This document shows positions 1-64,000 of a DNA stretch of 64,000 nt, piece after piece. The stretch is from assembly GCA_948144175.1 (NCBI GenBank), contig CANXME010002284.1, positions 124,001-188,000 of the forward strand, read 5' to 3'. The position numbers and the translations under genes were made by a program. The notes under the pieces are model-generated. The model made no database searches. It saw only the letters and a list, made by a program, of their open reading frames with translations, and was not told the origin of the DNA. Source of the DNA: Closterium sp. NIES-65 (lineage: Eukaryota; Streptophyta; Zygnematophyceae; Desmidiales; Closteriaceae). Position 1 is the first letter of the stretch, and each line of letters starts with the position of its first letter.

Positions 1-1457
1 CTCAGGTACCGTGCTTGCTCCCTGTTGCTCATTGCACCCTTCCTCTTGGGTTCTTGTTGTTCCTTACACCCTGCCTGGGACGAGGACAGGCGCTGGTTCC
101 TTGACGAGCATATTGCCCCCCAGGTACCGCGCTTGCTCCCTTCTCCCTTGCCCCTGATGTGCTTAATGCTTGCACCTTTTCCCTCGGGTATTTATTCTTT
201 GCAGGTTGCCCCTCGGGAAGCAGGCATTGATGTTCCATACCCGAACCCCCTTCTCTGTGCTCCACCCCCCTCCTCCCCTCCCCACCGCCTCCTCCCCTCA
301 CACACCCCTTCACCCCTCCCAGATCAGAACCCCCTTCCCAATGCTCCACCTCCCTCTGTCCCTCTGCTTCCCTCTCTAACTCCTCCCCCTGCAACCCACA
401 GAACATCCTGTGTGGGCTGGACCGCATACGCTACGACTACGTGGGGCGCTTTGAGAGCATGGACGCGGACGTGAAGGCCCTCATGCACCGCTTTGGGAGG
501 GACCCGGGCGACGCCTTTGACTTTGGCAAGAAGATCCACCCCACCAAGTCCAGAGACCAGCTGCAGCAGATGTTCAGTAATAAGGTGAGGGGCTCAGTGC
601 TCCCTGAGACAAGTGATGTGTGTGTGGGATATCAGGCCTGTTGTTTTGTGTGGGATCCCTGCGGGACCCGGGATGTCTTTGACTTGGGCTAGAAGATCCA
701 CCCCACCAAGTCCTGGCAGAAGCCTTCTGCAGATGTTTACGAGCAAGGTGAGCAGCACAGTCTCCGCTGAAAGAGCAATTTGAGAATCATGAAGGCCGTT
801 GCTGTGCTGGAATCTGATTCATCCAGACTAAAGCCGTGCCTGGAAGGAAGTGAGACCACAGAAGCAAGCGCTGAAAAGCGCTTCTTTAGTCCATCCGCTG
901 AAAAGCAGAGATATTGTATTCTTTGACCCATCCATGCCAGGAAGCAAGTGAGACCACCCGCAACCCCTGCATCCTGCATGCCTGCCGGCTCACACGCGTG
1001 CATGTTTTGTGTTCCGCCCTCTGTGCAATCCTCTTGCCAGGAGACGTACGACATTATGAGGCGAGTGTATGGCATGGACATGCATGCGCCCTCCTGTGTG
1101 CACTGCTGGAAACAACCCTGTCGCCCCATGCTTGTGTGCAATTTTCTGTGCAGGAGATGTACGACATTGTGAGGGGCGAGTGTACGGCATGGACACGCAC
1201 GGTCCCTGATGCATGTGCTGCCTTTCCCTCCTTGCTTGGGTGCCGTCCCGTGCTTGTGTGCTGTCCCCTGCTTGCATGTGTGCCATGTGCAGGAGACGTA
1301 CGACATTGTGAGGCGAGTGTACGGCATGGACATGCACGCACCCTTGAACAACATCTCCTACGACCCTCCTGAGGAGCTCAGCAGAATCTACGAAGTGGGG
1401 GCTGCTGGGCAGGCGGGCAGCGGAGGCCTCCTGGACTCTAAGAGTGCGGGCAGGTGA
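1..1457 (+). CDS. Sulfotransferase (Sulfotransfer_2 type), 3' end of a gene entering from the left
   Basis: This is the C-terminal part of a PAPS-dependent carbohydrate-type sulfotransferase, probably a Golgi enzyme. Two complete exons are visible: 402-584 (61 codons, NILCGLDRIRYDY... to a GT donor at 585) and 1293-1457 (ETYDIVRRVYGMDMH..., stop TGA at 1455-1457). Both are phase 0 and join in frame. A short stretch at about 73-123 matches the 3' end of the preceding exon (WDEDRRWFLDEHIAPQ, donor at 124) but is not continuous with the rest of that exon, so it may be a duplicated fragment; positions 1-22 repeat the same donor region. The PAPS-binding exon lies outside the window. The minus-strand gene at 2562-8143 is a close paralogue with near-identical exon and intron sequence. 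The tail after the last conserved motif is longer here (GAAGQAGSGG...) than in the paralogue. Confidence 0.8.
652..1205 (+). repeat. Decayed tandem copies of sulfotransferase exons
   Basis: Position 652-748 repeats the 3' end of the 402-584 exon (FDLG, then an in-frame TAG, then HPTKSW...) with its own GT donor at about 749. Positions 1038-1089 and 1150-1202 repeat the acceptor and the first 17 or so codons of the final exon (ETYDIMRRVYGMDMH and EMYDIV, the second with a 1-base insertion). The complete exon follows at 1293. The copies include the splice-site-proximal intron and are in direct orientation. Confidence 0.8.
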
Positions 1458-2561
1458 AGGAATCTCTGTTGCACCGCTGTACCATGTGGTTGCAGCTTGC
1501 AGGGGTTAAAATCCCAGAGGTCTATCCGCTGCTTTGTTTAAGCGGCTCCACTGACGAGTGAGGTGTGGGCTGTAGGGCGGCTGAGGGCGGTGAGATGTGG
1601 GTTCTGCACTGCCTGTGCATGAGAGGGATGGGGGGGGGAGCTGCGACAGTGTCGGGGGCAAAGGAGGGATGGAGGGAGAGAGAACAGAAAGAGCGAGAGC
1701 GAGAAAATCAGGGAGTAAGACACTGGGAGGAGAGGGAGGAGAGAGGTGACGTGTGCTTTATAACAAGACACCATTGGTTGGAGGGAGCTGCCTTGAAGAG
1801 TGTTGCCGTGCTGCTCGTCGTGTGTGCTAGCAAGACTCTCGTGTGAGTGAGGCTCTCCTGAGGCACCTCAACAACATGCTCGTCTACGTGCCACGCTGGT
1901 ACCCTGCTGCTGCTAGAGAAACAGCCACTGCTGCTGCTGCTGCTGCTGCTGGAAGGTGTATGGATGTGCGGCAGAGCGTGGTGCTGCTGAATAGCAGCAA
2001 GAGCTGTTCTTGAGTCGTCTCAAGCAAGAGCGGATGGTTGTTAGACCAACATGCGTCTTTGTATTTGCTCTTGAAACTCGTGCGTTCCAGACAAATGGAA
2101 CAGGGCTGGGGGGACAAGGTAGCTTTGATGAAAATAACTGTAGATTACCTGAGGCATCAGGACCTGCGTGGTGGGGAAAGGGTACGGTAGTCTTGAAATA
2201 ACTGTAGACTATGTGAGGCACCAGGGCCTGCGTGGTGGTGTAACTACTGTTTCCAATTCTTTTTTTTTTTTTGGTTCCATGGAAGTGTGCCGCATTCACC
2301 AGCACAGAGCACCCCAGAAATCAAGACTGGGGTGCTTACACATCCCAGCAGCAGTCCCCGATCATTCTAGTAGTAACCATCCTTGCTCTAAAAAGGATGA
2401 TACTGTCACATGCTTTGGGCAAGGGAATCATCAAAGCTTTTTTTCTCCAATATGACAACATGGCACAGCAACGGATAAATCTCTTTACAATCACATGGTA
2501 CGGCGCGACCGTACATTCCTTCACTTGCCAGCACTCTTGAGTCCAGGACTTGGCTGCCCGG
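1458..2561. other. Spacer between two convergent sulfotransferase genes
   Basis: I find no gene here. It should hold the two 3' untranslated regions. It contains a CTG/CAG tract at about 1903-1952, a T11 run near 2260, a short tandem similarity (CTGTAGA...GAGGCA.CAGG) at about 2138-2230, and a palindrome at 2009-2024. No convincing protein similarity was seen in either strand. Confidence 0.6.
2009..2024. repeat. Short palindrome, CTTGAG-TCGT-CTCAAG, flanked by a direct repeat
   Basis: Six-base arms surround a 4-base core. The 9-bp direct repeat AGCAAGAGC lies at 1996-2004 and again at 2023-2031, so the palindrome sits between two copies of the same sequence. It belongs to the TTTTGAG-N4-CTCAAAA family described in the findings. 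Confidence 0.6.
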
Positions 2562-5500
2562 TCATCTGCCCGCCCCCTCTTCGAAGATTCTCCGGAGCTC
2601 CTTGGGGGGAGCGTAGGAGATGTTGTTCAAAGGTGCGTGCATGTCCATGCCGTACACTCGCCTCACAATGTCGTACGTCTCCTGCGGACAAGGGGGGGGG
2701 GGGGGGGGCACAAGCATGTGGTTCTCTTGAATGCGGGTAACGGAGGGTCTGTGCATGTCCATGCCGTACACTCGCCTCACAATGTCGTATGTCTCCTGCA
2801 GATGGGGCACACATCAGCAGGGATGACACGCAAGCAAAGAGTGGAGGGCAGCACGCGCACAAGAGTGAGCGAGCGAGCGTGTCCATGCCGTACACTCGCC
2901 TCACAATGTTGTCTGTTTCCTGGAGCCGACAACCAGGCATGTGAATGGGAGGACTATATTCAAAATGCACGCAGGAGAGGGCCTGTGCCATGTCTATGCT
3001 GTCAACATGTGCCACAATCTCATACGCCTCCTGCAGATGCCACACAAGCAGCCTGAGGGAAGGCAGCGTGAGCACACGAGTGCGCAGGCAGGCATGTGGG
3101 ATTCCAGTGCACGCAGGAGGGTGCGTACTTGTCATTGCTGGCACTCGCCTCACAATCTCTTACCGGTACAACTCCTGCAGTTGACACACAAGCAGCCTGA
3201 CGGGAAGGCATCTGTGCATGAGAGTGAGCAGGCAGACATGTGGGATTCCAGTGTATGCAGGAGGGTGCATACATGTCCGCGCCATACACTCGCCTCACAA
3301 TCTCATACATCTCCTGCAGTTGCCACACAAGCGGCCTGAGGGGAAGGCATCCATGCACGAAGGTGAGCGAGCGGGCATGTGATAGCACCCTGCAATGCTG
3401 CATGCCCCTCACCTTGCTGGTGAACATCTGCAGCATCTGCATCTGCAGCTGCAGCTGGTCTCTGGACTTGGTGGGGTGGATCTTTTTGCCAAAGTCAAAG
3501 GCGTCGCCCGGGTCCCTCCAAAAGGATGTAGCACAGCAATAAGCCTGATATCCACTGTACGTACGAACTTCCCTTCTCTCAGGGAAAGTGAGGCCCTCAC
3601 CTTATTGAACAACTTTAGAAGCTGGTCTCTGGACTTGGTGGGGTGGATCTTCTTGCCAAAGTCAAAGGCGTCGCCCGGGTCCCTCCCAAAGCGGTGCATG
3701 AGGGCCTTCACGTCCGCGTCCATGCTCTCAAAGCGCCCCACGTAGTCGTAGCGTATGCGGTCCAGCCCACACAGGATGTTCTGTGGGTTGCGGGGGGAGG
3801 CGTTAGAGAGGGAAGCAGAGGGACGGAGGGAGGTGGAGCATTGGGAAGGGGGTTCTGATGTGGGAGGGGTGAAGGGGTGTGTGAGGGGAGGAGGCGGTGG
3901 GGAGGGGAGGAGGGGGGTGGAGCACAGAGAAGGGGATTCGGGTATGGAACAACAATGCCTGCTTCCTGAGGGGCAACGTGCAAAGAATAAACACCCGAGG
4001 GAAAAGGTGCAAGCATTAAGCACCTCAGGAGCAAGGGAGAAGGGTGCAAGCGGAGTACCTGGGGGGCGATGTGCTCATCCAGGAACCAGCGCCTGTCCTC
4101 GTCCCAGGCATCCCCCAGCAGTCGCACGAACTCCTCAAACGACAGCAGTCGCCCCATCTCCATCTCTATCTTGTCTTTCCACACCCCCCACCAACTGCTG
4201 CTGCGTTTCCGCCAACCCCCTCCTTCTGCTGCCTCTGCTGATTGTGCCACTGCACCTTCTTCCTCCCCTGCTGCCCCTCCAGCGAAAATATCTCCCTCGT
4301 TTCCCCGATATCTGAGCCGGTCCCTGGCTCGTAGCATCCAAAGCTGCCCGAAAAATCTTCTCGCCCAGAACCGCCGCCCGTAATCCTTGGGGCCGCCGCC
4401 CATCACGTACTTGTTGAGATACGCAGATACGATTCTGGTGAATGGCTGGCGGACGAACACGAACCTGGTGTAGTCGGTTCGGGTGATGGCTCGGATGGCG
4501 TCAGGTTCGGAGAGCGAATACCAGACCTCGGTGATGTTGCTGGTGGCTGGGAGTTGTGCTTCTGGGAACTGGTTGGGGTGGGGGTGGTGGTGCTGCTGCC
4601 GAATCCAAAACTTCCAACTGGTGGATCCGACCTTTTGCAGCTCGCAATATACAAGTCCCACTGTGTCTGATGGGGGTGGGGCGTGGCATGGTGGGAGGCA
4701 AGAGACAGGGAGAGGAGTTGAGTCATCTCACATATTGCTGCTGGCGAATCCAGAACTTCCAACTGGTTGATCCCACCTTGTGTACCTCGCAGTATACCAG
4801 ACCCACTGTGTCTGATGGCGGGTGGGGCGGGGCATGACAATGAACCAAGTTGACTGTTGAGTCAACTCAAAAGTCAACCCAGCTCGTGGGTCGACCTTCT
4901 GTACCTCGCATTATACCAGACTCACTGTGTCTGATAGGGAGGGGGCGTGCATGGTGGGAGGAGAGAGACAGCGAGAGGCAGGGGGAGACAGGAGGAACAG
5001 GAGGAACAGGGGCGACAGAGGGACGGGTGGGTGTGGAGGGAGGGGAGGGAGGGGAGGGGAAGAGTGGGATGTCGTACGAACAGCCAGTCCGACAGCCAGT
5101 CCGACAGCCAGACTGACAGCCAGACTGACAGCCAGACTGACGGCCAGACTGACAGCCAGACTGACGGCCAGACTGACGGCCAGACTGACGGCCAGACTGA
5201 CGGCCAGACTGACGGCCAGACTGTGGGCCAGACGGACAAACCCCTTCCATGATGATCATGGTGATGCATCCAGGCGTGATTGACATGCTACCACTCACCA
5301 TCCGCTATTAGTTGCCTCCCCGTGCGGATTTGAAGGGCTCTTAGAAAGCCTCCTCTCATTGTAAAGAGGATGATCAAGGAGGCCACTCACCATCCACGTT
5401 CAGTTGCCTGCCCATGCGGTGTTTGTGAATCGGCACGATGAACGGCGCATGGCACAACCCACGCTCCTCCTCAAACACTCCACCACTCGCTCTCCCCTCC

Positions 5501-8143
5501 CCACTCCCCTTTGCTGCCCCCTCTCCCTCATTGTCCCCCCCCACAGCCACCGGCACGGGCGCCACACCCCGAGGAACCGTCTCCGGGGCGACCAGCACGT
5601 CGCGCATGCAGGGGGATCTGCCCCTGGCGGAGGCCTGCGCGCGGATGAGGTCCGCCTGGGGGGAGTGCTGCAGGTGAATGAGCCCCTGGGCGGATGCGAG
5701 AGTGAATAGCTCCGCTGCTTCCAGCTGCGCGCATTCTACCCATGCGCCCACCCCTCGCTCCCCCTGCTCCATCCCTTCACTCTCAGCACTCCCGCCACTC
5801 CTGCCACTCCCGTCACTTCCGCCCCTCCCGCCTCCCTCCCTGCCTCCCTCCCTGCCTCCCTCCCTGTCTCTCCCCACCCACCAGCCAAACCACCCAGAAC
5901 TCCTCCTCAGCGCCTCCCGCTCTGCAATCTCCTTCAAAGTGGGTTCCGCGGGGGGCATGGGCGGGGGGAGCGCGTCCCCCCACGCGGGGTTGGGGCGGCA
6001 GAGGGCGGAGCGGCGCAGGGTGGCGCGGAGAAGGTGCGGCTGGCGGTAGGGGTGGAAGGTGTGCGCCACAGCCAGCGCCTGCGACGGCCAGAAACCCGCC
6101 ACTGTAGCGTCGCCTTCGGGCTGCCCGAGAAAAAACCACATGAGGCGGCGGGTGGTGCAGTTGACTGTGTGGTGAGGGTGGCAGCTTGTGCAGAGGGGGT
6201 TGAGAGGGTAGAGGGATACAGGTTCTACGTAGACAGCTGTGCTGTGCTGGACACGTGTCAGGTTCTCGTTGGCTATCAGCTCCTGTACGGCTGTGGACGG
6301 CTGTAGCAGGCTGTAGCAGCGCTGGATGGAGGTGTGAAGCTGGGAGGAATCGTCCACGTCAGCAAGGGTGCTGATAGATGCATCCATAGGCGGGAGGGAG
6401 GAGGAGAGGAAGAATTCGACTTGCAAGGTGCGAGAGGGATGGGCGGCGGGAAGGGGTTGGGAGGAGGAGGGGTTGAACGTGCCAGCCTGCTTTTCCCGTT
6501 GCTGCTGCAGCTGCTCTTGAGATATCGGCTGGGGGACTTCCGAATTGAGGGCCTGTTGGGATGCGCCGTCAAGGTGACAACGTGAGGGGGAAGCGGGAGG
6601 GGGAATGGGGAAACACGATCAGGAATGGGGAAACACGATCAGGAATGGGGAAACGCGATCAGGAATGGGGAAACACGATCAGGAATGGGGAAACACGATC
6701 AGGAATGGGGAAACACGATCAGGAATGGGGAAACACGATCAGGAATGGGGAAACGCGATCAGGAATGGGGAAACACGATCAGGAATGGGGAAACACGATC
6801 AGGAATGGGGAAACACGATCAGGAATGGGGAAACACGATCAGGAATGGGGAAACACGATCAGGAATGGGGAAAGAAGCAGCGTGTGGCGAATGGTGAGCT
6901 GACGGACAACCATGAAGCACTGAAAGAAGAGCTGACAAATGAAGAGCTGACAAAAGAAGAGCTGACGAAAAAACCCATGCGCGAATAGAAACTCATCCGA
7001 TGACGCATACTAATCATCTCTTCTTTGAAAGTACCTACCGCAAAGGTATAAAGCGGCGAGTTGAGCCAACTCGGCCGGTGCTGCAGCACGATCGGCTCGT
7101 CTGAGGCAGCATCAGAATCATCCGCATCCGCCGGGAACAATGGTGGCGACTCCTGCGCCTGAAACTCGCCCTGCTGGCTGCCGCTTTGCGCGGCGCCGAG
7201 CGCGCTCGGGGGAGGCAGAGGGCCCAGCACGTGGCTGAGCGTGGCGTGCGGCATGGCTCGATCCGGCAGCCATAACACGGCCAGCCGCAACGGCCGCTGC
7301 TGCTGCGCCGGTGGCTGTGGTTGCCGCTGCTGGGAAGACGCAGCGTTGGTATAGTCCCAGAGAGTATCTGGGACTCTGGCCGGAGTCAGCTTGGACGACA
7401 GCAGGTGGTGCAGCGCGTACCCTGCGCACACTGCCTCCAGCCGCTTGTGAAGCGGACCCTGGATTTGCGGGATTGCGGATGAGACGGAAAGAGGCGGAAA
7501 TGCCGAATCGGCATGAAAATCACCTCGGAGATTGGATGGTTTTTTGGGAATGGAGCGAGAAAAATGCTTGTGAAGTGGCACGTCATTACCAAGGTTGGAA
7601 GGATTTTAGGGAATGGAGAGAGGGAACATAACTGCAGACTTGAGGAAAAAAACACCCGGAATTCGGGGTTGTGAATGTGAAACGTTTAATTTAACGGCTT
7701 AGAGAAATACCATCTGGATCATTATTGTGATCCGTCATCTTAATACATTTGAATCCTCTTTAGATATTCACTTTAAGACTTGCCTTGGCCCATAAGACGA
7801 CGTCCGGGTGGGAGACGTTGAGGCTTAGGCTTCTAGCTTCCTCAGTCGCCGCGTCTTCTGCTGCCAGTTCCGCAAAAACCGGTGAAGGATTAGAGAAGAT
7901 GAGGAATTGCTGGCCGTCGCCAGAGGCTGTCAGGAATGCTTCGCGCGTTAGGGCTATTGCTACAAAACTGACGACAGTGAGCACTGCAAGGAGTTTCGAC
8001 ACGTGTCGCCACGTCGCATTCTTGGAAAACGAAGCTGCCAGTGAAAATGCACACTTTTCGTAACATAATCGCCGGTCAAGACGGACTCTTAAGGCACAGG
8101 CTAGATCCTTTTCCATAATCGCCCATGGACATGGGAATCTCAT
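2562..8143 (-). CDS. Sulfotransferase (Sulfotransfer_2 type), complete six-exon gene, 947 codons
   Basis: Predicted type II Golgi enzyme transferring sulfate from PAPS to a glycan. My exons on the minus strand are 8143-7784, 7458-7039, 6552-5391, 4660-4059, 3780-3601 and 2681-2562; all phases agree and the total is 2,844 nt. A signal anchor lies near residues 50-66 (LLAVLTVVSFVAIAL). The 5'-phosphosulfate loop is KVGSTSWK at about 657-664, and the 3'-phosphate loop is RQPFTRIVSAY at about 718-728. The C-terminal block ETYDIVRRVYGMD ends the fold. The protein is more than twice the usual family length because of low-complexity stretches between the anchor and the catalytic domain (Q/P-rich about 165-180, E/G-rich about 420-470). 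The first donor is read as a GC donor (AAG|GCAAGT), the least certain junction. ATG 8143 has a second in-frame ATG nine codons on. Confidence 0.8.
2751..3322 (-). repeat. Five decayed tandem copies of sulfotransferase exon 6
   Basis: Copies of the acceptor and about 16 codons of the last exon (ETYDIVRRVYGMDM) lie at about 2751-2801, 2879-2932, 2982-3036, 3126-3180 and 3269-3322, upstream of the intact copy at 2562-2681 in transcription order. Several keep the CAG acceptor but have substitutions such as EAYEIVAHVDSIDM. Spacing is about 107-144 bp. They interrupt the last intron. Confidence 0.85.
3413..3527 (-). repeat. Decayed tandem copy of sulfotransferase exon 5 (3' half)
   Basis: The minus-strand sequence repeats DPGDAFDFGKKIHPTKSRDQL of exon 5 followed by an expanded glutamine/cysteine-like triplet stretch and MFTSK with a GT donor. 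The upstream boundary is abrupt at about 3527. The intact exon 5 is at 3601-3780. Confidence 0.8.
4718..4878. repeat. Two palindromes between tandem copies of sulfotransferase exon 4
   Basis: TTGAG-TCAT-CTCA (4718-4730) lies between the intact exon-4 start (ending 4660) and its first copy (4743-4815). A 30-bp near-perfect palindrome (4849-4878) with arms related to GTTGACTTTTGAGT and its complement lies between the first and the second copy (from about 4870). Both are at duplication junctions. Confidence 0.7.
4743..4940 (-). repeat. Two decayed copies of the 5' end of sulfotransferase exon 4
   Basis: On the minus strand the sequence LVYCEVHKVGSTSWKFWIRQQ is repeated at about 4739-4805, and a more diverged EVQKVDPRAG-like copy lies at about 4870-4918. 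Both retain the CACAG acceptor and the following intron bases. The intact exon begins at 4660. They carry the PAPS-loop coding sequence, so splicing to them could mimic the catalytic loop but would not continue in frame through the fold. Confidence 0.8.
5086..5240. repeat. 12-bp minisatellite in a sulfotransferase intron
   Basis: The unit CCAGACTGACGG (early copies CCAGACTGACAG and CCAGTCCGACAG) is repeated about 12 times head to tail. It lies in the intron between exons 3 and 4. Just beyond it, 5290-5330 is a degraded copy of the exon 3 donor region (intact donor at 5390). Confidence 0.85.
6602..6873. repeat. 20-bp minisatellite in a sulfotransferase intron
   Basis: The unit GGAATGGGGAAACACGATCA is repeated about 13 times, almost perfectly (two copies have GCGATCA). 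There are no spacers, so it is not a CRISPR array. It occupies much of the intron between exons 2 and 3, followed by short GAAGAGCTGACAAA repeats at about 6920-6970. Confidence 0.9.
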
Positions 8144-8807
8144 TAGTATGTAATATCATCAGCTTAGCGTACAATGCAACAGTTTCTTTCCTACTAAAGC
8201 TTCCAAATCACGTCTGTGCAATGACTTCGTTCGCAATGGCCAACTCCTAACCTCCAACGGAACTTCCTCTGAGGTGCCATTGAACATCCCCTCTCTTCCA
8301 AAAATTGCAGATCAAACAACAAGAAGATCCGCCAAGCGAGATGTTCTTGAAGTGAGGTCAGAGCATGCAGCTTGAAAGTCGGTGGGCGATTGTGTTGTGT
8401 TTTGTGCCCGCCCATGAATGTAGCAATCACGATAACTGTTGAAGCAGTTGGGTACAATGTTGTGCATTCTGAAGCGGTTTCCTCGTTTCACCGTCTGGAA
8501 CCGTTTACAACCAGCCTGATTTTTTTTGCATGCATCAGTGTGGGATGTGGATGGGGTGGGAGAGGGGCGGGTCCCCATGGCTTCGGCTCGAGAATCGCGA
8601 CTCGAGATTCAAGGAAAACCTTGACATTTTAGAAACGGATCAGCCAGCGAATCAACAGTGTTACGATGCAAGGCTGTCATACTGATATTCAGATTACATA
8701 TTAAAGAATACAGATAGTATCTCAATAAAGAACACCATCATAAGCACTAGGCTAAAAAATCATAAAGATACACTGAGGACCTTATGCAAGGGTGGAAAAA
8801 AATTGTT
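8144..8807. other. Intergenic region, kinase-like gene 3' end to sulfotransferase start
   Basis: This stretch should contain the 3' end of the kinase-like transcript and the promoter of the sulfotransferase, both on the minus strand. It is AT-richer than the flanking genes. I see no further gene. A CTCGAG-containing imperfect palindrome lies at about 8588-8610. Confidence 0.5.
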
Positions 8808-10295
8808 TCACACATTGGCAGCCACCACTGCAAGTGATGCTTTCAATTGATCGTTGGACAGAGGCTTGGTCATAAATCCATTCATCCCAATTTCCCGGCA
8901 CCTCTTAGGAGCTCCCGCCACAAGATCGGCCGTGATGGCAAATATCGGAACTCGATGCCGACCCACCTGCTCCTCCAGCCGTCGGATTTCGATGGTTGCA
9001 TCATAGCCGTCCATCACCGGCATCTGCAGAGCAACGAGAATGGTTGTGGAGAGACGAGGGATGGAGGACACAGAAGCTGGGAAATGCTCAAATGAAACAC
9101 CTAAAAAGCAGTGTTAGTTGGTGGGAGGTGGGAAGTGGAAGTGGGAAGTGGGAGTGGGAATTTTGAAGTGCTAAGGGGAAGTGGGTGTAGGTGGGTGTAG
9201 ATGGGTAGAAAGCCAGGAGCACACACCTGAAGGTCCATAAAGACGCACACAAACCCGTCCCCTCCACCTCCTTCACCTCCTCCGCCTCCCTCACTCCCCT
9301 CACCACCCCCACCCCCTACACCCGCGTCTCCGCCTTCCTTCATCCCCTCTAAAAACTTCTCCACTGCAACACAGCCATTCTCTGCCTGCACGCCCACCAT
9401 GCCGTACGGCCGTAGCTTCGCCAGCACCACCTTGCGGTTCACCGCGTTGTCATCCACCACAAGTACCCGTCGCCCTTTCAACCGTGCCGTGAGGGTCCTT
9501 GGGGAGAGTGGCGGGGCGGGAGCTTGGCTCGGCTCGTCCACCTGCCCTGCTTGGCTCAGCTCGTCCACCTGCCCTGCTTGATTTGAATCCGCGGAGGAGG
9601 CCTGCGGTGTTTCGGAGGAGGTTTCGCGCGTGGTTTCGGGGGAGATTTGGCCGCCCTGGTGGTGGTTCCCTGTTTCAGACCCTGGTGTTTTGAGGTCCAG
9701 GAGCCCTGGACCCCCCCGCGTCTCCTGCCTTCTTGTCCTCTCTCCCCCCGCGCTGCTACCTCTGTCTTCAGCGGCTCTCCCTGCTTCCTCTCCCACTCGT
9801 TGACCCTCCTGCTCCCTCCTCTCCTCCTCCCTCTCATCACACTCTTCTGCTTCATCATAAATGTCATCAACAGCTATTGCAGCTGTAGCAGCAGCAGTAG
9901 CAGCAGCAGCAAACTCCTCCTGTACCAGGTCAGTCAAGGACGGTGCTGCTGGCAACGGTACAGCCCGTGTTGCTACAGCCCCAGCCACTGGAACCTTAAC
10001 TGCTTCGTGTCCAGCTGAGAAATCCGCTGCAGGCACAGCAGTAGCAGCTGCTGCTAGCTCCCTATAGCTCACCGTGGGAGCAGTGATGTGAGCAGGGGGA
10101 GAGGCGGCAGGCGAGAAAGAGGAGGCGGCCAAGGATGCAGGGAGGGCAGGGCAATGCGTGCATTCAGGTGAAAGAGCAGGTAGAAGATTCTCATCAGGTG
10201 CTGTAGGTGCAACATCAGTAGCTGTGAGAGTGGAAGGTGGAACGCACGCAGAGGAGAAGGGCAAGGAGGAGGGAGAAGAGGACGGGGAAGCGGAA

Positions 10296-10326
<31 letters not shown>

Positions 10327-13300
10327 TGGGGAGAGCAGGGCCCCAGCTATCAGAAGGGGATGGGAACCGGTGCGACTGGGCCTGACTCCTGCTGCTGGCT
10401 GTGCTGCCTGGACTGCTCAAGTACCCATCTGAACCCCTCGTGTACCCATCCGTACCCTTCAAGTTGCTTGAACCTGGAAAGGGCTCCATGCCCCCTTGCT
10501 CCTCAACCACCACCATATCTGGAAACCGCGCTCTGCTTCCCAACCTCTGCTCCCTCACCCTTCCTTCCCCCTCCTCCCCTGACCGCCCCTCCTCGTCTGC
10601 TTCTGCGAACGTCACTCCTCTCGTCCCGCCTCGTCGCCCCGACCAGTCGGCTTCCAGAGTCTTGGCTCGTCTAATCTCCACCTCCTCCCCCCTTTCTGCA
10701 TCCTCTCCCTCCCCCTCTCCCTCTTCCCCTCTCGCCTTTTCGCTCCCATCCTTCACGAATTCCCTTCCTCCTTCATTCCCCTCCCCTCTTAACGCAATTC
10801 CTCCACTCCCCTCTCCTCTCCCACCATCCCCTCCCCACCGTCCACCAATCAGAAGATCCATCTCAGAGGACCAGGAGGAGGGGGTAGCAGCCAACCCACT
10901 CCCAGACACCACCTCCCCTCCACCCCACAAGTCTTCCCCAGCTTTACCCTCCCCAGTTGTACCTCCCCCTACACAAACCTCCCTGCTGCTACCAGCAGCA
11001 CCAGGCATGCCCAGGTGAGAAGCAGAAGGGTACCCTTCCCTCTCCTTTCTCCTCCTCTCCTTCCAACTCTGCAACCCTTTACTGACTGTCCTGCTACCGT
11101 TACTATCACCTGTGGCAGCCCTCGTTATACTCACAGTCCTGCTACCGCTGCTCTCATCCGTAGCAGCCCTAGTCAAACCGATACCGCTACTGCCACCTAT
11201 AGGAGCTTTCGTTTTTATCACAGTCCTGCTACCGCTACTGCCAGATGTAGCCGCTCTTGACATACTGAAACTGCTATCACCCGTTTTACTCACAATCCTG
11301 CTAACGTTACTATTATCTGTAGCAGCTCTAGTCACACTCACACCGCCGAAACCACTGCTGCTATCGCCTGCAGCAACCCTTGCTCCGCTACTATCACCCA
11401 CAACCACCTTCGCTTTACTGACAATGCTGCAGGCAAGGCTGCTGGTGCTGTGACTGCTGCCAATCCGGTACTTGCCCATTCTGCTAAACTTACCACCCCC
11501 AGAACGCTGGCTGCTGCTGGTGTTGCTTGTGCTGCTGGTGTTGCTTGTGCTGGTGCTTCCACCCACCACACCGCTCCCTTGAGCCAACCCCCTGCCACCA
11601 GTGGAACTACTGCTGGTGTAGCCGCTGTCACCGCTCACATACCCAGCGTCACCGCTGACATAACCACCAGCACCACTGGCGTAACCGCTATCACCGCTCA
11701 CGTACCCCACATCCTCTCTTGTTTCAGCAGCAGCAACAGCAGCAGCAACAGCAGCAGTAGCCAGTAGATTCGAACCAGCACTCCTGTCAGGAGAAACAAG
11801 GCCCTGACCATGGGCACTAGAACGTGCACCAGGCCCCTCTCCCTCACTTACACACCCCACAGCCCCAAGAGCCTGGTTACCAGACTGGTTACCAGGTTGG
11901 TTAGCAGGCTGGTTACCAGGCTGGTTACCAGCACCACTGTACCACGCCAGGTTTTGCGGAGACTGGTTACCAGGCTGGTTACCAACATAATCACTATCAG
12001 CCACATGTTGCCCTGCTGGTTCCTCTGCCTGTGCTGCTGCTGCTGATGCAGAGGCAGCAAAAAATCTGGTACCAGCAGCAGGAGGAGCATCCCCAGCATT
12101 ACCACTAACACCAGCATCACCGCCAGCACCAGAGTTGGCAGCAATAGCAGAATAGTCCCCAGCACCACTGGTCTTATCAGTGGTGATACCAGTAGGAGAC
12201 CCAGCCACAACTGCTGCTGCTGCTGCAGCAGAGGCTCTCTTGCCCGACTCCCCCCACCGAGCAGGAGTCAAGGATCGGAACACCGCCCGAACCTGCTGCT
12301 CCACCCTCTGCCGAACCGGGGACGGAAGCCTCGGGAGTACAGACGCTCCTGCCGAACCTGATGCTGCTGCTGCCGCTGCTTCTGCTGCTCCTGCCGCACC
12401 TGATGCTTCAGACGCTGCAGTTGCTTCTGATAAGGCTGCCACGGCTGTTGCCGAAGAAGTTGCTGCTGAAGCTGCCACCTCCAGACCTCCCAGGCCGATT
12501 CCAAACCTAGCTTCTGGGGTCCGAGCCTCTCCTCTGGCTCCTTGCCTCTGGTCTAGCCTCGGACTGACCAAAGGTCTGATAAACGGCCGTGAGAGGCTTG
12601 GAATCGCGCCCACCGAGCCTGAGAACTGGCTCGGAAGGACCTGCTCCCTCATCCCCCGCAGATTCGCTTGCTCCTGCTGCCTCTCCCCCTCCTGCTGCCT
12701 CTCCCCCTCCTGCTGCCTCTCCCCCTCCTGCTGCCTCTCCCCCTCCTGCTGCCTCTCCCCCTCCTGCTGCCTCTCCCCCTCCTGCTGCCTCTCCCCCTCC
12801 TGCTGCCTCTCCCCCTCCTGCTGCCTCTCCCCCTCCTGTTGTCTCCCTCCCTCCTGCTGCCTCCCTCCCTCCTCCTGCATCTGTCCCTCCTGTGCCGGCC
12901 AAGCCTCCTCAGAGCTCTCAGAGCTGCTCCTAGCAGCGCCAACCAGCAACTTCGTTGCCCCCTCCTCCCCAATCCTCCCTCTCCTCTCTATTTCTGGTCT
13001 CAGCACTCCCGCCTCCCCTCCTCTCACTGCGATAACGGGAGGATCATTCGCCCTTGCTCCTGCTGCTACCGCAGCAATGGTCGCTGCTGCAGCAGAGGGG
13101 CTAGCCGAAGGAGGGATGGAAACGAGGCGTGGGGACGAGAGCGCGAGGGAGGATGAGGAGGAGGAGGTGGAAAGAGAACCGGGAGTGAGAGAGGAGGGGA
13201 GAGGGGAGGCAGGGATGGGATGGGGGAGGAGGGAATAGGTGGAAGGAGTGAGAGGAGTGGTGGGAAGGTGGGTGGGAGGGAAGGAGGGGACTGGCAGTGG

Positions 13301-16300
13301 GAGCTTGTGTGATGCCAGAGGAGAAGAAGGGGGTATTGTGACGGTCGTGAAGCTTCCAGGAAACGATGGGACGAGGAGGGTGGGGTTCTGTGAAGGACGG
13401 GAAGGGGCGAGTGAGGAGGTGGAGAGGGAAAGCGAGGAAGGGGTGGAGGCAGAGGAGGAGGTTCCCAGAGGGCTTAGGTCATTCTGGTTCCTGTCCAGAT
13501 TCACTGCACCTGAACCGTTTGCCTGCTGGTTGTCCACATTCACCTGCTGGGCGTCAGTCACAGCAAGGGGCGGCACAGGGTCAAGAGCAGTGGCAGCTGA
13601 GCAGGCCCCATCAGCAGCAGCGCCAGAAGACCAATCAGCAGCCACAGCTCCATCGATTATCCCTGCGGCTGCTGCTGGTGCTGCTGCTGATGGTGCTGCC
13701 GCTGCTGCTGCTTGTGCTGCTGCTGCTGCTGCTGGTGCTGCTGCTTGTGCTGCTGCTGCTGCTGCTGCCGCCACCGCTGCTGCTTCAGCAGCCTTGTCCG
13801 CTCTTGCCCCTGCAGGTCTCTGGTAGCTTTTCCTTCTAGACCATACCCTAGACATTCTCCTCTGCTTCCCACTCACACCCTCCCTCTCTCCTTCCTTCAG
13901 TACTTCTCCCCCTTTCTCCTTCTCCCCTTCCTTCTCCCTCTCTCTCTCTTTCCCTCCCTCAGCAAGCCTCCCTTTCTCTCTCTCCACCGCTCTCCGCCCC
14001 AGATCCTCTCGTCTGCCCGAAAACGTCCGGCTGATCCTGCCCGAAACCCTCACAGCCGCAGGGAACAAGAGGAAACTTTTGCCGCCACTGCCCGAGCGAG
14101 AAACAGGAACACCACCCTTGCTGGCGTCACCACCAGGACTGCTGACGTGGGCCTGAGTCACACCAGCGCGATTGCCATTCAGAGTGTTACTGTTCCTCCT
14201 CCCACTGTTACCGTTACCGCCGACGTTACGGTTACTGATACTGTAGCTGTTACTGTTACCAGTCGCACCGCTGTTACCGCTCAGGTGGGAACTGCTCCCA
14301 GCAGTGGAGAGCGCGGTAGATATACCTACCTCAGAATAGACAAACTTTGCCAGCCAGTCAGTGAGCGTCCAGCAGGAGAGCAGCGCAGTGTCGATTGCGT
14401 CTCTCTGATCCTGATCCAGCTCGCACTCTTCGACTAATAGCTGCAGCATGCCTGATGAAGGGAAGGAACACGGGGAAGGGGGACAGGGAAAGAGCAGAAG
14501 GTGGGTGCCAGAGAAAGGAAAGGGAGAGCAGCGCAGAGTCGATCGCATCCCTCTGATCCTGGTCTAGCTAGCTCACACTCTTCGACTAACGGTTGCAACA
14601 TGCCTGTTGGGGGCCGAGAACGAGTAGGGCGACATAAGGGGGTGAGCAAGGGAAGAGCAGCGTAGCGTCGATCGCATCCCTCTGATCCTGGTCTAGCTAG
14701 CTCACACTCCTCCACCAACAGTTGCAGCATGCCTGTTCGAGGGAAGGGGGACAGGGAAAAGAAATGGAGAGCAGCGCAGGTTGGTGTGGGTGGGAGGGAA
14801 GGAAATGGAGAGCAGCACAGTGTTGATTGCGTCTCTCTGGTCCTAATCCAGGTCGCACTCCTCCACCAACATTTGCAGCATGCCTGTTGGGGAAGAAACA
14901 TGCAAGGGGACAAGGGGGAGCAAGAGGTTGATGTGGGTGGGAAGGAAAAGGGAGTGGCGCCTGTACTAGTGTTGATTGTGTCTCTGTGATCCTGCTCGCA
15001 CTCTTCCACCAGCAGATGCAGCATGCCTGATCTGGGGGGAGGGGGATGGGGGGAAGAGCAGGAGGTTGGTGTGGAAGGAAGGAAGGGAGAGCAGCGGACT
15101 CACCCCTACTCCCACACACGCTGCGCACTCACCTATAATCCTGTTGATTGGGGTGCGAATCTTGTGAAAAATGCACCCTCTCTCGACTCCTCTGTACTCC
15201 TTGGCGCGGCTTGTCCCCTCTCTCTACTCCCACACACGCTGCGCACTCACCTATAATCCCGTTGATTGGGGTGCGAATCTCATGCGAGATGCATCCGAGA
15301 AATTCCTTCTTGGCCCGGACTGCCCCCTCCTGCGTGGCCCTGGCAGCAGCCAGCTCCGTGAGGTGCTTCTCCGTCTGACCTTCCATTCGCTCCGCCACCT
15401 CCCACATGGCCCACAGGCAGCACGTCACCAGGGCGATTGCGAATAGCAGGCCGCCACACACCACAGACACCTGCAAAAGAGAGAATCAGAGAGTTAAAAT
15501 ATGAGACCAACAATCACTTTCACTTCCATGCGCTCTGCCACCTCCCACATGGCCCACAGGCAGCACGTCACGAGGGTGATTGCGAACAATAGCCCCCCCG
15601 CACACGACGGAGACCTGCAAGCAGAGTATAAGACAAACCAAACATGCGATCATCAGACATTTCTAGCAGGTAGCAGTGTAGGAGGAGACGGTTTAGCATG
15701 TGAAAAAAACAGTGAAAGAGCGCTAGGTAAGGATGAAGGGTGATTCTAAATAGCAAGTCCCCCCCCCTCAGACCACGTTTACCTGCAAGCCAAACCCAAA
15801 CTGCACTCGCTGTTGCTGCCGTTGCTGCTGTTGGTACTGCTGCTGCTGGTACTGGTGGTGCTGCTGGTGGTGCTGATAAGAATACAGCGGCTGCAGCAGC
15901 GGGTGACTCTCCTGCGCCCAGAACTCCAGAGCACCTCCATCTCCCACTCCAGCCGCCATTCCCCCTGCGCCTCCCCCTGCGCCTCCCCCTGCCGCCGCCC
16001 CTGCCTCCGCCCCCGCCTCCGGACCCCCTCCCATGGCGAGAATTCCGATGAGAAGCACAATGGCAATGAGAGCAAGTCCAGCCAGCAGGCACCACAGGCA
16101 GATCACCAACTGTCGCCAGTGGGAGAGCGGCGGCGGGGTGGACGGCGGGTAGGCGTCCTTGTGACCGTTACTGCTGGTGCTGGTGGTGAGGGCGCTGCTG
16201 CTGTTGCTGTCATTATGCTTTGCCCTGTGCTTCCTGCTGTGCTGCTGGCTCGCGTGCTGAAGGGAATGACGCTGGCTGTGCTGCTGGCTGTGCTGCTGGC

Positions 16301-19300
16301 TGTGCTGCTTGCTTAACCGCTGAGTGTACCTTGGCCCACTGACTGCACCATGCTCCAATACCTGACTGTCCACCCCTTTCTCCATCGCACCTCCCCTCCC
16401 ACTCCGCTGCCCCTCATAGACCAGTGACACACCCCCTGCTGCTGCATCCTCCCACTCCCCATTCCACTCCGCCACCTCTTTTCTTAACCGGTCTGCCCTG
16501 CTGCTTGTCCTCTTTACAGGCGCACCCAGCTCGGTATAGTCACCTGAGACTGTATGCGGAAATGGATGAGCAGGTTCGGCAACTCTGGCTGCTGCGGCTG
16601 AAGCTGCCTCGTTGACAGGTTCTGGAGAATCTTTCAAAGGTTCGTTCGGTGCAGCAGCAGCGGTGGTGGTGGTGGCACCAGCAGCAGCAGCGAGAATGGG
16701 TAAGGCAGAAGAAAGTGCCACGTCAGCAGGAGAAGGGGCCCCACCAACAGCTTCTCCTGCCAGTGCACCGCCCAAAGTCGCCAGGTGGCCAATACTGCCG
16801 ACAAACACCGACTCATCGAGCGCTGACCTGTCACTCGGCGTCAGCGATCCCATGCGTGAGTCAGCACGTGCCAGGCCCAGGCTGGCACGACTCAGCGTTG
16901 TTGCCCCTTGCCCTCCTAGCCCTCCTTGCGCACTCCCAAACCCGAGACGAAAGGCAAGACCTTCTGCCTCCCACACCCCTCTTTCCTCCTCTCCTCCTCC
17001 CTCCTCATCCCTGTTCATCCCCTGGCCCGTCCACCGCTCTCCACCGCTCTGCACCGAGCTGCTAAGCTGCCGCTGCACATGCTGCTGGTACTGGTGGTGC
17101 TGCCTCGGGTCTAGTAGATGGCTCCTCAGCCCCCCGCCTCCTCCTCCGCCTCCCGCCCCACCTCCTGCTCCCCCTGCCGCCCACACCATGCTGCACCTTC
17201 GTCTGGGTCGCACACTGAACCCCTCACATGGCCGCCCGGAAATAGACGGCCGCCCGGAAATGGATTGCCGCCCGGAGATGGATGGCCGCCCGGAAATGGA
17301 TGGCCGCCCGGAAATAGACGGCCGCCCGGAAATGGATGGCCGCCCGGAAATAGATGGCCGCCCGGAAATAGATGGTCTTCCTGTCACGTTGCTGCGACCG
17401 GTGATCACACGCCCAGTGGTGGTGGTAACCAGGTTACCACTACGGCTAAACACAGGGTTGCCAGCGTGGGTTGTAACAGGGTTACCAGCTGGAGCAGTGA
17501 CACTGGGTGGACTTGTGACAGGGGGCTGATTACCACCTGAACTACCACCTGAATTTTCACCTGCAATTTCACCTGAGTTACCACCTGTGTTACCAGCATG
17601 AGGTGTAACCACAGGGGTTCCTCTCCCAGTGCTCTCCCGACTAAGAGGACTTGCCCTAATTGTGCTGCTTCTGTTACCACTGCCAGTAAGGGGTTGGGTC
17701 AAGCCCCTGCTAGTACCGGGTCGACCCAAGCTGTTGCTAGATCGGCCCGTTATGCTCACCCTCCCCGTAACACCAACCCTCCTCCCGGGATGGCTCATTC
17801 GCATGCTCATTCGCCCCGGACCAGCGCCTTTGGTTACCGCATTCAACCGCCCAGTTACCCCATCTGTAACACCTGCTCGAGGAGTCTGGATGCTAGTCAA
17901 TTCACTGGGCAAATGCTTGCTGCTGCTGTCGGTGGTGGTGGTAGTGGTGGGGTTGAAAGGGGTGGGGATGGATAACAATGCCTTCTCAAAGGTGCTTGGA
18001 TCGTACGGGCTGCTGCTGTCGCTTATTGTGAGCTCATCTTGGACCAGGTCTATAAGGGGTACAGGGTGTAGCAAGTCGTCCTCGCCTGTTGCTGCTGCTG
18101 TTGCTGTTGCTGCTGCTGCCTTCAAGTGGTCCACACTTGAAACTGAAATGTATCTCACAGCAGAAGCACAAGCGGCACCCCCAGCTCCAGCAGCAGCAGC
18201 ATAAAGGGAAGATGATGCAGCAACAGCATCAGTGCCACCCGAGCATGCCATGTCATCCGCTGACGTGGCTTCCACACCAGCAGCTACACGTAATGACTCA
18301 TTGCCCTCAGCACCAGCAGCATCACCAGCACCAGCAGCACAATCCAACCGAATCTCAGGCTGAGCCTCTGATTGGTGCAGCAGCAGGGGAGGCATCGGAG
18401 CATCCCATTGGCCGGACGAAATCTGGTCGGCAAGGAACGTCACAGCTCTGGACGCCAGGCCGGTAGCTATAGCCTCTGAGAGCGCGTCTAGATACGCCTC
18501 GGAGCGACACACAAAGGCGCTGCTGTCTCTGCGGTGGCTTCTGCGCCCCGTGATTGCAATCGCGCCCACGTCGCTGAAGCTCGAGTATTTCTCCACGCTG
18601 GTTAACAGAGCGCCATCGCCCCTCTCATAACTGCCAACAGCGGATCTGGTGCTGTCACCACCACAAGCAGTAACGCCAGCAGCAGCAGCAGAATCATCAT
18701 CATCACCAGCAGCAGCAGCAGCAGCAGCAGCCGCAGCAGCAGCAGCAGGGTCACACAGGCCATGTGGAGCGCTTGCAAGGTCTTGAGCCGCGCCCCACAT
18801 GCGGAAGGTGGTTACCACCCCATGGTTACATCCACTGTGATTCCCATGCCCGAACATGCCGGTTTCCACTCGAGCCATGGCTTCTCCCGCTAACCTCCAC
18901 TCCTCGTCCCTTTCCTCCCCCTTTCCCTTCGCCTTTCCCTCCCTCGCGCGCCTCCCTCTTCCCCTCCGCCTCCTGCCACTGCTCCTCCTGCTGCTGCTGC
19001 TGCTGCTGCTATTCCCTCCCTTCCTGCTGCTGCTGTCGCTGCTCTCTTGTAATTCTTTGCTGCCCGTTTTCCCGCTTCCCGCTGCCACGTCATCACACCA
19101 CGCGCTCGCTGTCGAAGCCACCTGGCACCTTCCTCCAAAAGTGGCGCGCCTTACAAGGGCTCTCCCTTGCGATGCGGCGTCCGCTCCCCCCGCCTTCCCC
19201 GCTGCCCGCGCATCTCTTGCCTTGTGAACGCGCGTGCGCATCCATTGCCCCACGCTCTTGTAATCTTCCGCTTCCGCGCCTGACTTACCCTCGCCTTTCC

Positions 19301-20300
19301 CGCTGCCTGCGCGCGCGACCCCCCTGCTTTCCTTGCAGCTCCCCCCCCTGCTCTCCCCCGCGTCCTTCCCCGTCCCCCAACCAACCGTCCGTCTTGCCCA
19401 CCCGGGGCTGGGCGGCCGGCGGACATCGCGCTCCTGCTCGCGTTCCGCGTGAGCCTTCGTTGCCCCCCTATCGCCGCGCGCCTCCCCGCGTAAGATCCCG
19501 CTACCTAATCTCATGACGTCTCCTAATTTCTTGCTATCGTACACTCCGCCGACGGCGGACGTCGTTAAGCTTCGCTGCCTCGGCCCCCGCGGCGTCGCGG
19601 CTGCTGAGTCCGAGTCCGCAACCCCCGCCGTGAAAACCGCCAAATTCTCCGAGCTACTGCTCCCAGTCGTCGACCGCCCCATTAGATTCGCGGTCGCCGC
19701 CGCCGCTTGTCGAAGCGCGCGCTGCTCCTTCCTCTGGCGCCGCCGCTCCCGCACTTGATGCAAATCCACGCTTTCAAGAGTTACCTCCCCCACGCTCTCG
19801 AGACCCCTAGTGGCTCGCGCTACGCCCCCTAATTCCCGCCAATTGGACGTCGAGGGCGGCTCGTTGGGCGAATCAGCAGCCGCGCGTGACCTCGGAACGG
19901 GATTGCCGGACGCATCGACGCGAGAGGGCGTGCATGACGCAAGGCTTGATTCAAAGAGACCTACGCCGTTGAATCCGCTACTCATGGTGCTGCAATCAAC
20001 GGCTGTCTCGCCCCGTCTATCGCGTGAGTTGCTATAGTCAAGGTGCTGCTGCTCCTGTTGCTGCTGCTTCTGCCATAGCTGCTGTTTCTGCTGCTGTTGC
20101 TGCTGCCGTTGGCCATCCGTGGAAACAATCGCAGTGGTAGCGAATGACACATGGTGTCCCTCCCGTCTCTCGCGTGCTTCCGCCTCCCGCCCCTCACGTG
20201 CTCCGCCCTCCCGCCCCTCCGCAGAAGAAGAGTCGCGATTGAGGGCCTTGCGGGGAGACAGGCGCGGAGCCACCAACTTCCATAGCCACCTCGCAGGCAT
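8808..20300 (-). CDS. Giant hybrid histidine-kinase-like protein without a recognisable ATPase domain (3,392 codons)
   Basis: A two-component phosphorelay protein of the membrane. My exons on the minus strand are 20300-15783, 15470-15251, 14451-9227 and 9023-8808; phases agree and the sum is 10,179 nt. TM1 is near residues 1395-1421 ([20 protein letters not shown]) and TM2 near 1508-1528. The HisKA H box [13 protein letters not shown] has its His at about 1569, followed by helix 2 ([20 protein letters not shown]). The C-terminal receiver has DD 3246-3247, phospho-acceptor Asp 3319 ([10 protein letters not shown]), Thr 3352 and Lys 3374. Between HisKA and receiver lie about 1,630 low-complexity residues with no visible N, G1 or G2 boxes of HATPase_c. 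The TM1-TM2 loop is only about 85 residues, Gly/Ala- then Gln/His-rich. The start ATG is the first in an open frame; earlier exons cannot be excluded. Family assignment is firm; catalytic competence is doubtful. Confidence 0.8.
11590..11725 (-). repeat. YVSGD/SGY peptide repeat in the kinase-like linker
   Basis: On the minus strand the linker reads as units of the type [15 protein letters not shown], about five copies, encoded by an imperfect DNA repeat. A related run of TRAAT-xSxGSRTVS units lies at about 11100-11440. Both are in the main open frame. Confidence 0.7.
12668..12880 (-). repeat. 18-bp in-frame repeat encoding EGERQQ hexapeptides
   Basis: The 18-bp unit (plus strand CTCCTGCTGCCTCTCCCC) is repeated about ten times almost perfectly, followed by degenerate GGRQQE units. 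Because the unit is a multiple of three, copy-number change would keep the kinase-like frame open. The opposite strand and other frames are also open here, which produces spurious ORFs. Confidence 0.9.
14546..15025 (-). repeat. Four decayed tandem copies of the start of kinase-like exon 3
   Basis: The acceptor and first codons of exon 3 ([21 protein letters not shown]) recur at about 14546-14603, 14681-14731, 14830-14883 and 14977-15025, upstream of the intact start at 14451. Spacing is about 128-152 bp. Copies contain indels (for example [12 protein letters not shown]). They fill most of the intron after the H-box exon. Confidence 0.85.
15130..15617 (-). repeat. Decayed copies of the H-box/TM2 exon on both sides of the intact exon
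   Basis: The intact exon is 15251-15470. Its 3' end with donor ([10 protein letters not shown]-like) is repeated at about 15131-15175, with part of the intron repeated too (CTCTCTACTCC motif). Its 5' end with acceptor (VSVVCGG...) is repeated at about 15530-15617. Both extra copies have disrupted frames. Confidence 0.8.
17229..17381 (-). repeat. 18-bp in-frame repeat encoding SISGRP hexapeptides
   Basis: The 18-bp unit GAAATAGACGGCCGCCCG (plus strand) and close variants occur about eight times, giving SISGRP repeats in the cytosolic N-terminal part of the kinase-like protein. Ser/Arg-Pro repeats of this sort are typical of disordered, possibly phosphorylated segments; that role is inference. 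Confidence 0.85.
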
Positions 20301-22594
20301 GGCGCTTAGGGAATGGCGCCTCGGATGGGGCTTAGGGAATGGCGTAGGAAAGGCCCTCTCGCTTAAGGACTGCCTGCCCGAATCACGTGAGACGGACAGA
20401 ACGAGACAAACAGAAAGACAGACAGGTCCAAAACGAGAGAGTGGCTAACGGCAGTCAGGCTTCTAGTCCTTGCCGTGCTGCTGGCTGCTTCTAGTGCCTG
20501 CCTGCTGCTTCGAGCAGCTTCCCGCTCTTCGACTCCCGCCTGCCGCTTTCTGCAGGGAGCAACCAGTTGGACGCCCGTTTGTTAAAGGCTGTACAGCTGG
20601 CACGGGGCGTGCAAACAAGAGAATTGAGGACCGTTAAAAAGCGTGTGCGTCACGGAACTAGAGAACAGGAAGGCGTGTTCGAGAAGCAACTTCTGGGCTG
20701 GACTGCAGGGCCGAGGCGGGAAACTTCCGCCTTGAAATGGTGGCTGTTATTGCGTCAATTAATGGACGGGCGGGAGGGGAAGAATTAAATGTGACGTGTC
20801 AAGCATGCGGAAAGAAGGACGCTTCGGAAAAAGAAAGGACGTAGCGCGGAGTAAGATTCTTGACGACGCAGTTGATGCGGAAGAGCCGGACGAGTGGCCG
20901 GTATGTGTGGCCCTTGATATAGGGAGGAGCTAGCTGCGGTCGCTGAGATTCGAGCACACAATCAGACTGACGTGGAGTCTAAGCCTGCCCCGCTGTCCTT
21001 CACATGCAGCTGCAGAGCGACCGAGCATGCCGCTGACTACAGCACAGTGAGATCGCACGGAGTCAGATTCGGGGGATCTGAGGGACAAAAGGCGGAGGGC
21101 ATGAGCTACGCTTCCGAATACGCTCGCTTCGATACTCGCTTTAGGGCCGGACCTGGTACCGTACGAAGTCTCGCCATGCCTACGAATCGCAGTCATTACA
21201 ATCGCCGCAAGAAATGTGAACAATTGTGGTGGAACTCTCCTTCGGTAACTTCTGCCTTGAAGACCTTGTTCATCCCATAACTCCCCCTTGGTTCTGTCTT
21301 ACAATCCGTTTATCGTTTATCCGTTTATCAAGAGGGGAATCTTGAGGCTGAAGGGAAGCCTCGAGATGAGACGAGACGAATGGAGGTGTGACTGGGAGAC
21401 AGGAGCTTCCACTTCAGCAGCCGCGTTCTCCCTTCTTGGCCTCGCTGGGGTTACTCCGTGTAATTTTAAATCTGTGAAGTAATTCGCAGACCACATACCG
21501 ACGCCAATTACATTCGCCAAGGTTGTCTACCAGTCGCAGACCAGGCAAGGATGAGGGGCTGCTTTCGCAAAAAACAGTTGTCGCTGCTGACCACAAGAAT
21601 GTTACTGGGAAGGAGGCAAACACGATGCCTGACCGACCAAATGACACGCATGGTGCGGCAAGACATTTTTTGGCATTGACAGCTGACCAGTCATGAACGC
21701 CGCCTTGCACAGTGCATGTATGTACGAATGGATGTCGTCGCGTTGCGAACATACGCCATGACAGAAGGCAGCGCTAATGTAAGTTAGAACCCCATGTGCA
21801 ATCAAAATCAGGGTTTCGATATTGAATTGGAATGAAGCACAGAGAAAGGTTTGGTGAAGGATTAAAATATACAGTTCATACAGTAAATATATGACTACAA
21901 TTATTTGTGAGCTTCCATTCACAATGAATGCTGGCATTTCCAGTTCCAACCTGAAATATCTGTTCTGCCAGAAACTTCACCGGATGGTGTGAAATAACAT
22001 ATGCAATAGTGCAATAAGCACTTAATCTGTAAGAGGAAGAATTGTAGGAGGAAGTGTACTGGCCGCGACAGCAAAAAAGTCGCTCGTCAGATCACTTCCG
22101 GCCCGTCAACCTCCCGCGGAATGGGCGGGTGGGACGTTCATCGAGACTGCCAGTACGCCTTACGGCACACTTGACAGTCAGTATTCGCGCTCTGGGCCGG
22201 AAGTCCACGCTCATCATCCGAGTGGATGACTAGGGCCGTTGTACAGAGGTACAACGAATTGTACGAACTATAGAACAGATCCTGTTCAAGTATAGTCGTG
22301 CTGTTCGGAGCAGAAATTCCAAACTATAATCTGTCGTGCTAACCATTTAAGTGAGAAGTGAGCATTTTTTGGCGACGTGGCCGCTTCAAAGTGTGCCACG
22401 CCTCTCCAGAAACACTTTTCTGAAGGTGCGTGAACGTGCTTCCCTGCACCCATCACCTTGACTGGGCCGACCGACGCACCATAGAAATCCAACTGTCGCC
22501 ATTGTGAAAGTGAATGTGCGCATTGCTAGTGCGCTCCACAATTTCGATACACCAGGAACTAACTCTTGCTGTTTATCTTCCTGTTGAGCCAGCC
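20301..22594. promoter_or_regulatory. Divergent intergenic region between kinase-like and desaturase-like genes
   Basis: This 2.3 kb must hold both promoters and 5' leaders because the genes diverge. I find no convincing ORF, tRNA or repeat family, and no TATA box I would trust. GC-rich CTG/GCC-rich sequence lies at 20460-20560, and an AT-richer block at 21700-22080. Confidence 0.5.
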
Positions 22595-25500
22595 ATGGCG
22601 TCCCTAGGCGGCGCGTGTACTCAGCTTAGACTTCCTGTTCCCGTGTCGCGTGGGCTCACAGACTATCGACCAGTGGTCTACTCGTCTGCAGCACCTTCAC
22701 TGTCTACTTCGAGCGGCGAATTCTCCCGCAATGGGTCCATATTCTCTCAATTGCACTCGTCTCTCACTGTAAACCGCCTTAATGCAAGGCGTTTCTCGCT
22801 CAAATCCAGACGGATAGATCTTAGGCCAGTGAATTACCGGCAGGCCGTCAAAGTGACGGCTACGGGGTTATCCGGTGAGAACGGCAACGCGAACGGCTCG
22901 TTACCGACGGACGCGGAGGGAGCAGCGACGTTGTCGGAATCGCGGAACGAATTGGGCGGCTCGGGAGAAGGCGGCTCGGGAGAAGGCGGCTCGAAGGCGT
23001 CCGTGAATCCGTTGCCAGGAGTGAGCGCGGAAAGCGGCGGCAGTGACGGCAGGAAGGTGGTGGTGATCGGCGCGGGGTGGGCTGGCCTCGGCGCCGCGCA
23101 CCACCTCACGAAGCAGGTGCGCCGCTCTGTCAAATTAGTTGCCGAATTTCACGAAACAACGCCCCGAGTGGAGACTTTGGGATGTGAATCGAAGACGGTA
23201 TTCCGTAGCTTCAAGCATATTCGTCATTGTCGCCACGGTCACTCGTGAGTAGGATTGAAGTAAACTTAGCTATCAGCGCAATTTGCGGCGTGAATTCTGT
23301 CCCCCGTGCTGACGAGGCACGGCGATGACCTGGCAGGGGTACGACGTGACGTTGCTGGAGGCGGGGCGGCAGCCGGGCGGGCTGGTGGCGGGTTGGCGGA
23401 GCGACAAGGGGAAGCCCGTGGAGGTGGGCATTCACGGTGCGTGTGGTGAAGTGCGGTGAAGTGCGCTGAGGGGTGATATACATGGTTGGGGATGGGTGCA
23501 GACGGGTGGAGAGGGGTGGAGACGGATCAGGGGACAATGCTTGGTGGGGTGTGTGACTCATGCAGTGATAGCGGTTCATGAGGGAATGGGATCCGGTGAA
23601 GGTGGGAATTCACGGTGGGTGATGGGGAGAAGGGATGTATGGGGATGGACGAGGAGACGAACTGGTGTGGTGTGGTGTGGTGTGTCTTTGATAAACTGGT
23701 TGCAGTTCATGGCAGAAAGGGCAGCCGGTGGAGGCTGGGGAGTCATGGTGCGGGCACTCTGTCAACTCTTCCCCCTGCCCCCCACCAGGCTTCTGGTACC
23801 CCTATAAAAACATCTTGGCTACAACGGACGAGCTGGGGCTGAAGCCCTTCACTGATACTTGCAAAGTACCATACAATCATGTCAACTCTCTCTCTTTCCC
23901 CCAGGTTTCTGGTACCCCTGTACAAACATCTTCGCGCTAACAGATGAGCTGGGTTCAAAACCCTTTACAGAATGGATGCGCTCGGAAGAGAAAGCACGTG
24001 TCAATTCTCCCCCTCTCCGCCACCCCCACAGGTTTCTGGTACCCCTACAGGAACATCTTCGCACTGACGGACGAGCTGGGCTTAAAGCCCTTCACTGACT
24101 GGACGCTTTCAGCACAGTACTCGCCTGCTGGCGTTCTCACCTGCTCTAGTATCAACCAACCCTCCGATCCACACCTCTCCACTCTTCCCCCCCCCAGGCT
24201 TCTGGTACCCCTACAGGAACATCTTCGCTCTGACGGACGAGCTGGGCTTAAAGCCCTTCACAGACTGGACGCGCTCAGCGCAGTACTCGCCTGCCGGCTT
24301 GGAGGTGGAGTCGCCAATCTTCCAGGACCTGCCCAGATTGCCGTCCCCTCTGGGAACATTTGTCTGGACACAGGTGGGTGACTGGTGGCAGGTGGGTGAC
24401 TGGTGGCAGGTGGGTGACTGGTGGCAGGTGGGTGACTGGTGGCAGGTGGGTGCGTGGTGGCAGGTGGGTGACTAGTGGCAGGTGGGTGCGTGGTGGCAGG
24501 TGGGTGCGTGGTGGCAGGTGCTTGCATCCAACAACAGGGTGGGTGGGTTTGTAGGTGAATCTCAGCGCAGTGCAGTGCAGTACAATAGTACCTTCGGAAG
24601 GTACTGCGGGGCTGGAAGTGGAGTCGCCCATCTTCCAGGACCTTCCGCAGCTGCCGAGTCCTCTCGGCACCTCCGTGTGGACGCAGGTGGGTCAGTTTGG
24701 CATGCAGCAATAGTCAATGCGCGCCTCCGGCTACGTGCGCAGCAGAGTGCTCGCCTGCTGGCGTGGTGTGGAGGTGGAATCACCAATCTTCCAGGACATT
24801 CCGCGGCTGCCTTTTGAGTCGACTCAAAAACCGCGGCTGCCTAGTCCTCTCGGCACCTTTGTCTGGACGCAGGTGGGAGGGTGTCCGTCTGGTGGCAGCG
24901 GGGCAACAGGGTGGGTGAGTAGGTGGGTGGGTGGGTGTTGTCAGCTCAGCGCAGCGCAGTACTCGTGTGCAGGGCTGAAGGTGGACGCAGGTGGGTGACT
25001 GGTGGCAGGTGGGCAACAGAGTGGGTGGGCGCGGGTGGGTATGTGTGTTAGTGTTAGCCTTCAATCTCACACTTTGTACTTTGTATTTTCTATATCCTAG
25101 AGTAGTGTAGTTTGCACATTGTGTTTGGTTGGGTGTACACCTACATCCCAACCAAACCCAAATGTAATCTCCAAGCAATCTCCAACCCACCAATTGGAGA
25201 TTGCCTTGGGATTACCCCCAATCCCTATGGATTGCCCCCGATTCCCTTCCCCATCCATTCCCTCCCCTTCTTGGATGTACTTAAAGAGCTTCAAGCTCAT
25301 TACTAATGTATCGCTTCTAAGCCTAAGTTATGAGAATGTGTGGTCACCTCACCTCACCTCAGCTCAGCTCACCTCAGCTCAGCTCAGCTCAGCTCAGCTC
25401 AGCTCAGCTCAGCTCAGCTCAGCTCAGCTCAGCTCACCTCAGCTCAGCTCACCTCAGCTCACCTCAGCTCACCTCAGCTCACCTCAGCTCAGCGCAGCGC

Positions 25501-28500
25501 AGTACTCGCCTGCTGGCGTGGAGGTGGAGTCGCCCATCTCCCATTGAGGGCCAAGGCTGCCAAGGCTGCCTAGTCCATTGAGGGCACGTTTGTCCGGACG
25601 CACGTAGGCGTGTGGTGGCAGGTGGGTATCAGTGTATGTGTGTGTATGTGGGTATGTGTGTGGGTAGGTGCAGCGCAGTGCAGTACTCGCCTGCTGGCAT
25701 GGAGGTGGAAACCCCATCCTTCCAGGACCTTCGCACACTGCCTAGTCTCATTCGTGTGTGTCATTGCCCCGTCATGACTTTTGAGTCGACTCAAAAGTCA
25801 ACTTGCATGGAGGTGGAATCCCCAATCTTCCAGGACCTTCTCAAACTTGTGCCATTGCCCCGTCATTCGCTGCCTCCCCACGCCCGGCCCCCCCGCCGCC
25901 CTCCCGCCGCTAACCCCCCCCCACTCTTGCTCATTCGCTCCCCTGCAGTTCAAGCGCCTGCCTCTGGCGGACAGGCTGTCAGCGCTCGCCCTCATGTACG
26001 CCAGTGAGTGATCTCCCCCTGCCAGCAGCCAGTGCTGAACTGCCAGCCAGCACAGTGAGTGCTGCGCCGTGCTGCTTGTGTTGACACATCTACCTGAATG
26101 TCGTGCCACACACCCTTCTTCCTGCTGCTGCTTGTGGGTGCCGGCTCTTTTCTTGTGGCCGTTTTAATGTCCCGTTTCTCTGCTCTCTCCCCCTCCTCAT
26201 GTTTATCCCCGTTATAACAACAGTGACAACTCATTCACAACCTCCACACATACATCCTCGTTATTATCGCTCTCTCTTCTATCTTCTACTGTTATACATG
26301 CGTGCCTATCAACAGTGGTTGATTTTGACAACAGTGATGACGCGTGGCGCCGATACGACAGACGTGAGTCCTCGTCCCCCTCAGCCTTCCTTTTCTTCTG
26401 AGAATTCTCAAAAGTAGTTCTCTCTCTCTTCCTTTGACTCAGCATCCGTCTTCCCTCTCTAACCCTCCCTCTTCCCACCTGCCTATCCTTCCCTCACTCC
26501 ATTTGTTCCCTCACTTCATTTGCCGTTTGCTCCTCATGCCCCACACCCACCTTCCGGCACCACACCACACCACTCCGCACCACACTACACCTCATCCCAC
26601 GGCACCGCACTGCACCACACACGCCCTATCCCCTGTTACCCCATGCAGTAACGGCAAGGGAGTTGTTCAAGCAGTATGGGTGCGCGGACCGCGTGTATCG
26701 AGAGGCATTCAACCCCATGCTGCTGGTGGGGCTGTTCGCTCCTCATGGCTCCCAACATACCCACTCACACCGCGCTGCACCGCATTGCAGTGCACCACAC
26801 TGCAACACGCTCTACCCCTATCCCACGCAGTAACGGCAAGGGAGCTGTTCAAGCGGTATGGGTGCACAGATCGGGTCTACAGGGAAGCATTTAACCCCAT
26901 GCTGCTCGCAACTCAGGTCTCCCAACATCACCGCTCACACCTCATTGCACCACACCACACCACACTCTACCCCTAACCCATGCAGTAACGGCAAGGGAGT
27001 TGTTCAAGCAGCATGGGTGCACGGACCAGATCCACAGGGAAGCTTTCAACCCCATGCTGCTCGTGGGGCTGTTTGCTCCTCATGGCCCCCAATTCCGTTT
27101 ACCCACACCACACAACACTGCACCGCACCACACCACACTCAACACCCCTCTACTCCACGCAGTAACAGCGAGGGAGCTGTTCAAGCAGTGTGGGTGCATG
27201 GATCTCGTGTATCGAGATGCCTTCAACCCCATGCTGCTCGTCGGGCTGTTCGCCTCCTCTTGTCCCCTAATCACACCACTCTGCACCACACCACATTGCA
27301 CCACACTCCACCTTTCCCTATCTTGCAGTGACGGCCAGGGAGTTGTTCAAGCAGTATGGGTGCACGGACCGGGTTTACCGAGAGGCATTCAACCCCATGC
27401 TGTTGGTGGGGCTGTTCGCTCCAGGCGAGCAGTGCAGCGCTGCTGCTACTTTGGGAATGCTCTATTACTTCATTCTCGCGCATCAGGTGGGCACCACACC
27501 GCACCGCACTCCACCGCACTCTTATCAACCCCATGCTGCTGGTGGGCCTGTTCGCCCCTGACGAACAGTGCAGTGCCGCTGCTACTTTGGGAATGCTCTA
27601 CTACTTCATTCTCGCGCACCAGGTGCGTGTTTACAAGGGTGGCGGGCGCTAGCAATTAGAATGTTCAAGAGGGTGGGGGCGCACAGTGAGTGAGGCCATC
27701 TTCATCCCCCTTGCATGCACGCAAGGGGGCTTGCTCCCTGTGCATGCACGCAAGGGGGCTTGCTCCCTGTGCATGCACGCAAGGGGGCTTGCTCCCTGTG
27801 CATGCACGCAAGGGGCCTTGCTCCCTGTGCATGCAAGGGGCCTTGCTCCCTGTGCATGCAAGCCCCCTTGCATGCACGCAAAGGCCATCTTCTCTCCTCC
27901 ATCCTCTGTACCTAGTCCCTTTACAACCCCTCTCTCTTCCCACACCAACAGGCTGATTTCCACGTGGTGTGGTGCCGGGGCACAGTAGGCGAGACCATCT
28001 TCGCCCCCTGGATACAAGCCTCCTCCTTTCCCCCTCTTCCCTCCTCCGTCCTCTACACAACTTCTGTCTCTTCCACCACACCTTCAGGCCGAATTTGATG
28101 CGGTGTGGTGCCGGGGCACGGTAGGGAAGACCATCGTTGCCCAGTGACTCAGACCCCCTGTCTCTCCCCGGATCTCTCCCCTTCCACTCACAGGCCGACT
28201 TTGATGTGGTGTGGTGCCGGGGCACAGTAGGCGAGACCATCTTCGCCCCTTGGATCCAAACCATGGAAGCTTCTGGGAACTTCCGCTTCCTGCCCAACCG
28301 ACGCGTCACAGGTGGGCGACGTAGGGTGCGGGTGCTGAGAGGCGGGGGGGAAGGTGGGTAGGAGAGAGGAGTTCTGAGACGTCTCAAAAGCTGACGCGTC
28401 ACAGGTGGGTGACGTGGGGTACGGGTGCTGAGAGGCGGGGGGAGAATGTGGGGGGGAGAGAGGAGGGGGCTGTGGATAAGGGAATTATTGCGCCGTTGAC

Positions 28501-31500
28501 AGCTGAGGGCTGAGGGGTTGCGTGCCAGGCATTTCGCAGCAATGTTCAGTGGTTGAGAGGTGTGTTATGGACGCCTACTGGCGTCATCTTTGAGAATTCT
28601 CTAGTGGCCTTCTCTATGTGGCCTTCTCTCTCTATGTGGCAACTCCTCCTTCCATCTCTTCCCCCTCGCCGCCTCCCTCCTGTGCCAGACATTGCAACGG
28701 CTGAGGACGATCCGGACAGAGTCACAGCGGTGGTGTGCGGTGACGAGGTGTTTGCGGCGGATGCAGTGGTGTCAGCAGTGGGCATCTCAGGCCTCAAAAA
28801 CATTGTCGCTTCGAGGTGAGTTGAGTCAATTTCGGCGCTGCCTTTAGGTGAGTGGTGCTGCACGGTATGTCCAGGTGAAAGGTAACCGCAGCGTGTGTGC
28901 AGCGCATGCAGTGGTGTCAGCAGTGGGCATATCAGGCCTCAAGAACATCGTCGCTTCGAGGTGAAAGCTGCTGAGGCCAAGACGTAAAGGCAAAATGCCT
29001 TCAGACATATTCCCAGCGAGCTGCAGACTTAACGAGTCGACTGAAAACACGGCTCCAGAGGCCAAGAGGTAAAGTCAAACTGCACGAAAGTACATTGTGT
29101 TGAGACTTCCCATGACACGTTCACATTGTTGCGTGGAGGTGCGAGGCCAAGATGCCAAGACAAACTGCGTGTAAGTAACCGCTGTGCTTCTTTTCGAGAC
29201 GTTTCACATTGTCGGCTCTGGGTGATTGTTTTTGAGGCCCAAGTGCAGAGACGAACCGCTGTGTCCAGGTGTGTATTGCCAGGCTATGCTGCCTTTTGGG
29301 TACCTCATGCGTAACCCCCCCTTCTCCTTCCCACCCTCCTCTCCCTCTCGCCCCTCTCCTCTCGCCCCTCTCCCCTCGCCTGTGCATTGCCCCCACCTCC
29401 TCAGCCCAGCACTGTCCAGCAGGAAGGAGTTTCTCTGCATGGCGAGTCTGTCTCTAAGGCGCCTTCAAACAACCGCCCTCTTTGTCTTCACTCTGCTCTC
29501 CCTCTCGCCCCTCTTCTCCCCCCTCTGCTGCCCCCACCTCCTCAGCCCAGCGCTGTCCAGCAGGAAGGAGTTTCTGGGCGTGGCGAACCTGGGTGCAATT
29601 GATGTGCTGGCAGTGCGGTTGTGGCTCGACAGGAAGGTGCGTGGAGGGGTGCAGTGCGGTGAGGGGGTATGCTGAGAGGTGCTGTGAGTTGCCTTGACCA
29701 TGTTATTCGGAGGCTATCGATGTGCTGGCAGTGCGGCTGTGGCTGGACAGGAAGGTGCGGTGAGAGGGTATGCTGAGGGGTGCAGCGCGGTATTTAGATA
29801 TTGGAATCTGGGGGCCATCGACGTGCTGGCAGTGCATTTCTGGCTCGACAGGAAGGTGAGAAGGGCAGTGCAGTGCAATGCGGCGAGGGGGTGTGCTGAG
29901 GGGTGCAGTGAGGTGCTTAGGCATTGGAATCTGGGGGCCATCGGTGGACTTGCAGTACAGGAGAGAAGGGGTAGCAGTAGGCCCGCTCGTGCAACTTTTG
30001 AGGCGCCTCAAAAGCCATCGACGTACTGGTAGCAAAGGAGAAAGGGGTAGCAGTAGGCCCGTTTGTGCAGGGCAAAGCAGGACTTGATCCCAAGCGACCT
30101 TCATTCCTCAAGCAATCTTCGCTCCCGCTGCCTCCTGCCATGCAGATCAGCATCCCCAAACCGTCCAATGCGAGCTTCGGCTTTGATGAGACAACGGGGT
30201 GGGCATTCCAGTGAACGTGTTCCTCTCGCCCCATGTTCTTCCCCTCCTTCCCCTCCATGCCCGCTCCTCTCACAGATCACCATCCCCAAGCCATCCAACG
30301 CGTGTTTCGGTTTTGACGAGACAACAGGGTGGACCTTCTTTGATCTCAACGCCATTCACGATGAGTACAAGGACGAGCCCTGCACCGTCGTTGAAGCAGA
30401 CTTTGTGAGTCGCCTTTTGACCCTCATTAACCCTTGTTGACCCTCATTAACCCTTGTTGACCCTCATTAACCCTTGTTGATCCTCATTAACCCTTGTTGA
30501 CCCTCATTAACCCTTGTTGATCCTCATTAACCCTTGTTGATCCTCATTAACCCTTGGTGACCCTCATTAACCCTTGTTGGCCCTCATTAACCACCGCCAC
30601 CGCCACCGCCACCCCCACCGCCACCGCCACCTCCACCGCCACCGCCACCGCCACCACCACCGCCACCGCCACCGCCACCTCCACCTCCACCGCCACCGCG
30701 ACCGCCACCGCCACCGCCACCGCCACTGCCACCTCCACCGCCACCGCCACCGCCACCGCCACCGCCACCGCCACCGCCACCGCCACCGCCACCGCCACCG
30801 CCACCGCCGGTACCAGGCGAACCAGTATTTGCCCAAGTCAGACAAGCCCATTGCCTCTCAGCTCAGAGCTGCACCACGCTCACCCATACTCCTGGTCACT
30901 CCCTGTCAGTCACTCCCTGTCATTCCGTGTCACTCCCTGTCACTCCCTTTCACCCCTTCAAACCCCCCACCACCACCAGCAGTACCACGCAAACCTGTAT
31001 CTGCCCATGTCAGATGAGGCGATAGTGGCAACGGTCATGCGTTACCTCGCCACCTTCATGCCTGCGCAACGCTGCCTCTTACTCACCACTGCTCCCTGTC
31101 TCTCCCCATCGCTCCCTTTCACTTCCTATCACTCCCTGTCACCGCATTCGCCAGTACCACGCGAATCAGTATCTGCCCATGTCAGACGGGGCAATAGTGG
31201 CAACGGTCATGCGCTACCTCTCTTTCCCCCTACCCACACACACTCCTCCCCTATCCATCCCCCCTTTCCCACAGTACCACGCGAATCAGTATCTGCCCAT
31301 GTCAGACGGGGCAATAGTGGCAACGGTCATGCGCTACCTCGCCACGTGCATCCCAGCTCTTGATTGAAGCAACCCCTCTTGCTCTCTGCTCTTCCCTGCT
31401 CTCCCCTGATCCCCCCGCTCAACCCTCCTCCCCCACAACCACCAGTACCACGCGAATCAGTACCTGCCCATGTCAGACGAGGCAATAGTGGCAACGGTCA

Positions 31501-33689
31501 TGCGCTACCTCGCCACGTGCATCCCAGCTCTTGATTGAAGCAACCCCTCTTGCTCTCTGCTCTTCCCTGCTCCCCCCTGATCCCCCCGCTCAACCCTCCT
31601 CCCCCACAACCACCAGTACCACGCGAATCAGTACCTGCCCATGTCAGACGAGGCAATAGTGGCAACGGTCATGCGCTACCTCGCCACGTGCATCCCAGCT
31701 CTTGATTGAAGCAACCCCTCTTGCTCTCTGCTCTTCCCTGCTCCCCCCTGATCCCCCCGCTCAACCCTCCTCCCCCACAACCACCAGTACCACGCGAATC
31801 AGTACCTGCCCATGTCAGACGAGGCAATAGTGGCAACGGTCATGCGCTACCTCGCCACGTGCATCCCAGCTCTTGATTGAAGCAACCCCTCTTGCTCTCT
31901 GCTCTTCCCTGCTCCCCCCTGATCCCCCCGCTCAACCCTCCTCCCCCACAACCACCAGTACCACGCGAATCAGTACCTGCCCATGTCAGACGAGGCAATA
32001 GTGGCAACGGTCATGCGCTACCTCGCCACGTGCCTCCCTGCCTTCGCCTCTGCCCAAGTCACCGACAGTGCTGTCGTGCGCTTCCCCAGAGCCGTCACCC
32101 ACTTCTCCCCAGGTGCGTTGCTTTGTGTGGGTGGGTTGCGTGGAGAAGAGGGGTGGGGGAAGGGGAGAAGGGGAACTGGGGAAGGGGAAGGGGGTTAAGG
32201 GGAAGGAGGGGAGGGGAAGTGGAGGAACAGCCATGCGGTACCTCGCCACGTCCCTCCTTGTCTTCGCCTCTGCCCAAGTCACCGACAGTGCTGTCGTGCG
32301 GTTTCCCCGCGCCATCACCCACTTCTCCCCAGGTACATTGGTTGGTGTGGGTGGTTGGGTGGGCGTAGGGGTAAGGGGAAGGAGGGAAGGGGAAGTGGAG
32401 AAGGGGAAGGGGGGAAGGGGAAGGGGGAGAAGCGAAGGGAGGAATGGGGCCGAGAGCAACGGTCATGCGCTACCTTGCCACGTGCATTTCTGCCTTTGCC
32501 TCTGCCCAAGTCGCCGACAGAGCTGTCGTGCGGTTCCCTAGAGCTGTCACCCACTTCTCCCCAGGTAGGCTCCCGCTTCCCTGTGCCATGCAGTTGTGTC
32601 TGCTGTGGCTTTGATGGGTGTGGGTGTGCGCGTGTGTGGTGTGTAGTTGTTTCCCTGCCTTCGCCTCTGCCCAAGTCACCGTCAGTGCTGTCGTGCAGTT
32701 CGCCACTCCTCCCTTCACCACCAGCTGCACCAAGCTCTTCGTGGCAGGGTGTGTCCATCCAACCAACCCCTTCCATCTCCCCCTCTATTCTCCATCGTCT
32801 ATCCCCCCTTTCAAACCAGGCTCCTACCAGCACCTATTGCCTGCCACCTCCAGCTGCACCAACCTCTTCATGGCTGGCTGCATGCTCTGTCCAACCCTCC
32901 TCTCCCCATCTCTGCCCCCTCTTTCCCTTCCGCCATCAACCAGGCTCCTATCAGCACCTGTTGCCAGCCACCACCAGCTTCACCAATCTCTTCATGGCCG
33001 GGGACTGGATCATCACTCGCCATGGCTCGTGGTCGCAGGTAATGGAAATGGGTTGGGCTGTTTGGATCAGAATCGCAGTTATAGCATGCGTCATGGCGTT
33101 CGGGTAAGGATGGACATGGTACCAGCCTCCTCGCCCCCCCGCCACCACCAGCTTCACCAATCTCTTCATGGCCGGGGACTGGATCGTCACTCGCCATGGC
33201 TCGTGGTCGCAGGTATGGGTAATGGCATGGCTTATGGTAAGGTGTGGCATGGGTCATGCTCCTCGGTATGGGCTATGGTGTTTGCTATTGTTCTCCACCC
33301 TCCCCGCCACCACCAGCTTCACCGTTCGTGGCCGGGGACTGGATCGTCACTCGCCATGGCTCGTGGTCACAGGTATGGGGTGTGTAGTGTAGCCGCATGT
33401 ATGGCTTCGGTCAGGTCAGGGTCGTGTTGCTGGTGGGGAGGTGTGGATTCCATACAACTAATTCGCGCACAACACCCTGAACCCAATCTATCCATCCCAT
33501 CAGGAAAAGGCATATGTGACAGGCCTAGAGGCAGCGAACCGGGTTGTGCGGCTGGTGGTGGAGGGGGAGCCAGCAACCATAATCCCGGTGGAGCGGGATG
33601 AGGAGCACATAGAGCAGCTAAGGCAGCTCAACCAGTCAGCAAAGCAGGCCATCAACCTGCTGCCGTTTGCCGGTACACTGCTGCAGTAA
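22595..33689 (+). CDS. FAD-dependent carotenoid-desaturase-like oxidoreductase, 13 exons, 652 codons
   Basis: A flavoprotein of the phytoene/zeta-carotene desaturase branch of the amine-oxidase superfamily, probably plastid-located; the substrate is unknown. Exons: 22595-23116, 23337-23436, 24198-24373, 25949-26003, 26316-26363, 27329-27486, 28194-28311, 28689-28815, 29546-29636, 30276-30404, 31959-32112, 32944-33038 and 33504-33689 (stop TAA). All phases agree. A Ser/Arg-rich leader of about 100 residues precedes the dinucleotide-binding motif VVVIGAGWAGLGAAHHL (GAGWAG at about 159-164), continued as DVTLLEAGRQPGGL in exon 2. Exons 3-6 carry GFWYPYRNIF, SAQYSPAGLEVESP and FAPGEQCSAAATLGML. 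Exon 12 has the C-terminal FAD site (LFMAGDWIITRHGSWSQ). ATG 22595 is chosen for its GCCATGG context; an in-frame ATG lies 27 codons upstream. Nearly every exon has decayed tandem copies, and the copy listed is the only complete, in-frame one. Confidence 0.85.
23789..24127 (+). repeat. Three decayed copies of desaturase exon 3 (5' part)
   Basis: The acceptor and GFWYPYxNIFAxTDELGxKPFT segment occur at 23789-23861, 23905-23979 and 24032-24127 before the full exon at 24198-24373. Spacing is 116, 127 and 166 bp. The third copy extends to SAQYSPAG. Each keeps a CAG acceptor but none has the matching in-frame donor. Confidence 0.9.
24374..24530 (+). repeat. GTGGGTG/TGGTGGCAG minisatellite after exon 3 donor
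   Basis: An approximately 19-bp unit GTGGGTGACTGGTGGCAG is repeated about eight times from the donor of exon 3 onward. Each unit recreates a CAG|GTGGGTG donor-like junction, so the repeat appears to have grown from the splice donor itself. Confidence 0.8.
24801..24841. repeat. Palindrome TTTTGAGTCGACTCAAAA inserted with an 11-bp direct repeat
   Basis: The 18-bp palindrome (24812-24829) interrupts a decayed exon-3 copy and is flanked on both sides by CCGCGGCTGCC (24801-24811 and 24831-24841). Sister copies of this exon have the uninterrupted sequence, so the event inserted the palindrome and duplicated 11 bp of target. Confidence 0.85.
25776..25799. repeat. 24-bp perfect palindrome with TTTTGAG-TCGA-CTCAAAA core
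   Basis: The palindrome lies exactly between two tandem copies of an exon-3 segment; the preceding copy ends with GCCCCGTCAT, which recurs at the end of the following copy near 25855-25866. The outer arms add GAC/GTC to the family core. Confidence 0.85.
26395..26414. repeat. Palindrome CTTCTGAG-AATT-CTCAAAAG
   Basis: A one-mismatch palindrome of the same family, in the intron after desaturase exon 5. I could not identify flanking tandem copies here. Confidence 0.7.
26649..27260 (+). repeat. Four decayed copies of desaturase exon 6 (5' part)
   Basis: The acceptor and TARELFKQYGCTDRVYREAFNPMLLVGLFA segment occurs at about 26649, 26829, 26985 and 27163, before the complete exon at 27329-27486. 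Spacing is 156-180 bp. The copies diverge by substitutions (for example RYGCTDRVYREAFNPMLLATQ) and lack the donor. Confidence 0.9.
27531..27622 (+). repeat. Decayed copy of desaturase exon 6 (3' part)
   Basis: NPMLLVGLFAPDEQCSAAATLGMLYYFILAHQ is repeated after the intact exon, with a GTGCG donor at 27623 but no acceptor immediately upstream. Confidence 0.85.
27712..27880. repeat. 28-bp minisatellite in desaturase intron 6
   Basis: A unit of about 28 bp beginning CATGCACGCAAGGGGGCTTG is repeated about six times, the later copies shortened to about 23 bp. It is not protein-coding despite open frames on both strands. Confidence 0.85.
27952..28145 (+). repeat. Two decayed copies of desaturase exon 7
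   Basis: The ADFxVVWCRGTVGETIFAPW segment recurs at 27952-28017 and about 28088-28142 before the full exon at 28194-28311. Both keep the acceptor. Confidence 0.85.
28371..28440. repeat. Palindrome TTCTGAG-ACGT-CTCAAAA at a duplication of the exon 7 donor
   Basis: The palindrome (28371-28390) separates two copies of the exon-7 3' end and adjacent intron: ACGCGTCACAGGTGGG at 28301-28316 and again at 28394-28409, each followed by similar GTGCTGAGAGGCGGGGGG sequence. It marks the junction of the tandem duplication. Confidence 0.8.
28821..29210 (+). repeat. Decayed exon 8 copy, later tandem repeats and degraded palindromes
   Basis: A copy of the exon 8 end (DAVVSAVGISGLKNIVAS, GT donor) lies at about 28900-28963. 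Then GAGGCCAAG-(N)-GTAAAGKCAAA-TGC units repeat at about 28973, 29059, 29148 and 29235. Degraded family palindromes sit between successive copies at 28821-28832, 29029-29047 (GAGTCGACT core) and 29191-29208 (CGAGACGTTTC). Confidence 0.65.
29400..29470 (+). repeat. Decayed exon 9 copy followed by a GGCGCC-centred palindrome remnant
   Basis: LSSRKEFLCMAS of exon 9 is repeated at about 29402-29445, before the intact exon at 29546. TCTAAGGCGCCTTCAAAC at about 29452-29470 between them looks like a degraded palindrome of the same family. Confidence 0.65.
29709..30035 (+). repeat. Several decayed copies of desaturase exon 9 (3' part) with a palindrome between them
   Basis: AIDVLAVRLWLDRK recurs at about 29713-29755, 29812-29855, 29936-29960 and 30015-30033. 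The perfect palindrome CTTTTGAGGCGCCTCAAAAG is at 29995-30014, between two copies of a unit containing GGGGTAGCAGTAGGCCCG (29969 and 30045). Confidence 0.85.
30145..30210 (+). repeat. Decayed copy of desaturase exon 10 (5' part)
   Basis: ISIPKPSNASFGFDETTGW with acceptor is repeated at 30145-30210, ahead of the intact exon at 30276-30404, followed by an early break. Confidence 0.85.
30419..30809. repeat. Two adjacent minisatellites in desaturase intron 10
   Basis: A 20-bp unit CCTCATTAACCCTTGTTGAC is repeated about nine times (30419-30590), followed at once by a CCACCG hexamer array of about 36 units (30591-30807). The hexamer array has all frames open on both strands and gives spurious Ala-Val, Thr-Ala, Trp-Arg and His-Arg ORFs. 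Confidence 0.9.
30810..31958 (+). repeat. Seven truncated copies of desaturase exon 11, four in a near-perfect 171-bp array
   Basis: Copies of the acceptor plus YHANQYLPMSDEAIVATVMRYLA start near 30812, 30986, 31155, 31276, 31446, 31617 and 31788. From 31361 to about 31990 the repeat is almost identical with an exact 171-bp period. In the array copies the exon sequence runs into ATCPALD-like codons and an in-frame TGA (31364, 31535, 31706, 31877), because the 3' half of the exon is missing. The complete exon is 31959-32112. Confidence 0.9.
32228..32700 (+). repeat. Three decayed copies of desaturase exon 11 (3' part)
   Basis: ASAQVTDSAVVRFPRAVTHFSPG with its AG|GT donor is repeated at about 32228-32332 and 32455-32564. 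A shorter copy at about 32653-32700 runs directly into an exon 12-like fragment. Confidence 0.85.
32701..33372 (+). repeat. Decayed copies of desaturase exon 12 around the intact exon
   Basis: Fragments encoding TSCTKLFVAG (about 32712-32749) and GSYQHLLPATSSCTNLFMAG (32819-32880) precede the intact exon (32944-33038). Fragments encoding TSFTNLFMAGDWIVTRHGSW with donors follow at about 33146-33212 and 33315-33372. Confidence 0.85.
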
Positions 33690-36600
33690 CATGTGTGTGG
33701 GAAGAGGGGGAGTAGAAGGGACGAGGAGCACATGGAGCAGCTCCGAATATGCAGTAACTTCAGATTGTTCAATGCTTTCCTTACGCTTATAGGAATTCAT
33801 CCACATTTTGACAAATTATCCACAAGAATAGCCAGAATCGTAGCCGCCGCACTTTTCTTTGAGCACAAACGAAGTTGGAAATGCTACGATAGGTGTACTT
33901 GAACATGAGTCATCCGAATAAGCAATAACATTCAGGTTGTTCGATATTTTTTCCTACCTTCGACTCATTTGTCGGCAAAAACTCCAAAATCGTAGGCACC
34001 AGACTTTTATTTTAGCAGGGTTTAGGGTGAAAATATCATCGATAGGTGTATTTGAACATGAGCCATTTGAATTTGCATTAACATTCAGGTTGTTGAATGT
34101 TTTTCCCTACGCCTAGAGAGAAGCATGCACTTTCTAAACATTTGTCGGCAAATACAGCCGAAATCATAGGCGCCGAACTTTTCTTTGCGCACGAACCAAG
34201 CAGAAAGGCTCTAATACTGTAGGTGTATTTGAACATGAGCCACTCAAATAAGCAATAACATTTAGGATGTAGAATGATTTTCCCAACGCCAATTGGGCTT
34301 CATTCGCTTACATTTGTCGAAAAAAGCAATCGAAATTGGTAATGGTAGTGGTAATTGTCAAAATATGTTCGTCACTTTATACAATTGTTTGTGGTTTGTA
34401 GTGTAGTTAGCTAGCCTTGTTTGTGGTGCACCACTTATTGCATTGTTACTTGTATAACTTGGGCAGTTGGCCCTATAGTAAACCATTATCTCTCCACATT
34501 TTTGTCTCAACTCTCTCGTTCGCCGAACTTTCCTATGTGTAAGAACCAAGCCGGAAAGGCTCCACTAGGTGTATTTGAACATGAGCCACTCGAATGTGCA
34601 ATGGTATTGAGGTTCTTGAATGCTTTTCCCTACACCTGTGGGGATTCGTGCGCATCCTAGGCATTTGTCAGCAAAAACGGCCGAATTCGTGGGCGCCGAA
34701 CTTTCCTGTGCGCACGAACCAAGCCGGAAAGGCTCCAATAGGTGTATTTGAACATGGGCCACTCGAATGTGCAATGATATCGAGGTTCTTGAATGCTGTT
34801 CCCTACACTTATGGGGATTCGTGCGCATCCTAGGCGTTTGTCGGCAAAAACGGCCGAATTCGTAGGCGCCGAACTTTCCTGTGCGCACGAACGAAGCCGG
34901 AAAGGCTCCAATAGGTGTATTTGAACATGGGCCACTCGAATGTGCAATGATATCGAGGTTCTTGAATGCTTGTCCCTACACCTATGGGGATTCGTGCGCA
35001 TCCTAGGCGTTTGTCAGCAAAAACGGCCGAATTCGTGGGCGCCGAACTTTCCTGTGCACACGAACCAAGCCAGAAAGGCTCCAATAGGTGTATTTGAACA
35101 TGGGCCACTCGAATGTCCAATGATATCGAGGTTCTTGAATGCTTTTCCCTACACCTATGGGGATTCGTGCGCATCCTAGGCGTTTGTCAGCAAAAACGGC
35201 CGAATTCGTGGGCGCCGAACTTTCCTGTACACACGAACCAAGCCGGGAAGGCTCCAATAGGTGTATTTGGACATGAGCCACTCGAATGTGCAATGATATC
35301 GAGTTTCTAGAATGCTGTTCCCTACAGTTATGGGGATTCGTGCGCATCCTAGGCGTTCGTCGGAAAAAACAGCCGAATTCGTGGGCGCCGAACTTTCCAT
35401 TGCGCACGAACCAAGCCGGAAAGGCTCCAATAGGTGTATTTGAACATGAGTCACTCGAATGTGCAATGATATCGAGGTTCTTGAATGCAGTTCCCTGCAC
35501 CTTTGGGCATTCGTGCGCATCCTACGCGTTAGTCGGCAAAAACGGCCGAATTCGTGGGCGCCAAACTTTCCATTGCGCACGAACCAAGCCGGAAAGGCTC
35601 CAATAGGTGTATTTGAACATGAGCCACTCGAATGTGCAATGATCTCGAGGTTCTTGAATGCTTTTCGCTACACCTATGGGGATTCGTGCGCATCCTAGGC
35701 GTTTGTCGGCAAAAACGGCCGAAATTCGTGGGCGCCGAACTTTCCTGTGCGCACGAACCAAGCCGGGAAGGCTCCAATAGGTGTATTTGAACATGGGCCA
35801 CTCGAATGTGCAATGATATCGAGGTTCTTGAATGCTTTTCCCTAACATCTATGGGGATTCGCGCGCATCCTAGGCGTTTGGCGGCAAAAACGACCGAATT
35901 TGTGGGCGCCGAACTTTCTTGTGCGCACGAACCAAGCCGGAAAGGCTCCAATAGGTATATTTGAAGATGGACCACTCGAATGTGCAATGATATCAAGGTT
36001 CTTGAATGCTTTTCCCTACCACATATGGGGATTCGCGCGCGTCCTAGGCGTTTGGCGGCAAAAAACGGCCGAACTCGTGGGCGCCGAACTTTCCTGTGCG
36101 CACGAACCAAGCCGCAAAGGCTCCAATAGGTGTATTTGAAGATGGGCCACTCGAATGTGCAATGATATCGAGGTTCGTGACTGCTTTTCCCTACACCTAT
36201 GGGGATTCGCGCGTGTCCTAGGCGTTTGTCGCAAAAAACGGCCGAATTTGTGGGCGCCGAACTTTCCAGTGCGCACGAACCAAGCCGGAAAGGCTCCGAT
36301 GGGCGTATTTGAACATGGGCCACTCGAATGTGCAATGATATCGAGGTTCTTGAATTCTTTTCCCTAACACCTATGGGGATTCGCGCACGTCCTAGGCGTT
36401 TGTCGGAAAAAACGGCCGAATTCGTGGGCGCCGAACTTTCCAGTGCGCACGAACCAAGCCGGTAAGGCTCCAATAGCTGTATTTGAACATGAGCCACCCG
36501 AACATGCAATGATATCAAGGTTCTTGAATGCTTTTCCCTACACCTATGGGGATTCGCGCACATCCTAGGCGTTTGGCAGCAAAAACGGCCGAACTTTCCT

Positions 36601-37739
36601 GTGCGCACGAACCAACCCGGAAAGGCTCCAATAGCTGTATTTGAATATGGGCCACTCGAAGGTGCAATGATATCGAGGTTCTTGAATGCTTTTCCCAACA
36701 CCTATGGGGATTCGCGTGCATCCTAGGCGTTTGTCGGCAAAAACGGCCAAATTCGTGGGCGCCGAAGTTTCATGTGCGCACGAACCAAGCTGGAAAGGCT
36801 CCGACATGTGTATTTGAACATGAGCCACTCGAATATGCTATGATATCGAGGTTCTTGAATGCTTTTCCCTACCACCTATGCGGATTCGCGCGCATCCTAG
36901 GCGTTTGGCGGCAAAAACGGCCGAATTCGTGGGCGCCGAACTTTCCTGTGCGCATCCAAGCCGGAAAGGCTCCGACATGTGTATTTGAACTTGAGCCACC
37001 CGAACATGCAATTATATCTAGGTTCTTGAATGCTTTTCCCTACACCTATGGGCATTCGCGCGCATTCTAGGCGTTTATCGGCAAAAACGGCCGAATTCGT
37101 GGGCGCCGAACTTTCTTGTGCACACGATCCAAGCCGGAAAGGCTCCGACATGTGTATTTGAACATGAGCCACCCGAACATGCAATGATATCAAGGTTCTT
37201 GAATGCTTTTCCCCACACCTATGGGGATTCGCGCACATCCTAGGCGTTTGGCAGCAAAAACGGCCGAATTCGTGGGCGCCGAACTTTCCTGTGCGCACGA
37301 ACCAACCCGGAAAGGCTCCAATAGCTGTATTTGAATATGGGCCACTCGAAGGTGCAATGATATCGAGGTTCTTGAATGCTTTTCCCAACACCTATGGGGA
37401 TTCGCGCGCATCCTAGGCGTTTGTCGGCAAAAACGGCCAAATTCGTGGGCGCCGAAGTTTCATGTGCGCACGAACCAAGCTGGAAAGGCTCCGACATGTG
37501 TATTTGAACATGAGCCACTCGAATATGCTATGATATCGAGGTTCTTGAATGCTTTTCCCTACACCTATAGGGATTCGCGCGCATCCTAGGCGTTTGTCGG
37601 CAAAAACGGCCGAATTCGTGTGCGCTGAACTTTCCTGTGCGCATCCAAGCCGGAAAGGCTCCGACATGTGTATTTGAACATGAGCCACCCAAGCATGCAA
37701 TGATATCAAGGTTCTTGAATGCTTTTCCCTACACCTATG
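33690..37739. repeat. 173-bp satellite array
   Basis: A head-to-tail repeat with an exact 173-bp step between successive GGAAAGGCTCCAATAGG motifs (34553, 34726, 34899, 35072). About four strongly diverged copies fill 33740-34340; from 34516 to 37739 about 18 copies are much more alike. The array begins right after a small duplicate of the last desaturase codons (GACGAGGAGCACAT, 33719-33742). Since 173 is not a multiple of three, the apparent 100-390-codon ORFs are artefacts. The array stops at ACACCTATG, where Copia A inserted. Confidence 0.9.
34340..34515 (-). mobile_element. Copia-leader-like fragment inside the satellite
   Basis: This 175-bp block breaks the satellite. On the minus strand it resembles the untranslated leader of Copia C (57840-58010), sharing a GTTGAGA start, GGTGCACCAC and ACTACACTA...ACCACAA motifs. 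No LTR is attached, so it is a relic. Confidence 0.5.
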
Positions 37740-37867
37740 TGAGAAGAAACGAGAATGAATGAAGTATGAATGAATTGGGTACAAGTACTAACCCTAATTG
37801 GGTTGTACCCCTTGTGGGCTACTCCACTATAGCCTACACAATATGCATAAGCTACAATGTTCTGACA
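37740..37867 (-). repeat. Copia A 3' LTR
   Basis: 128 bp, TGAGAAGAAACG...TGTTCTGACA. It is followed at once on the plus strand by CACCCCCATAGGC, the complement of a purine-rich tract. Confidence 0.9.
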
Positions 37868-38074
37868 CACCCCCATAGGCAAAGTGGGGGAGAACAAGGG
37901 GTCACAAGACCAGTCAAGCAAAGCAAAGCAAGCTCAGGGTGGATCACAAAGTCACCACACATTCCGAGCACAAGTTCAAGGCCACAAGGCCAGTTCACAT
38001 GCAGGATTACATATATCTATAAGGCTAGACAAGCAAGAGCAGGAGTATATATATATGTAACAGTACAAGCAAGG

Positions 38075-41000
38075 TCAAGAGGTGAGCAAGTGAGGCAAGG
38101 TAGGCACAAGGCCCAGGTGAGTACAGAAGCGCTGATGGTCACAAGGCGCAAGTGCCTTGGTGAAGATATCAGCAGTGTTGGCCTCAGGGGCCACGTACGC
38201 AAGACGCAGCTGACCACGCTGCTGCAGCTCACGAGCAAGAAAGTAGCGGAGAGCAATGTGCTTTGTTCTGTGCTCCAGTCGTTGCTCCCGACACAAGGCC
38301 AGCATGGCCTTGTTGTCTACGTACAGCACTGGAGGAGAACGAGGCGGCTCTTTGAGGTCAGTCAGCAGGTAGGTGAGCCAGCGAAGCTCCTGTGCAGCCA
38401 TGGCCCCAGCGTAGATCTCAGCCTCACAACTGGAGCCGAGAACAGAAGACGAGCGGGTAGCCCGCCACGAAACAGAGCCGGAACCAAGGCTGAAGGTGTA
38501 ACCCTGTGACGACCGCTGCGTAGCCTGGTCGTTAGCCCAAGAAGCGTCTGCGTGCCCAGTGAGGACCACTGGACTTTGCCCTCCAAGCACAAGCCCCATG
38601 CCCGACGTACTGCACAAGTAGCGCAACACCCTCTTCGCTGCAGCCATGTGCTCCGGTCTGTGTCTCCCAGGAGCAACATAGTGTGCGAGAATGCTAAGAG
38701 GGTATGCAAGGTCAGGTCGAGTGCAGGTCATCAGGTACATGAGGCAGCCAACAAGCTCTGGGTACGGGCCACTCGACTCTACGGACTCATCCGAAGGCAG
38801 AGCTGAGAGCGAGTGGCGAGTAGGCAGAGGAGTGGCCTGAGGCGAGGAGTACGTGAAGCCGAAGCGCTGAAGGACCTGCTGCACCATGTGTGATAGAGTC
38901 AGGGTAATGGTGCGGCGTGCTCTTTCCTGGGTAATCTGCAAGCCAAGATAGCTGCGCAGTTCACCCAGGTCTGTGCATGTGTGTCTCTTCTGCAGCTCAG
39001 ACTTCACGTGGTTAAGTTTAGCAGTGTCAGTTGTGGCAAAGACCAAGTCGTCGACGTACACGAGGATGTAGAACGGCGGCAAAGAAGTGTCGGTGCGCAA
39101 AAATAGCGACGGGTCGGCAGTAGAGGGAGCAAACCCAAGAGCCGCAAGTGTAGTCCTCAGTGTGTCGTGCCACTCACGCGGTGCCTGGTGGAGACCGTAG
39201 ACTGGCCGCCGGAGGCTCCACTGGGTGCCAGGAGGAAAAGTCCCAGTGAAGCCAAGTGGGCGGCGCAGCCAGATCTCCTCGTGCAGGCTACCCTGCAAGA
39301 AAGCAGTGGTGAAGTCAAGAGAGTGAAGCTCGTAGTCGCGCTGAGCGGCTATGTGCAGCAGCACCCGAAGAGTGGTCATCTTCGGTGTGGGAGAGAAGGT
39401 CTGAAAGTAGTCAACTCCCTGCCGCTGACTGAAACCACGAGCCACGTACCGTGCCTTGAAGACAGGCGGGGAACCCGGCGGCTGCTTCACCCTGAAAATC
39501 CACATGCTACTGACGATGTTCGCCCCAGGCGGGGGAACCTCGTCAACGTAGGTGCCTATGGACTTCCAGGAAGCCATCTCTGCGTCCATAGCTGCCTGCC
39601 ACTGAGAGGATTAGGGACCCTCTATCGCCTCCGCGTAAGAGCGCGGAGTCGGGATGTCAAGTGCATCCGGGTCTCCCTCCGGGGTAAGCAGTACGGACAC
39701 GAGATGAGGTGAAGCAGCAGCCAGACACTGGAACTCCTCCTGCCTGTCCTCAAGGACGTCCGTGCCAAGGGCACACTCACCCCCGACGGACAGAGGACAG
39801 ACAGACGCAGACTCAGCGACAAGACTAGCAGCGTAGTCTAGACGACAGCGAGCAGCAAAGTCGACGAGCTCAGCAACTAGGGCACACGCAGCAGTGGACT
39901 CAAAGGAAGGGTTAGTGAAGACAGTAGCAAGGAGACGCGTGACAGTAGGACTGGCAGCACGAAGAGAGTCCGACTCCAGGTCGGGAAGGTCTGGAAGAGA
40001 AGACTCAGGAGGAGAAGGCAAAGGGGCACGCAGAGAAGCAGTGGACGGACGCAGAGACATCCGGTGCGTTCCAGGGACAGGAGGAGGACGCTGACGCGAA
40101 CCGCGACCACTAGTGCGAGCAGTACGGACAGGCGACGCAGGGCGAGACGCAGGCTCACGACGCTCAGCGAGACCTCCAGTAGGACCAGTGTAGGGAGACG
40201 GAGCAGGCAGTGGGGAGGCCGGCTGTAACTGAAACTGCGACGGGACAGGCTGTGGACACTCTAAGGGAGGAGGAGGACCAGCAGAAGACGGGTGACCAAG
40301 AACCTGCTGAAGGAGCGGAACGAAGTACGGCCGAGGCCGCGCGGTGACTCCAGACACAGCAGGGACAGCACCAGTACCCCCAGCGGCAGCACCAGACCCA
40401 GCAGCACCTCCAGCTCCAGTACCTCCAGCAGCACCAGTAGCACCCCCAGCAGGACCGCCTCCAGGACCGATAGAAGTAGCCTCCGCGCCAACACCCGCAG
40501 CAGCTCCAACTCCTGAAGTACCCGCAGGCCCAGCAGCTCCAGTACTCCCAGTACGAGCACCTCCGGGACCCGCGACACCAGCTCCCTCAGTAGCTCCAGA
40601 ACCTCCAGTACTCGCAGCACCTCCAGCTCCAGCAGCTCGCCTCCAGCGCCAGGCAAACCACTCACGCAGCTCGTGTGGAGAGAGTGGCTCCCGGCGAGAC
40701 GAAGCACCCGGAGAACCGCCAGGCACAGCACCAACAGACCCAGCGTCCTCAGGCTCCGCACCCCAGGCTCTCCTCCAAGCGTAGCACCCCCAGGCTCAGC
40801 ACCCCCAGGCTCAACACCCCCATGCGTAGCACCCCCAGGCTCAGCACCCCCAAGCTCAGCACCCCCAGTCGTAGTACCCTCAGGCTCAGTACCCCCAGGC
40901 GTAGCACCCACACGCTCAGCACCCCCAGAGTCAGCACCCCCAGGCTCAGCACCCTCAGCAGCACCAGAGTCACCAGCGACCACGACAGGCTCAATCGCGT

Positions 41001-44000
41001 CTACCTGGGACACACCTGAAGGGGCAGGACCCTGAGGGGGGGGGGGTCTACCGGGGGGGGACCTGGCACAAGGAAGAGCGGTGGCGAGGGGAGGGACGGA
41101 GTGCGGTAGGGGAAGAGACGGTAGTAGGGGACCGACTCGTCGAACGTGACGTCCTAGGAGGACAGAACACGGCGATAGGTGGGGTGGTAGAAATGCCACC
41201 CTGGCGCGTCAGGGGGGAAACCCAGGAAGATACAGGGAGCAGCACGAGGGCACAGCTTGTCCGCAGACAAGTTGCGGACAAACGCCCGAGATCCCCAGAC
41301 ACGGAATGCAGACGCATCGCCAACCTTCCCCGTCCACAGCAAAGCTGGGGAGGTCTCCGGCATGGAGACCCTGGGCTGAAGGTTGATCTGATGCGCCGCG
41401 TACCGGACCGCAAACGGCCAGAGAAAATGGGGGGCAGCCGCATGCATCATGGACGTACGGGCGACGTCCATGACCATGCCAATGCGGCGCTCAGCAATCC
41501 CATTTTGCTGTGGAGAGTCCGGAAGCGTGAAGGTCTGGCGGATGCCTCGTGCACGACAGTAGGCTCGCAGAAGGCCAGAGGAGAACTCTCCGCCTCTGTC
41601 AGAGTGCAGACGCAGAACAGGAAAGTCTGAGCCGAAGCTCCGCCTGAGCTGGAGACGAGCTGCGCGGATCCAGTCGATCAACACCTCAGTGACATCACCC
41701 TTGCTGCGCAAGGGGAAGACTGTGGTGTAACGCGAGTAGTCGTCAACCACCAGCAGGAAGTAGCGCTCGTGACCCTGTCCACGGACGCGGGCCGGGCCCC
41801 ACACGTCCATGTGAAGCGTCTGCAACGGGGCCTCTGTCGGAGGAAACTGAGAGGAGTGAGGGGCAGCCCGCTGGCGCCCCTCGACACAGGGGACGCAGGT
41901 AGGACCAGGCCCCGGAGGAAGGGGAGGGAGGTACCGGGGAAGACCAGAGACAAGGACACGGGAGGCCATGCTTTGGAGACGAAGCAGGGAGGGGTGACCA
42001 AGGCGGTGGTGCCAGAGGAGAGTCTCGTGAGACAGGAGACGACACGAACAGGGGGCAGACTCAGGACCAGACCTGGACGCTGCAGCAAACACTTGACCCG
42101 ACGCTGCTACCTGACCAGAAGCAGAGACTGGAGGAGACGCAGTGGTCAATGTGTACAGGCTCGACCCCGGCCGACGTGTAAACGTGGCCAGGTGTCGGCC
42201 TGTCCTAGCGTCCGTGCAGTGGGTCACCCGCTGACTCGCAGGAGTGAACTGGTGAGCCCCCGCATCCTGTAGGTCAGCACCACTCACCAGGTTCATAGAG
42301 AACGAGGGGAGGTAAAGACCAGACTGGGTGACAGAGGGGGCCGCCGGACACGGGAGGACAGTGGAGAAGTGAGCAAGGACAGGACCCCCCGAGGGGTCTG
42401 CAAGGGAGACTGCAACTGGCCGACCAAGCGGTGTGAGTGTGGTGCGGTCTCGAAAGAAGGAGCGAGAATCCCCTGAGTCAAGTGTGAAGGTGTGGGAGGC
42501 CGAAGCCGACGCTGTACCTGAGAGCGCAGACTCACCAGTACCAGAGGAAGCAGACGCACTAGCACCTAGAGCAGCAGCCTCGCTAGCACCAAGAGCAGCA
42601 CCCTCACCAGCACCTAGAGCAGCAGTCGCAATGCCCGGGTCGGGCAGGAAACTCCGGTAACAGTCACCCTCCTCACTAGTAGACACAGTATACATAGCAG
42701 CGAGAATAGCATCAAAGTCAAGGTCAAAGATAGCTACCCCTGCCCTAGACAGCTCGCCCCAGCGAGGGATCTCAGTGGCCTCAAGGAACTGGTGACGCCA
42801 AGCGTCCATCAGGCGGCCAAAGCAGCGCTGGGTGGGGTGCGCACCCCCACACTGCTCACCCGCACGGTCGCCGGTGCGCAGGACGTAGGTGCACGGACCA
42901 GTACCCCCACCCCGCTGGCGCGCTGCGTACCACTCACGGAGCTGCTGAGGGGACAGGGTCTCCCGACTGCGCTGCTGCTGCTGGCGCTGACCACCACTGG
43001 AGCCACTCCTCTGCGAAGATCCACGACCTCCTCCTCCTCCTCCTCCGCCACCGCCTCCTCCACCTCCGCCACCTCCACTCCCACTGCCACCGCCGCCGCC
43101 GCCTCCGCCTCCACTGCCGCCGCCGACACCTCCACCCCCGCCACCACTCCCACCACCACCCCCACCCCCTCCACTGCCTCCACTGCCGCCTCCACCGCCC
43201 CCGCTAGCTCCTTCAGCGCCCCTGCCCCCCTTGCCCTTGCCAGAGCGACGCTTCCCACTAGGGGTAGACGCCGCACCGACCAACTCCAGACCAAGGAGGT
43301 CGGCCGCAGCAGCAGAGGCAACAGAGGGCAAAAGAGGGGAGGTGGAACACCCCTCAAAGATGGGGGTGCGCGGGTCACCACGAGAGGCCCCTACAGCGAC
43401 TATGCTCTTCTCCGCTGCTAGGAGGGCCTTCTCGAGGAGGTCAACGGTGAGAGTGGTGGGACAGACTGAGAGAAAGTGGTCCCTGACTACGCGAAGGGAG
43501 TTAGGGAGGCGGGTGACTATGTAGTAGAGAGTGATGTACATGGGGGGGGGGGGGTTCTTGGAGCAGAATTCAGCAGGAAGCGTAGCGCGGTAGCGAGTGT
43601 CACTAGTGCGGAGGTGCGTAATGAGGTCAACGACTGTGGGAAAGGCAGCAAGGTCAGGGAAGAGGTACGGTAGCATGAGGCGGCTCAGTGCAGCTGTGGC
43701 AGGGGAGGAGTAGCGTGCAACTACAGTGTCGTACAAGGTCTGAGCACTCTTGTACTGGCTAAAGTGCGCACGCCCAGAGGTAGGTAGGTGGCAACGCACA
43801 GCAAGACGTGCAGCAGCATCGCGCGTGGCCCACTGTGAGCGGACAGTGGCGTCAGCATCAGCAGCTGGGGCAGGAGAGGCACCAGAGGTGAGGTCAAAGA
43901 GAGAGTCGGTCTGCCCTATCGCACTGTAAGAAAAGGTGCAGGTCATCTATCCAGACGTCAAAGTCAATGGCCCTACCCTCAGCGTCAAAAGCGAGGACAC

Positions 44001-44013
44001 TAGGGGTAGCCAT
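38075..44013 (-). pseudogene. Copia A gag-pol pseudogene
   Basis: From ATG 44013 (MATPSVLAFDAEGRAIDF) the order is gag, Gly-rich linker, zinc-knuckle-like motif, protease, integrase, RT and RNase H. Lesions I can place are a 4-bp loss in gag near 43905 relative to copy B; protease DSGA changed to DSGD near 42470; a CAG to TAG stop after integrase (41154); and a TAC to TAA stop before RT (39611-39613). Frame changes occur around 40700-41100. The final block 38075-39589 keeps YVDD, ADASW and SCEAE of RT/RNase H. Integrase HHCC and D,D,E residues are present. No intact product is expected. Confidence 0.9.
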
Positions 44014-44059
44014 GACAGAAGTAGACTAGCAGCGCAAACAGTAGGGTAAGGGCAGTGCG

Positions 44060-45120
44060 GAGAAAGAGGCGCTGCTCTTACCGGAGAGGGCGGCTCGAGC
44101 GACTCGGCGGTGCGGGCGGCTCGGCTGCTGGGCGGCTCGGCTGCTGGGCGGCTCGGCTGCTGGGCGGCTCGGTTGCTGGGCGGCTCGGCTGCTGGGCGGC
44201 TCGGCTGCTGGGCGGCTCGGGTGCTGGGCTGCTCGGCTGCTGGGCGGCTCGGCTGCTGGGCGGCTCGGCTGCTTGGCGGCTGGGTGGCTCTGCAGCTCGG
44301 GTGCTGGACGGCTGGGCTGCTCGGCGGTTCGGCTGCAGGGCGGTGCGGCGGTCGGCTGCTCGGCTGGGTATGGCGGCTGGGGCAGCTCGGGTGGCGGGCG
44401 GCGCTGCAGCAGGCGACGTGGCCGCAGGTAAGGGCGGCGGGGCCGCAGGTAAGGTGGCGGGGCCGCAGCGAAGGGCGGCGGGGCCGCAGGTAAGATGGCG
44501 GGGCCGTGGTAAGGTGGCGGGGCCGCAGCAGCAGGCAACGGGGCCGCAGGTAAGGGCGGCGGGGCCGCAGGTAAGGACGGCGGAGCCGCAGGTAAGGTGT
44601 CGGGGCCGCAGCAGCAGGCGACGGGGCCGCAGGTAAGGGCGGCGGGGCCGCAGCGAAGGGCGGCGAGGCCGCAGGTAAGGTGGCGGGGCCGCAGCGAAGG
44701 GCGGCGGGGCCGCAGGTAAGGGCGGCGGGGCCGCACGTAAGGTGGCGGGGCCGCAGCGAAGGGCGGCGGGGCCGCAGGTAAGGGCGGCGGGGCCGCAGGT
44801 AAGGGCGGCGAGGCCGCAGGTAAGGTGGCGGGGCCGCAGCGAAGGGCGGCGGGGCCGCAGGTAAGGGCGGCGGGGCCGCAGGTAAGGTGGCGGGGCCGAG
44901 GGTGAGGGCGGCGCGAGGGCGGCGACGGGCCGCTAAGGGTGGCGACGGGCCGCGTAGGGCGGCGTCAGGCCGCGAAGGGCGGCGACGGGCCGAGAAAGGG
45001 CGGCGCGAGGGAGGCCGCTAGGGGCGACTCGACGGGGCCGAAGGAGGCCTAGGATGGGCGCGACGGTAGAGAGGGCACACGAGGCGCGACTCGGGCCTAA
45101 GCGAAGTGCGCTCCGGGCAG
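44060..45120. repeat. GC-rich minisatellite leader of Copia A
   Basis: Upstream of gag are two consecutive tandem repeats: a unit of about 16 bp, GGCTCGGCTGCTGGGC (44108-44330), and a GCGGGGCCGCAGGTAAGG family with about 20-bp units (44395-44910), degrading to GGCGACGGGCCGC. Many units contain GCAGGTAAG on the plus strand, a strong splice-donor look-alike. Copia B has the same region with different copy number. Confidence 0.85.
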
Positions 45121-45184
45121 GAAATTAAATTTCGACTTGGTGGGCCCTAGGAACAGTTCCCACGAGGGAACCTGCTCGATACCA

Positions 45185-45312
45185 TGAGAAGAAACGAGAA
45201 TGAATGAACTATGAATGAATTGGGTACAAGTACTAACCCTAATTGGGTTGTACCCCTTGTGGGCTACCCCACTACAGCCTACACAATATGCATAAGCTAA
45301 AATGTTCTGACA
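45185..45312 (-). repeat. Copia A 5' LTR
   Basis: 128 bp; differs from the partner LTR at four positions (for example GAACTATG for GAAGTATG, and CTAAAATG for CTACAATG). Flanked by CTATG on the right. Confidence 0.9.
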
Positions 45313-45724
45313 CTATGGGGATTCGCGCGCATCCTAGGCGTTAGTCGGCAAAAACGGCCAAATTCGTCGGCGCCGAACTTTCTTGTGCGATCCAAGCCGG
45401 AAAGGCTCCGACATGTGTATTTGAACATGAGCCACCCGAATATGCAATGATATTGGGGTTCTCTAATGCTTTTCCCTACACCAATGGGGATTCGTGCGCA
45501 TCCAAACATGAGCCACTCGAATCTGCAATGATATTGGGGCTCTTAAATGCTTTTCCCTACAACTATGGGGATTCGTGCGCATCCTAAGCATTTGTCGGCA
45601 AAAACGGCCGAATTCATGGATGCCAAACTTTTCTTTGCGCACGAACCAAGCCGGAAAGGCTTCGATAAATCTATTTGAACATGAGCCACTCGAATCTGCA
45701 ATGATATTGAGGTTCTTGAATGCT
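45313..45724. repeat. Satellite remnant between Copia A and Copia B
   Basis: About two and a half 173-bp satellite monomers, one shortened by an internal deletion near 45500. The block ends inside a monomer (TTCTTGAATGCT) where the truncated Copia B starts. Confidence 0.85.
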
Positions 45725-46554
45725 AGAAGGCGGAAGACCAAGAACCTGCTGAAGGAGCGGAACGAAGTACGGGCGAGGCCGCGCGGCGACTCCAGACACA
45801 ACAGGGACAGCACCAGTACCCCCAGCGGCAGCACTAGTACCAGCAGCACCTCCAGCTCGAGTACCTCCAGCAGCACCAGTAGTACCCCAAGTAGGACTGC
45901 CTCCAGGACCGACAGAAGTAGCCTCCGCGCCAACCCCCGCAGCAGCTCCAACTCCAGAAGTACCCGCAGGCCCAGCAGCTCCAGTACTCCCAGTACAAGC
46001 ACCTCCGGGACCCGCGACACCAGCACCCTCAGCAGCAGCAGAAACTCCAGTACCCGCAGCACCTCCAGCTCCAGCAGCTCGCCTCCAACGCCGGGCAAAC
46101 CACTCACGCAGCTCCTGTGGAGAGAGTGGCTCTCGGCGAGACGAAGTACCCGGAAAACCGCCAGGCACAGCACCAGCAGGCTCAGCTCCCTCAAGCTCCG
46201 CACCTCCAAGCGTAGCACCCCCAGGCTCAGCACCCCGAGACTCAGTACCCCCAGGCTCAGCACCCCCACTCGTAGTACCCTCAGGCTCAGCACCCCCAGG
46301 CGTAGCACCCCGAGACTCAGCACCCCCAGGCTCAGCACCCCAAGTAGTAGCACCCCCAGGCTCAGCACCCCCAGTAGTAGCACCCTCAGACTCAGCACCC
46401 CTAGGCGTAGCACCCACACGCTCAACACCCCCAGAGTCAGCACCCCCATGCTCAGCACCCTCAGCAGCACCAGAGTCACCAGTAACCTCGACAGGCTCAA
46501 CTGCGTCTACCTGGGACACACATGAAGGGGAAGGACCCTGAGGGGGGAGGGGGT

Positions 46555-49332
46555 CTACCGGGGGGGGACCTGGCACAAGTTGCGGACAAACGCCCGAGAT
46601 CCCCAGACACGGAACGCAGACGCATCGCCAACCTTCCCCGTCCACAGCAAAGCTGGGGAGGTCTCCGGCATGGAGACCCTGGGCTGAAGGTTGATCTGAT
46701 GCGCCGCGTACCGGACCGAAAACAGCCACAGAAAATGGGGGGCAGCCGCATGCATCATGGACGTACGAGCGACGTCCATGACCATGCCAATGCGGCGCTC
46801 AGCAATCCCATTTTGCTGTGGAGAGTCCGGAAGCGTGAAGGTCTGGCGGATGCCTCGTGCACGATAGTAGGCTCGCAGAAGGCCAGAGGAGAACTCTCCG
46901 CCTCTGTCAGAGTGCAGACGCAGAACAGGAAAGTCCGAGCCGAAGCTCCGCCTGAGCTGGAGACGAGCTGCGCGGATCCAGTCGATCAACACCTCAGTGA
47001 CATCACCCTTGCTGCGCAAGGGGAAGACTGTGGTGTAACGCAAGTAGTCGTCAACCACCAGCAGGAAGTAGCGCTCGTGACCCTGTCCACGGACGCGGGC
47101 TGGGCCCCACACGTCCATGTGAAGCGTCTGCAGCGGGGCCTCTATCGGAGGAAACTGGGAGGAGTGAGGGGCAGCCCGCTGCCGCCCCTTGACACAGGGG
47201 ACGCAGGTAGGGCCAGGCCCCGGAGGAAGGGGAGGGAGGGACCAGGGAAGACCAGAGACAAGGACACGGGAGGCCATGCTTCGGAGACGAAGCAGGGAGG
47301 GGTGACCAAGGCGGTGGTGCCAGAGGAGAGTCTCGTGAGACAGGAGGCGACACGAACAGGGGGCAGACTCAGGACCAGACCTGGACGCTGCAGCTAACAC
47401 CTGACCCGACGCAGCTACCTGACCAGACGCAGTGACTGGAGGAGACGCACTGGTCAGTGTGTACAGGCTCGACCCCGGCCGACGTGTAAACGTGGCCAGG
47501 TGTCGGCCTGTCCGAGCGTCCGTGTAGTGGGTCACCCGCTGGCTCGCAGGAGTGAACTGGTGAACCCCCGCATCCTGTAGGTCAGCACCACTCACCAAGT
47601 TCGTAGAGAACGAGGGGAGGTAAAGACCAGACAGGGTGCCAGAGGGGGCCGCCGAACACGGGAGGACAGTGGAGAAGTGAGCAAGGACAGGACTCCCAGA
47701 GGGGTCTGCCAGGGAGACTGCAACTGGCCGACTAAGCGGCGTGAGTGTGGTGCGGTCTCGAAAGAAGGAGCGAGAAGCCCCCGAGTCAAGTGTGAAGGTG
47801 TGGGAGGCCGAAGCCGACGCAGTACCTGAGAGCGCAGACTCACCAGTACCGGAGGAAGCAGACGCACTAGCACCTAGAGCAGCAGCCTCGCTAGCACCAA
47901 GAGCAGCAGCCTCACCAGTACCTAGAGCAGCAGTCGCAATGCCCGGGTCGGGCGGGAAACACCGGTAACAGTCACCCTCCTCACTAATAGACACAGTATA
48001 CATAGCAGCAAGAATAGCATCAAATTCAAGGTCAAAGTTAGCTACCCCTGCCCTAGACAGCTCGCCCCAGCGAGGGATCTCAGTGGCCTCAGGGAACTGG
48101 TGACGCCAAGCGTCCGTCAGGCGGCCAAAGCAGCGCTGGGTGGGGTGCGCACCCCCACACTGCTCACCCGCACGGTCGCCGGTGCGCAGGACGTAGGTGC
48201 ACGGACCAGTACCCCCACCCCGCTGGCGTGCAGCGTACCACTCACGGAGCTGCTGAGGGGACAGGGTCTCCCGACTGCGCTGCTGCTGCTGGCGTTGACC
48301 ACCACTGGAGCCACTCCTCTGCGAAGATCCACGACCTCCTCCTCCTCCTCCTCCGCCACCGCCTCCTCCACCTCCGCCACCTCCACCACCTCCGCTCCCA
48401 CCGCCACCGCCGCCTCCACCTCCACTGCCGCCGCCGACACCTCCACCCCCGCCACCACTCCCACCACCACCCCCACCCCCTCCACTGCCTCCACCGCCGC
48501 CTCCACCGCCCCCGCTAGCTCCTCCAGCGCCCCTGCCCCCCTTGCCTTTGCCAGAGCGACGCTTCCCACTAGGGGTAGACGCCGCACCGACCGACTCCAG
48601 ACCAACGAGGTCGGCCGCAGCAGCAGAGGCAATAGAGGGCAAAAGAGGGGAGGGGGAACACCCCTCAAAGATGGGGGTGCGAGGGTCACCCCGAGAGGCT
48701 CCTACAGCGACTATGCTCTTTTCTGCTGCTAGGAGGGCCTTCTCGAGGAGGTCAACGGTGAGAGTGGTGGGGCAAACTGAGAGGAAGTGGTCCCTGACTA
48801 CGCGAAGGGAGTCAGGGAGACGGGTGACTATGTAGTAGAGGGTGATGTACATGGGGGGGGGGGGGGGGGGGTTCTTAGCGCAGAACTCAGCAGGAAGCGC
48901 AGCGCGGTAGCGAGTGTCACTAGTGCGGAGGTGCGTAATGAGGTCAGCCACTGTGGGAAAGGCAGCTAGGTCAGGGAAGAGGTACGGTAGCATGAGGCGG
49001 CTCAGTGCAGCAGTGGCAGGGGAGGAGTAGCGTGCAACTACAGCGTCGTACAAGGTCTGAGCACCCTTGTACTGGCTAAAGTGCGCACGCTCAGAAGTAG
49101 ACAGGTGGCGACGCACAGCAAGACGTGCAGCAGTATCGCGCGTGGCCCACTGTGAGCGGACAGTGGCGTCAGCATCAGCAGCAGGGGCAGGAGAGGCACC
49201 AGAGGTGAGGTCAAAGAGAGAGAGTCGGTCTGCCCTATCGCACTGTAAGAAAAGCTGCAGGTCATCTATCCAGACGTCAAAGTCAATGGCCCTACCCTCA
49301 GCGTCAAAAGCGAGGACACTAGGGGTAGCCAT
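46555..49332 (-). CDS. Copia B gag-protease-integrase reading frame (925 codons, truncated polyprotein)
   Basis: Starts at ATG 49332 (MATPSVLAFDAEGRAIDF). Gag is followed by a Gly-rich tract of more than 70 residues, a Cys/His motif (C-X13-C-X3-H-X4-C), protease LDSGAS, integrase HHCC ([10 protein letters not shown]...CVPC), and catalytic HMDVWG, SDRGGEF and NGIAERR. After RAFVRNL the frame jumps to CQVPPR and stops. Compared with A and C, about 200 bp is missing here, with CTTGT at the joint. The rest of the linker continues in another frame to about 45735. This is the best gag frame in the window, but it has no RT. Confidence 0.85.
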   Translation of the reverse strand: MATPSVLAFDAEGRAIDFDVWIDDLQLFLQCDRADRLSLFDLTSGASPAPAADADATVRSQWATRDTAARLAVRRHLSTSERAHFSQYKGAQTLYDAVVARYSSPATAALSRLMLPYLFPDLAAFPTVADLITHLRTSDTRYRAALPAEFCAKNPPPPPPMYITLYYIVTRLPDSLRVVRDHFLSVCPTTLTVDLLEKALLAAEKSIVAVGASRGDPRTPIFEGCSPSPLLPSIASAAAADLVGLESVGAASTPSGKRRSGKGKGGRGAGGASGGGGGGGGGSGGGGGGGGSGGGGGGVGGGSGGGGGGGGGSGGGGGGGGGGGGGGGGGGGGRGSSQRSGSSGGQRQQQQRSRETLSPQQLREWYAARQRGGGTGPCTYVLRTGDRAGEQCGGAHPTQRCFGRLTDAWRHQFPEATEIPRWGELSRAGVANFDLEFDAILAAMYTVSISEEGDCYRCFPPDPGIATAALGTGEAAALGASEAAALGASASASSGTGESALSGTASASASHTFTLDSGASRSFFRDRTTLTPLSRPVAVSLADPSGSPVLAHFSTVLPCSAAPSGTLSGLYLPSFSTNLVSGADLQDAGVHQFTPASQRVTHYTDARTGRHLATFTRRPGSSLYTLTSASPPVTASGQVAASGQVLAAASRSGPESAPCSCRLLSHETLLWHHRLGHPSLLRLRSMASRVLVSGLPWSLPPLPPGPGPTCVPCVKGRQRAAPHSSQFPPIEAPLQTLHMDVWGPARVRGQGHERYFLLVVDDYLRYTTVFPLRSKGDVTEVLIDWIRAARLQLRRSFGSDFPVLRLHSDRGGEFSSGLLRAYYRARGIRQTFTLPDSPQQNGIAERRIGMVMDVARTSMMHAAAPHFLWLFSVRYAAHQINLQPRVSMPETSPALLWTGKVGDASAFRVWGSRAFVRNLCQVPPR

Positions 49333-49399
49333 GACAGAAGTAGACTAGCAGCGCAAACAGTAGGGTAAGGGCAGTGCGGAGAAAGAGGCGCTGCTCTTA

Positions 49400-50230
49400 C
49401 CGGACAGGGCGGCTCAAGCGACTCGGCGGTGCGGGCGGCTCGGCTGCTGGGCGGCTCGGTGCTGGGCGGCTCGGCTGCAGGGCGGCTCGGCTGCTGAGCG
49501 GCTCAGCTGCTGGGCGGCTCGGCTGCTGGGCGGCTCGGCTGCTGGGCGGCTCGGCTGCTGCGCGGCTCGGCTGCTCGGCGGCTGGGGCAGCTCGGGTGGC
49601 GGGCGGCGCTGCAGCAGGCGACGGTGCCGCAGGTAAGGGCGGCAGGGCCGCAGGTAAGGTGGCGGGGCCGCAGGTAAGAGCGGCGGGGCCGCAGGTAAGG
49701 GCGGCGGGGCCGCAGGTAAGGTGGCGGGGCTGCAGCAACAGGCGACGGATCCGCATGTAAGGGCAGCGGGGCCACAGGTAAGGGCGGCGGGGCCGCAGGT
49801 AGGGCGGCGGGGCCGCAGGTAGGGCGGCGGGGCCGCTGGTAGGGCGGCGGGGCCGCTGGTAGGGCGACGGGGCCGGTACGCAGGTAGGGCGATGGGGCCG
49901 GGGCGCAGGTAGGGCGACGGGGCCGGGGCCGGGGCGCAGGTAGGGCGACGGGGCCGGGGTCGCAGGTAGGGCGACGGGGTCGGGGCCGGGACGCAGGTAG
50001 GGCGACGGGGCTAGGGCCGGGGCCGCAGGTATGGCGACGGGGCCAATCGCAGGTGGGGCGACGGGGCCGGGGTCGCAGGTAGGGCGACAGGGCCGGGGCG
50101 CAGGTAGGGCGACGGGGCCGGGGCCGTAGGTAGGGCGACGGGGTCGCTAGGGCGACGAATCAGGGGCCGCTAAGGCGGCGCGACGTGGCCGCTAGGGCGG
50201 CTCGACGAAGTCAGAGAGGGGAGCGCGACT
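49400..50230. repeat. GC-rich minisatellite leader of Copia B
   Basis: GGCTCGGCTGCTGGGC units (49435-49580), then GCGGGGCCGCAGGTAAGG units, then GGCGCAGGTAGGGCGACGG units to about 50150. Unit types and numbers differ from element A. Confidence 0.85.
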
Positions 50231-50450
50231 CGGGCTGAGCGCGCTCCGGGCAGGAAAAAAAACTTTCGACTTGGTGGGCCCTAAGCACAGTTCCCACGCG
50301 GGAACCTGCTCGATACCATGAGAAAACTGAAACAAGAATGATTGAACTATGAATGAATTGAGTACAAGTACTAGCCCTAATTGGGTTGTACCCCTTATGG
50401 GCTACCCCACTATAGCCTACACAATATGCATAAGCTACAATGTTCTGACA

Positions 50451-50935
50451 ATATTGAGGTTTTTGAATTCTTTTTCCTGCACATATGGGGATTTGTGCGC
50501 ATCATAAGCATTTGTCGGCAAAAACAGTCGAATTCATGGGCGCCGAAGTTTTCTTTGCGCACGATCCAAGCCGGAAAGGCTTCGATAAATCTATTTGAAC
50601 ATGAGCCACTCGAATCTGCAATTATATTGGGGTTCTTGAATGCTTTTCCCTACATCTATGGGGATTCGTGCGCATCCTAAGCATTTGTCGGCAAAAACAG
50701 CAGAATTCATGGGCGCCAATCTTTTCTTTGTGCACAAACCAAGCCGGAAAGGCTTTGATATGTGTATTTGAACATGAGCCACTCGAATATGCAATGATAT
50801 TGAGGTTCTTGAATGCTTTCCCCTACACCTACGGGGATTCGGGCGCATCCTAAGCATTTGTTGGCAAAAACAACCGAATTCATGGGCGCCGAACTTTTCT
50901 TTGCGCACGAACCAAGCCGGAAAGGCTCCGATACA
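50451..50935. repeat. Satellite segment left of the tyrosine-recombinase element
   Basis: Nearly three 173-bp monomers, ending GGAAAGGCTCCGATA at about 50935, where the DIRS-like element begins. Confidence 0.85.
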
Positions 50936-50949
50936 GTCAGGCAACACAG

Positions 50950-51150
50950 AGACAAATAGTAAAATATGTAAATTTTTGAATGTAGGTAACAGTTTCTAAA
51001 ATTGTGTATTGTGAATAGTGGAGATATTTGTACCAAAGCAAAATGCTTCGGCGAACTATTACTTCCCCCTCTTTTCGGTATAAAAGAGGGGGCGAAGGCC
51101 ATTTGGCCTTCACCCACGTTTTTCATTTCAAATTTTCAGTTTTCAAGTTC
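50950..51150 (+). repeat. Terminal direct repeat A1 of the DIRS-like element, with promoter
   Basis: About 200 bp that match 63237-63445 closely; the 187-bp core 50964-51150 aligns without gaps to 63259-63445. It holds three consecutive hairpins (51034-51050, 51065-51092, 51094-51111) and a TATAAAAG box at 51079-51086 within the second hairpin. Confidence 0.9.
51079..51086 (+). promoter_or_regulatory. TATA box of the DIRS-like element
   Basis: TATAAAAG lies 165 bp upstream of the first gag ATG (51251). It overlaps an 11-bp-arm inverted repeat (CCCCCTCTTTT...AAAAGAGGGGG) with a 6-base loop. The same arrangement is kept in A2 (63374-63381). Confidence 0.7.
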
Positions 51151-51250
51151 TCAATTTTTTTCGTCCAAGCTGGCGAGGACTAAGAGTCTTCCTCGCTTCA
51201 CTTCTCCCTCGACGCTCCTCTCCGACATCCTCGACCGCAACCTTGCGACT

Positions 51251-51446
51251 ATGGCGCCAACGAACAACAATAGCCCCGGGGCTAAGGACGCAACTCCTCG
51301 GCCGTCGTCGGGGGTTTGAAAAATCAACCCGGGAAACCGGCGCGGAGAAGCGAAAACGCCCCACCGAGGAAAACGCCAAGGGGCCCCACACTGGGGTGGA
51401 CGTGCTGCTCGGCGAGGGCGGCGGCACACGCTCGCGCGCGCCCTAG
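51251..51446 (+). pseudogene. DIRS-like gag, N-terminal part (frameshifted)
   Basis: ATG 51251 begins MAPTNNNSPGAKDATPRPSS and stops at 51319. A +1 frame continues directly as KSTRETGAEKRKRPTEENAK to a stop at 51446. This looks like the start of the nucleocapsid-type protein continued at 58341, separated from it by a 240-bp non-coding piece plus Copia C. Confidence 0.5.
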
Positions 51447-51522
51447 CCACGTATCAAAGTACTAAGTCGAGTTGGGCTTAGGAGCCATAGTAGCTTAGGA
51501 GAAGGTTTAGTGATCGAGTTCG

Positions 51523-51653
51523 TGAGAAAGTGTGAACGAGAATGAATGACTATGAAGTGAAGTGAATACAAATAGGAAACCCTAATTGTGTTGTACCCCC
51601 TATGGGATACCCCACTATAGCCTACAGAAACAAGTAAGCTATATGTTCTGACA
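51523..51653 (-). repeat. Copia C 3' LTR
   Basis: 131 bp, TGAGAAAGTG...TGTTCTGACA, preceded on its outer side by GTTCG. Confidence 0.92.
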
Positions 51654-51865
51654 CACCCCCATAGGCAAAGTAGGGGAGAACAAGGGGTCACAAGACCAGT
51701 CAAGCAAAGCAAAGCAAAGCTCAGGGTGGATCACAAAGTCACCACGCATTCCGAGCACAAGTTCAAAGGCCAGAAGGCCAGTTCACATGCAAGATCATAT
51801 ATAGAGATATACAAGAGTCAAGCAAGCAAGAGCAAGAGTATATATAGGCGAAGGTACAAGCAAGG

Positions 51866-54800
51866 TCAAGAGGAGAGCAAGTGAGGCAAGACAGGCACAA
51901 GACCCAACTGCGTGCAACAACGCTGATGATCACAAGGCGCAAGTGCCTTGGTGAAGACATCAGCAGTGTTGGCCTCAGAGGCCACGTACGCAAGTCGCAA
52001 CTGTCCACGCTGTTGTAGCTCACGAGCAAGAAAGTAGCGGAGAGCAATGTGCTTCGTTCTGTGCTCCAGTCGCTGCTCTCGACACAAGGCCAGCATGGCC
52101 TTGTTGTCTACGTATAGGACTGGAGGAGAACGAGGCTGCTCTCCAAGGTCGGTCAGCAGGTAGGTGAGCCAGCGTAACTCCTGTGCAGCCATAGCCCCAG
52201 CGTAGATCTCAGCCTCACAACTGGAGCCGAGAACAGAAGACGAGCGGGTAGCCCGCCACGAGACAGAGCCGGAACCAAGGCTGAAGGTGTAACCCTGTGA
52301 CGACCGCTGCGTAGCCTGGTCGTCAGCCCAAGAAGCGTCTGCGTGCCCAGTGAGGACCACTGGACTGCGCCCTCCAAGCACTAGCCCCATGCCCGACGTA
52401 CTGCACAAGTAGCGCAACACCCTCTTCGCTGCAGTCATGTGCTCTGGTCGGTGTCTCCCAGGAGCAACAAAGCGTGCGAGAATGCTAAGAGGGTATGCGA
52501 GGTCAGGTCGTGTGCAGGTCATCAGGTACATGAGGCAGCCAACAAGCTCTGCAAACGGGCCACTCGACTCTACGGACTCATCCGAAGGCAGAGCTGAGAG
52601 CGAGTGGCGAGTAGGCAGAGGAGTGGCCTGAGGCGAGGAGTACGTGAAGCCGAAGCGCTGAAGGACCTGCTGCACCATGTGTGACTGAGTCAGGGTAATG
52701 GTGCGGCGTGCTCTGTCCCGGGTGATCTGCAAGCCAAGGTAGCTGCGCAGTTCACCCAGGTCAGTGCACGTGTGTCTCTTCTGCAGCTCGGACTTCACGT
52801 AGGCGAGTCCAGCAGTGTCAGCTGTGGCAAAGACCAAGTCGTCGACGTACACGAGGATGTAGAACGGCGGCAGGGAGGTGTCGGTGCGCAGAAACAGCGA
52901 CGGGTCGGCAGTAGAAGGAGCAAACCCAAGTGCCGCGAGCGTAGTCCTCAGTGTGTCGTGCCACTCACGTGGCGCCTGGCGGAGACCGTAGACTGGACGC
53001 CGGAGACTCCACTGGGTACCAGGAGGGAAAGACCCAGTGAAGCCAGGTGGGCGACGCAGCCAGATCTCCTCGTGCAGGCTGCCCTGCAAGAAAGCTGTGC
53101 TGAAGTCGAGAGAGTGCAGCTCGTAGTCACGGTGAGCAGCAACGTGCAGCAGAACCCGAAGAGTGGTCATCTTCGGGGTGGGGGAGAAGGTCTGAAAGTA
53201 GTCAACCCCTTGCCGCTGACTGAAGCCACGAGCCACGTAACGCGCCTTGAAGACAGGGAGAGAACCCGGCGGCCGCTTCACCCTGAAAATCCACATGCCA
53301 CTGACGATGTTCGCCCCAGGAGGGGGAACAGCGTCAACGTAGGTGCCTGTGGACTTCCAGGAAGCCATCTCTGCATCCATAGCTGCCTGCCACTGAGAGG
53401 AGTAGGGACCCTCTATCGCCTCCGCGTAAGAGCGCGGAGTCGGGATGTCTGGTGCATCCGGGTCTCCCTCAGGGGCTAGCAGTACAGACGCGAGACGAGG
53501 TGAAGCGGCGGCCAGACACTGGAACTCCTCCTGCCTGTCCTCAAGGACGTCCGTGCCAAGGGCACACTCACCCCCAACGGACGGAGGACAGGCGGACTCA
53601 GACTCAGTGACAAGACGAGCAGCGTAGTCTAGACGACAGCGCGCAGCAAAGTCGACAAGCTCAGTGACAAGGGCAGACGCAGCAGACGACTCGAAGGAAG
53701 GGTCAGTGACAGCAGTAGCAAGGAGACGCGTGACAGTAGGACTGGCAGCACGAAGAGAGTCCGACTCCGGGTCGGCAAGAGCAGGAAGAGAGGAAGCAGG
53801 AGGAGAAGGCAAAGGGGCACGCAGAGGAGCAGTGGACGGACGCAGTGACATCCGGTGCGTGCCAGGGACAGGAGGAGGACGCTGACGCGACCCGCGACCA
53901 CTAGCGCGCTCAGTACGAACAGGCGACACAGGACGAGACGCAGGCTCACGACGCTCAGTAAGACCTCCAGTCGGACCAGCGTAGGGAGAAGGAGCAGGCA
54001 AAGGGGAGGCAGGCTGTAGCTGTGGCTGTGACCGGACAGGCTGCGGACCCTCTAAGGGAGGAGGAGTAGGTGTAAGACCAAGAACCTGCTGCAGGAGCGG
54101 AACGAAGTACGGTCGGGGCCGCGCGGCGACGCTAGAAACAGCAGGAACAGCACCAGCAGCCCCGGCAGGAGCACCCACTCCAGCAGCACCTCCAGCAGCA
54201 CCACCAGAAGCTCCAGAACCTCCAGCAGCAGCACCAGGAGCACTGTCAGTCGGACCGCCAACGGCAGGCTCAGCGCCAACACCCTCAGCAGTACCAGCTC
54301 CAGGAGAACTCTCAGACCCAGCAGCTCCAGCACCCACAGTACGAGCACCGGCGGGACGCGCGGCAGCAGTACCCTCTGCAGCCGAAGAACCACCAGTACC
54401 CTCTGCAGCCGAAGAACCACCAGTACCAGCAGCACGCCTCCAGCGCCTGGCAAACCACTCACGCAGCTCCTGTGGGGAGAGTGGCTCCCGGCGAGACGAA
54501 GCACCCCCAGGCACAGCACCCCCAGGCTCAGCACCCCCAGGCTCAGCACCCCTAGGCACAGTACCCCCAGGCACAGCACCCCCAGGCTCGGCACCTCCAG
54601 GCTCAGCACCCCCAGGCACAGCACCCCCAGGCGCAGCACCCCCAGGCTCAGCACCCCTAGGCACAGCACCCCCAGGCACAGCACCCCCAGGCTCGGCACC
54701 TCCAGGCTCAGCACCCCCAGGCACAGCACCCCCAGGCTCAGCACCCCCAGGCTCAGCACCCCCAGACTCCGCACCCCCAGGCTCAGCTCCCGCAGCAGCA

Positions 54801-56740
54801 CCAGAGTCACCAGTGACCTCGACAGGCTCGACCGCGTCTACCTGGGACACACCTGAAGGGGCAGGACCCTGAGGGGGGAGGGGGACTACCGGGGGGGGAC
54901 CTGGTACCAAGAAGAGCGGGGGTGGGGGGAGGGACGGAGTGCGGTAGGGGAAGAGGCGGTAGTAGGGTACCGACTCGTTGAACGTGACGTCCTGGGAGGA
55001 CAGAACACGTCGAGAGGTGGGGTGGTAAAACTGCCACCCAGGGGCGTCGGGGGGGAACCCCAGGAAGACGCAGGGAGAAGCACGAGGGGACAGCTTGTCC
55101 GCAGACAGGTCGCGAACAAACGCCCGAGATCCCCAGACCCGGAACGCCGACGCATCGCCAACCTTCCCCGTCCACAGCAGGGCTGGGGAGGTCTCCGGTC
55201 GAGAGACCCTGGGGTGGAGGCTGATCTGGTGCGCAGCGTACCTGACCGCAAACGGCCACAGAAAATGGGGAGCAGCCGCATGCATCATGGACGTACGAGC
55301 GACGTCCATGACCATGCCAATGCGGCGCTCAGCAATCCCATTCTGCTGTGGTGAGTCCGGAAGCGTGAAGGTCTGACGGATGCCTCGCGCACGACAGTAG
55401 GCACTCAGGAGGCCAGAGGAGAACTCTCCGCCTCTGTCCGAGTGCAGACGCAAAACAGGGAAGTCAGAGCCAAAGCTCCTCCGAAGCTGGAGACGAGCTG
55501 CGCGGATCCAGTCGATCAACACCTCAGTGACCTCACCCTTGGTGCGCAAGGGGAAGACTGTGGTGTAACGCGAGTAGTCGTCAACCACCAGCAGGAAGTA
55601 GCGCTCCTGACCCTGTCCACGGACGCGGGCTGGGCCCCACACGTCCATGTGAAGCGTCTGCAACGGGGCCTCTGTCGGAGGAAACTGGGAGGAGTGAGGG
55701 GCAGCACGCTGGCGCCCCTCGACACAGGGGACACAGGTAGGGCCAGGGCCCGGAGGAAGGGGAGGGAGAGACCGGGGAAGACCAGACACAAGGACTCGCG
55801 AGGCCATGCCTCTGAGCCGAGGCAGAGAGGGGTGGCCAAGGCGGTGGTGCCAGAGGAGGGTCTCGTGAGACAGACGACGACACGAGCAGGGGGCAGACTC
55901 AAGACCAGACCTGGACGCTGCAGCAAACACCTGACCAGACGAAGGGACCCTACCAGACGTAGCACCTGGGGGAGAAGCAGTGGTCAGTGTGTACAGGCTC
56001 GACCCTGGCCGACGTGTAAACGTAGCCAGGTGGCGACCTGTATCCGCCTCCGTGCAGTGGGTCACCCGCTGACGAGCAGGGGTGAACTGGTGGACACCCG
56101 CATCCTGGAGGTCAGCACCACTCACCAAGTTCGTCGAGAACGAGGGGAGGTAGAGACCAGTCAGGGTGCCAGAGGGGGCCGCCGGACACGGGAGGACAGT
56201 GGAGAAGCGAGACAGGACAGGCCCCCCAGAGGGGTCAGCCAGGGACACCGCAACCGGTCGACTCAGCGGCGTGAGAGTGGTGCGGTCCCTAAAGAAGGAG
56301 CGAGACGCTCCAGAGTCAAGGGTGAAGGTGTGAGAGGCCGAAGCCGACACAGTACCTGAGAGGGCAGACTCACCAGCACCTGAGAGCACAGACGCACTGG
56401 CACCTAGAGCAGCAGCCTCACTAGTACCTGACGCGGCAGTACCAATGCCCGGGTCGGGCGGGAAACACCGGTAACAGTCATCCTCATCACTACCAGTCAC
56501 AGCATACATAGCAGAGAGAATAGCATCAAAATCAAGATCATAAATAGCTACACCAGCCCTAGACAGCTCTCCCCAGCGGGGGATCTCAGCGGCCTCCGGA
56601 AACTGCTGACGCCAGGCGTCGGTCAGGCGGCCAAAGCAGCGGCGGGCTGTGTGGGCGCCTCCACACCTCTCCCCTGCACGGTCACCAGTGCGAAGAACGT
56701 AGGGGCAGGGACCAAGCGCACCACCACGCTGACGCTGCAA
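51866..56740 (-). CDS. Copia C polyprotein: zinc motif, protease, integrase, RT, RNase H (about 1,624 codons)
   Basis: An uninterrupted frame. In order it holds a Cys/His motif [21 protein letters not shown] with following Cys (C-X13-C-X3-H-X4-C), protease LDSGAS, integrase HHCC and catalytic D, D, E (HMDVWG, SDRGGEF, NGIAERR), a long Ala/Gly/Pro/Glu-rich linker, RT with YVDDLVFA, and RNase H with ADASW, SCEAE and VDNKA, ending [11 protein letters not shown]. The listed 5' edge is a TTG; no ATG in frame is evident upstream through the Gln- and Gly-rich part, which extends to about 57110. The expected gag N-terminus is absent (see next entry), so translation start and packaging are unclear. 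Confidence 0.85.
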
Positions 56741-57109
56741 GTACCACTCACGGAGCTGCTGAGGGGCGGGGACGGTGCGAGAGCGCTGCTGCTGCTGTGG
56801 CTGCTGCTGTGGCTGCTGCTGGTGCTGCTGCTGGCGCTGACCACCCCCAGAGCTGCTCCGCTGGGACGAGCCACTCCGACCCCCGCCTCCACCGCCACCC
56901 CCGCCTCCACCGCCACCCCCGTCTCCAGGACCGTCGCTCCCACCGCTCCCACCGCCTCCTCCGCTACCACCTCCGCCGCCACCTCCGCCTCCACCGCCGC
57001 CACCAGTACCTCCACTCCCGCCACCACCCCCACCGCCACCCCCACTCCCCCCGCCACCCCCACCGCCTCCTCCACCGCCCCCTCTAGCTCCACCCGCTCC
57101 CTTGCCCGA

Positions 57110-57835
57110 GTGTTCGTCCTGGCCTGTGGGCCCACTTTACTTCCGCTGCTAAGATTTTACGGTCGCGCGCCTAGGGCGCGTGACGGTTTTATTTTTACCT
57201 TGTCCCGCCCACGGGCGTGTGACTCCTTCCCTGCCCGTCGCGCGCCCCGTGGCACGCGACGGTGCCCTTCTACTGCCCATCGTGCGCCCCGTGGCACACG
57301 ATGGTGCCCTGCTCGTCGTGTGCCCCGAGGCACACGATCGGGCCCTTTTATGCTACCCGTCGTGCGCCCCGTGGCACTGGCCCGCGACGGGCCTTTCCGC
57401 CCCTGCACTCCCTGCTGCCGCCCCTGACCCATCTGCACCGACGCCTCTTCGCCGCTCTGCGGCTTTCTTCCTTCCCACCCCCCCCTTTCTCTTGTCTCCC
57501 TGCAGCCGTGGGGAGGAGGGTATGGGGGTGGAGGGTGTTGGAGCGTGGGGTCAACTCTCTCCCTTTCCCTCCTCCTTCTTTCAGTCCCACCGCTGCAGCT
57601 GCCGCTGGGGGAGGAGGGTGTGAGGATGTGGGTGAGGAGGGGGAGTGGTACCGGGGTGGCGGGTGTGAGGCAACAAGCAGCCGTCCCTCCACCTCTCCTC
57701 TCTTCCCCCTTTCTCTGCTGCTTCTGCAGCAGTGTGGGGGAGGGGAAGGAGGAGGGTGAGGAGATGGTAGGGGTACCTGCTGTTGCTGTAACTACATACC
57801 TACCTACAAGCATTATGGGGGCGTGTCGAAATATT
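57110..57835. other. Foreign segment replacing the gag N-terminus in Copia C
   Basis: Where A and B encode about 270 gag residues, C has 720 bp of unrelated sequence. It holds a repeat of CGTGCGCCCCGTGGCAC-type units (about 57230-57390) and, on the plus strand, three stretches that look like splice acceptors (CTCCCTGCAG at about 57505, TTCTTTCAG at about 57584, CTTCTGCAG at about 57729). That suggests captured host genic DNA in antisense orientation, but I do not recognise a protein. Confidence 0.5.
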
Positions 57836-58019
57836 TTGTCATGTTTTATAATTGCTTGTAGTTGTAGTTAGTGTAGTTATGTAAACTTTTGTTGGTGGTG
57901 CACCTTATTTTGTTTCTATGCTATATGTACCCCTGAACCTATAGTGAAACCACCTTTTCACCAATTTCCCTCTCAACTAACTCGACATTGCTCCTAGGGG
58001 AAAACCCGCTCTGATACCA

Positions 58020-58150
58020 TGAGAAAGTGTGAACGAGAATGAATGACTATGAAGTGAAGTGAATACAAATAGGAAACCCTAATTGTGTTGTACCCCCTAT
58101 GGGATACCCCACTATAGCCTACAGAAACAAGTAAGCTATATGTTCTGACA
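58020..58150 (-). repeat. Copia C 5' LTR
   Basis: 131 bp, same sequence as 51523-51653. Inner side abuts the primer-binding site (complement at about 58006-58019). Confidence 0.92.
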
Positions 58151-58340
58151 GTTCGAGTTGAAGGGGTGTGTCGAGAAAGTTGAAAGGAGAGAATGTTCAA
58201 TAATAGCAAAGAGATACAACATATAGTCAAGAAACTAGAGGTGCACCACCAAACAGAAGACAAGATAAATACACTACACCTAAACCACAAGCAGTTACAT
58301 AAAATAACTTTGACACCACGCGCGTCCCAGGAGCAGGCTC

Positions 58341-59282
58341 ATGGCCTGCAGTCCCAGGAGCAGGCTCATGTTGAGCAGGCTCACTGCTGCTGACGCGAGA
58401 GGATCGCGCGCCCCCCCAAAGCGGAGGGCGACGGATTCGCCTGCAACCGAGGGGGCGGCGGCAAATCTTTCGCCCTCGCAAGTGGCGGCGCTGCTGGCGC
58501 TTCTCCAAAAGCAGGCCGCGGCTCCCGTTACAACGCCGGCAGCTATAACGGAAGCGGAAAATTTCGCTTCCGCTAAAACTGCGAACGCCCGCAACAACGT
58601 CGCCACTTCCGCGCGAGTCGCCGCAACTCACCGCGCCGACAAGGGAAAGGCTCTTGCCGTCGAAGATGAACCTGCTGCCCCGGACGACTCCGACTCTGAC
58701 AGCGATGCGGGTGAGGAACCAAACAACCCCATGCATCTCTCGCCTAACGATCTCCTCCCCCCGCTCCCCTCTCCTCACCCTTCTACCGCGGCCGCCGCCT
58801 TCAACCGCAAGGGCGTCCGTGACCAGGCAGATGTGTTTGAGGCGCTTCAGACCTATCTGGCACATGTTGAACACAATGAACACAAGATCCGCGACGGCGA
58901 CACCGCCGGTGCTCTTAAAACCGTCGGCCAAGCCCAAGAACTCATCAAGCGCCGATTCGACGTCTTGGTCGTCGCCGACTACGCCGGATTCGATGTGGCT
59001 GAGCGTTACCAGCTCCTGAAGACTACGGCGGTGCTCACCTCACGCTCCTTCAAGATGGCGGTGGCGGATATGGCAGCCCTCAAGCGAATGAAGACCGGCT
59101 TCTCCCGCGGGAGCCGCCCGTTTCACCGGGAATCCCCCCCCTTCATGCCAAAGACCATGGGCAGCGGCAACGGCTGCAGGGGCTTCAAAGGCACCTGTTT
59201 CCGCTGTGGCCAGAACGGCCACATGGCCAGTGCATGCCCCCATGGAGGCCATGGGGGCAATGGGCCCGCACCGGTGGTGTGA
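58341..59282 (+). CDS. DIRS-like element gag with zinc knuckle (about 300 codons)
   Basis: The frame encodes an Ala-rich N-terminus, an acidic segment (DDSDSDSDAGEE), a helical region (DQADVFEALQTYLAHVEHNE...) and, near its end, a CX2CX4HX4C knuckle CFRCGQNGHMASAC, stop TGA 59280-59282. This is the nucleic-acid-binding protein expected upstream of RT. The true start may lie at 51251 before the interruptions. A poly-C run follows at 59296-59325. Confidence 0.75.
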   Translation: MACSPRSRLMLSRLTAADARGSRAPPKRRATDSPATEGAAANLSPSQVAALLALLQKQAAAPVTTPAAITEAENFASAKTANARNNVATSARVAATHRADKGKALAVEDEPAAPDDSDSDSDAGEEPNNPMHLSPNDLLPPLPSPHPSTAAAAFNRKGVRDQADVFEALQTYLAHVEHNEHKIRDGDTAGALKTVGQAQELIKRRFDVLVVADYAGFDVAERYQLLKTTAVLTSRSFKMAVADMAALKRMKTGFSRGSRPFHRESPPFMPKTMGSGNGCRGFKGTCFRCGQNGHMASACPHGGHGGNGPAPVV

Positions 59283-59604
59283 GAGAAGCCCAAAGACCCC
59301 CCCCCCCCCCCCCCCCCCCCCCCCTCTTGCCCCGAACCCAAGGCTTTCATATCTTGGCAGCCTTGATGAAGGGTGGGGGGTGGCTGGGCCAGGCATGGAC
59401 CAGGGGTCCTTGGTAGTGGCTGTTTAGCCTAAGGCTAGAGGCATGGAATGCTCTAGGCCGTTGCGTACGTGTGTATGTGTGTGTGTGTGTGCGTTTTAAC
59501 GCAAAGCCCGGGTGGTTTATGAAATTGTATTTCGATTTATAATGGAATGTTGCTCAGGCCATGGGCCTTGGAGAATCAGCCCCTTATGACAAGCTATGTC
59601 ATCC

Positions 59605-59694
<90 letters not shown>

Positions 59695-60537
59695 AAGAGA
59701 GAAAGAAGGGTAAGGGAGGCCACGACCAACCCGATAGTACGAGAAAGCCACAATGCTAGTGAGTCCACATTGGACAATAGTGCTTGTTGCTACCAAGCCA
59801 TTGGGCTATTAAATTCGCCCCAAACCCAGGAACTATTCAAAGGCCCCATATGGGGAACCTCTCATGGAGTAGGGTTACAAAAAAAAAAGGGGGGTGGGGG
59901 GTGGGGGGAGAGAGATAGATGCGAGTGCATACAAAGCATGGAGCCTCACTTAAATGGCTCCCATTTTTTGCAACCACAAAGAGGGGTAATACTCGTTTGA
60001 ATCAAATGGACTCTTCGCCATATCCCACTCACCCGCACTAGCAACCTCATTTCTTTTATGGGACCCAAGAATTGCACATCGTCGCGCGTGAATCACCCGC
60101 TCACACGAGCGCGACGATACATATCATGTATTTTAACATCACGGTTCAACCGTCTGTCTTTGCCACCCCGAAACAAAAATCCCCATGGCAGTTGCCACGC
60201 CCCCATGGTTGGGGGAACAGGACGAGTTCCTAGCAACCGCAGTCACCGATCGTGAAGTCACCACCATGGGCGGCCGTCTCTGACAGGCCTTCGCTTGGTG
60301 GGCTTCCTGGTGCGAGAGCTCCTTGATCCTGTCGGTCATTGCTTATGGATATTGGCTCCCTTGGAAGGCACTCCCACCACCGTCGTTTCGCGACCACAAT
60401 CATGCCGGAGTCGCGAAGCACACTGACTTCACCCGATCTGCAATCCATGAATTGCTCACTTCTGGAGCAGCAGCAGTTTCTTCTAGCTCATCTACCGTTA
60501 CATGCATCAGCCCACCAACGTAGTGGAATAATGCAAC
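59283..60537. other. Non-coding, degraded stretch of the DIRS-like element
   Basis: I see no intact frame. It contains a C-rich run (59296-59325), a (GT)n tract near 59470, a (GA)n microsatellite at 59608-59693 and a purine-rich block at 59878-59912. The RT N-terminus should lie towards the right end, where the frame has a TAA (60529-60531) shortly before KCRLILDLRKVNQ. Confidence 0.6.
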
Positions 60538-62171
60538 AAGTGCCGCCTCATTCTTGACTTGCGAAAGGTCAATCAATACCTCATCATTCCCAAATTCAAG
60601 TACGAGGGCCTTCTTCGCATCGCCGAACTGGCACAGCCGGGCGATTGGATGTTCTCAGTCGACTTAAAGTCGGGCTATCATCATATCGACATTCATGCGT
60701 CTTGCTGGACATTTCTGGGCTTTCACTTCGAAGGCACCGACTACTTTTTCAAATCGTTGCCGTTTGGCCTCGCTACAACGCCCTTCCTCTTCACCCAATT
60801 GATCAAACAGTTGGCCTGAAAATGGCGAGCGCAAGGTATTCGGGTCATACCCTACGTCGACGATATATTGTTCCTTTGCAACTCAGAACCGGACGCTCAT
60901 CAACAGGTAGAGCAATCGTTCGAGATCTCAAAGAGTCTGGGCTCGTCATCAACGCAAAGAAGTCGCACCTGATCATGACCCAAAAATCGCACTTCCTAGG
61001 AATGGAGCTGGACACCGCATCAGGGAGATTCACAATCGGTCAGGAGAGGAAGGCACAACTCACACAAGCATTACATGTGCTGCTTCTCGCCTACGAGCGC
61101 AAACAACGGGTGTCAATTCGCCTTGTTGCTCGGGTCACCGGCATTCTCGCATCCATGGCGCTCGCCCTTGGTGCTACGGCCCGCTCTTTTAGTCATCAAC
61201 TTTTGGCACTCATCAATGATGCGCCATCATGGAACGCACGAGTGACCCTGACCTCGGAGGTTCGCGACGAGCTCCAATTCTGGCTCGACCATTTTGACCG
61301 TTTTAACGGGGCTCCGTTTCACATGCCCCACAGCCTGGATACGGTCATTCACGTCGACGCTAGCACGCACAGCTGGGGTGCGACCCTTTTATCCTTCCCC
61401 GGCGGAAGCTTGCAAGGAAGCAGCCCCATGCCAACAGAGCTCCTTTCCACATCGAGCACACGCCGAGAGCTCGAGGGAGTGTTATGGGCGCTACGAACAT
61501 TCACGGACCAGATCCAAGGCCGCCACGTATTCATTCGAGTAGACAACCAAGGAGTATTCTTCATTCTTCGCAAAGGTGGCTCCAGGAAGCCTGAGCTCAC
61601 TCTTCTCTGCAAGTCCATCGTCGCAATTTGCATGGCGCACGAAATTCGGTTGGCAATCGAATGGATTCCACGTGCCCTCAATGCGCATACAGATGCAGTG
61701 TCCAAACTTGAAGATCATGATGATTACTCGCTCAAGCTCCGGTGGTTTCGATTATTGGAAAGGCGTTGGGGATCACACACCATCAACCTATTCACGAACG
61801 CCAACAACGCACAGCTCTTGCGTTTTTGCTCCAAACATCCGCACCTACGTGCAACTGCCATCAATGCATTCTCGCTTGATTGGGGATCAGAGCACGGCTT
61901 CGCATTCCCGCCGCCAAGCCTCATCCCAGCGACCATGCACCATGCCGCACGCACGAACGCCACACTGACGCTAGTCGTTCCCGAATGGACGGGCGCCGCT
62001 TGTTGGCCCCTAATCCGACCCTCGCACACCTGGGCAATCGGCATCTCCTCCAACCTCTATCTTGCTAGTGGTAGTCAATGCTTGCATGTGGGCTCACATC
62101 AACGTGCATTCTCGGGTGCTGGTCTTCCAGTCAGTCGAATCCTAGCGTTGAAAGTCAGTTACAAAACTTGA
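60538..62171 (+). pseudogene. DIRS-like reverse transcriptase - RNase H (broken)
   Basis: RT motifs are in order: LILDLRKVNQYL, FSVDLKSGYHHIDI, SLPFGLATTPFLF, PYVDDILFL. RNase H carries HVDASTHSWGA, STRRELEG, RVDNQGV and NAHTDAVS (D, E, D, D). The tail SLDWGSEHGFAFPPPSLIP...LTLVVPEW is the block that follows RNase H in DIRS and Ngaro elements. An in-frame TGA lies at 60817-60819 and a 1-base frameshift near 60942; after that the frame is open to the TGA at 62171. Copy is therefore non-functional. Confidence 0.85.
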
Positions 62172-62181
62172 TGTACCACTC

Positions 62182-63221
62182 TTGTATCTTATGATTACAG
62201 ATATGCTTCCAAGGCTGCATCACCAGCTACTTCTCATGACAACCAAGACACGATCGGAATCAACAATCAACACATATGAACCATACTGGGAGAAATTTCG
62301 CAGTTTTTGCACGAAGGCCAAGGTGGATTTCTTGCCCGCTGCGAACCTAACACTAGCACTCTACTTAGAGCATGCGATCAACCACAAGGCCACAGTCTCC
62401 AGTGTACAGCTCACATGCGCAGCAGTCAACTTTGCCCATCGAATGACAGGGTCGGCCAACCCAGCGAACGGCCCTTTCACAACGCAAGTCCGAGAGTACA
62501 CCAAACGACACTGCCCTCGGCCAACACGAGCAAAAGAGCCTGTCTCCCTTCACCAAGTCCAGGCAATGGCGGGACGCTTCCTCCAGTCCAGCGATCCAGG
62601 CACCTACCAGAAAGGCCTCATTGTGCTTCTTCGCTTCTCGGACCTGGTGGAAATCCAGTGGGAGGACATCCAATTCGAGGCCACAGCAATGTGGCTTCTC
62701 ATCCCTCACTCAAAAATTGACCAGGAGAGCAAGGGCGTATGGGTCCCTGTCGCCACAACTGACGGACCATTCTGCCCCGTGCGGTGCATCCGGCACTTCA
62801 TCGAGTTGGCACAATATGGGCCAAATACCAAAGGCCCGTTGATTCGTACATTTTAACGCAACTCCCGCCATCCTCGCAGGATACTGCCCCATCATACCCC
62901 AGTGTCCGCACGTGGTGCTTGCATGCATTCCAAGCAGCCGGCATCAACCCTACACACCTCGGCACCCATTCATTCCGCAAAGGGGCAGCAACATTTGCCG
63001 CCAGCATGGGTATTCCGGACCGCCTTTTCAAAAGACTGGGGCGCTGGCGGAGCGAAACCGCAAAGGACCTCTATGTAACCATCTCACACGATCATCTCCT
63101 TGCTGCGTCGCGTCGCCTCCACGACCAGGCGCATGTTCCTTCCCCCTCGCAGCACGAGCGTGCCCTTACTCAGCATCGCCAACAAGCACTCACCATGTCT
63201 CATAAGACCCAGTTGAAATGA
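62182..63221 (+). pseudogene. DIRS-like tyrosine recombinase (one frameshift)
   Basis: Frame 62182-62856 has an N-terminal SAM-like core-binding domain (TINTYEPYWEKFRSFC) and the first catalytic Arg region (LIVLLRFSDLVEI). After a frameshift near 62840 the frame 62784-63221 supplies HSFRKGAATFAA (H-X2-R), LGRWRSETA and the nucleophile LYVTIS. The catalytic R, H-x-x-R, W and Y set is present in order, so the family call is firm. It would integrate the circular cDNA without a DDE integrase. Confidence 0.87.
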
Positions 63222-63550
63222 GACGTTGCATTTGCAAGACAAATAGCAAGCTTTCACAATATGTAAATTTTTGAAAGTGTGTAACACTTTCTAAAATTGT
63301 GTATTGTGAATAGCGAAGATATTTGTACCGAAGCAAAATGCTTCGGCGAACCGCTACTTCCCCCTCTTTTCGGTATAAAAGAGGGGGCGAAGGCCATTTG
63401 GCCTTCACCCACGTTTTTCATTTCAAACTTTCAATTTTCAAGTTCCCCACCCTCCCACCCTAGTATACTTAGGGAATTTGATGTTGCTATATTGTAAAAT
63501 GCTTGGACGATAAAAATCATGTACTTGCTAGTAAAAATGAGACGTTGCAT
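63217..63550 (+). repeat. 3' terminal block B1-A2-B2 of the DIRS-like element
   Basis: The 15-bp AATGAGACGTTGCAT at 63217-63231 (B1) is repeated at 63536-63550 (B2). Between them is A2 (about 63237-63445), the direct repeat of 50950-51150 with TATA box 63374-63381 and three hairpins, followed by about 90 bp of AT-rich DNA. This is the split direct-repeat end of Ngaro/Kangaroo-type elements. Confidence 0.75.
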
Positions 63551-64000
63551 CTCCAATAGGTGCATTTGAAGATGGGCCACTCGAATGTGCAATGATGTCG
63601 AGGTTCTTGAATGCTTTTCCCTACCACCTATGGGGATTCGCGCGCATCCTAGGCGTTTGGCGGCAAAAACGGCCGAATTCGTGGGCGCCGAACTTTCCTT
63701 TGCGCAAGAACCAAGCCGGAAAGGCTCCAATAGGTGTATTTGAACATGATCCACTCGAATGTGCAATGATATCGAGGTTCGTGAATGCTTTTCCCTACAC
63801 CCACGGGGATTCGCGCGCATCCTAGGCGTTTGGCGTCAAAAACGGCCGAATTCATGGGCGCCGAACTTTCCTGTGCGCACGAACTAAGTCGGAAAGGTTC
63901 CAATATGTGTATTTGAAGATGAGCCACTCGAATGTGCAATGATATCGAGGTTCGTGAATGCTTTTCCCTACACCTATGGGGATTCGCGCGCATCCTAGGC
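63551..64000. repeat. Satellite array, continuing past the window
   Basis: Two and a half monomers of the 173-bp satellite, resuming at CTCCAATAGGTG directly after B2 of the DIRS-like element. Confidence 0.9.

Follow-up and report, generated by a model that had tools for sequence, protein, structure and literature searches.

Short palindromic elements with conserved stems and variable loops, known as repetitive hairpin or double-hairpin elements, occupy intergenic regions of fungal and sponge mitochondrial genomes and have been argued to be mobile (PMC2800124, PMC7218506); here and below, published systems are compared on the basis of excerpts from their accounts. The hairpin elements of Allomyces are described, in the part of the account cited here, as having no flanking duplications (PMC2800124). 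The organelles of Volvox carteri contain short palindromic repeats of 11–79 nt, whose nuclear copies have been attributed to the transfer of organelle DNA (PMC2670323). Among the products of break repair, small tandem duplications arise when staggered breaks are filled in by CST-Pol alpha-primase and the ends are joined by NHEJ (PMC8355091), and the foldback-templated inverted insertions found at breaks in yeast are very short, most being about 5–34 bp (PMC11724301).

Here, we examined a palindrome of the form TTTTGAG-N4-CTCAAAA in a 64-kb stretch of DNA from Closterium sp. NIES-65 (hereafter, the window) and throughout the 874-Mb genome assembly. Like the mitochondrial hairpin elements, it is tens of bases long and palindromic, with a conserved stem; however, those elements are organellar and number tens of copies, whereas the Closterium palindromes are nuclear, number tens of thousands, and combine long, variable direct duplications with a self-complementary center. 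The Volvox repeats are also palindromes of the green lineage with nuclear copies, but their loops are 3–5 nt long and often TAAA or TTTA, their source is AT-rich and organellar, and their nuclear copies (in 65.4 kb of nuclear sequence in total) were judged inert, with no tie to tandem duplication described in the cited part (PMC2670323). The CST-Pol alpha-primase products are likewise short direct duplications arising from overhang fill-in, but the cited part describes no conserved sequence at their junctions (PMC8355091), whereas the Closterium junctions hold a specific palindrome. The yeast insertions are similarly very short inverted duplications, but they are copied from the local flank and form no family (PMC11724301), whereas the Closterium core is conserved genome-wide. 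In copy number, the family resembles MITEs in non-coding DNA and introners in genes, as partial accounts describe them. MITEs and introners have target duplications of fixed size and conserved ends, whereas in the Closterium palindromes the center is conserved and the size of the duplication is free; furthermore, at 18–54 bp they are short for an intron. Nothing quite like these nuclear palindromes inside duplications was found in the literature searched.

The exact pattern occurs 30,327 times in the genome, spread over many contigs, against 4 occurrences of the reversed pattern AAAACTC-N4-GAGTTTT, a control that is likewise palindromic. This difference of approximately 7,600-fold rules out chance as the origin of the abundance and runs against the first of the two outcomes that the preliminary description named as refuting it, namely a palindrome no more frequent than base composition predicts. 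When up to two mismatches were allowed, the counts were 74,982 and 3,589, respectively. The total length of the palindromes is 18–54 bp, including a core of 18 bp. The self-complementary centers TCGA, GCGC, ACGT, and AATT together make up 26,579 of the 30,327 exact copies (87.6%; class sizes, in descending order, 13,080, 5,851, 5,047, and 2,601), so that a random four-base loop is ruled out as the center. The sampled loci of at least 3 kb have a GC content of 49–59%, and the window contains split genes and retrotransposon-like frames; thus, the copies of this short palindrome family with a conserved stem that were counted in the assembly lie in nuclear-type and not in organelle DNA. A viral or bacterial source was rejected: in the IMG/VR viral set, scanned with two of the four cores, TTTTGAGTCGACTCAAAA had no match, TTTTGAGACGTCTCAAAA had one, and a reversed-arm palindrome had none, and in a 257-Gb prokaryote set, TTTTGAGTCGACTCAAAA occurred in 4 stretches, with approximately 3.7 expected by chance.

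Within the window, matches with at most one mismatch occur at positions 4855, 24812, 25779, 26396, 28372, and 29996, confirming the previously described palindromes (Table 1). With up to three mismatches, there are 8 matches against 1.75 expected, a number reached in 0 of 100 shuffles. Five of the six centers are self-complementary (TCGA, TCGA, AATT, ACGT, and GCGC; the sixth is TCAA), the probability by chance being 1/16 for each. The genes concerned had been named a sulfotransferase, which Pfam supports, and a desaturase, which by Pfam is instead an oxidoreductase of the FAD amine-oxidase family. Direct copies occur on both flanks of five of the six palindromes, and none was found at 26396. 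The description that most palindromes lie exactly between two copies holds for three of these six (25779, 81/64 bp; 28372, 71/72 bp; 29996, 56/55 bp), where both copies are within 0–1 nt of the palindrome, and for the weak palindrome at 29452, with 1 nt on each side, the sole such case among six weak ones. At 4855, the right copy is flush and the left copy stops 12 nt short (78 bp), and at 24812, an 11-bp copy, CCGCGGCTGCC, can be read on either side. Two other weak palindromes have copies nearby, at distances of 23 and 3 nt (4718) and of 1 and 35 nt (28821); the ones at 29029, 29191, and 2009 have no exact junction, and the weak motifs in the spacer array at 28.95–29.3 kb line up poorly when the array is aligned.

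Table 1. Palindromes of the window and the direct copies beside them (positions in the window)
Feature	Position	Remark
Palindrome GTTGACTGTTGAGTCAACTCAAAAGTCAAC	4849..4878	TCGA class; center TCAA differs from TCGA by one transition
Right direct copy (of sulfotransferase exon 4), abutting the 4849 palindrome	4879..4978	Other copies at 4614-4715 and 4736-4836
Weak palindrome AGTTGAGTCATCTCACAT	4716..4733	Between copies 4591-4690 and 4736-4836 (23 and 3 nt off)
Left 11-bp target copy CCGCGGCTGCC	24801..24811	Within a decayed exon copy
Core palindrome TTTTGAGTCGACTCAAAA	24812..24829	
Right 11-bp target copy	24831..24841	Sibling exon copies 24270 and 24586 have neither palindrome nor repeat
Left direct copy, 81 bp	25694..25774	
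Palindrome TGACTTTTGAGTCGACTCAAAAGTCA	25775..25800	
Right direct copy	25802..25865	17 nt shorter than its counterpart on contig C28 (second gene copy)
Palindrome CTTCTGAGAATTCTCAAAAG, AATT class	26395..26414	No adjoining duplication found
Left direct copy, 71 bp	28300..28370	Exon end and intron start, by reading
Palindrome GTTCTGAGACGTCTCAAAAGC, ACGT class	28371..28391	
Right direct copy	28393..28464	
Degenerate core CTCTAAGGCGCCTTCAAA	29452..29469	Flanked by copies 29313-29450 and 29471-29591
Left direct copy, 56 bp	29938..29993	
Palindrome CTTTTGAGGCGCCTCAAAAG, GCGC class	29995..30014	Second gene copy has it at C28:115982
Right direct copy	30015..30069	

The window alone does not prove an association, because tandem duplication is so abundant in the oxidoreductase gene: in loose overlap scoring, one-third of all positions between 22.5 and 31.5 kb score at least 30, which is a high background. 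A stricter scan, demanding flush copies and a unique 18-bp filler, was satisfied at 171 of the 9,000 positions of this region; it picked out 28372, 29996, and the weak 29452, and missed 25779, 24812, and 4855 because the inserts there are wider or the target copy is short. Exon copies at 26.6–27.4 kb have no palindrome.

We therefore rely on isolated palindromes sampled genome-wide, with sites less than 160 bp from another (arrays) or less than 215 bp from the end of a locus left out. Among 90 such sites, 56 lay between two direct copies of host DNA (A-E-A, where E is the palindrome), compared with 163 of 5,000 random points. This is an excess of 19-fold (62% versus 3.3%; odds ratio, 49; Fisher P = 4e-56, with sites taken as independent, the sample retaining L080, which is not independent because it is near-identical to window site 29996, and possibly other such pairs), and it runs against the second refuting outcome named in the preliminary description, flanks with no excess of direct duplication. 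Window site 24812 was counted as a miss because its 11-bp duplication is below the threshold. With the unique-filler rule dropped, flush direct duplications were found at 57 of 90 palindromes and 653 of 5,000 random points, the filler being unique at 56 of those 57 palindrome sites. By the full criteria, unique filler included, no duplication was found at 34 of the 90 sites. A different counting rule, applied without a random control, gave duplication at 43 of 57 isolated sites, and among 32 isolated sites at the lowest threshold, 13 had a duplication, against 3.3% of random points.

At the 56 sites, the duplicated host stretch has a median length of 46 bp (range, 16–145 bp), and the junctions overlap by one base in 23, a count made without a control. 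The paired A copies have a median identity of 94% (minimum, 71%), and at 13 sites they are at least 99% identical. A sequencing or assembly artefact was rejected, since divergence between the A copies is common and a second gene copy, which has differences of its own, carries the palindromes too. The variable-length duplications flush with the junction are of the kind seen with break-repair filler, whereas the core of the filler is conserved between events, with 30,327 exact copies. Where sequence had been chosen less selectively, the core was present in only 5 of 79 direct-repeat junctions of short range, and duplications therefore have other causes too. Thus, the earlier proposal that one mechanism both inserts the palindrome and duplicates its target stands insofar as a recurrent sequence accompanies target duplication, but not as a general cause of the local duplications.

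Some sites appear in an empty state. The sibling exon copies next to 24812 lack both the palindrome and the 11-bp repeat, and at locus L010, a diverged exon copy (L010:4537-4599) lacks a palindrome and holds just one copy of the 60-bp target of the palindrome at L010:4299, with related sequence to its left and right. The exon copy at 25492 has a 9-bp duplication, without a palindrome, where the 24812 insert sits; a palindrome could in principle enter an already existing duplication. The second copy of the oxidoreductase gene (L086, on C28) is 99.3% identical to the first, and all five palindromes are common to both, while the stretch around L010:4299 has two further near-identical copies, in one of which the palindrome was seen. 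No presence/absence allele was found between the gene copies compared, all from one genome, and movement of the palindrome itself was not observed.

The outer arms vary from copy to copy, and within a copy they match beyond the re-paired expectation: a gain of at least 7 past the core was found at 13 of 114 sites, against 1.9 after the right arms were re-paired within their class (8 of 122 sites, in center classes with fewer than three members, were left out). The lengths of the left and right arms are uncorrelated (r = 0.07, 56 sites). A conserved outer block was seen only in the ACGT class, where CACGTG lies outward of the core at a spacing of exactly 12 nt (CACGTG-N12-TTTTGAGACGTC in 1,120 half-sites; control, 0), and it is frequently absent from one side. 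The same half-unit with a non-G base after GAC occurred in 50 cases; 41 of these were GACA, the product expected of CpG decay. Among the 173 TTTTGAG words of 20 loci, 144 had a partner arm at up to three mismatches, a complete palindrome being counted twice. Unpaired half-units are scarce in the sampled sites but do occur: GGTGACTTTTGAGTC followed by a non-G base has 454 genome matches, a bare count that takes in neither the paired form GGTGACTTTTGAGTCGAC nor half-units followed by G, and 40 of the 100 matches listed belong to one 19-bp satellite on C531. The 18-bp core is mostly complete in the sampled sites and truncated at L078 and L081, truncation being under-sampled because most loci were picked for holding a core.

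On balance, we lean toward the reading that these palindromes are a high-copy family of ultra-short mobile elements, built in during the repair of staggered breaks via a symmetrical hairpin or dimer intermediate. Each E would consist of two identical half-units (outer arm, TTTTGAG, and two bases) placed tail to tail, and would be inserted during repair of a break whose single-stranded ends are long and staggered. Fill-in of both overhangs would yield the two A copies, which would be joined by a hairpin or a self-dimer of the half-unit. Because both arms would derive from one half-unit, symmetry would be renewed at every insertion, which would explain why the subfamilies diverge in center and arms yet remain palindromic. 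Later unequal exchange between A copies could generate tandem arrays of A and E. The least certain parts are the acting enzyme and the step at which the half-unit is either captured as ready-made hairpin DNA, which we prefer, or written onto the broken ends from a template.

Another explanation, which we regard as possible but rather unlikely, is that no ready-made palindrome moves: an enzyme would add a templated 3' tail (arm, TTTTGAG, and four self-complementary bases) to the filled-in ends, and the tails would pair and be ligated. This would account for the common centers being self-complementary tetramers, for a fixed inner end with independently varying starts of the outer arms, for the scarcity of unpaired half-units, and for the frequent one-base overlap of the junctions (23/56, without a control); however, many templates would be required, given the four common centers and the N12 arms, of which the matches listed include dozens, and we know of no template RNA or enzyme of this kind. 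If it were true, an RNA with the 5' end NNNNCUCAAAA would be expected in the alga. Put more generally, a nuclear process might write the same half-unit onto both staggered ends by template-directed tailing, the self-complementary four-base ends joining them as a palindromic seal between the copies; we consider this unlikely. It would imply a dedicated break-sealing system that has a memory for sequence, or else an element that propagates itself and restores its own symmetry with every insertion; with its 18-bp core, this would be the smallest such element known to us.

It is improbable that the family is an ordinary MITE with long terminal repeats and a lost interior, moved by a transposase. 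Inverted repeats, high copy number, subfamilies, and the outer CACGTG block of the ACGT class would fit such an element, but transposases leave target-site duplications of fixed size, whereas those observed here have none (16–145 bp, and 11 bp at 24812), and, that block excepted, the outer ends are ragged and independent, the conserved part being the center. Still less credible is the capture of mitochondrial or plastid short palindromic repeats as filler in nuclear breaks: mobile short palindromes with nuclear copies are known from green-algal organelles (PMC2670323), but the best-resolved inserts contain little besides the palindrome and its arms, where other organelle sequence would be expected alongside, and the copy number here is far higher. 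Least likely of all is a pre-existing palindrome acting as a fragile site, at which hairpin cutting and misrepair would duplicate the neighboring DNA, since, although mutational hotspots have been reported at short inverted repeats (PMC12562434), this predicts P-A-P-A or A-P-A-P arrangements where the filler is unique at 56 of 57 flanked sites, the palindrome is absent from sibling empty sites, and the presence of one sequence in tens of thousands of copies would go unexplained.

A core of 18 bp that exceeds 30,000 exact copies, is almost always symmetrical, and is linked to target duplication challenges the notion of the smallest mobile unit. Furthermore, the palindrome is a readable tag on microduplications, marking the event, its approximate size, and, through the divergence of the A copies, its age. 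Within one Closterium complex, the genome sizes of strains vary by a factor of more than two (PMC10407611); if the present strain belongs to that complex, the palindromes would offer a handle on the build-up of small duplications in such genomes and would make staggered-break repair testable from sequence. As single strands, four examples of the palindrome fold into near-perfect hairpins, and palindrome arrays occur with periods of 37, 42, 53, 63, 64, and 42.

Exact matches to the core TTTTGAG-N4-CTCAAAA numbered 30,327 in the assembly (874,075,685 bp in 2,400 contigs, with the 64-kb window at G000:C1986:124001-188000), against 4 for the reversed pattern, a control palindrome of equal composition; about 3 matches would be expected by chance for 14 fixed bases. 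At up to two mismatches, the genome scan proposed in the preliminary description gave 74,982 palindromes against 3,589 for the control. Four centres accounted for 87.6% of the exact copies, and the remaining centres among the matches listed (TTGA, TCAA, ACAT, and AATC) each lay one transition from a common centre. In the window, the six matches at ≤1 mismatch were found at the places first described, none of them beyond the first 30.1 kb. Five of the six had a self-complementary centre, a property outside the search pattern.

Features of the four common centres (control, 0 exact copies for each). Arms are majority bases only, with flanks read inward to the core; the last column gives isolated sites with a direct copy of host DNA on each side.
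Centre	Exact copies	Arm	Flanked sites
TCGA	13,080	AG(G/T)TGAC	18/26
GCGC	5,851	AGnCGAC	11/20
ACGT	5,047	CACGTG, then 12 purine-rich bases	13/21
AATT	2,601	GRRRTGRY	11/18
Other			3/5

Viral contigs contained 0 and 1 matches for two of the cores, and four stretches matched in 257 Gb of prokaryotic sequence scanned with one core; on these counts, the palindrome is not a general motif. The window is eukaryotic, since it contains two split genes, one encoding a sulfotransferase (Pfam Sulfotransfer_2, 3.9e-18) and the other an oxidoreductase of the FAD amine-oxidase family (Amino_oxidase, 1.2e-9), and, in its second half, long frames resembling retrotransposons. These frames read as probably copia- and DIRS-like, and their sole Pfam match was RT_RNaseH, under its cut-off. 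No comparable nuclear palindrome family was recognised in the titles and abstract starts of the open-access papers listed by the searches, and "palindrom" is absent from the text of PMC10407611; the nearest known systems, from the portions of these sources consulted, are organellar hairpin elements (PMC7218506, PMC2800124) and, likewise, Volvox palindromes (PMC2670323).

Flanking duplication was assessed in 20 loci of 10 kb (17 picked for matches, 3 blind) and 60 of about 0.5 kb, centred on 20 AATT, 20 ACGT, 18 GCGC, and 2 TCGA matches; 5,000 random control points were drawn from the larger loci and the first 34 kb of the window. The expected excess of flanking direct copies was observed: with unique filler, 56 of 90 isolated sites were flanked, against 163 of the 5,000 random points, and with the filler rule dropped, 57 against 653. 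No duplication was visible at 34 of the 90. The copies were 16–145 bp long (median, 46) and 71–100% identical (median, 94%; ≥99% at 13 sites), a wide range which, on this reading, indicates long-running insertion with recent events. The claim that most of the window palindromes lie exactly between tandem copies held for three of the six well-preserved sites, and in part for 4855; an 11-bp repeat brackets 24812. A role of the palindrome as a general cause of local duplications is not supported: the core occurred at only 5 of 79 direct-repeat junctions in the first 34 kb of the window and 30 kb of blind loci, and the latter contained one site at ≤2 mismatches (in L024), where there was no duplication. 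Mere proximity says little in the oxidoreductase gene, because duplications are very common there.

Locations of palindromes, flanking copies, and other repeats (L, sampled loci; C, contigs).
Feature	Location	Detail
Palindromes	window 25779, 28372, 29996	copies stop and restart 0–1 nt away (flank alignment)
Palindrome	window 4855	right copy flush; left copy stops 12 nt before
Palindrome	window 24812	bracketed by 11-bp repeat
Sibling exon copies	window 24270, 24586	matching sequence, single target copy, no palindrome
Sibling exon copy	window 25492	9-bp duplication at the 24812 insert position, no palindrome
Flanked palindrome	L010:4299	60 bp, 100%
Diverged exon copy	L010:4537-4599	L010:4299 target once, both sides related, no palindrome
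Flanked palindrome	L025	47 bp; AAATCAC-core-GTGATTT
Flanked palindrome	L016:3827	44 bp; GAGTGAC-core-GTCACTC
Flanked palindrome	L011:7337	23 bp, 100%
Five tandem copies, exon-containing oxidoreductase stretch	window 26606-27406	junctions without core
Short palindrome outside the family	window 24587-24605	AGTACCTTCGGAAGGTACT; confined to one exon copy; may be templated from local sequence
Two adjacent inverted repeats, one intron	window 25164-25215 and about 25123-25157	second by reading; perhaps another small element
Second oxidoreductase gene copy	C28:109001-117500 (L086)	99.3% identical over aligned bases to window 23.3-31.5 kb
Satellite, period 19	C531:237079-237854 (minus-strand matches)	≥40 copies of half-unit GGTGACTTTTGAGTCT (GTCC in one copy)
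24-bp satellite	L012:8185-8448	mostly degenerate GCGC core

The 9-bp duplication at 25492 reflects either loss of the palindrome or an independent slip.

The arms differed with the centre. CACGTG lay exactly 12 nt from TTTTGAGACGTC, of the ACGT class, 1,120 times (control, 0), and among the matches listed the 12-base stretch recurred as the lineages AAAGAAGGAGTG, TTTGAAGAAGTG, and TAGAGAGGGTGT, with others. Within single copies, the two arms matched each other beyond their class (n = 114): a gain of ≥5 was found at 22 sites, against 5.2 when arms were re-paired inside the class, and of ≥7 at 13 sites, against 1.9. Left and right arm lengths showed no correlation. Half-units (outer arm, TTTTGAG, and two bases) lacking a partner are scarce: there were 50 of the ACGT class, 41 of them GACA, and 454 GGTGAC-TCGA half-units as an absolute count, 40 among the 100 matches listed being one satellite. 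Across 20 loci, a partner at ≤3 mismatches accompanied 144 of the 173 TTTTGAG words (each palindrome counted twice). How complete the core looks is partly selection, because most loci were picked by core.

Because centre and arms co-vary, the genetic unit is a single half, which served as the source of both. The symmetry would come from a hairpin or from a dimer of two identical strands; double-stranded copying of the whole element fits poorly, because mutated copies would not stay symmetrical. Variable direct duplications flush with the insert are the product expected when staggered ends are filled in and then joined (compare PMC8355091, consulted in part), and we infer that a staggered break would receive the insert via a symmetrical intermediate. 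The palindrome may have been captured ready-made at the break, or it may have been written from a template onto both broken ends; the template model accounts well for ends that are self-complementary and for outer starts that vary independently, but it requires many templates. After insertion through a symmetrical intermediate, unequal exchange would produce the tandem arrays of flanking copy plus palindrome, which had constant periods of 37, 42, 53, 63, and 64.

All five palindromes of the oxidoreductase gene are common to its second copy on C28, so no presence/absence allele was seen between the two. Relative to the window, C28 has an additional 136-bp exon copy and a 36-bp stretch, both without a palindrome. 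On C28 the right-hand copy beside 25779 extends 17 nt further, and this duplication was therefore formerly more complete. The L012 satellite suggests that cores can become satellites.
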